A DNA stretch of 27,678 nucleotides from a virus, in IMG/VR virus record IMGVR_UViG_3300027917_000153, positions 1-27,678 of that record, one strand, 5' to 3'. A program made the position numbers and the translations under genes. Within the stretch, counting starts at the first letter, position 1, and the number at the start of each line of letters is the position of its first letter. Below are positions 1-27,678 of the stretch, piece by piece. The notes beneath the pieces were generated by a model. That model was not told where the DNA came from. It did not search any database and worked only from the letters and a program-made list of their open reading frames with translations.

Positions 1-281
1 CCGAAGTCTTTGATGGCTCCGGAGGACTTCTTCTTCAGACGGACGAGGTAGTGAAACTGCCGGTAGATGTTGGCGTTCTTCAGGGTGTTGTCCACGAAGA
101 TGTACTGGTCGTCCATCTCGGAAGACAGGGGCTCGAAGGGGCCAGCCGCTGCTTCTGACCGCAGGATCTGGAATGTGTAGTCGAACACATCCTCTGTTGT
201 GTTCGCTACCTCCCAGGTGATCTCGTTGAAGTCGACAGAAAGAGATCGGACCCGGATGTTCCGAATCTCGAGCATGCTCAT
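1..281 (-). CDS. Fibronectin type III-like protein, N-terminal part (runs off the left edge)
   Basis: Ninety-three residues are visible before the window ends. The start ATG (279-281) overlaps the stop of the upstream gene as ATGA; a second Met two codons later (273-275) is an alternative start. The sequence has the look of a fibronectin type III beta-sandwich: an early ITWEV strand, a YTFQILRS strand, a GPFEPL turn, FVDNTLKN and a YRQFHYLVRL strand. Such domains are common on phage tail, baseplate and fibre proteins, where they bind carbohydrate or serve as spacers. Its place after two large virion-like proteins fits a tail or virion accessory role. Domain call from pattern only; the remainder of the protein is not visible. 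Confidence 0.65.
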   Translation of the reverse strand, partial: MSMLEIRNIRVRSLSVDFNEITWEVANTTEDVFDYTFQILRSEAAAGPFEPLSSEMDDQYIFVDNTLKNANIYRQFHYLVRLKKKSSGAIKDF

Positions 282-2164
282 GACGGCTCTATGAACTTTC
301 CTACTCCGCCGATTGCCTTGCCAACCCCGCCGCCAATCGTGCTGCCGGCAGCCTGTACGCCCTTACCGATCAACGTTCGCGGTATCTGGGTGATGTCCGC
401 AAACTTGGTGGCCTTGCCGAGCACGTTGCTTACGGCAGGACCGGCTACGTTGGGGAGGACCTTGCTGGCTACGAACCTGCCCGCTGCGGCGAGAAAGGCC
501 TCCTTGTCCAGCTCCACGTCAAAAGGGCGGATTCCTACCCTCACAGCGCTGGCGTACTTGACCGGAACCGTGAGCTCGTTGAAGCGAGCGGCTGCCGTGA
601 CTGCACGTTCGAAGGAGGGGGCCGGGGCTCCACCGCCAAACATGCCTCGGACCTTTCCTGCCATACCCTCGAGGGCCCCGCGTAAGGTACCTCCACGCAT
701 AGCCTTACCTGCTGCCTCGAGCTCGCCGGCGCCCACGGGGGCATGCTGGGCAACTTGTGCGGCGTCTCGCCCTAGATGCCCAGTGGCTCGCAGGATGTGC
801 TCGGGAACTCCAGGAACAGCCTGCCCTTCGTGCATGAACCCGCCAAGGAGCTTGGCTCCTCCGCCACCGCCCCCACCACCAGGGAGATGCGCGCCGGAGG
901 TGACGCGGCTTGCTCCACGGCGCATAGCGCTACCGAGGGAAGAGCCGAACCAGGCCAGCTTCTGAACGGGCTTCTCCTCCTTCTGGCTCTCCTGCCCCTT
1001 GCCCAAACCCAGCCTCTTCTCGGCCTTCCTCTGGGTCTTCTCCGGGATGACGTCGGAACGCGTGGCGAGAGCTGGGTACTTCTTGGTCACGGCCTTGTAG
1101 ACCGAGGCCTTCTCCGAAGGAGATCCGAACTGCCGAACGCGTACGAGGGCGTTACGGGCATGCGCCGCATCGGGGATCGGGTACTTCGGCTCCTCGCCCT
1201 TCGGGTGGACTGCGAAGTTCTTGCTCTTGACTTTGTCCCGCTGAGCAGGGGTCAGGTCAGCAGCGGTCTTCTGAAGGTCTGCTGCGTCCGCCGCATGCTT
1301 GTACAACGCGTGAGCTAGCGAACGCCCTGCCAGATCTACGTAGTCGACAGAGGCGGTCTTTGGTGGCGCGGAGTTATCGGCAGAAGCCGCCTCTCTCTGT
1401 GTCTTCTTCTGATGCGCAGACCGCTCTAGAGCCAGCGTCAGCGCGTTGGTAGCTGCCCCTAATCCGGCTCCAACACCACCACCAATCAAGGCACCTTTCC
1501 CGCCCCCGAGAAGATACCCACCCAGTGCTCCGCCTGGCGCACCAGCCGTTACGCCTTTCAGCGCCGACAGGCCGTACGCAGGCAGAGGAGAGGCATCCAT
1601 CCACTTCTGCTTCTCTTCGGCTTTTCGCTGCTTCTCTTCGGCTTTTCGCTGCTCCTCTTCGGCTTTTCGCCGCTCCGACCTCTCCCGCGACCTCTCTCGC
1701 TCTCTCTCCCAGTCCTCTTTACTATAAAAGAGCCCTGCAGCCTTCGGAGTCATCTCAGGCTCTGGGGTCTCCTCGTGCTCGTCGTCGTCGTCATCGTCGG
1801 GCTTACCGAGGTTGGACTTAGCGAGGTCGAGGTCGAGCATCTTCTTCTTCAGGCGGATCATGTCCTCCTGAGCCCAGAAGTCGTCTTCCTTCTTCTCCAT
1901 CCGACTCTTGATGCGAGCCGCCTCGACGTTGAGCTGCTCCTCCTCGAGCTGCATGGCTTTCTCGTACAAGGGCGTTCCCTCGTACTGCTTGAGCCACTTG
2001 TAGTCCTCGGGTCCGCAGTACGCGTTCTTGATGGTGGCGATCTCGGAGGCCACCTTCGTGATCTCTTCTACCGACCCCAGCTTCTTGAACTGCTCGGTGA
2101 GCTCATCCTCGAGAGTAGCCTTGTTGTCGTTCTGCACCAGAATTGCGGCGAATGCGTCGAGCAT
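278..2164 (-). CDS. Large probable virion protein with glycine zipper and charged coiled coil
   Basis: 628 aa. I do not recognise a family. Order of segments: a charged alpha-helical N-terminus (about 1-120), a run of seven Asp, a highly charged Arg/Glu coiled coil with three tandem RKAEE(K/E)Q repeats (about 160-190), a glycine-zipper hydrophobic stretch (about 200-247) that could insert in a membrane, then a long Ala/Gly-rich low-complexity part with an eight-glycine run and further helical segments. It contains the Lys-Thr-Ala motif twice (PPKTASV and LQKTAAD). The start is supported by an AAGGG ribosome site 7 bases upstream. It follows the 982-aa protein by 4 bases and both share glycine zippers, so they are likely co-translated and may act together, for example as internal or DNA-ejection proteins (inference). 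Confidence 0.85.
   Translation of the reverse strand: MLDAFAAILVQNDNKATLEDELTEQFKKLGSVEEITKVASEIATIKNAYCGPEDYKWLKQYEGTPLYEKAMQLEEEQLNVEAARIKSRMEKKEDDFWAQEDMIRLKKKMLDLDLAKSNLGKPDDDDDDEHEETPEPEMTPKAAGLFYSKEDWERERERSRERSERRKAEEEQRKAEEKQRKAEEKQKWMDASPLPAYGLSALKGVTAGAPGGALGGYLLGGGKGALIGGGVGAGLGAATNALTLALERSAHQKKTQREAASADNSAPPKTASVDYVDLAGRSLAHALYKHAADAADLQKTAADLTPAQRDKVKSKNFAVHPKGEEPKYPIPDAAHARNALVRVRQFGSPSEKASVYKAVTKKYPALATRSDVIPEKTQRKAEKRLGLGKGQESQKEEKPVQKLAWFGSSLGSAMRRGASRVTSGAHLPGGGGGGGGAKLLGGFMHEGQAVPGVPEHILRATGHLGRDAAQVAQHAPVGAGELEAAGKAMRGGTLRGALEGMAGKVRGMFGGGAPAPSFERAVTAAARFNELTVPVKYASAVRVGIRPFDVELDKEAFLAAAGRFVASKVLPNVAGPAVSNVLGKATKFADITQIPRTLIGKGVQAAGSTIGGGVGKAIGGVGKFIEPS
1607..1669 (-). 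repeat. Three tandem 21-bp in-frame repeats
   Basis: The unit ctgcttctcttcggcttttcg occurs three times end to end (1607-1627, 1628-1648, 1649-1669), with one substitution in the third copy. It encodes the repeated heptad-like peptide RKAEEKQ in the coiled coil of the 628-aa protein. Likely the result of replication slippage in coding sequence; not a CRISPR or regulatory repeat. Confidence 0.9.
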
Positions 2165-2168
2165 GGTT

Positions 2169-5117
2169 CTACCCTTTTCTCTCCTGCTGATAGCGGTCCC
2201 AAGCCGGCCTGAGGCCTTGTGCCCAGGCCTGTCCTCGACCAGCTGCTGTTTCTAGGGCGTGCCCCTGCAGCGCACCAAGGACGGCCCCCTTAGCGGTGGC
2301 GCGCAGCCCATGGCCCATAGGTTGGGACTGCTGAAGGGAGACCTCAGCGAACTGCTTCCGCGCCTTTGCAAGCTCGGCCGCGTGCCCATAGCTCCCATCC
2401 TGGGTCTGCTCTAGAACCTGGATGCGGTCTCGGAGCTCCCCGGGGTTGGCGTTGGACATGACTGCCGAGTCGTAGAGCCCCTTGGCTCCACCCACGAGGG
2501 TCCCTGCGGCAGCACCCCAGGGCCCTGCCAGCTTCACGGACGACTGCTTGGTGGCCATCTGGCTGGTGGCTGCCGGCTCATTGCCTGCGGCTCCACCGGG
2601 GCCTGGAGGCCCTCCCGCGTTAGCGTTCATGTCAGGAGAGCCGGCGCCAGGAGCTGCTCCCGGAGGCGTATTCGGGGGTGGCGCCTGCCCCGCAGGCCCC
2701 TCGGCGCCAGGTCCTGGCATCATCCCCGCATCCGGAGCTGCCGCCTGAGCCGCTGCTTGGCCCTCCGCCGCCGCTTGCTGAGCAGCCTGCTCACGGCTCT
2801 GGTTGGTCACTTGCTCGAGCTCCTGAGCCGCTACAGCCACGGGATCCTGGCTCGAGAGCTCGATCATCTGCTGACGAAGCTTCTGCATCCCCATTCGCAT
2901 GTTCGCAGCCAGCTGAGTCTGCTTCAGTGCCTCGTCGCGAGCTTGTAGGGCCTCCCCCGTCGCAGACTCTATTTTCTGCTGGGCCTGGTCGGCCTGCTGC
3001 TGGAGCTCCATCAGCTGCTGCTGGGTCTGCTCCATTTGTTGCTGGCTCGTCTGCATGGCTTGCTGGGCCTGCTGCATTGCCGACTGAGCCCTCTGCTTGA
3101 AGAACTGGATCTCGTTGGCATGCTGCGCCTGCTGCCCCATCTGCTCGGCCATCAGGTAGTTGGGGGCCTGGAGCTCAGGGCGATCCGTAGGCGTAGCCAT
3201 CGGAGCTTCCGCCTCCATGGGCTCTTGAGCGAGCTTGACCCTCGAGGCCATGCGCGAAGCGAGCTTGGAGAGCGCCACCGAGGCGCTCTTCTTTCGGTAG
3301 ATGTCCGCTTCCGTTCCGAGCTCACGACCTGCTTTGCCCCCTAGGAGGTACCCGAGAGCAGCGCCACCGACCGTTCCGATGGGCCCCTTGCCGTAGAGGT
3401 GCCCCAAGGCAGCGCCGCCGGCGGTTCCCACGGCTCGACCCATGACATCCCCCAGCCGCTCACCACGCTGGTGTCGGGCTAGGTTCTCTGCTCGAGCGGC
3501 CCCTTGAATAGCCGACAGGCGCCCCTTGGTAGCCTGGTCAGCCACAGCTTCGTTGATCTCATCTGCCGTCATAGGTGGCTTGGCCGCAGCAGCCTTGGGC
3601 TCCATCTTCTCGGCCTCGCGCTCTGCTATGGCCTTGTCGAGGTCACGAGTGGCCAGTCTGTAGCCGCCGTACCCACCCAAAGCTGCGCCAGTTAGCCCGC
3701 CAAGGGCTCCTCCGATTCCAGGAACCCCAAGAGCCGAACCAACAGCAGTGCCCCCCAGCGCTCCCAGAAGTGCGCCTCCACGCCACCCCACCCCGGTACC
3801 AATCAAGGCTTTCCTACCAGCAGTGTTTCTTGCGGCTTCGAAATCCTCGTAGCTCATAGGCCCCCCAAGGTATGCGCGCTCCGCCTTTCTGCGTCCGGCG
3901 CCCCGCCCCTTCAATGAAATGAGCGCGGTCACAGCCACCTTGACTGCAGCAGTCTTGGGCTGGCCGACACCACGGGTCATGTAGTCGTACCCGCTCATCC
4001 CTCCCTTGACCCCTCCGTAGAGGCCGCCCCCTACGGCGCCGGCGCCGCCACCGATCAGAGCCCCATAGAGGGGGTTTGCACCGAGAAGGGCTGCCCCACC
4101 GGCGCCAAGAAGGGCACCGCCGACACCACCAGAGATGCCTCCAATGGTCGCCCCACCATGAGCTCCCAGTCCCCCTCCAAGAGCGCCACGTACGGCACCC
4201 TCCATCCCACGGTCATAGTCGGCACCCTTACGGAAGCCGGCCATGCTGCCGAGAGTACCGCCAATCGTACTGGCGAGACCGGGTTCAAGGCCCTGCTCGT
4301 AAGCGATGTCCATGGCCTTGGAGGGAGCACCCACCATCAGACCGAGAGGCATGCTGCCTGCAGCCGTCTTGGCCATGGCAGTGACCGAGTGCTCTGGGGG
4401 CTCGACGCCCGCAACCTGCTCGGCGGCCTCGAACTCCGGGCTCTCGAGCGCCTCTTGCTCAGGAGTCTCCGCCTGCTCATGACGAAGCAGGTGCATGGGC
4501 TTTCCCGGTGCCATCACTTTCTCGCCCATCAATTCGGCAGGACAAGCCCGCCAGAGTTCGTCGATGTGCTTCTGGCAGTCAGCCATGCAGCACATGACCT
4601 GCTTCTTCATGGGGTTCTCCCCCAGGACCAGCTTGAGCTCGTGAAGGGTGTGGACCATCTCCTGCTCTGCCCGGATCATCCTCTTGGCGATCTCGACGGG
4701 CTGAGTGCTAGGCGGAGGGGACTCGGGGTCTGCCAGGTGCGGAGCTCCTGCCAGGATAGACATCCGTTGGATCAAGAACTCGAGGGTGCCCCTGTGGTCC
4801 CACTGTCCAGACTCCAGAACGCAGCGAACCTCTTTGGCGAAGGGGCCACGAACGCTGTTCGAATAGATGAGGCTGGCGTTGAGCAGCCGCATCAACTGCG
4901 TAGCGCAGCGTCCCATGAGGGCTACAGCGTGCTCGAGAGGAACCTCGAACTGCCCCTCGAGAAGGCCCGTGTCGTCCGGCGGGTCCTGCCATCCTGCCGT
5001 CTTGTCCATCCCAGGAGTCGAAGAGAACTTCTTGACCGAGATGAAGAACGCAGCGGCATCCGCAATGGGGACACTTCCACACTTCTCGACCGCTTCTTCG
5101 AATGCACGCTTGGTCAT
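2169..5117 (-). CDS. Large probable virion protein: ferritin-like domain, three glycine zippers, Q-rich coiled coil
   Basis: 982 aa. Residues about 58-192 read as a four-helix ferritin-like bundle: helix 1 ending in YSNSVRGPF, helix 2 ending in LIQRMSILAGAP, helix 3 with RAEQEMVHTLHEL, helix 4 with ADCQKHIDEL. Usual iron ligands are only partly kept (E151 and H184 remain; the Glu three residues before H184 is Cys), so iron oxidation is doubtful. Three glycine-zipper segments follow (about 292-377, 437-487, 557-599), then a Gln-rich coiled coil (about 655-772) and a Pro/Gly/Ala-rich tail. It carries Lys-Thr-Ala three times (MDKTAGW, MAKTAAG, PKTAAV). A GGAG site lies 5 bases before the ATG, and its start overlaps the upstream stop by 4 bases. 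Membrane-active zippers and low complexity suggest an internal head or ejection protein; this is inference. Confidence 0.85.
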   Translation of the reverse strand: MTKRAFEEAVEKCGSVPIADAAAFFISVKKFSSTPGMDKTAGWQDPPDDTGLLEGQFEVPLEHAVALMGRCATQLMRLLNASLIYSNSVRGPFAKEVRCVLESGQWDHRGTLEFLIQRMSILAGAPHLADPESPPPSTQPVEIAKRMIRAEQEMVHTLHELKLVLGENPMKKQVMCCMADCQKHIDELWRACPAELMGEKVMAPGKPMHLLRHEQAETPEQEALESPEFEAAEQVAGVEPPEHSVTAMAKTAAGSMPLGLMVGAPSKAMDIAYEQGLEPGLASTIGGTLGSMAGFRKGADYDRGMEGAVRGALGGGLGAHGGATIGGISGGVGGALLGAGGAALLGANPLYGALIGGGAGAVGGGLYGGVKGGMSGYDYMTRGVGQPKTAAVKVAVTALISLKGRGAGRRKAERAYLGGPMSYEDFEAARNTAGRKALIGTGVGWRGGALLGALGGTAVGSALGVPGIGGALGGLTGAALGGYGGYRLATRDLDKAIAEREAEKMEPKAAAAKPPMTADEINEAVADQATKGRLSAIQGAARAENLARHQRGERLGDVMGRAVGTAGGAALGHLYGKGPIGTVGGAALGYLLGGKAGRELGTEADIYRKKSASVALSKLASRMASRVKLAQEPMEAEAPMATPTDRPELQAPNYLMAEQMGQQAQHANEIQFFKQRAQSAMQQAQQAMQTSQQQMEQTQQQLMELQQQADQAQQKIESATGEALQARDEALKQTQLAANMRMGMQKLRQQMIELSSQDPVAVAAQELEQVTNQSREQAAQQAAAEGQAAAQAAAPDAGMMPGPGAEGPAGQAPPPNTPPGAAPGAGSPDMNANAGGPPGPGGAAGNEPAATSQMATKQSSVKLAGPWGAAAGTLVGGAKGLYDSAVMSNANPGELRDRIQVLEQTQDGSYGHAAELAKARKQFAEVSLQQSQPMGHGLRATAKGAVLGALQGHALETAAGRGQAWAQGLRPAWDRYQQERKG

Positions 5118-5569
5118 GGCAGCTCCACGAAGATGGCCCAGCCATCTGCATTGGGATTGGCTTCAGTCGCGATGATCTTAGGGGCTGACCCACTAGGACC
5201 GGCGTATACCGTACCCGCAGTATCGGAAGTGCTGCTGAAGCCAAAGATCTCGTTGGCGGTGCCCGTAGCATCCAGGTCCACCTTGCTAGTCATGGCGGCG
5301 AGGATGATTCGGATCCTTCTGTGCACCCACGTTACCTTGAGGGTGGCAATAGTGCCCTCGATCTTCGACTTGATCTGGGCAGCAGAGAGGCCAACACCCG
5401 CAGGGTCTGAGAAGGTCACAGTTCCAGCCGGAGCGTTGAAGACTAGCGTCTTGCCGTGCAGCCCGAGGACTGGTGCGCTACTGACGATCTCTCGCCCCCC
5501 GGTAATGCCGCCGTTCAAAAAGTGCTCGACATCGATAGCGTTCTCGTAACGGTGGACACGAATGGGCAT
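5114..5569 (-). CDS. Small probable virion structural protein, function unknown
   Basis: 151 aa, rich in small and beta-forming residues, with no membrane segment and no Lys-Thr-Ala motif. Visible features are LNGGITGG near residue 18, a GLHGKTLVFNAPAGTVTFSD stretch typical of beta-sandwich structural proteins, and a short helix (LSAAQIKSKIEG) before the C-terminal half. The start is supported by AGGAAG 6 bases upstream of the ATG and the stop overlaps the next gene's start by 4 bases. It lies between a possible neck protein and two large virion-like proteins, so a head-tail joining or tail role is plausible. I do not recognise the family. Confidence 0.8.
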   Translation of the reverse strand: MPIRVHRYENAIDVEHFLNGGITGGREIVSSAPVLGLHGKTLVFNAPAGTVTFSDPAGVGLSAAQIKSKIEGTIATLKVTWVHRRIRIILAAMTSKVDLDATGTANEIFGFSSTSDTAGTVYAGPSGSAPKIIATEANPNADGWAIFVELP

Positions 5570-5578
5570 GACGACTTC

Positions 5579-6082
5579 CTAGTAGCTGAGGTAACTGGCG
5601 TTGATCGCCCATAGCTCTGAGTGGATGCCTGGGTTATGCGGCCCTAGGATACTCTCAATGTTCATCGCGACCTTCACTTGCTGCTTCCGTTGGTCGGTGA
5701 AGCCCTTGAAGTACTGGAGCCACTGCATGATCATCGGGGTCTTATCGTTGACCCCCACGTTCACGCCGCCGTTTGAGTAATTGAGATGATTTCTCGTCTG
5801 AAGAAGCCCCACACTCTCCAAGACGTTGACCACAGTCATTCGAAGCAGGAGGGAGGCCTGCCGCTTACTGAGCAGGTCCTCCAAGCTGTGGGCCGTAAAG
5901 GGAGGAGTGCCGTTGAAGTCCTCTACGGCATCGAGGACCGCCCACTGAATGATGCGGTCACTGGTCTCCTCCCCTTCTACCAGACGGTTGAGCTGTGGGT
6001 GGTCCCGCAGATACTGCCTGACGGTCTGCACGAAGGCGACCATCGTCTGACTAGGCAGCTGGACTCCTTGTAGCTCCGCCAT
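5579..6082 (-). CDS. Possible head-tail connector/neck-type protein
   Basis: 167 aa, mostly helical. The N-terminus (VRQYLRDHPQLNRLVEGEE followed by IIQWAVLDAVEDFNGTPPFT) resembles the short helical adaptor proteins that attach below the portal in tailed phages, where an acidic helix of the type A-V-x-D-x-N is common. The middle (SLLLRMTVVNVLESVGLL) is another strong helix; the C-terminal third has GGVNVGVND and ends in Tyr. It is two genes after the major capsid gene in transcription order, the usual place for head-completion proteins. Assignment as a neck protein is an inference from size, helices and position; no diagnostic motif is present. Confidence 0.8.
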   Translation of the reverse strand: MAELQGVQLPSQTMVAFVQTVRQYLRDHPQLNRLVEGEETSDRIIQWAVLDAVEDFNGTPPFTAHSLEDLLSKRQASLLLRMTVVNVLESVGLLQTRNHLNYSNGGVNVGVNDKTPMIMQWLQYFKGFTDQRKQQVKVAMNIESILGPHNPGIHSELWAINASYLSY

Positions 6083-6092
6083 GTCTCACGAC

Positions 6093-6617
6093 CTAGCGCC
6101 GGCGCTTCTTTTTGGACGTGGGCATCGACTCGCCCAAGGTCTCTTCCTTCGACTCTTCTTCTTCGGGCGCCGGCTCCTCTACAGGAGCTTCTTCTGTTGC
6201 CACCACTTCGGGCTCCGGCTCTGGCTCTGGCTCTGCCACTACCGGAGCTGCTTGGGTGGGGGGAATGGGAGTAGGAGGAGGGGAAGCAGGCGGCGGTGCT
6301 GCCGCTGCCGAAACCTCGGGCCTGAGCTCTGCCGAAGGGATGGGCCTGTTGGCCACTTTCATGGTCGACACATCGACCTCTCTCTGCCGTCCATCCGTCA
6401 CACGGAGCAGCCCATTCGAAACCAGCTGAGCAATCTCCCCAGCATGGCGGCGGACGAGTGCCTCAGAGACCGGAGAGGGGCGACCCCGACGAATCGAGAC
6501 GGCACCTCCACCGATAGTGAGGTTTTTTCGACTCCTCTGATCGGCAGTGAGCTGCCGCCTCTGGCCAGCCGTAGCCGGCGACCGGGTCGTGTTGTGCAGG
6601 TAGTACGTTTCAGCCAT
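6093..6617 (-). CDS. Pro/Glu-rich structural-region protein with basic C-terminus
   Basis: 174 aa. The ATG at 6617 is chosen over one 30 codons upstream because a very strong AAGGAG lies 5 bases before it. Residues 1-90 form the only globular-looking part: YYLHNTTRSPATAG, then NLTIGGGAVSIRRGRPSPVSE and a helix (VRRHAGEIAQLVSNGLLRVTDG). From about 100 on it is disordered: alternating Pro and Ala, then (EP)4, an acidic stretch, and a terminal KKKRRR. It is immediately downstream of the major capsid gene. A small capsid-associated or head-completion protein is likely; the family is not recognised. It lacks the Lys-Thr-Ala motif. Confidence 0.8.
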   Translation of the reverse strand: MAETYYLHNTTRSPATAGQRRQLTADQRSRKNLTIGGGAVSIRRGRPSPVSEALVRRHAGEIAQLVSNGLLRVTDGRQREVDVSTMKVANRPIPSAELRPEVSAAAAPPPASPPPTPIPPTQAAPVVAEPEPEPEPEVVATEEAPVEEPAPEEEESKEETLGESMPTSKKKRRR

Positions 6618-6664
6618 CTTTCTCCTTTTCCTTCCCAGGATAGCGAGGACCCTAGAACGGAGAA

Positions 6665-6693
6665 AGGGCACCGACGACCGGCGCCGGTGCCCT
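6665..6693 (-). terminator. Hairpin terminator after the major capsid gene
   Basis: A perfect 9-bp inverted repeat (AGGGCACCG at 6665-6673 and CGGTGCCCT at 6685-6693) with an 11-base loop lies in the 107-bp gap downstream of the major capsid gene. In the minus-strand transcript it is followed by TTCTCC, a weak T tract, so termination is probably partial. This would give the capsid gene higher expression than the genes downstream. Confidence 0.6.
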
Positions 6694-6724
6694 CTCCGGG
6701 CCGCCACCTGAAGACGGGTAGTTG

Positions 6725-7843
6725 CTAGTTGGCAACCACCTGCGGGAACTTGAGCCCCTGGTCGACCCGGTTGTTGACCGCACCGAGCGAAGCCTCGGCC
6801 ACCGGGATGAAGTTCGACAGCAGGGCGTCCGCATCGTTGGCCGATGCGTCACCGCTGTAGAGCTCGATCTTTCGGACCGATGCGATGTTGATGACCGCCA
6901 TGCCGATGTCCTCCCAGGCCTGGAAGGTGATCATGTTGGCGACCTTGTCGATGTAGAACTTCGTTTGGTTCAGGATGTAGAACTTCCCGAAGAACTCCGG
7001 CGACGTGAAGAAGTAGATGTTGCCCGGACGGAGGATGTCCGTCTTGACCGTGCGGATGTACGGACGGCCGAGCAAGGTGTTGTACTTGTAGCCGTCGACC
7101 GTGGTCTCCGACTGGATGCGGTCGCCATTGTCCTCCACGGTCCAGCCCAGGATGTCATCCCAGTCCGGCTCGGTGATGAGGAAGCGCTCCGCACGCAGGC
7201 GGTTCCGGTCGAGCAGCTTGAAGCCCTCCTTGATGTCGACACGCTGCAGAGGACGCACCGTGGCATCGTCTGCACCGGCGGTACGGGCGAGCTCACCCTT
7301 GCGGATGGAGAACTCTACGGCGGTACCCGCATCGACGCTGGTCCAGTTGAGGTTCGTGACAACACCACCATTGGCTTCCTGCTGGAGAGCCTGGCAGGCC
7401 GCTTCGATGTGGATCACGAACTCTCGGTCCTCGATCTCCTGAATGTCCTTCACCGAGTTCTCTTCGATGATCTTGGTGATGGGCATTTCGTAGGCCAGGA
7501 GCTCCTGCTCCGGCTTCTGGAAGATCTCCGAAGAGATGGTGAAGAAGCCGACCTCCGCACGAGGACCACGGATGAAACGTGCCGTGGGCTTACCTCGGAA
7601 AGAGATGGCCATGGCCCGACTCTTCGGCTCCACGTCCACGATCTTCACGAGAGTGTCGTGCCTGGTCGACCGCTGGCAGTCGGTGCGCGTGACCTGCTCC
7701 GGCGGAAGGATCTTCCGCACGAAGCTGACCTCACGCAGCTTGTCGCGGATGTAAGACCCGCCGAGCTGCGCCAGCTTCTCCTTGCCTCCCGGCTCGCTGA
7801 GCCGAGTATTGAACAGCGCGTTGAAACGAGCGCCCGATGCCAT
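6725..7843 (-). CDS. Major capsid protein (HK97-fold type)
   Basis: 372 aa, the expected size. The N-terminal third has the usual order: a helical start, then SYIRDKLREVSFVRKILPPEQ, which corresponds to the helix leading into the E-loop region. A long spine helix region (EQELLAYEMPITKIIEENSVKDIQEIEDREF, EAACQALQQEAN) follows. Near the C-terminus, FFGKFYILNQTKFYIDKV, then MITFQAWEDIGMAVINIASVRKIEL, is the P-domain pattern seen in many major capsid proteins. A strong AAGGAG lies 8 bases before the ATG. The gene is set off by 66 bases upstream and 107 bases downstream with a hairpin terminator, unlike its tightly packed neighbours, which fits high, separate expression. Decoration and scaffold-like genes lie directly upstream in the same operon. 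Confidence 0.88.
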   Translation of the reverse strand: MASGARFNALFNTRLSEPGGKEKLAQLGGSYIRDKLREVSFVRKILPPEQVTRTDCQRSTRHDTLVKIVDVEPKSRAMAISFRGKPTARFIRGPRAEVGFFTISSEIFQKPEQELLAYEMPITKIIEENSVKDIQEIEDREFVIHIEAACQALQQEANGGVVTNLNWTSVDAGTAVEFSIRKGELARTAGADDATVRPLQRVDIKEGFKLLDRNRLRAERFLITEPDWDDILGWTVEDNGDRIQSETTVDGYKYNTLLGRPYIRTVKTDILRPGNIYFFTSPEFFGKFYILNQTKFYIDKVANMITFQAWEDIGMAVINIASVRKIELYSGDASANDADALLSNFIPVAEASLGAVNNRVDQGLKFPQVVAN

Positions 7844-7909
7844 GTTGTTCTCCTTCTGCCTTTCCTGTGCGGCCTTTGAAGTCTCAGTGTACGACGTCGC
7901 GCTTCGTTA

Positions 7910-8437
7910 TCAGAAGCCGAAGCCACCACGAAGGCGGAGGAATCCGCCGTTGACAGTGTGAAGCCGAGTTACGTAGCCCACAACGCGGTCGCTGTCACCG
8001 CTACCGCCGTGACCCACGAGTCCAACGAAGTTGCGCGCACCGATCGTGACGGTTGCTACCTTCACGCCCTGCATCAAGGTCGTGATGGCCGCACCTGAGC
8101 CTACGACGGCTGCGGGGTCGAAGATGAGAGACTCGAACTCCCAGGCGCCCATCCAGAGGATGGGGGTCTTACGATCCGCCATCGCCTGAATGTCGAAGCG
8201 ACCGCGCTCGGCCCACAGAGGCCAGCACAAGGCCGCACCGGCAGCGTCGCCAGGGGACGCTACATCTGCGGCGCGAATGAGCTTCTCGCTAGAATCCAGC
8301 GTCATCCACTCGCCGTCCACCAACACCACCGGGTTGTTGGGGTTGGTGAGGGTCTTGTCTGCCACTGGATAATCCCGGCGCTCGAGCGGCAGGACATCAG
8401 CGACCGGCCGAAAGTTCTCTACCTCGGGGGCTGCCAT
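7910..8437 (-). CDS. Probable capsid decoration/head-accessory protein
   Basis: 175 aa, beta-rich with few charged residues. The N-terminus (LPLERRDYPVADKTLTNPNNPVVLVDGEWMTLD) reads like a strand-turn-strand start; a glycine-rich end has GHGGSGDSDRVVGYVTRLHTVNG and finishes GGFGF. The size, predicted beta content and location immediately upstream of the major capsid gene match head decoration or stabilisation proteins in other phages. A good AAGGAG lies 10 bases before the start. The decoration role is inferred mainly from position; a tail-tube role is less likely because of where it sits. Confidence 0.82.
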   Translation of the reverse strand: MAAPEVENFRPVADVLPLERRDYPVADKTLTNPNNPVVLVDGEWMTLDSSEKLIRAADVASPGDAAGAALCWPLWAERGRFDIQAMADRKTPILWMGAWEFESLIFDPAAVVGSGAAITTLMQGVKVATVTIGARNFVGLVGHGGSGDSDRVVGYVTRLHTVNGGFLRLRGGFGF

Positions 8438-8475
8438 GTGATTACTCTCCTTCTACCGTTTCTTGTTTGCCGGGA

Positions 8476-8862
8476 TTAGCCGACACTTCCGTTGATGAAC
8501 CGCGCGAACTCACTGGAAGCGTCGCCTCCAGCTGACCCATCGTCCTCGCTGATGAAGGCGCCCTTCATCATGTCCGGCCCCGTCATGTCGAGGGCCAGCT
8601 TGATCTGCTCCAGCCTTCCGGCCGCAGCTTCCTTCTCGAGGTACTCGGACAGGGTATCGAACGGAACCTCCGTACGGACACCCTTGGAGTGCATTTCTGC
8701 TGCCACCTTCTCCGCTTCCATGCGGCGGAGCAGTGCAGTGTTCTGCTCCTGGAGGCTGGCCACCTTCTCTCGATAGGTGTCCCGCTCGTGCGCGATCTTC
8801 TTCAGAGTCGCTGCACTGTCGGCAGCTAGCTGTGCGATCTTGTTCATGTCCAGCTTCGCCAT
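8476..8862 (-). CDS. Small coiled-coil protein, scaffold-like
   Basis: 128 aa. Residues about 10-60 form a continuous charged helix (ATLKKIAHERDTYREKVASL, then NTALLRRMEAEKVAAEMHSKG), consistent with a coiled coil, followed by an acidic short helical domain (FDTLSEYLEKEAAAGRLEQIKLALD) and a Gly/Asp-rich tail. GGAGG lies 6 bases before the ATG. A small helical protein just before the decoration and capsid genes is the classic place for a scaffold or assembly chaperone, but no family signature confirms this. It has related tripeptides (KIA, KVA) but not Lys-Thr-Ala. Confidence 0.82.
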   Translation of the reverse strand: MAKLDMNKIAQLAADSAATLKKIAHERDTYREKVASLQEQNTALLRRMEAEKVAAEMHSKGVRTEVPFDTLSEYLEKEAAAGRLEQIKLALDMTGPDMMKGAFISEDDGSAGGDASSEFARFINGSVG

Positions 8863-8874
8863 TCCGTCCTCCGA

Positions 8875-11115
8875 TTACATCCCACCGGCGCCGCCGCCGG
8901 CGGCATTGAAACCACTGGCCTGCGAGGGCGTGGTAGCCAGACCCTGAGAGCGCTTCTCCTTCTTGTCCTTCCCGCCCATTTCTTCGGCGAGCTTGGAGAG
9001 GATGGCGCGAGCTGCCGCTACCCGAGTGATGGACGAGATCTTGGCACCGGCAGAGTCCGTGTGCTCCACAGTCTCATCGAGAACCTTGTCGGTGCCGCTC
9101 GTCTGAGCCGGCTCGGTCAGAACATCACCAAGGTCCGACTTGGGGTCCGACTTGGCGTCACGCTTGGTGTAGTTGATGGCCGACTCGTTGGAGCTCAGCA
9201 TCCTCCGCTTCTGTGCGCTGACGTCACTCGGCTCGCTTGGGACCTCTTGTCCCGCCGGCGCTGCACCGGAAGGAGCCTGGGGGCCTACGGCGTCAGCCTT
9301 GCCGGCGCTGATCTGAGCAGGGTTGATGGCGTCCTCGGCCTGCTTGTAGAGACCGAGCACCATGAGGTTGCGGGCCGACAGTCGCGCCGAGGCGGCCTTG
9401 GCAGCTTCCATATCCTCGGGGGGTGCCTCTTCGCCGCCCTCGCCCCTGCCCATCAAGGCCTTGGCGCCTCGATAGGCACCGTAACCTAGACCGGCCAAAC
9501 CAGCCGCCGCCCCCGCTCCGAGGCCTACGCGACCGAGAGTGGACTTCGGAAGGTGACTGAGCAGTCCCTTGGCTGCTGCCACTTCTGCCGGTGCCGCATG
9601 CTCTGCAGCTGCGGCCGCCGGGGCAGCACCCAGTCCCTGGAGAGTGGCGCCGACGGACTCGAGCTTGGGGGCTCCTCGACCGACACCGAACTCCGCCATG
9701 TTGGGGGGCGCCAGGTAGGGAACCGTGGCTGGGCCCGTCTCTGACATCAACGTCTGCGCAAGATCGCTGGCCGGCATCTTCGGCAGAGCCGGAGGACGCT
9801 GACCCGGCGCACCACGGAAGAAGGCTCCGCCCGATGGAGGTGCCATGCCGGCCGCTTCGTAGACCGCGTCTGGCGGTGGGCCGATGAAGTCCGCAAGCTT
9901 CCTGACCGACGCAGTCTTGGGCTCCTGCGCCGCCCTTGCCTGCCCGCCGGCTCGAGCGCGCTGGAACCCAGAGTAGGCTCCCTTCGCCGCACCGGCCGTG
10001 CCTCCAGCTAGGGCGCCACCGGCGCTACCTACTCCTGCACCTGCCATACCGGCGAGCCCCGCACCAATGGCGGCCCCAGGAAGGCCACCGGTCAGACCAC
10101 CGATACCTGCTCCGACCAAACTGCCCAGTGCGCCGCCACCCACGCCACCAGCAAGACCACCCTTGACCGCACCAGCAGCGCCACCATAGGCACCGCCGCC
10201 AGTGGTAGAGCCAACGTAGGAGCCAAGATCGGAAGCGCCAAAGGCCTGCTTCACGAGCTCGTTGGCCGGCTCGAGATAGAGTTGACCGTTACGCGCCTGC
10301 GCCACCTTGACCAGACCCATGCTGATCAGGTTGTTCACGTAGGCCGACGAGGTCTTCTCGTTGGAAATGGGCTCCACGGGCTGCTCCCCGTGCATCATCG
10401 AGATGTTGGTCTCCATGGAACCACCTGGGTCGCCCTTCTGCCCAGGAAGCTTCTGAGTCGCCGGCGCCATCGGGGGCTTGTGGTGAGCCTCACCCGTCTG
10501 GTTGGCGTCGATGTTGTCCTCGGTGGGCAGCTTGCCCTTGTTGGTCTCGAGGGCGTTCGGACCCTGCCCCGGCCCCATATCCGTCGTTTCCTCGGCGATC
10601 TTGGGGTTGAGTGAGCGCGCAACGTAGTCCAGTGCGCTTGCCAGCTTGTCGATGTACTCGGTGGGGATCTCGTACTGCTGCTGGGCAGACGCAGTCTTGG
10701 TCGTACCCGGCAGTACGGCGCCGGTCTCGGCAACCTGTCGGGCACTTTCGAGGCTGAGGTCGACCTTCGCCGCACTCGCCTCCATCGCGGTCTTGATGAA
10801 GTCGTGCAGGGTGGGTCGGGGCATAGCCGTGGTCGTCATGAAGGTCTCCAGTTGGGCCGTCTTAGGAAGAAACTCCGTGCCGAGAGGTGCCATCGATTTC
10901 TGCTGCGACTGACCTGCATCCGGCGTCGGGGGTGTTCCCGTGTTCACTCGGGAAAATGTCTGTCGTCCAGCCAGACCCTTCGGGCCCCGTTGGCCCGGGG
11001 GTGGCTTGTTCTCGAATGCCGTCTGAGGGATGGGAGCCGTGGCAGCAGGAGCGGTCGACGGGTCCGGAAGACCCGATCCCATCGATGCTCCTGCCTTGGT
11101 GAACCATCTCTCCAC
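8875..11115 (-). CDS. Large internal/scaffold-like virion protein with glycine zipper
   Basis: 746 aa. The start is GTG at 11115, chosen because GGAGAG lies 2 bases upstream; a Met 11 codons inside is an alternative. The N-terminal 300 residues are Pro/Gly/Thr-rich and look disordered, with short helices. Residues about 298-382 are a long glycine-zipper, nearly free of charge, and could span or fuse with a membrane. A second small zipper (LGAGAAAGLAGLGYGAYRG) lies near 530-550. Lys-Thr-Ala occurs four times (PKTAQL, IKTAME, TKTASA, PKTASV), plus one KTS variant, the highest count in the window. Such a repeat of short linear motifs in a disordered protein between protease and capsid genes fits a protein processed during head maturation (inference). 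Confidence 0.85.
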   Translation of the reverse strand: MERWFTKAGASMGSGLPDPSTAPAATAPIPQTAFENKPPPGQRGPKGLAGRQTFSRVNTGTPPTPDAGQSQQKSMAPLGTEFLPKTAQLETFMTTTAMPRPTLHDFIKTAMEASAAKVDLSLESARQVAETGAVLPGTTKTASAQQQYEIPTEYIDKLASALDYVARSLNPKIAEETTDMGPGQGPNALETNKGKLPTEDNIDANQTGEAHHKPPMAPATQKLPGQKGDPGGSMETNISMMHGEQPVEPISNEKTSSAYVNNLISMGLVKVAQARNGQLYLEPANELVKQAFGASDLGSYVGSTTGGGAYGGAAGAVKGGLAGGVGGGALGSLVGAGIGGLTGGLPGAAIGAGLAGMAGAGVGSAGGALAGGTAGAAKGAYSGFQRARAGGQARAAQEPKTASVRKLADFIGPPPDAVYEAAGMAPPSGGAFFRGAPGQRPPALPKMPASDLAQTLMSETGPATVPYLAPPNMAEFGVGRGAPKLESVGATLQGLGAAPAAAAAEHAAPAEVAAAKGLLSHLPKSTLGRVGLGAGAAAGLAGLGYGAYRGAKALMGRGEGGEEAPPEDMEAAKAASARLSARNLMVLGLYKQAEDAINPAQISAGKADAVGPQAPSGAAPAGQEVPSEPSDVSAQKRRMLSSNESAINYTKRDAKSDPKSDLGDVLTEPAQTSGTDKVLDETVEHTDSAGAKISSITRVAAARAILSKLAEEMGGKDKKEKRSQGLATTPSQASGFNAAGGGAGGM

Positions 11116-11130
11116 GTCTCTCCACTCAGA

Positions 11131-11919
11131 TCAGCTGAAGACCTGATTCCAGTCGACCGGGTACCCAGCAGCCTCGAGGAACTCGAGACCACGAACGTTC
11201 ACGGCAGCGTCGTAGTCACCTGCGACCTGCGCAACCTTGGTCTGCTCACGGCTGGGGCCACCCAGCACGAGCACCGCGCTGATCTTCTGGACCGCTTCCT
11301 CGACGTTGATGCCGGAGGCCTGAGCGATCTTCACCGCGTGTTCTGCCGCTACCTGGTCGAAGGCGCTGGCTTCCTTCTCGCCCTCCGACTCCTTCTTCTG
11401 GAACTTGGCCTTCAATCCGCTCATCACGTTCTTGGGGTTTGCAGCGTGGGCGGCAGCCATGCCCTTGGCCTTCAGGCGGTCCTTGAGGGAGGCCTCCTCT
11501 TCGGCCTTCTTCTCGATCTCGCCGGACTCGTTCCAGAACGCATGCGCCATGGTGCGGCCGAGGAAGTCGGCTTCGGCAACCTTCTGCTGCCATTCGTGCA
11601 TCTGCGCGACCTCGCGACGCGCCGCGGCTTCCTTCTTCTCTTCTTCCTTGCCCTCTTCCTCTTCGCCCTCCTCCTTCTCCTTGGACTCCGCCTTCTCGTG
11701 CTCGGGGGTCTCTCCCTCTTCGTCCTCGGCGAGCTTGGAGATGAACTGGCTGTAGAGGTAGTTCTGCTGCTCCGGGTTGAGCTGGGAGAGATCGATGCCC
11801 TCGGCCGCCGCCGTCTTGGCGAAGAGCTCGAGGCTGGCGATCTTCATCTGCTCCTCTTGGACGGCCTGGCCGTACCCGAGAGTGTTGTACATCGCAGCGA
11901 GGTGGGGATTCATGCTCAT
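11131..11919 (-). CDS. Acidic/charged helical protein, scaffold-like
   Basis: 262 aa. The ATG at 11919 has GGAGAAG 8 bases upstream, preferred over an in-frame start 24 codons earlier. After a short N-terminus with MKIASLELFAKTAAAEG (one Lys-Thr-Ala), LSQLNPEQQNYLYSQFISKL forms a helix, then residues about 72-110 are almost entirely Glu and Lys. The remainder is helical and Ala-rich. Highly charged, low-complexity, helix-rich proteins placed between protease and capsid genes are typical of prohead core or scaffold proteins; that is the best guess, without a family match. The 85-bp gap before the gene is longer than usual here and contains a small hairpin. Confidence 0.85.
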   Translation of the reverse strand: MSMNPHLAAMYNTLGYGQAVQEEQMKIASLELFAKTAAAEGIDLSQLNPEQQNYLYSQFISKLAEDEEGETPEHEKAESKEKEEGEEEEGKEEEKKEAAARREVAQMHEWQQKVAEADFLGRTMAHAFWNESGEIEKKAEEEASLKDRLKAKGMAAAHAANPKNVMSGLKAKFQKKESEGEKEASAFDQVAAEHAVKIAQASGINVEEAVQKISAVLVLGGPSREQTKVAQVAGDYDAAVNVRGLEFLEAAGYPVDWNQVFS

Positions 11920-11970
11920 GGCTGGTTCTTCTCCGAAGATGTGTGGTGAGTTCTGGTGTCCACGTTTCCT

Positions 11971-11985
11971 CGAGGGGAGACCCCT
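11971..11985. other. Short hairpin in the gap upstream of the 262-aa gene
   Basis: GAGGGG (11971-11976) and CCCCTC (11980-11985) form a 6-bp stem with a 3-base loop in the 85-base gap between the protease and scaffold-like genes. No T tract follows on either strand, so it is not a typical terminator; it could affect mRNA processing or be chance in GC-rich DNA. Confidence 0.3.
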
Positions 11986-12004
11986 CTCCACGCTGGCTTT
12001 TGCC

Positions 12005-13681
12005 TCATGACGTTTCTACCACTGTCCCTGCAGAATGTGCAATCGGCGCCTCATTGAGGAAAGCGTCACGCAAGTAGCAGTAGGACAACGGGGTGAATGC
12101 TTCTTGTGCAGACGCCGCTGCTACCTTCAGCAATTCTTCATCTCTTGGCATTGCTGCCTTTTCGATGAGGTCTTGAGAGTTAGCGACGACGTCCATGAGT
12201 TGAGCTCGATATGCTCCGTAAGCCGATCCAATCTTACGGAGTAGTTCTGAGGGATGGGAAGAAGGGGGCCCTACTTCTTTCTTTGGACTAGAAGAAAGAA
12301 TCGTCACCCGCTTTTCTATGAACGGACCTAGTGCAGACCTCAGACCCATGAAGGGCGCGAGCAAGCGGCCGATACTGGGGAGGAACTTACTGGGGTCTAG
12401 GCCCAAATCCCCGCTGTCTGGAGCGGTTTGAGGAAACACCACATTGTGCCGCTCGAGCTGGTCAGCCAGGGGTCGGCAGCCCATGCGAATCAGCGTGATG
12501 CGCTGAAACTCAGAAGGGCGAAGAACAATACCCATCCCAGCTGTACTGCTCAGCGCCTCATCCTGCGGTAGGGCAGCTAGCAGATCCTGAATCTCTGGGG
12601 GCAGAGGAGGCTCGTTCTTTGTGAGGAGAGGGACAGCCTTCGCAGCGAGCTGATCGGGAACAACTTCTTTCTCGATCTCACCCTTCTTCTCCTCGGCACC
12701 TTTGGTGAGCGCCACGGTCCATTCGTCCTCTACCTGCGCAGTCTTCAGTAGGACTAGTTCTTCTACTTCCCGGTACCCAAGAACGTGGGCCACCTTAGCG
12801 CTGGGCTCCGAAGGTTGGTTTTCCCTCGCAATGTAGACCAGGGTCTTGGCCGTTCGGTCTGCACCAATGAACACGAAAGAGATGTCGAAGAAGCGAGGGT
12901 AGTCGTTGTAGACGAACACCTTCCTGCCGTCCGGCAGGATCTTGTTCATGTGCTTGGTGCACCACTCGTCGTAGTCATCACGGGTGATGCTTACTCCTCG
13001 AACCCCCACGCCGTCCTTGGCCTTGAGTCTCTTGTGGTACTCGAGGACCGCCACACCTGGGTGCCGGTCCTTCTTGGGGTCGAATGTAGCCTGCGCTTCC
13101 CGGTACTTCTTCCAGTCCAACGTGATGGAGCTCGTGTCATAGGGGACTTTGGAGCCCATCGATACATCAGGGAATTGACCGGCCTTTAGCTTGTCCCAGA
13201 CTGCAGTGCCGCCAAACTGCTGGCACTTCTCGTAGTCGATACGAACGACGAGCTCGACCCGCTTCATCGTATCGTTCCAGAGAGAAAGCTCTACCTCCCC
13301 ATACGCCCTGCTGGGGTCCTTGTTTCTGTGGTGGGCGAACGGATGCGCGTTGTAGAACGTGAGGTAGCCGTACTGGGCCTGCTTTGCTAGCGCCCGGTCG
13401 ACTAGGGGGTTCCCCGTCGCCCCCGGCGGAGCGTGGATGAGGGCCGCCTCTGGAAAGTGGTCGCCGTTGATGTTGGAGCCGAAGTACTCCCCGGCCCCCA
13501 GAGCATTGACCAAAACGTACTGAGAGCTCTTTCTCGGGCGCAGCCCCTCGATGTAGGACAGGACAGGAGGTAGAAGGTACGCCGATGCGGTCTTCTCGAA
13601 CTCCTGGTCTGCCTTCCCGAAGAGAGGAACAGCTGTGTAGCCAAGCTCGTTCCTGGCAGAGAAAGTGCTGACCTTGAGCAT
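12005..13681 (-). CDS. Probable prohead maturation protease with long C-terminal extension
   Basis: 558 aa. The N-terminal 200 residues show the pattern of phage prohead core proteases: NINGDHFPE (about 70-78), TFYNAHPFAHHRNKDP with candidate catalytic His 117 or 118, then YGEVELSLWNDTMKRVELVV, and PDVSMGSKVPYD with candidate nucleophile Ser 174. These enzymes cut scaffold and capsid proteins inside the prohead. A domain with YPRFFDISFVFIGADRTAKTL (about 265-285) completes the core. The remaining 270 residues are a helical extension not needed in short proteases. Lys-Thr-Ala occurs twice (FEKTASAY near residue 30 and LLKTAQVE near 315), possibly self-processing sites. The gene sits between structural genes and upstream of the capsid gene, the usual position. 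The protease call is by motif recognition and could be wrong in detail. Confidence 0.7.
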   Translation of the reverse strand: MLKVSTFSARNELGYTAVPLFGKADQEFEKTASAYLLPPVLSYIEGLRPRKSSQYVLVNALGAGEYFGSNINGDHFPEAALIHAPPGATGNPLVDRALAKQAQYGYLTFYNAHPFAHHRNKDPSRAYGEVELSLWNDTMKRVELVVRIDYEKCQQFGGTAVWDKLKAGQFPDVSMGSKVPYDTSSITLDWKKYREAQATFDPKKDRHPGVAVLEYHKRLKAKDGVGVRGVSITRDDYDEWCTKHMNKILPDGRKVFVYNDYPRFFDISFVFIGADRTAKTLVYIARENQPSEPSAKVAHVLGYREVEELVLLKTAQVEDEWTVALTKGAEEKKGEIEKEVVPDQLAAKAVPLLTKNEPPLPPEIQDLLAALPQDEALSSTAGMGIVLRPSEFQRITLIRMGCRPLADQLERHNVVFPQTAPDSGDLGLDPSKFLPSIGRLLAPFMGLRSALGPFIEKRVTILSSSPKKEVGPPSSHPSELLRKIGSAYGAYRAQLMDVVANSQDLIEKAAMPRDEELLKVAAASAQEAFTPLSYCYLRDAFLNEAPIAHSAGTVVETS

Positions 13682-13696
13682 CAGGGATTCTTCGGC

Positions 13697-14173
13697 CTAG
13701 TAGTCCGGCTTGATGAAGCCCGGCTTCTGCGCACCTGAGAGCACAGCCTGCTGCATCGGTCCCATTTGGGGTGTGCGGTAGGCCTTCGAGATCTCCATCA
13801 GAATGTTCGAGGTGGCTTCCGGCTCGTCCATCATCCGGGTCATCAGCCCGCCCGCTACCAAAGGGTCCTTGCCGAAAGCTGGGTTCAACCGACGAAGAGA
13901 AGAGTAGGTCTGGTTGAACCGGGGCCCATCCGCCTTCTGGTACGACTGCAGCTGCGGATTGTGCTGCATCATGTTGTTGAACTCATGCCTCTTACTGATG
14001 GCCCCATAGAGCTTCTGCGCTGCGGGTACAGCTGCAGCTGCAGCAAGAGAGACGCCCGCACCGATGGCGGCACTGCGGAGGTCATGCCCCAAGGCTTCGG
14101 AGTGCCCGAAGAAACCCGTCCAGAACCCCGCCGCTTCCTTGTGTAGAAAGTAGTCGTCCAACGGGTTGCTCAT
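13697..14173 (-). CDS. Small virion-region protein with one membrane-like segment
   Basis: 158 aa. The ATG at 14173 shares its A with the upstream TGA stop (TGATG), and GGAGG precedes it; a GTG one codon earlier is also open. The N-terminus has HKEAAGFWTGFFG, followed by an Ala-rich hydrophobic stretch (AAIGAGVSLAAAAAVPAA, about 36-53) that could be a membrane helix or an amphipathic insertion segment. The rest is helical, with LQSYQKADGPRFNQTYSSL and an LNPAFGKDPLVAGGLMTRMM pattern. I do not recognise the family. Coupling to the 328-aa gene suggests the two proteins are made in step and act together. Confidence 0.8.
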   Translation of the reverse strand: MSNPLDDYFLHKEAAGFWTGFFGHSEALGHDLRSAAIGAGVSLAAAAAVPAAQKLYGAISKRHEFNNMMQHNPQLQSYQKADGPRFNQTYSSLRRLNPAFGKDPLVAGGLMTRMMDEPEATSNILMEISKAYRTPQMGPMQQAVLSGAQKPGFIKPDY

Positions 14174-15159
14174 CACGCCTCCAGCTGCTGGTCTGCCAAA
14201 CGAAGGAAGGCGCCAACCTTCTCTTCCATTTCGAGGATCTCGTCACGGGCAGCACGGATGTGCGCCATTTTGTTCAGGGTCTCACAGAAACCCGCGAAGG
14301 TTTTGACGATGGGGTGCTCCGAGTTCGTCAGTAGCCGCGCGCTCGCAGTCTTCTCGAGGCTGGCGCCCAAGGACTCGAAGCCTTCGAACACCCCCTCCTC
14401 GACCAGACGGTTGCCGAGGACGGCGAAGGCGAGCTTCACATGCTCCTTCTCGGGTTCCAAAACCTGCGCCCAGGCCTGGACGATGTGGCCGAGTGGCACG
14501 CCGGCGGCGGCGGCCTGCTTGACCTGCTGGTACAAGGAGTCCTGGATGTCTCCGAACAGAACCTCTAGCTCGCTGAGCTCGGAGGTGGCTGCATCTCGCG
14601 CCGTCGCAAGCTTCTGCTGCGCATCCTCGATGTCTGCCAGTGGGTTCTCGTAGGGGTAGTCGGAAGCGGCCGCTTTGAAGGCCTCCTCGAAAATGTCAGG
14701 CCCGCTCACTGGGCGGCTGATGGAGGCCACCTTCTCCAGGGCCCCCATGTTCCGTTCTGCCAACCGGATGTGTGCGGTCTTGATGGCTGCCGGCGGCTGC
14801 GCGTAGTCTCCCAGCCCCCGGTCAAAAACCGTACCCCCGCCCCCGTCGTTCAGATCCTTCAGGACCTCTGAAGGGCTCGCTAGCCCCTCCTTGAAGAAGA
14901 CGTACTTATGCGGCTCAGCCGTCTTGTTGAACTCGCTGAGGAACGCGTGGGTGTTCGTGAACTCCACGACTCTTCGTACTTGTTCCGGGCTGAGACCAGC
15001 GTGCTTCACGGTCTCTACTACCGCCTGGTTGAGAGACGAATAGTCCCCCGAGTGGAAGCACATTGCTGCCTGCTTGCCCATCGTCTCCAGCTCCTCGCCG
15101 GAGACCGGGCGGGCCGCGTGTTGCTGCAGCAGAAGCTGGGAGGGCAGTTCGTTGCTCAT
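14173..15159 (-). CDS. Probable head structural protein, helical, function unknown
   Basis: 328 aa. The ATG at 15159 is chosen over an upstream in-frame start because AAAGGA lies 6 bases before it and the upstream extension would overlap the divergent gene. The protein is nearly all helical: AGLSPEQVRRVVEFTNTHAFLSEF near the N-terminus, a KEHVKLAFAVLGNRLVEEG helix, and a C-terminal MEEKVGAFLRLADQQLEA. Lys-Thr-Ala occurs three times (FNKTAEP, IKTAHIR, EKTASAR). It is the first gene of the head block after TerL and the divergent helix-turn-helix gene. A prohead core or portal-associated role is plausible but unproven. Confidence 0.85.
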   Translation of the reverse strand: MSNELPSQLLLQQHAARPVSGEELETMGKQAAMCFHSGDYSSLNQAVVETVKHAGLSPEQVRRVVEFTNTHAFLSEFNKTAEPHKYVFFKEGLASPSEVLKDLNDGGGGTVFDRGLGDYAQPPAAIKTAHIRLAERNMGALEKVASISRPVSGPDIFEEAFKAAASDYPYENPLADIEDAQQKLATARDAATSELSELEVLFGDIQDSLYQQVKQAAAAGVPLGHIVQAWAQVLEPEKEHVKLAFAVLGNRLVEEGVFEGFESLGASLEKTASARLLTNSEHPIVKTFAGFCETLNKMAHIRAARDEILEMEEKVGAFLRLADQQLEA

Positions 15160-15207
15160 TGAAGGTCCTTTCGGCTCCACCAAAAGGGTAATATCTACGA
15201 CACCGTC

Positions 15208-15912
15208 ATGGGAAGAAATGCGTTGCTCACCGTTGCCGAGGTAGCGGAGATCCTGGAGATTACCCCTACATCGGTTCGAGCGTTGACGCGAAAGGGGCTG
15301 CTTCGTCCGCACCACCCTGCGGGAAGACCCCTAGACGCCGCCATGTTGTACCGTCCGGCGGAGGTGGACGCGTACCAAACGGCGAGAAACAACGTAGTCA
15401 AGATCGACCTGGTCACAGCCTACAACAAAGCCCTCAAAGTAGAGGTCATGCTCTACGCACTCGAGCAGCGGCTGGCACAAGTAGAGCTGATCTCTGGAAT
15501 AGATGTTCCCAAGATTCCCTACAATGAGACGGCCGTCCGCTCTCTGGTGTCTCAAGTACAGGAGGCAGCAGAGCATCCACCTACAGACGCCCAGGAGGTC
15601 ATGAAGTGGGCTGGGGTATTTCTAGCGCTGCACGAAGAGTTCTTCGACCTGGTGGAGCGGTATACCAGTCACCCCAAGCCATGGGAGCCCTTCTACCTAC
15701 TAGGGCGCGCAATCCGAGAAGCGCAGCCGGTGGAGGGCATGGACCTCCCCCACGAACAGGCTTATCACTACTTCAACGCGGCCTACATTGTTCTGCGTCA
15801 GAGCATGACTCTGTATATCCACCACCGATACGGGCGTAAGAGAGTGAAGCAGGAGTTTCCAGAAGAGGCAGACCTCTTCCTAGAACGCGTCTTCCGCTTT
15901 CTACCCCGCTAG
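15208..15912 (+). CDS. Helix-turn-helix protein: candidate small terminase or regulator
   Basis: 234 aa on the strand opposite to its neighbours. Residues about 7-50 are a MerR/excisionase-like winged helix: LLTVAEVAEILEITPTSVRALTRKG, then a wing and YRPAEVDAYQ. The remaining 180 residues are helical with many Leu, Tyr and His and no known domain. Small terminases such as lambda Nu1 have a similar N-terminal fold, and TerL lies immediately alongside, but on the opposite strand. The stop overlaps the TerL stop on the palindrome CTAG (15909-15912). There is no clear ribosome site before the ATG; a TTG five codons in has GGAAG 7 bases upstream. TAATAT at 15189-15194 resembles a -10 box, without a matching -35. 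A transcription regulator is the main alternative. Confidence 0.82.
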   Translation: MGRNALLTVAEVAEILEITPTSVRALTRKGLLRPHHPAGRPLDAAMLYRPAEVDAYQTARNNVVKIDLVTAYNKALKVEVMLYALEQRLAQVELISGIDVPKIPYNETAVRSLVSQVQEAAEHPPTDAQEVMKWAGVFLALHEEFFDLVERYTSHPKPWEPFYLLGRAIREAQPVEGMDLPHEQAYHYFNAAYIVLRQSMTLYIHHRYGRKRVKQEFPEEADLFLERVFRFLPR

Positions 15913-17717
15913 CCCTGCCAAATGGGGCCCCTCCATCCACTCATGGGGGTGCCGTCCTTGTCCTCCTTACCCGGGATGAGGATGTCGGGACGCTGAATCC
16001 TCAACATGGAGACAATCCAAGCGTAGAGGAACGAATGGAAGCTGTCGTCTGGGTTACCAGGCGTATGGTCGTATACCAGCATCCGCAGGTTCTCGTTGTA
16101 CTCCGAGTAGATGTTCAAGAAGTCCTGCGCGAAAGGCTCCCTAAACTCCTCCCAGGGCGGGAACTCACACTTCTTGCCTTTGATGGCATCGAAGATGGCG
16201 CTCATCACCTCAGTGCGGTGGAGCTGCCAGCGTTGGAGCTGGTTGTTGTAGCGGATCTTCGTGTTCATCCGGGCCATGTACTGGAACTGGTGCACGCGGT
16301 CCCGGCCAAAGGCGCGCACCAACCGACTGTTCATACCGAAGCCGAACCCGTGATCCGCCCCGATCAGGTTAACGTTGAAGTGCTGACAGATCTCGATGAT
16401 TCTCGCTATCTGCACTTCTGGGTCCGCTTCCTCACCTTGGAAACGGTGCATGAACAGAACGCGAAACTTGGTGTCGATGTATGTGGCGATGGTGAGAATG
16501 GTGTAGGCGTTGTCGCCAGTACCCCAGTCCACCCCAGCAAAGAACGGTTGTGCCAAAGAACGAGGTCTGTACTCCTCGAACTTTGCCATGCTGTACTTAT
16601 CGGGCGTAACGCAGCACTCTCGTATCTGAGAAGACGTCAGAGGGCGTAGGCCCGACTCGAAACTGATCCCCAGGCACTCATTGTAGAAGCGGCTGCGAGA
16701 ATGGTGTTCATAGTCGTACAGCACCTCATACCAGTTTTTGATTTTCCAGGGGACCATCAACTGGGGGATGCGGTAGCTCTCCCACGGCACGCGTATACGA
16801 TCTGGATCTGGCTGGACCATCCAGGCCCATTGGGACCTCGGGCCCTGAGGGTTGATCAACTTCCCGCACTTCTCGCAGATCGGTCCCTTCTTCCCGATAT
16901 TCTTTTCGCCGAGGACGTTCCAGTGATTGCAGCCCTCGCAGGGCACGACCCATTCACCTTGAGTGGAACGATTCGCCCTGTAGTCTTCGATGATGTTGTC
17001 CAGGCTCTTCGGCGTGCCTGCGTAGACGTACCCCTTCCAGCGGTCATGAGCATGAGAGAGGCAGTGCTCGATAACCGGGATGTTGTCCTTGAGAACGTCC
17101 TGAATTTCGTCGATCAGTAGCTTCCACGCTGGGATGCCTCGAGTCCGGTCTGCGTTGAGGTACGCGTAGCGGAGCGTGATCTTGCTGCGGTTGATGAACT
17201 GCTTCTCCAAGATGTTCTGACTGAGCATCTGGGTCGTGAACCGCTTTAGGATGGGACTCGTTTCGATGGCCTCTTTGATGCGGTCGTTGGAAAAAGTCTT
17301 GGTCTGCGTAGCAGACGGACTAACGTAGAGGATACGCATGGACGGGACCAGGCTCATGTAGCAGAGCGCTAGGTTTCCAATCAGCGTGCTCTTCTCTACC
17401 TGTCGACCGCAGCACAGCAGAACTCTCCTAGCCGGGGTGTCATAGGGGCGGTACAGATGCTCCCTACCCACGAAGGAGAAAGGGGAGTAGGCAGCCCCCT
17501 CCCCCGAATCGTTCGGCATGTAGAACACCTTGGAGACGAACTGGGAAGGGGTGACGGCCACCACCTTGGGCACCTTCTCGCGAGCGACCCGTAGAAGTAT
17601 CGGGTCTTCTCGGAGTTGAGGTTCTGGCATCCATCTCTTATCCTCGTACCAAGTGTCGTCCCACTCGTCGTCTTCCAGCGGTAGCTCGGGTTCCAAGGAT
17701 GCTGCTGCAGAAACCAT
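15909..17717 (-). CDS. terL: Terminase large subunit (DNA packaging ATPase-nuclease)
   Basis: 602 aa from the ATG at 17717; a GTG 26 codons upstream (17795) is open but has no ribosome site and runs antisense to a plausible gene. The protein pumps DNA into the prohead and cuts concatemers. ATPase domain: Walker A CCGRQVEKST (102-111, a variant with Gln-Val-Glu before Lys-Ser), Walker B KLLIDE (199-204), coupling motif YAGT (232-235). Between the domains, CEGC (260-263) and CEKC (281-284) form a likely zinc-binding insert. Nuclease domain of RNase H type: GVDWG with D397, GADHG with D455, and PDDSFH with D557/D558 and H561. Length is normal. It follows two unknown genes that may be packaging partners, and has no Lys-Thr-Ala motif. 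Confidence 0.95.
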   Translation of the reverse strand: MVSAAASLEPELPLEDDEWDDTWYEDKRWMPEPQLREDPILLRVAREKVPKVVAVTPSQFVSKVFYMPNDSGEGAAYSPFSFVGREHLYRPYDTPARRVLLCCGRQVEKSTLIGNLALCYMSLVPSMRILYVSPSATQTKTFSNDRIKEAIETSPILKRFTTQMLSQNILEKQFINRSKITLRYAYLNADRTRGIPAWKLLIDEIQDVLKDNIPVIEHCLSHAHDRWKGYVYAGTPKSLDNIIEDYRANRSTQGEWVVPCEGCNHWNVLGEKNIGKKGPICEKCGKLINPQGPRSQWAWMVQPDPDRIRVPWESYRIPQLMVPWKIKNWYEVLYDYEHHSRSRFYNECLGISFESGLRPLTSSQIRECCVTPDKYSMAKFEEYRPRSLAQPFFAGVDWGTGDNAYTILTIATYIDTKFRVLFMHRFQGEEADPEVQIARIIEICQHFNVNLIGADHGFGFGMNSRLVRAFGRDRVHQFQYMARMNTKIRYNNQLQRWQLHRTEVMSAIFDAIKGKKCEFPPWEEFREPFAQDFLNIYSEYNENLRMLVYDHTPGNPDDSFHSFLYAWIVSMLRIQRPDILIPGKEDKDGTPMSGWRGPIWQG

Positions 17718-18072
17718 GATCGAACCTACCGACGATCTAGTAGAGGCGATCAAGAGGACGTGGGCCCTCCTGAACTCCGCTGGGGAGAACTTCACAGGCG
17801 AGTGGCGGCACTGGCAGGTGCCGGGAGGAGACCGCTTCGCGCTTCAAATCGGGGTCCCCCTACTGTCTGGGTACAAGAGCGCCATCAATCGGTTGATCAA
17901 AGGGTGCCTCCGCTCCTGTCACTTCAAAGCGCTGGATTTCAGATACTATCCAAACCGTCTGGAGTTCACGGTTATCCCCGCGCCTATCCCAGACAAGCCT
18001 CGTCCAAAGTCAGAAGGAACTTGTCCAGATACGCCAGCGGGTCCAGCAGGTGGTCGTACCCCTGAGCCTTGA
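17716..18072 (+). CDS. Small protein on the opposite strand, unknown function
   Basis: 118 aa from the ATG at 17716. Amino acid make-up looks like a real globular protein up to about residue 90 (EAIKRTWALLNSAGENFTGEW, GGDRFALQIGVPLLSGYKSA, then FKALDFRYYPNRLEFTVIPAPIPD), and it fills a 266-base gap between TerL and the upstream minus-strand gene that otherwise has no gene. The last 29 codons run antisense to the 3' end of the 152-aa gene and look like low-value coding. Its start codon overlaps the TerL start codon head to head (CATG at 17715-17718). No strong ribosome site is present. I do not recognise it. It could also be antisense noise. Confidence 0.55.
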   Translation: MIEPTDDLVEAIKRTWALLNSAGENFTGEWRHWQVPGGDRFALQIGVPLLSGYKSAINRLIKGCLRSCHFKALDFRYYPNRLEFTVIPAPIPDKPRPKSEGTCPDTPAGPAGGRTPEP

Positions 18073-18442
18073 ACCACCAGGAGGCAAGCTCCTCGGTGTA
18101 CTTGGCCATGAGACGCGGAGGTCCTGCCTCGAAGTACTCCTGCGCACAACTGTCTAGAACCGACGGAAAAGTGTGGAGCCACCAGTCTCGGTACTTGTAG
18201 GCGTCAGCCTCTGAGATACCGGTGGGCAAGAAGAAGTGAACGATCAGGTCCCTGTCCTTCATGCTGAACTCAGCCCTGAAGCTCTTGTAGTTCTTGACTG
18301 TGAACTCCATGGGCTTGGGCGCTATCGGGTCCCCATCTGCCAGGAACGCGTCCCTAACATCCCCCTGGCTAGAGCCCTCCCCTACCTCCCTTACCTTGAC
18401 GGACCGTTCATTCGACGTTGTGGTCAGCGATTGGTTGGACAT
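17984..18442 (-). CDS. Unknown protein upstream of the terminase
   Basis: 152 aa. After a Ser/Thr-rich N-terminus it has FTVKNYKSFRAEFSMKDRDL, a VHFFLPTGISEADAYKYRDWW segment and a helical C-terminal half with several Trp and Tyr (ELASWWFKAQGYDHLLDPLAYLDKFLL). GGGAGG lies 10 bases before the ATG. The start overlaps the end of the 307-aa gene by 35 bases, suggesting coupled translation. Position directly upstream of TerL makes a packaging accessory or small terminase role possible, but there is no helix-turn-helix and the family is not recognised. Confidence 0.8.
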   Translation of the reverse strand: MSNQSLTTTSNERSVKVREVGEGSSQGDVRDAFLADGDPIAPKPMEFTVKNYKSFRAEFSMKDRDLIVHFFLPTGISEADAYKYRDWWLHTFPSVLDSCAQEYFEAGPPRLMAKYTEELASWWFKAQGYDHLLDPLAYLDKFLLTLDEACLG

Positions 18443-19331
18443 CTACCGTGTGCCTCCCGTCTGTGAGCTCGTGAATGTATGGCACCTGCCGCTGGTCGTT
18501 GTCGAGCATCAGGTTCATCAGATTGCGCTGCAGATCCTCACTAGGGGCCCCAATAGACTCTAGCAACTCATTCACGTTCTTGGCCGAGGTAGTGAAATCC
18601 AGCGCCTGCCTAGAGGCCATGGGCCCTTGATCCAGCCCCGCCTCCGCCGACCGAATGATGAACGTGTCCCGGACGCGTGCGAGCAGAGAAGGCAGGTCTA
18701 TGGGGTCTGGCATGTGGTTATGCCGAATCTGGTTCATCACGCTGGCGAATGAAGAGACTTGGGAGCTCGCGGCTACGAACCTAGGGTCGTCGTAGGCTGC
18801 CCGCTTCATAGCCTTGTGGCGCATGACGCTGATCAAATCGTCCCCATCCATCAGCATGGAGTCCACGCGCATCTGCAGAAGAACCCGTAGCTCAGATCGA
18901 TCCACCAGCTCCAGATTCCAGAAGTAGAAGTAGTACCTCTTGAGCTCCTTCTCCGTGAGGGTGATTCCCATTCCCTTCAAACGGTGAAGAACGTAGCTGG
19001 TGGGGTCCTCACAGATCGTCATGGACTCTAGTAGCTCTTTGGCCCGTGGCTTTTTCAGGAGAGCAACCGCTGCCTTCATCGCCGCATCTGGGTGGAAGAT
19101 GTTGTACAGCCCTTCGCTAACGAGAAAGCGGAAGGTGGGAGAGTGCCTCTTGTCGTAGGGTCGAAAAATGGGCGGCTTACGGATACGGTTCTGCAACTTC
19201 TGAACTGGTATGTCCCCGGGGTAGTCGAGCTGATGCTCCCGCAGGATGAGCTGAATGTCCCGCAGGGAATAGCCGTCAGGATGAACTAGCAAGTACTTCA
19301 AGTAGTACTCACACGGAGTCCTCCGAATCAT
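18408..19331 (-). CDS. Helical protein of the packaging block, function unknown
   Basis: 307 aa. The N-terminus (YYLKYLLVHPDGYSLRDIQLILREHQLDYPG) has the look of a winged-helix or helical DNA-binding fold, and the middle is helical with FWNLELVDRSELRVLLQMRVDSML. The C-terminal third (ASRQALDFTTSAKNVNELLESIGAP) is also helical. No family recognised. Only a weak ribosome site precedes the ATG at 19331. It starts the minus-strand block that leads to TerL, just beyond the plus-strand island, so it may be transcribed from a promoter in that island; a TTGACT with a poor -10 lies there but is not convincing. A small terminase or packaging-associated DNA-binding protein is one guess. Confidence 0.8.
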   Translation of the reverse strand: MIRRTPCEYYLKYLLVHPDGYSLRDIQLILREHQLDYPGDIPVQKLQNRIRKPPIFRPYDKRHSPTFRFLVSEGLYNIFHPDAAMKAAVALLKKPRAKELLESMTICEDPTSYVLHRLKGMGITLTEKELKRYYFYFWNLELVDRSELRVLLQMRVDSMLMDGDDLISVMRHKAMKRAAYDDPRFVAASSQVSSFASVMNQIRHNHMPDPIDLPSLLARVRDTFIIRSAEAGLDQGPMASRQALDFTTSAKNVNELLESIGAPSEDLQRNLMNLMLDNDQRQVPYIHELTDGRHTVDVQPIADHNVE

Positions 19332-19446
19332 AGGCCGAGAATGATCGAGACAACCTATTCAGTCAAGATCAAGTGAGCAGAACTGAGGTAGACCTCGGTG
19401 GCCTTTGAATGCAATTAGGGGGTCTGGTTCTGGCATAACAGTAGTA

Positions 19447-19727
19447 GAGAAGGTGTACTGCTGCGCCTTTTCACGCTTCGGCCCGACGACTAGTACCCAC
19501 CTGCGGGGTGGCGAAACGCAAGGGGAAGCTCCCAGCAGAGGCGGCCCCGCCACAGAGGGCAGCGGGGTAGGTCGACGCCTCGTACGCTACGGCGTGAAGT
19601 CAAACACTGGCTGGGGGAGCCAGACAAAGCAATCGGCCATCCCCCACTGTACTTGCGGGCTCGGGGCTCAGCTCGCGATCTCTACGGCAGACCTGCAGCT
19701 GACCGTAGGACGAACTAAGAGAGCCCC
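19447..19727 (+). ncRNA. Candidate structured RNA with two possible pseudoknots, upstream of the 68-aa gene
   Basis: The 427 bases from 19332 to 19758 hold no convincing gene. On the plus strand this part can fold into a series of hairpins: a 9-bp stem (19447-19455/19464-19472), a 5-bp stem (19497-19501/19507-19511), a 6-bp stem CCCCGC/GCGGGG (19545-19550/19562-19567), ACGCC/GGCGT (19575-19579/19591-19595), CTGGCT/AGCCAG (19607-19612/19618-19623), a 7-bp stem (19655-19661/19670-19676) and CTACGG/CCGTAG (19682-19687/19703-19708). Two hairpin loops match downstream single strands: GGGGG (19613-19617) with CCCCC (19641-19645), and GGGGCTC (19663-19669) with GAGCCCC (19721-19727). Several stems use G-T pairs, which favour the plus strand. 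It could be a stand-alone RNA or a leader acting on the small gene 30 bases downstream. It does not match tmRNA, RNase P or tRNA. Confidence 0.5.
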
Positions 19728-19758
19728 AACTTTACCGCCTTTGAGAAAGGGAAACACA

Positions 19759-19965
19759 ATGCCGATGAAGCGTGAGATCGATATGGAGGAGTTCCGTTCG
19801 ATGGCTCGGTGGCAGAAGCCGCTGAAGCCGGTCGAGGAGGTCGCAGCTGCCGTGAAAGACGGCAGTAAGCTGGTGCTCGAAGAGAGCACCTTCTCCGACC
19901 CTGGCGGAGACTACTCTGCCGTGTACCTGGATGGGGAGAACGTGCTCTACATCCCCGGGTACTAG
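19759..19965 (+). CDS. Small acidic protein, unknown
   Basis: 68 aa from the ATG at 19759, supported by AAAGG 8 bases upstream; an in-frame ATG two codons later is also possible. The frame stays open far upstream, but that region looks non-coding and structured. The protein has a helix (REIDMEEFRSMARW), then KPVEEVAAAVKDGSKLVLEE and a beta-like end (YSAVYLDGENVLYIPGY). No family recognised. It follows the putative structured RNA by about 30 bases and is followed by two GNRA-loop hairpins. Orientation against its large neighbours suggests separate, possibly early or regulatory, expression (inference). Confidence 0.75.
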   Translation: MPMKREIDMEEFRSMARWQKPLKPVEEVAAAVKDGSKLVLEESTFSDPGGDYSAVYLDGENVLYIPGY

Positions 19966-19973
19966 TGATGACG

Positions 19974-20012
19974 GGCGCTCCGCAAGGGGCGCCAGAGGGC
20001 CGAAAGGCCCTC
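19974..20012 (+). other. Two tandem hairpins with GNRA tetraloops
   Basis: Right after the stop of the 68-aa gene: an 8-bp stem with a GCAA loop (19974-19981/19986-19993, one G-T pair) and a 7-bp stem GAGGGCC/GGCCCTC with a GAAA loop (19995-20001/20006-20012), separated by one base. The G-T pair and the GNRA loops make sense only on the plus strand. There is no T tract, so they may protect the mRNA 3' end or serve as a weak terminator or processing site. Confidence 0.65.
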
Positions 20013-20074
20013 CTTCACTAGCTACAAATTCCGACCCTACACGGCATAACAACTGTGGAGGAAGGAGAGAAGAA

Positions 20075-20209
20075 ATGAACCCGTCCGAGGAAGAGGTCAA
20101 CAGGGGTAAGAAGCTCGAGGCCGCCAAGAAGCAGGCTCGATCGCAGCTGGGGAGACGGTGGTCCCCTCGGCGCGAGAAGCGCCTGGTAACCAAGCTCCTG
20201 GGGCGATGA
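20075..20209 (+). CDS. Very small basic protein, unknown
   Basis: 44 aa from the ATG at 20075, supported by AAGGAG 9 bases upstream, the best ribosome site in the island. It is strongly basic (NRGKKLEAAKKQARSQLGRR, then PRREKRLVTKLLGR) and helical, so it may bind nucleic acid or an acidic protein. No family recognised. Its stop codon lies inside a GCAA-loop hairpin and is followed by a strong terminator. The good ribosome site plus terminator support a real gene despite the short length. Confidence 0.7.
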   Translation: MNPSEEEVNRGKKLEAAKKQARSQLGRRWSPRREKRLVTKLLGR

Positions 20210-20246
20210 GCTGACGCAAGTCAGCTCTAGGGGCCTTCGGGCCCCT
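20208..20246 (+). terminator. GCAA hairpin plus UUCG-loop intrinsic terminator
   Basis: An 8-bp stem (20208-20215/20220-20227) with a GCAA loop starts inside the stop codon of the 44-aa gene. One base later, AGGGGCC/GGCCCCT (20229-20235/20240-20246) closes a TTCG loop followed by TT (20247-20248). The second is a typical plus-strand terminator with a short T tract, and its stem could also stop minus-strand transcripts coming from the 885-aa gene, which ends 17 bases away. Confidence 0.8.
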
Positions 20247-20262
20247 TTCGCTAGCTAGGAAT

Positions 20263-22920
20263 TTACGCTCCCTGGAACGCTAGAATCTTCAGGCCCTCGA
20301 TCGTCTCTTCGGTAGAACGAATCGCACGCTCCAAAGAAGACTGAGGGATATTCTGCAGGCCCAGACGTGCAGCAAGAAGGAGCTCACAAAGCTTGCTCTG
20401 CGCGTCCTCGATGTCCGGCAGGTAGCTCACGAACGTCAGGATGTTCTCGGGGTTGATGAAGCCCAAGCTGAGAACCGTGTCGACGATCGAGGGGTCGGGG
20501 AAGTTGGCCGCCTCCTTGAGCATGTGCGGAGTCTTGAGCTGTGGGAACCGAGACAAGAAGGCTTCCGCCTTTGCGCTTGCCTCCTTCTGCAGCTCGCTCT
20601 TGAGCCCGATGGCTCGACCCGTCTTGATGCTAATCGGAGCGTCCGAGTAGGCCGCGTGCGCCAGCTTCTCAGCCCCATAACCCTGGTGGGTTCCCAGGCC
20701 GCTCAGCAGGAACATCGCGTCGTCTACGTCGAGATCTTGCTTCTGGTCTCGAGCAAGCTTCTCGACCGGCACTCCGGAGAACGAGAAGAGTTGCCCGTCG
20801 GAGCGGACCACGACGTGGCTCTCTTTCTCCTCCATCTCCTCTGGCGTCTCGGTCTCGACTGCAGCCTCCCCACCCACGAGACCTACGGCCTGGGAGTTAG
20901 TAAGCGGCAGCCAGGACCAGCCTTCGGGAACCAGGACGCGGCCATCCGGCGTCGACATCACGGTCTTGATGTTTGGCTGGAGGCTGACCTCTACCGGAGT
21001 TCCGTCGAAGGTCTCACCGTTGAAGACGCCAGGCTCTCCGGGCATCGAGAAGGAGCCTCCGAGCTCGAAGGGGATGGTCATCTGAACCTTCCCCTCGGCA
21101 TCCACGGTGTAGAAGGCACCATGGCCACCCACCTTGCCGCTGGGGAGGTTTCCACCTGCGCCGGCAGGCTCGCCCAGGATATCTGCCTGGACTGCGCTCA
21201 CCGTGCCGTTGGTGAAGAGCTGCAGTGGCAGTGGCTTCCCGTCCGTATCCAGGAGGTTCGGTACTACGAAGCCTACGTGCTCCCGCCCGAGCTCGTCTCG
21301 CACCTTGTAGAGTCCGAAGTCCGAGATGGGACGGAGGTCCGTCTTGGTGTCGCCGCCCTCGGCCGTGGCATCCTCCGCCAGAGTCACCGCTCCGTTCATG
21401 TCGACGTCAGCAGCGATCTTCACCCCGAACCGCTCGACCACCTCACCACGACTGATGAGGGCGCTCTTGGGATCCCAGAGCAGATGGCTCGCCTCCTTGA
21501 CGATGTAGCCACCCGGAACGTGTTGGATCTGCACAACCGTGGGGCGCACGAGCCCCTCCCAGGACGCCTCCTTCAGAAGAGGGGCAGGCTCCGCGTCTAC
21601 GATCCTGAAAGCCGCGTCGAAGATGGTCTCTCGGTTCGCGTAGATGTCAGCAGCGCACTTCTCTACCTCTAGACAGAAGTTCGCATGATCCGTACGGTTG
21701 ATAGTCGGCAGGATGGCCTGAAGGATGGAGGCGGTCTTCTTTTCGGCCATCGCCTTGTCTACATAGGCATTCCTGGCCAGCTCTTTTTGCCTGAGCTCAC
21801 GGATCTTACCGCTACCCGGAGCGAGGACATTCCGAATGTCGAACGCACTCTTCTCTTCCTCCGGACCGATGTTGGGGTGCGGGCGGCCCCACTTCTTCTC
21901 GTCCCACTCCACACCAGGACCACCATAGTCCTTCTGCATAGCACTCTCGAACGCGAGGTTGTGCTCAAGAGCATCCGGCGGAGAGTACGATGCAACATCA
22001 GCAGCATGCGTGGGGTCTAGCTGGTACTGCTCCGTAAGAGCCTCCACAACCCCCGGTGCGTGGCTGTATGCGGCGGGCTTCGGCTTGGGGGAGAACCAAC
22101 CCGCCTCCTTACGAGCCTCTTCATCCTCTGATGTAGCAAGCAGCACCTTGGACCCCCAGTGCTTTTTCGCCGCATTCATCTGTGAGAGAAAATCGTCTCC
22201 GCCCTTGTAGAAGTCGGACAGAACATCCTTGTGTATAGATACGACGTCGCCGTTTGGCAGCTTGTGGTGGGCGAAGTCCTCGTGCTTCATCCCACTGGGA
22301 CCCCCTGTTAGTACTACGGTAGCCGCTTCCTTAGCCTTCTCGTCCTTCTCCACGTACTCCTCGAGCGCGGAGCCCATCTTCCCGATGCCCATACCGCCGC
22401 CGGCGTTGAACGCCATGCCACCACCACCGAACCCGTAGTTCTGACGGTACGGGGGATAGAGCTGCCCGATCATCGACTGATCGCCAGGAGTGCGGCTGGT
22501 AACGTCGAAGGCCTGTGGGCGGAAGATGGCCTGGCGCAGCCGGTTCTCCGTCAACGGCAGCACCCTAGAGCTGTCGGTGACCAGGAGATCGAAGGGGCTG
22601 AGCTTCGACTGCTTGATCACGAACGGGATGCGAACAGTGCGAACGCCCGTTGCCTCGAGCGCTTGAGGGTCCGTCTCGTTGGGCGCCTCAGTCTGGTTCT
22701 GGATCTCGATGTGCCCAATACCGTACCCCTGCTCGGCATCGACCTTCTGCATCTCTACATGGGGCTGGAAGTCAGAGATGTAGGGGACCTGCTTGTACAG
22801 CTCCTGCAGGATCTCCTGCGGCCACTGGTTGGGGTCCTCGGGAAGGTCCACCTCGCCGGCAGTCTTCTCCAAGGCCTCGAGAACTTCTGGTTCGAAGAAG
22901 AGCGGCTCGGTCATGGTCAT
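20263..22920 (-). CDS. Large probable virion protein with many Lys-x-Ala motifs, function unknown
   Basis: 885 aa. The N-terminal 170 residues include IGHIEIQNQTEAP, VRTVRIPFVIKQSKLSPFDLLV, PLTENRLRQAIFRPQAFD and a Gly-rich segment (FGGGGMAFNAGGGMGIG, about 160-175). A middle part (about 180-390) is charged and helical. A beta-rich region (about 480-690: DFGLYKVRDELGREHVGFVV, FYTVDAEGKVQMTIPFELGG) follows, then a helical end. Lys-Thr-Ala occurs twice (LEKTAGE, KKTASIL) and related KEA, KLA and KIA tripeptides many times. The ATG at 22920 overlaps the upstream stop as ATGA; a Met two codons later is possible. It lies after the baseplate spike genes, so a tail or baseplate role is likely, but the shared motif also ties it to the head proteins. 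No family recognised. Confidence 0.85.
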   Translation of the reverse strand: MTMTEPLFFEPEVLEALEKTAGEVDLPEDPNQWPQEILQELYKQVPYISDFQPHVEMQKVDAEQGYGIGHIEIQNQTEAPNETDPQALEATGVRTVRIPFVIKQSKLSPFDLLVTDSSRVLPLTENRLRQAIFRPQAFDVTSRTPGDQSMIGQLYPPYRQNYGFGGGGMAFNAGGGMGIGKMGSALEEYVEKDEKAKEAATVVLTGGPSGMKHEDFAHHKLPNGDVVSIHKDVLSDFYKGGDDFLSQMNAAKKHWGSKVLLATSEDEEARKEAGWFSPKPKPAAYSHAPGVVEALTEQYQLDPTHAADVASYSPPDALEHNLAFESAMQKDYGGPGVEWDEKKWGRPHPNIGPEEEKSAFDIRNVLAPGSGKIRELRQKELARNAYVDKAMAEKKTASILQAILPTINRTDHANFCLEVEKCAADIYANRETIFDAAFRIVDAEPAPLLKEASWEGLVRPTVVQIQHVPGGYIVKEASHLLWDPKSALISRGEVVERFGVKIAADVDMNGAVTLAEDATAEGGDTKTDLRPISDFGLYKVRDELGREHVGFVVPNLLDTDGKPLPLQLFTNGTVSAVQADILGEPAGAGGNLPSGKVGGHGAFYTVDAEGKVQMTIPFELGGSFSMPGEPGVFNGETFDGTPVEVSLQPNIKTVMSTPDGRVLVPEGWSWLPLTNSQAVGLVGGEAAVETETPEEMEEKESHVVVRSDGQLFSFSGVPVEKLARDQKQDLDVDDAMFLLSGLGTHQGYGAEKLAHAAYSDAPISIKTGRAIGLKSELQKEASAKAEAFLSRFPQLKTPHMLKEAANFPDPSIVDTVLSLGFINPENILTFVSYLPDIEDAQSKLCELLLAARLGLQNIPQSSLERAIRSTEETIEGLKILAFQGA

Positions 22921-23549
22921 ACGCTGATTATGGCGAAAAGTGAGGCGCTAACGGAAGGGATGCTAGAAAGAAGAACGAGTCCGGCCACCTGCTCGGTCGG
23001 CAGAATTTGGTTGGGAGCGTCGTAAAGACCCCCGCCGAACAGAGACTGAATCTGCCCACCCGTTGTTGCCAGGGTGTCCCCAGAGAAGGAGAAAGCGAAC
23101 GCAGGGCCTGCATTGAGAGCAGCGGTGAGATCCGCCAGCGCTTTCAGCGCAGGTATCTTGATGGCCAGAGCGGCCTTGATGGCTGCGTTGATAAGCCCCA
23201 GTTGTACCGACAGGGTACCTGCCAGAGCCGCTGCCGCAGAGAGCTCGGCTCCTAGAGTGATACTAGGAAGCTGTAGCGCAAGGGCGGCCTGGAGAGCCGC
23301 TTGTAGTTGCCCTATCGCCGCCAGGAAGATCTTGATGTTGGCAAGAGGGTCGGAGATCTGCAGAGACAGTGTAGCCTGGGCGGCCAAAGAGGCGTTCAGG
23401 TTGGCTGCTAGATCGGCCATGAAGGGGCCCAGGCCTATAGAGATCAGAGCGTCTATCTGGATGCTGAGTGGGGCCAAAAAGGCTGCGGCCGCCGACAACC
23501 CCACGTTGAAGTTGCCTAGAGTTCCTGAAACAGGCGTGCTGAGAGGCAT
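22917..23549 (-). CDS. Arginine-free, Ala/Leu-rich protein of the baseplate block
   Basis: 210 aa, made mostly of Ala, Leu, Ile, Ser, Gly and Gln. I count four Lys, two Glu, about six Asp and no Arg. The pattern is amphipathic: repeated hydrophobic helices such as LAAIGQLQAALQAALALQLP, and LGLINAAIKAALAIKIPALKAL. Only the last third has aromatic residues. It starts 2 bases after the spike gene stop and overlaps the 885-aa gene by 4 bases, so it belongs to the tail/baseplate operon. Such proteins could form coiled coils, line a channel or interact with the membrane during DNA entry; this is inference. It has no Lys-Thr-Ala. Confidence 0.82.
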   Translation of the reverse strand: MPLSTPVSGTLGNFNVGLSAAAAFLAPLSIQIDALISIGLGPFMADLAANLNASLAAQATLSLQISDPLANIKIFLAAIGQLQAALQAALALQLPSITLGAELSAAAALAGTLSVQLGLINAAIKAALAIKIPALKALADLTAALNAGPAFAFSFSGDTLATTGGQIQSLFGGGLYDAPNQILPTEQVAGLVLLSSIPSVSASLFAIISV

Positions 23550-23551
23550 CG

Positions 23552-24757
23552 CTACGCCAATACCGTTGGGTTACCACTAGCCACCAACCCCTGCATCACA
23601 GCACCGGAGGTGATGGTACCGGGCTTGCCGTCTACGATGATCGGCACGGGGGCTGCAATGATGACGTTCACAGTAGACCCTACGGTGGCCACCGGCTTAC
23701 TCCCACCGTTGATACGTACCACGCCCTTCTCTGCAGAGATATCGAGGCCGTTCTTCGCCCGTAGCGCTATTTTCTTCTCGCTGGCGATGGTGACCACTCC
23801 CTTGCAGCCAATGGACATGTCGTCGTCCAGATCCAGCTGAAGCTTCTTCTTGATGCGGATGCCAACCTTGCCCTCCGCACGCAGGAAGGCTCCTCCCTCT
23901 CGAGTGAAGAGCAGCTTCAGCTTAGTACCTGCCTGGGCAGAGGCGTCCACTGTACCAGTTCCTGCGTCGTAGCCTCCTGGGGCAATCGCAATCTCTACTG
24001 CGATGGGCTTCCCATCCAGAACCTCGTTGTAGAGGGATAGGCTCCCAGCGTCACCGGCTGGTTCTGGTGTGGGCTGATGCACCTTCCCTACCGCCAAGCG
24101 CACATCTGCCTTCTCGTCATTGGCGTAGAGGCGAAAGGTCTGGATGAACTCCGTCTCCGGGTTGTCGTCAGTGCTGCTCGAGGCGATGCCCCACTTGATA
24201 GAACCGCCAGTGTTGTGGTGCTCGTACTGCTGGCTGATGTCGGTGATGACGTTCTGGAGCGGTATGTAAATCCGTTTCGCCACGGGAGTGGCGCCAATCT
24301 CCAGAACTCCACCACGATGCAACACTATGAACTGACCATCCCTACCCCGAAGTGCGATGTCCCCAGACTTCGCTCTTCGACGACCACCAGCGAACCCGCT
24401 GCCCTTGTAGGCATCGGTTGTCTGATCCTCGGCCGGCATGATGAACGCCAGTACGAATGGTGGTGGACCGTCGCTCGGTATACAGACTAGGCACTTCGCG
24501 TTCACCTCGGGCATCGCGTAGATGCCCTCTCCGTGGTTCGGGTGTAGATACGGAGAGGCGACCTGGATGTCGAAGTAGCTCTTGTTGTCGAACTGGGTCT
24601 GAACGTCTACCGTCCAGTTCACGAAGTTCACATCCAGAATCCTGGCCTCGTGAATGTACGCAGCGCTTCCCCCCTCAGACTGAAACCAACCACCGTGTCG
24701 TTGGCTGGCTTGCCCAAGAGGCTCGAAGTACCGGTCGTTTACATTCTTCAGCGGCAT
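23552..24757 (-). CDS. Baseplate spike/hub protein, gpV/gp5-like
   Basis: 401 aa. Residues about 35-110 (EARILDVNFVNWTVDVQTQF, then YLHPNHGEGIYAMPEVNAKCLV, then CIPSDGPPPFVLAFIMPAE) read as the OB-fold of phage spike proteins, which sits at the tail tip. GDIALRGRDGQFIVLHRGGVLEIG follows the OB-fold in many such proteins. Residues about 305-360 repeat short strands (KLQLDLDDDMSIGCKGVVTI, then ASEKKIALRAKNGLDISA) as in the trimeric beta-helix needle. The C-terminus is Val/Gly/Ile-rich and resembles a capping segment. The start ATG (24757) shares a base with the beta-prime stop (TGATG). This predicts a long-tailed phage, but does not decide between contractile and non-contractile. Confidence 0.75.
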   Translation of the reverse strand: MPLKNVNDRYFEPLGQASQRHGGWFQSEGGSAAYIHEARILDVNFVNWTVDVQTQFDNKSYFDIQVASPYLHPNHGEGIYAMPEVNAKCLVCIPSDGPPPFVLAFIMPAEDQTTDAYKGSGFAGGRRRAKSGDIALRGRDGQFIVLHRGGVLEIGATPVAKRIYIPLQNVITDISQQYEHHNTGGSIKWGIASSSTDDNPETEFIQTFRLYANDEKADVRLAVGKVHQPTPEPAGDAGSLSLYNEVLDGKPIAVEIAIAPGGYDAGTGTVDASAQAGTKLKLLFTREGGAFLRAEGKVGIRIKKKLQLDLDDDMSIGCKGVVTIASEKKIALRAKNGLDISAEKGVVRINGGSKPVATVGSTVNVIIAAPVPIIVDGKPGTITSGAVMQGLVASGNPTVLA

Positions 24758-27678
24758 CAGTAATGGAACTCCGGCACGTCGTACAGATGCGGCTTCTTGC
24801 GTACGTCCTTTCGGCTCATACCAAACTCAGCCCCGTATGCAATGCCGGGGATTGGGTGAAGTCCATGCAGCTCAGATGAGGCTCCGGTCGCCGCGCCTTC
24901 TATGATGGAAGTGCGAATCTTGTTGTGATTCAGCTTCGCCATCCAATCTTCTTGGACTGCTAGCGGCATGATGTCGATACCCTTGAGTACCGGAGTGTGG
25001 AGAACTGGGCTCTTGCCCTTCTTGACCAGCTCTTTATTCATGGCTCCGACCTTCGAGGTGGACTGGAACTCTCCCTTGACGACTCGCTCCGAGTCACCGG
25101 GGTCCACCACACGCGTAAGGTTGCTCATCGCCTTCACGACGGTCTCGACGTGCTGTCTCCGTACCCCTTCTCGACCATAGATTTCGTGGAGCTCGTTGAC
25201 CATCTGATTTTGCACCGCCTCCATCTTCCCCGTCGCCTTATAGAGGTCGTGGGGGTTGATGGAAGTACGCGTTGGGTCCGACAGCACTTGACCCGGAGTC
25301 ACCATCATCCCAACTCGAGGAGGCTGCCAGGTTGCAGAAGTTCCAGGGATCAATGGCTTGATTCCTGGCATACTCGACCACAATGGATTGCCAAAGGGAT
25401 CCTTGGGAATGTGGTGCTTCACACCACCGATCCAGATATTCACGCCAGTGGGGTCGGGCTCAATACGCTCGATTTTCCCGCCCTTGGTAGCTAGCCGCGC
25501 AGCGTTGGGGATCTTTCCTGGAAGCTCAGCCAACTGAACCACTCTCTTGATGTCGTTGACCATCGTGGGTCCACGCTTGGCCACACCACCAGAATGGAAG
25601 GCTTTGAGCGTAAGTTGTGTAGCACGCTCTCCCAGCGACTGGGACGCTAGAATCCCAAGGTTCGTCCCCTTGTTGTAGTAGCCACCATTGGGGGAGATGC
25701 CAGCGCACTTCTGGCACAGCCCCTGACCGTGCTCGCACTTCAAGGCCGAACGAACCACAAGCTGCGCATTCTTGTCGGCTGCTCGGATTGTACTGATGAC
25801 ATCAGGAGTGAGGACCTGACCTCGTACGTACGTTTTGCCCTTGATGGTGACGTCCTGCTGAAGCTCCCGGTCATAGATGTCCTTCGACCCAACCGAGATA
25901 CTTACCCCTTTGGCGGTCCCACAGTCGTCGGCTGCTACAACGAGCCCCATGGAGGTGTTTACTAACCTCTTAGTGAAGTATCCCGGCGTCCGCACTTCCT
26001 GGACCTTCAGAACGGAGCCGCGACGAGCTCCGCTCATCTGCGTCCAATAGCTTCCAACATCCAGCCCCTCCGAGTAGCTCTTGGTAATTGGGGTAGGAAG
26101 TACCCTGTTCTGCGAGTCCGTTACCAACATGGGGGCAAGACGTAGCTGCTGGTACTGGTCGGGTGCGGGCTTCACTCCTGCCTGCTTCATGACGAAAAGG
26201 TTGTTCGGGTTCTTCTCCTGCCGCTTGTCGTGCACCCGATTGATGCGATCGGTGGCGTCAAACCAAGTGTGGATAACCTTACGTTCTTTGTCCACTTTGG
26301 AGAGACCGGGAGTACGGTTGATCTTGTCCACCTTCCGTTGAGCAGCGTTGACGAACCTGTCTCGCACCGCCTTGTCGGGGGTGAAGTCCGCTAGACTCAG
26401 CGAATGGGTGGGGATAGGGAGGAATTGAACGTTCTTCTTGGGGTCCTCGCCCTCCTTCTCTACTGCGTACGCAGTCCCTATTGTCGCAGGGTTCTGAATC
26501 TTCACTGCCCCGAACGACGCGTCGTAGCCTAGGCGCATCAGCTTACTGGCCGAGTTCCCGAAGTCGGGCCTGTAGACAGGATTCTTAGCGAGCTCTGTGT
26601 AGACCTCCTCAGCGCCCTTCTTATCGAAAGTGAACTTGTGATCCTCGAGCACCTTCTTGTGGAGACCGTCGGGCAGAGCACTAGCCAGCATGATGCGACC
26701 AGCTGTTGTCTTCATGCCCCCCACCTTGGCGGTGTCAGTGATGGATAGCTTGTTTGCCTGTACTGCCTTCAACAAGTCCGTAGGAGTCTTGAAAGTCTTG
26801 CCGCTGTCCCCTGTGATTCGGCTCAGTTTATACAGCCCCAGGCTAGACTCATTCGTGGGCTGGTACATGACCTTGCCACTCGCCTCATTGAAGAGGTTCT
26901 TCGAGGGCATCATCCTGAACGCCTCGTCCACTGCTTCTGGGCCCACAGGAACGTAGGCACTCATCGTGTCCCCGTCGAAGTCGGCATTGTACCCGCCAGT
27001 GACCAGCGGATGGATCTGGATGGCCTTACCAGGAACGCGTCGGGCTAGGAAGGCCTGCACACCATGCTTGTGCAAGACGGGGTCGCGCTTGAGAAGGACG
27101 GGACGCGTCTCCATCACCTGGTCCAGTGCACGATAGACGGCCTTGTCCTTCTGCCCCTTCTTCCCCAGCATACTGCGTGCTTCCAGGGCATCCTTCGCGT
27201 AGCCCATCTTCACGAGCTTGTCGGTGACGAAGGGTCGGAAGATCGTCAGAGCCTTCTCCTCCGGCAGCCCCACCTCATCCAAGCCTAGAGCCGGCTCCGG
27301 AGTGATGGTGGCGCGCATCGTCATGTCCTGCCGGCGCTTTAGCAGCGTTCCTTGAAAGAAACCCTTTTTCGGGTCAGGCCCACGCAACTGAAGCATGATG
27401 CCCTTGTCCATCTTCTTACGGTCGGACCAAGAACCTCCGATACCCATGATGGCAGAGAGCCCGTCGTACATACCGGCGCGGGCCTCCTTCATAGCGGTGT
27501 CCCCACCATACTTCTTCAGCCGCTCCGCATCCCGGAGCTTCCCATTCAACGCACCAAAGTCTTTGTAGAGCCCATTGAGGTCGGCCTCGTTGATGTCTCC
27601 ATTGGGGAGGAACCTAGCCGGACGCATCGCAGGCGGAATGATAGGAAGGTGGTTGATAACGTAAGCGTCCTTAGCAGT
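24757..27678 (-). CDS. RNA polymerase beta-prime subunit (multisubunit type), N-terminus outside window
   Basis: 973 residues are visible and the frame runs open to the right edge: the 17 codons before the first Met encode VINHLPIIPP, matching the conserved VLPVxPPDLRP of cellular beta-prime, so the true start lies beyond the window. In order: DLNGLY; FFQGTLLKRRQDM (lid/rudder region of the clamp); VLLKRDPVLHKHGVQAF; catalytic magnesium motif NADFDGD (26968-26988); PITKSYSEGLDVGSYW; bridge-helix region SGARRGSVLKVQEVRTPGYFTKRLV; the zinc site with Cys at DDCGT (25921) and CEHGQGLCQKC (25705-25737); trigger loop ASQSLGERATQLTLKAFHSGG (about 25583-25654); and the C-terminal VVDPGD. All key residues are kept in one frame. 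Beta is not in the window. It is in the tail operon, so late or virion-linked expression is possible. It has no Lys-Thr-Ala. Confidence 0.95.
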   Translation of the reverse strand, partial: TAKDAYVINHLPIIPPAMRPARFLPNGDINEADLNGLYKDFGALNGKLRDAERLKKYGGDTAMKEARAGMYDGLSAIMGIGGSWSDRKKMDKGIMLQLRGPDPKKGFFQGTLLKRRQDMTMRATITPEPALGLDEVGLPEEKALTIFRPFVTDKLVKMGYAKDALEARSMLGKKGQKDKAVYRALDQVMETRPVLLKRDPVLHKHGVQAFLARRVPGKAIQIHPLVTGGYNADFDGDTMSAYVPVGPEAVDEAFRMMPSKNLFNEASGKVMYQPTNESSLGLYKLSRITGDSGKTFKTPTDLLKAVQANKLSITDTAKVGGMKTTAGRIMLASALPDGLHKKVLEDHKFTFDKKGAEEVYTELAKNPVYRPDFGNSASKLMRLGYDASFGAVKIQNPATIGTAYAVEKEGEDPKKNVQFLPIPTHSLSLADFTPDKAVRDRFVNAAQRKVDKINRTPGLSKVDKERKVIHTWFDATDRINRVHDKRQEKNPNNLFVMKQAGVKPAPDQYQQLRLAPMLVTDSQNRVLPTPITKSYSEGLDVGSYWTQMSGARRGSVLKVQEVRTPGYFTKRLVNTSMGLVVAADDCGTAKGVSISVGSKDIYDRELQQDVTIKGKTYVRGQVLTPDVISTIRAADKNAQLVVRSALKCEHGQGLCQKCAGISPNGGYYNKGTNLGILASQSLGERATQLTLKAFHSGGVAKRGPTMVNDIKRVVQLAELPGKIPNAARLATKGGKIERIEPDPTGVNIWIGGVKHHIPKDPFGNPLWSSMPGIKPLIPGTSATWQPPRVGMMVTPGQVLSDPTRTSINPHDLYKATGKMEAVQNQMVNELHEIYGREGVRRQHVETVVKAMSNLTRVVDPGDSERVVKGEFQSTSKVGAMNKELVKKGKSPVLHTPVLKGIDIMPLAVQEDWMAKLNHNKIRTSIIEGAATGASSELHGLHPIPGIAYGAEFGMSRKDVRKKPHLYDVPEFHY

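Follow-up and report, generated by a model that had tools for sequence, protein, structure and literature searches.

Head genes of the window and the motif they share

The window, which is the whole stretch analysed here, comprises 27,678 nt of the record IMGVR_UViG_3300027917_000153. Its head genes run in the order 328-aa, 159-aa, protease, 262-aa, 746-aa, 128-aa, 175-aa, and capsid protein, and this order is largely kept in relatives. The eight proteins that carry the motif described below (Table 1) are head proteins of a large uncultured phage. A MerR/excisionase-like HTH gene (15208-15912, +), located between the terminase and 328-aa genes, runs opposite to the block, and its homologues stand beside the head genes of relatives. 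A beta-prime-like RNA polymerase gene (24757-27678) runs off the window end; the homologous frame of a relative (G002, 76429-84339) is one ORF of 2636 residues, which suggests fused polymerase subunits. Glycine-zipper-like stretches, with Gly at every fourth residue (z 11), were observed in the 628-, 982-, and 746-aa proteins and resemble membrane-inserting proteins.

Table 1. Positions of the motif-carrying genes, candidate modules, and protease sites in the window (K-x-A, Lys and Ala separated by one residue; K-T-A counts in brackets).
Feature	Position	Strand	Basis
628-aa internal protein, 11 K-x-A (2 K-T-A)	278..2164	-	counts, homologues
phrog_16160 domain, residues 302-352 of 628-aa protein	1109..1261	-	directly after K-T-A 1262-1270
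982-aa internal protein, 12 K-x-A (3 K-T-A)	2169..5117	-	counts, homologues
Ferritin-like module, residues 60-196 of 982-aa protein	4530..4940	-	profile match
Major capsid protein, K-x-A not enriched	6725..7843	-	phrog_2522
128-aa scaffold-like protein, 7 K-x-A taking 7/10 Lys (no K-T-A)	8476..8862	-	counts, homologues
746-aa internal protein, 13 K-x-A (4 K-T-A), glycine-rich repeats	8875..11115	-	counts, homologues
262-aa acidic, scaffold-like protein, 9 K-x-A (1 K-T-A)	11131..11919	-	counts, homologues
558-aa predicted prohead protease with C-terminal helical domain, 7 K-x-A (2 K-T-A)	12005..13681	-	AlphaFold model, phrog_18299
K-T-A at protease residue 313, linker after catalytic domain	12737..12745	-	K313 and A315 nearly invariant
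Predicted catalytic domain, protease residues 47-291	12809..13543	-	model; H117, H118, S174 invariant
K-T-A at protease residue 30, N-terminal to catalytic domain	13586..13594	-	K-x-A kept in Arash, D69
328-aa core protein, 11 K-x-A taking 11/17 Lys (3 K-T-A)	14173..15159	-	counts, homologues
885-aa protein, 15 K-x-A (2 K-T-A)	20263..22920	-	counts, homologue family

The first-pass annotation had reported 17 Lys-Thr-Ala (K-T-A) tripeptides in seven large proteins and none in the capsid protein, TerL, spike, beta-prime, or the small proteins. Recounting returned the same 17, confined to the same seven proteins, and zero in the others. The following residue, described there as usually S, A, G, or Q, was Ser in six cases, Ala in four, Gly and Gln in two each, and Met, Glu, and His in one each. 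The variation of the Thr codon was also found as stated (six ACC, six ACT, and five ACG); the Ala codons are mixed, and Lys is AAG in 17/17. The shuffling check proposed with the annotation, performed per protein, resulted in significant K-T-A counts in five carriers (328-aa, p <0.001; 746-aa, 0.001; 982-aa, 0.007; 558-aa, 0.011; 885-aa, 0.02) and marginal ones in two (628-aa, 0.053; 262-aa, 0.072).

The motif itself had to be redrawn: the real motif is K-x-A, and K-T-A is its favoured form. The looser forms that the annotation had noticed are present in the same proteins, although they are not separate but belong to this one motif. The eight proteins together contain 85 K-x-A against 39.3 expected from shuffles of the same proteins (z 8.3), whereas 22 were seen and 20 expected in the remaining proteins of the window. 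When all residue pairs and spacings in the window were ranked, K-x-A was outranked only by Gly at every fourth residue, which is the pattern of the glycine-rich stretches. The 128-aa protein, which has no K-T-A at all, holds seven K-x-A where 1.6 were expected. The 628-aa count was not significant singly but became so with pooled homologues.

Conservation of K-x-A in related phages

In a viral contig collection, 219 relatives of the capsid protein were identified, located on contigs of up to 195 kb. Homologue counts for seven carrier families were taken from the genes around 80 of these relatives; the homologues are non-independent, and the genes were called by longest ORF. K-x-A reached 4.6 times expectation in the 128-aa family (68 homologues), 3.9 in the 328-aa family (50 homologues), 2.15 in the 262-aa family (53 homologues), and 2.1 in the 746-aa family (57 homologues). 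The 558-, 628-, and 982-aa families followed with ratios of 2.0, 1.6, and 1.4, and TerL homologues stood at 0.46. K-T-A was 5 to 14 times over expectation in these seven carrier families. The 885-aa family, counted separately, had a K-x-A ratio of 3.4 (72 seen against 21.4 expected). Homologues of the 167-aa protein had a ratio of 2.65, yet with approximately one site per protein. The K-x-A excess across homologues from dozens of relatives shows that the tag is kept in related phages.

In the alignments, the Lys and Ala of K-x-A are better conserved than the middle residue. Counted from the Lys, the sites favour E/D at -4/-3, L/F/M at -2, and E/V at -1; T/V/L/I/Q occupies the middle position, and the Ala is followed by Ser (3.8-fold) and then A/V. 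The full motif is about [LFM]-[EV]-K-[T/V/L/I/Q]-A-[S/A/E].

The whole genome of a closer relative (L105) was also analysed, and its leading K-x-A proteins are mostly homologues of the same carriers. One further gene, outside the window's gene set (L105:12876-14318, -), encodes a 480-aa protein with the strongest excess in that genome (14 K-x-A against 2.8 expected); it matched no known family and is probably another internal head protein. The same genome also has a K-x-A-rich Lys/Ala-repeat protein of different character, and a helicase-like ORF (G002 95339-98155) that, judged by eye, seems to carry an intein-like insert at the ATP-binding loop.

Among named phages, only Salmonella phage Arash and Vibrio phages D69, D181, and D148 were found with the capsid or the protease, at approximately 27-30% identity for the capsid and 31% for the protease. 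In the Arash head block, K-x-A was the top-ranked pair (44 seen against 19.8 expected), whereas the genes outside the block in this whole genome showed no excess (192 against 239). By single proteins, gp220, gp225, gp223, and gp242 lead, and the protease gp222 is sixth. K-x-A likewise ranks first in D69 (54 against 24.7). Scanning the viral contigs with a single protease sequence gave no match, whereas protease alignments found 277. We added 19 further diverged loci, their proteases mostly 40-57% identical. K-x-A took rank 1 in ten of these loci and lay within the top 26 of 2280 in 19/19; together they hold 938 against 511 expected. The sole bacterial-genome match for the protease, on a contig of a deltaproteobacterial metagenome assembly (L111), is a hint at the hosts of the phage group.

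The 558-aa protease and the placement of the sites

The annotation had counted the putative prohead protease among its own carriers. An AlphaFold model of the 558-aa protein, built from 32 sequences (mean pLDDT 74), had T4 gp21 (5jbl) as its best Foldseek match (prob 0.97, E 0.095), and VIA-align against 5jbl gave Z 8.4 and an rmsd of 2.7 over 131 residues. The next structural matches were the VZV, PRV, HSV, KSHV, and HCMV proteases (Z 4-7), with approximately 14% sequence identity in the alignments with herpesvirus proteases. By sequence, phrog_18299 ('head maturation protease') matched weakly in 5/32 homologues, no Pfam protease family matched among the 32, and the PDB returned no sequence match. 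Although the E-value by itself would be weak, the ranking of matches, the weak phrog_18299 match, and the gene order agree, and the protein, which bears two K-T-A of its own, is predicted to have the T4 gp21/herpesvirus capsid protease fold. H117, H118, and S174, the presumed catalytic residues, show no variation and stand in His-Ser order.

Besides its two K-T-A, the protease has K-x-A at residues 296 and 327 of the linker. The pLDDT is below 50 over residues 1-36 and 291-344, which hold sites 30, 296, 313, and 327; as modelled, the protease's own sites probably lie in flexible stretches flanking the catalytic domain. In the homologues, the K-x-A ratio is 1.16 within residues 37-285 versus 2.76 outside. 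The equivalents of the K30 site read GLTKQAAA in Arash and GLEKSAAA in D69. The proteases of relatives have variable inserts in the linker region, around residues 291-344. In one homologue (L059), the linker is occupied by a Pfam InPase domain, which lies between GEKVA and LEKIS and contains one further K-D-A. Visual inspection of the linker of another (L014) suggested ART-like and ParB-like segments, but these were unconfirmed, the best phrog ParB match having an E-value of 0.077.

Inteins split the protease genes of several relatives (L001:3359-6163; L014:2308-5976, equal to G002 62821-66492; and L007, L017, L030, L038, L040, L070, L075, and L080), and the window's copy is without one. The L014 intein matched Pfam LAGLIDADG_3 and an intein splicing domain, and the others were judged by size and place. 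The insertion lies directly after the presumed catalytic S174-M-G in G002 and near residue 68 in L001.

Pfam Ferritin matched two homologues of the 982-aa protein, and a profile from these matches the window protein, in which K-T-A stands on either side of the ferritin-like module (4995-5003 and 4362-4370) with no K-x-A inside. The domain occurs in 27 homologues. Of these, 14 were examined singly, and in 14/14 K-T-A precedes the domain by approximately 20 residues and another K-x-A follows it; inside the domain, all 27 together have 19 K-x-A against 15.4 expected. The ferritin-like and InPase domains and the placement of the phrog_16160 domain suggest that cutting at K-x-A would free modules. 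We also looked for a repeated cargo module across carriers; none was found in the 25 largest insert clusters, all of which were confined to a single carrier family.

The 328-aa model was well predicted (pLDDT 84). Some of its sites fall in a disordered loop or at the ends of helices, and approximately 4/11 are within helices predicted with confidence. Cutting therefore need not occur at all sites, although a scaffold that is cut may itself be helical. The window capsid has one K-x-A near its N terminus (7769-7777), and the Arash and D69 capsids have theirs within a residue or two of it; the window site, GGKEKLAQ, lacks the hydrophobic P5.

Proposed cleavage by the phage's own protease and comparison with known systems

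The first-pass annotation had offered a prohead protease cleavage site or a capsid-targeting tag. The computation supports the former: K-x-A is, with good confidence, the site that the phage's own gp21/herpes-type prohead protease recognizes and cuts. We infer cleavage at K-x-A, the exact bond, and the roles of the products as follows. The cut probably falls after Ala, with Lys at P3, Ala at P1, and Ser/Ala at P1', by analogy with the herpesvirus Ala|Ser bond and with the P3-x-P1 layout of T4 (L/I-x-E) and SPN3US (A-x-E, P1' Ser; PMC10052503). During head maturation, the protease would release itself by cuts flanking its catalytic domain. It would also cut the small core proteins of 328, 262, and 128 aa into peptides and would trim the large internal proteins (982, 746, 628, and 885 aa) or split them into modules. 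A more tentative extension treats the large internal proteins as polyproteins, together with the protease in some relatives; ferritin-like, pyrophosphatase-like, and other enzyme modules between K-x-A sites might be cut loose in the head and delivered to the host along with the DNA, which we regard as possible rather than likely.

The targeting tag fits worse. As a docking signal, K-x-A would be bound uncut by shell, scaffold, or protease for recruitment into the prohead, and the restriction of the carriers to head-block proteins, with RNA polymerase, TerL, and spike not enriched, would agree with that. However, a protein may have up to 15 copies spread along the chain, the sites stand on both sides of folded modules and of the protease's catalytic domain, and the P3/P1 layout with P1' Ser resembles known cleavage motifs. 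T4 targeting peptides, moreover, are short N-terminal propeptides (PMC9026906). We therefore consider docking unlikely.

Still less probable is a by-product of composition or helix structure. The carriers are Ala/Lys-rich and partly helical, with several sites at predicted helix ends, and such proteins could yield K-x-A by periodicity or helix-end preference. The shuffles, however, preserve composition, and the excess is specific to i+2: in the homologues, K+1, K+3, K+4, and K+5 had ratios of approximately 0.5 to 1.55, with no excess at K+1 and a weak one at most at K+3 and K+4. On these two grounds, composition and helix periodicity were rejected as the cause. R-x-A and K-x-G were not enriched in the homologue families, the marked preference for Ser at +3 and for Leu/Phe/Met at -2 also argues against a helix effect, and the head proteins of T4 (20 K-x-A against 13.9 expected) and SPN3US (39 against 33.8) have little excess. 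That a host protease or a second phage protease cuts K-x-A is the least credible alternative, since the 558-aa protein has the predicted prohead-protease fold and conserved sites of its own, and the motif surrounds its homologue in every relative tested, among them L111 and the Salmonella and Vibrio phages.

The group is abundant and uncultured, with approximately 220 capsid relatives in one viral collection. The motif would let sequence predict internal head proteins among unknowns, together with the positions of the cuts, and it suggests that internal proteins are modular and have removable enzyme parts. In the open-access literature, we found neither K-x-A processing nor phage Arash described. 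The specificity of a protease can be revealed by blind counting of gapped pairs in head proteins. In a positive control on T4 gp67, gp68, gp21, and gp22, the same ranking placed I-x-E first and L-x-E third, the sites at which the T4 protease cuts after Glu (PMC9026906). In SPN3US, A-x-E reached 2.3 times expectation in gp54, 2.4 in gp51, and weakly 1.3 in gp53; the strength of the statistic thus differs among systems.

Like T4 gp21, its best structural match, the 558-aa enzyme is encoded beside scaffold and capsid genes, the motif consists of P3 plus P1, and the core proteins have many sites. It differs from gp21 in its greater length, its long linker, and its C-terminal helical domain, and K-x-A would take the place of cutting after Glu. 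We rejected a Glu-type motif for the carriers, since L/I-x-E, A-x-E, and S-x-E had ratios that were mostly 0.8-1.3 and never above 1.7, whereas K-x-A had 2.0-4.6 in the five strongest families. Lys-x-Ala is very probably a cutting rule different from the after-glutamate rule described for T4 and the giant phages, whose proteases SPN3US gp245 (A-x-E, P1' Ser preferred) and phiKZ gp175 (S/A-x-E) all cut after Glu (PMC5694885, PMC10052503). As predicted here, several internal head proteins are cut in those phages and the protease undergoes C-terminal self-processing (PMC5694885, PMC10052503). Their sites have no Lys at P3, which K-x-A has.

The herpesvirus capsid protease (assemblin) cuts at an Ala/Ser site, written Ala|Ser, with few sites per substrate and without Lys at P3. 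As in assemblin, the protease is followed by a linker and a further domain, with sites at the junction, and the bond would be of the Ala|Ser type if its assignment is right. The site that the group appears to use, Lys-x-Ala|Ser/Ala, is close to the herpesvirus Ala|Ser sites, and the proteases have a shared predicted fold.

Follow-up and report, generated by a model that had tools for sequence, protein, structure and literature searches.

Several phage RNA polymerases (RNAPs) related to the cellular enzyme have been described, and among the closest are the deep-branching RNAPs termed mReC (Weinheimer & Aylward 2020). These belong to Caudovirales, carry both a cell-like β and a cell-like β′ with the NADFDGD motif, branch deeply outside the bacteria and are encoded amid hallmark genes; in the text of that paper a fusion is reported only for crAssphage (PMC7481178). 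The virion and nonvirion enzymes (vRNAP and nvRNAP) of phiKZ- and AR9-like phages are also cell related and lack α, and one form is packaged in the virion. One-chain double-barrel enzymes are known from crAss-like phages, from YonO and from P23-45, whose RNAP is fused to the tape measure and is virion associated (PMC10770324). The crAss-like and YonO enzymes have been described as too diverged to align readily with cellular subunits (PMC7481178), whereas the phage enzymes considered here keep nearly full β and β′ domains. Among bacteria, Helicobacter and Wolbachia have natural rpoB-rpoC fusions with β N-terminal to β′; the deep phage clade considered here is separate from these bacterial genes and lacks the first β′ zinc ribbon. 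Tethered E. coli β-β′ assembles into a functional polymerase and the Helicobacter fusion is natural (PMC1750930), which makes the function of a single chain plausible.

The stretch of DNA analyzed here (the window) is a viral record of 27,678 bases, which is a genome fragment. A minus-strand frame of 973 codons runs without a stop from its right edge (27678), where it is still open, to a TGA at 24757-24759, and no base shuffle of the segment 24757-27678 was stop free (0/2000). The frame matches the Pfam domains RNA_pol_Rpb1_2 (5e-24) and Rpb1_5 (1e-23), and its top PDB match is the β′ of Thermus aquaticus (6e-99, two stretches, residues 7-941). Because residue 7 aligns with residue 222 of that β′, about 215 N-terminal residues of a normal β′ are missing from the window. 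The AlphaFold2 (AF2) model (pLDDT, 83; pTM, 0.80) matched bacterial β′ in Foldseek (E, 5e-61; TM, 0.72-0.75) and in a VIA comparison (Z, 28-31; mostly 750-876 residues aligned). The initial annotation had placed NADFDGD, the trigger loop, the bridge helix and a four-Cys zinc site in one frame, and all four are confirmed there (Table 1); the zinc site corresponds to the second β′ zinc site of bacteria. Of the catalytic aspartates, D233 and D235 occur in every one of the 94 family rows, and D237 in 93 of them; the lone exception has Asn and is expected to be contig L005, whose catalytic motif borders on an intein junction. By its motifs, Rpb1 domains 2 and 5 and predicted fold, the frame can be assigned to the β′ of a bacterial-type double-psi-barrel DNA-directed RNAP.

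Table 1. Features of the window around the RNAP frame
Feature	Position	Strand	Basis
RNA polymerase β′ part, last 973 residues, gene truncated 5′ at the window edge	24757..27678	-	Pfam, PDB, AF2
Catalytic Mg-binding motif YNADFDGDTMS	26959..26991	-	Sequence motif
Bridge helix YWTQMSGARRGSVLKVQEVRTPGYFTKRLVN	25957..26049	-	Sequence; model helices 541-563 and 567-576
Four-Cys zinc site C586, C648, C655, C658 (25915-25929, 25705-25740)	25705..25929	-	
Trigger loop GERATQLTLKAFHSGGVAKRGPTMVNDIKRVVQL	25531..25632	-	Sequence motif
TGATG stop/start overlap, RNAP/spike gene	24755..24759	-	Sequence
Baseplate spike-like protein	23552..24757	-	Weak DUF2345, under Pfam cut-off
Conserved 210-aa protein, RNAP cluster	22917..23549	-	Synteny
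Conserved 885-aa protein, RNAP cluster	20263..22920	-	Synteny
Conserved 307-aa protein, RNAP cluster	18408..19331	-	Synteny
Conserved 152-aa protein, RNAP cluster	17984..18442	-	Synteny
Terminase large subunit, GpA type	15909..17795	-	PF05876; phrog_675
Major head protein candidate	6725..7843	-	phrog_2522, E 4.5e-10

An exact-match search found no contig that prolongs the window rightward, and the question of where β lies was answered through relatives. Single- and two-sequence queries gave one or two of these; broader alignments were used instead, and the widened search yielded 93 distinct IMG/VR contigs, a few of them near-identical. The sister contig L002, 75% identical to the window, encodes one ORF of 2174 aa with Rpb2_3 and Rpb2_6 (1.3e-61) followed by Rpb1_1, Rpb1_2 and Rpb1_5. 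A complete single β+β′ ORF is present in 78 of the 93 contigs, and L070 and L074 have one likewise if TGA is read as sense, so that about 80 encode both subunits in one ORF of ~2,000-2,200 aa. Six contigs end within the RNAP ORF. The other seven are split, or seemingly so: β is fused to the N-terminal part of β′, and the C-terminal part is a separate gene of ~620-647 aa where found, lying 1-4 kb downstream in L095-L098 and far off in L017; it was not located in L018 and L093. The fusion is common to contigs with as little as 26-30% identity to the window, and a contig of a Deltaproteobacteria MAG (L108) carries a fused ORF of 2167 aa. Each record has one Rpb1_5-bearing gene, including records of 186-210 kb, the window itself being only a fragment. 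The stand-alone β′ gene of the initial annotation is thus not borne out: in relatives, β is fused in frame upstream, within the same ORF. Judged by these relatives, the window frame almost certainly encodes the C-terminal part of a β-β′ fusion of ~2,150 aa, in which β would be encoded by the window's own gene. We consider it probable that the window encodes the β′ half of a compact bacterial-type RNAP whose β and β′ form one polypeptide, and that this enzyme is packaged in the virion and transcribes early genes.

The frame lies in a cluster of phage structural genes and overlaps the baseplate spike gene, as had been noted from the sequence. Translational coupling of the two genes had also been claimed; the TGATG overlap is real, and the coupling itself is plausible because stop/start overlaps of the type TAATG/TGATG recur in L002, L012 and L013. 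In most relatives examined RNAP is followed by the spike gene, and close relatives keep the order portal, intervening genes, RNAP, spike, the 210-, 885-, 307- and 152-aa proteins and the terminase large subunit (TerL). The portal gene is also upstream of RNAP in the deep members L087 and L089, in the Salmonella phage Arash and in the Vibrio phage D69. Of 39 records, 35 have a GpA-type TerL (PF05876), as do Arash and D69, while the TerL profile PF03237 matched 11 of the 39, mostly weakly. The T4 Gp23 capsid family (PF07068) was detected in none of the 39 records and neither of the two isolates; the same search gave matches above the cut-off for RHph_TM30 and Carin-5, phages with stand-alone β′ genes placed among replication genes. 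Within the minus-strand cluster, the window has a lone plus-strand gene (15208-15912) with a DNA-binding/excisionase-like N terminus, and a similar gene of L002 (21059-21760) is likewise opposite its neighbors. Also on the opposite strand in L002, between portal and RNAP (2055-4822), an AAA ATPase is beside a DUF2201 putative metallopeptidase/VWA protein.

The RNAP might be one already described as mReC. This is a question of naming and novelty rather than a rival to the mechanism, and the evidence leaves it evenly balanced. Like mReC, the window lineage combines β and β′ (β being known through relatives) in a tailed-phage contig with a deep branch outside bacteria, and metagenome 3300017989, the source of the fused contig L079, also yielded two published representatives of mReC. 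However, a fusion in these phages is not part of the mReC paper's text, the Gp23-type major capsid protein (MCP) reported there (8/97 contigs; PMC7481178) was not found here, and the phages with a fused RNAP have a GpA-type TerL, whereas the TerL reported for mReC is PF03237. On the strength of the shared metagenome, the fused clade likely overlaps mReC, at least in part.

The cultured relatives of the window link this RNAP to the phage particle. Arash (OQ632216) and the Vibrio phages D69, D148 and D181 share the RNAP clade, the portal-adjacent RNAP and the GpA-type TerL. They differ in that β′ is split after the catalytic barrel, into ~1,525 aa of β+β′N and ~606 aa of β′C. In Arash, Gp206 (1525 aa) consists of Rpb2_3, Rpb2_6, Rpb1_1 and Rpb1_2, and Gp216 (606 aa) of Rpb1_5. 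Arash is thus a distant relative (about 30% identity) with the split architecture, which weakens its virion evidence as a guide to the window phage. The D69 RNAP is arranged in the same way, and D148 and D181 match D69 closely. These chains are annotated as 'subunit beta' or hypothetical, and the passages of the Arash paper considered here do not mention a β-β′N fusion (PMC10585845). The initial annotation had called for proteomics of polymerase in virions, and published data provide this for Arash: Gp206 was the top protein of all in virion mass spectrometry, with 3516 spectra, compared with 1333 for the MCP, 1210 for Gp216 and 467 for the sigma factor Gp10 (PMC10585845). Since the enzyme is the top-detected protein of purified Arash particles, we suggest that it probably travels in the particle and is injected to initiate transcription of the viral genes, and by analogy the RNAP of the window phage may do the same. 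A role as virion protein would explain why its gene lies in the virion and packaging cluster. The RNAP would be made late in infection and packaged into the particle, would enter the next host alongside the DNA and would there transcribe the early genes, in some members together with a phage-encoded sigma-like factor.

It is also possible that the enzyme is a nonvirion RNAP for middle and late genes, like the phiKZ nvRNAP, with its presence in Arash particles due to carry-over and its gene location due to late expression. The Arash authors raised both early transcription and enzyme carry-over, many enzymes are among the 116 particle proteins (PMC10585845), and the one RNAP of each record might transcribe genes of every class. 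However, Gp206 tops the spectra, above the capsid protein, and is accompanied by Gp216 and the sigma factor (PMC10585845). Moreover, RNAP comes after the portal in most of the lineages tested, the deepest among them, whereas the β′ genes of RHph_TM30 and Carin-5 are among replication genes. We therefore regard a nonvirion role as unlikely, and a virion-packaged, α-less and usually single-chain RNAP as the most likely reading of the window enzyme.

No α domain scored above the cut-off in any of 41 records, while the search was positive in 13 of 14 control genomes. The missing α is presumably explained by the covalent β-β′ fusion, which would take over from the α scaffold the role of holding β to β′. 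Sigma70 region 2 was found in 14 of the 41 records; it was not detected in the other 27, which include the closest relatives and many fragments. For the window phage, an early-gene role, the use of sigma and independence from α are what we infer; the fused RNAP may nevertheless recruit the host α.

The β′ tree (59 rows, LG+C20, NCLDV-like outgroup, Arash and D69 included) places the window as sister to L002 (100/99), in one clade of fused and split phage enzymes (98/95). The bacterial clade (97/99) contains no phage enzymes. Both its position in this tree and its GpA-type TerL assign the window to the fused β-β′ clade, and by sequence the fused phage RNAPs form a deep clade of their own outside all sampled bacteria. 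The β′ had been described as closer to cellular enzymes than the usually split and more diverged phiKZ/AR9 type; it is indeed unsplit, readily alignable and cell-like, but it is not near the cellular enzymes by descent, being outside the bacterial clade. The split members, including Arash and D69, form one clade (100/99) nested within the fused clade; the β/β′ fusion has therefore been kept in the whole clade, and on the simplest reading the β′ break is a derived state. The derived subclade, which includes Arash and Vibrio D69, D148 and D181, keeps the β/β′N fusion and breaks β′ after the catalytic domain.

Membership of the RNAP in the multi-polypeptide phiKZ/AR9 family, as a divergent branch, is very improbable. 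A topology uniting the fused clade and the phiKZ-like row was not rejected (AU p = 0.16), and one subclade breaks β′ after the catalytic domain, like phiKZ-type and cyanobacterial enzymes (PMC7598289). The best tree lacks this join, and the window enzyme is not nested with the phiKZ-like row, although, that row being incomplete and very long, the tree is weak either way. Phage cores of the phiKZ type consist of at least four or five polypeptides (PMC7598289), with β and β′ split and two sets per genome, whereas β′ is in one frame in the window and the fused clade has mostly one chain and one set in the relatives; moreover, phiKZ/AR9-like matches cover only 14-28% of the query. A single origin of all phage RNAPs was neither supported nor rejected (AU p = 0.27), and a concatenated β+β′ tree, in which Carin-5/YerA41 has a very long branch and falls close to the fused clade, was not relied on. 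Least credible of all is recent capture of a host rpoBC, for example from a lineage with a natural fusion such as Helicobacter or Wolbachia, since despite the bacterial-type fold the bacterial clade excludes the phage enzymes, which are 25-33% identical to bacterial rpoC, and the fusion extends to distant contigs in which GpA terminase prevails.

Our search, which covered few of the subscription journals, found no paper describing fused β-β′ in such phages. Deep-branching phage RNAPs (mReC), packaged phage RNAPs and highly diverged one-chain RNAPs are already known; we found no description of a large phage lineage in which a near-complete, cell-like β-β′ fusion is the norm, of its intein load, or of a link between a fused RNAP and the top virion protein of an isolate. 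Tentatively, these may be widespread, largely overlooked large tailed phages with a single-polypeptide, α-free bacterial-type RNAP that is among the major virion components and branched off before the known bacteria, the two-chain RNAP of the Arash type being a secondary split. If true, that split runs opposite to the view that the many pieces of phage RNAPs are an ancestral condition. Cells rely on α to assemble their RNAP, and a natural single-chain enzyme that keeps nearly the whole set of bacterial β and β′ domains would show how small an α-free RNAP can be and could serve as a handy one-gene tool. In addition, the fused clade offers deep-branching sequences for the study of RNAP evolution, and once Arash Gp206 is read as a β-β′N fusion instead of the 'subunit beta' of its description, virion RNAP becomes open to testing in a cultured system other than phiKZ.

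The anatomy of the fusion was derived from an alignment of 10 phage enzymes against Acinetobacter RpoB and RpoC. In all 10, β passes into β′ with almost no linker; the L002 junction 'INVDKKGHNIQLMPMTNAQVLAMSSGEVKDP' covers the end of β (RpoB 'INIE') and the start of β′ (RpoC 'ASPEMIKSWSHGEVKKP'). The first β′ zinc ribbon (RpoC 62-93) is absent from all 10. The first ~15 RpoC residues and the large inserts of β and β′ are missing as well. The second zinc site is kept by most members; its cysteines are gone in L016, L068, L092 and the split L095, L097 and L098, which are some of the deep or split members. A model of the L002 β plus junction (pLDDT, 84) matches bacterial β (E, 2.5e-69).

In-frame inserts of roughly 300-500 aa lengthen several RNAP ORFs, and LAGLIDADG and/or intein-splicing domains were found by Pfam in five of seven such ORFs tested; the inserts of L016 and L017 had no Pfam match, though their ends look intein-like. 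The insert sites include 'GYNFEDG' and 'GDK..GRHGNK' in β and NADFDGD, the zinc site and the trigger loop in β′. L015 (5273-15385) has three intein-like inserts in one RNAP ORF of 3371 aa, and L072 (2346-13133) has four in an ORF of 3596 aa, recognized by position and ends and not by Pfam; in these two ORFs the inserts interrupt catalytic motifs of both β and β′, the trigger loop and zinc site among them. Inteins at the catalytic site and up to four inserts per ORF suggest repeated invasion of the most conserved RNAP motifs. In L005 (~10709-11947), the intein is at NADFDG (extein NADFDGN/C...WD/TMSV), so that the third catalytic Asp is right next to the splice junction. The Vibrio phages D148 (OZ196545) and D181 (OZ196140), of ~144-150 kb, have a homing endonuclease ORF inside the RNAP gene region, which in D69 is a single ORF of 1527 aa.

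Some database records proved not to be phage relatives. 'Acinetobacter phage MD-2021a' and Salmonella WGS records were rejected as ordinary bacterial rpoB-rpoC; the INPHARED entries of the former (CAKLQH020000005 and CAKLQF020000005) carry rpoB-rpoC with chromosomal neighbors and are likely mislabeled bacterial contigs. Unannotated Staphylococcus, Listeria and Enterococcus phage records, suspected to contain bacterial rpoB-rpoC, were left out as well. The breaks in the RNAP genes of L070 (3300000172_000001, 4578-10589) and L074 (3300035698_022190, 4599-10583) were found to be several in-frame TGA codons, and frameshifts were rejected as their cause. Some of these codons are where relatives have Trp, and the ORFs would be 2024 and 2019 aa with TGA as sense. 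These phages appear to recode TGA, and a tmRNA gene is present in both loci.
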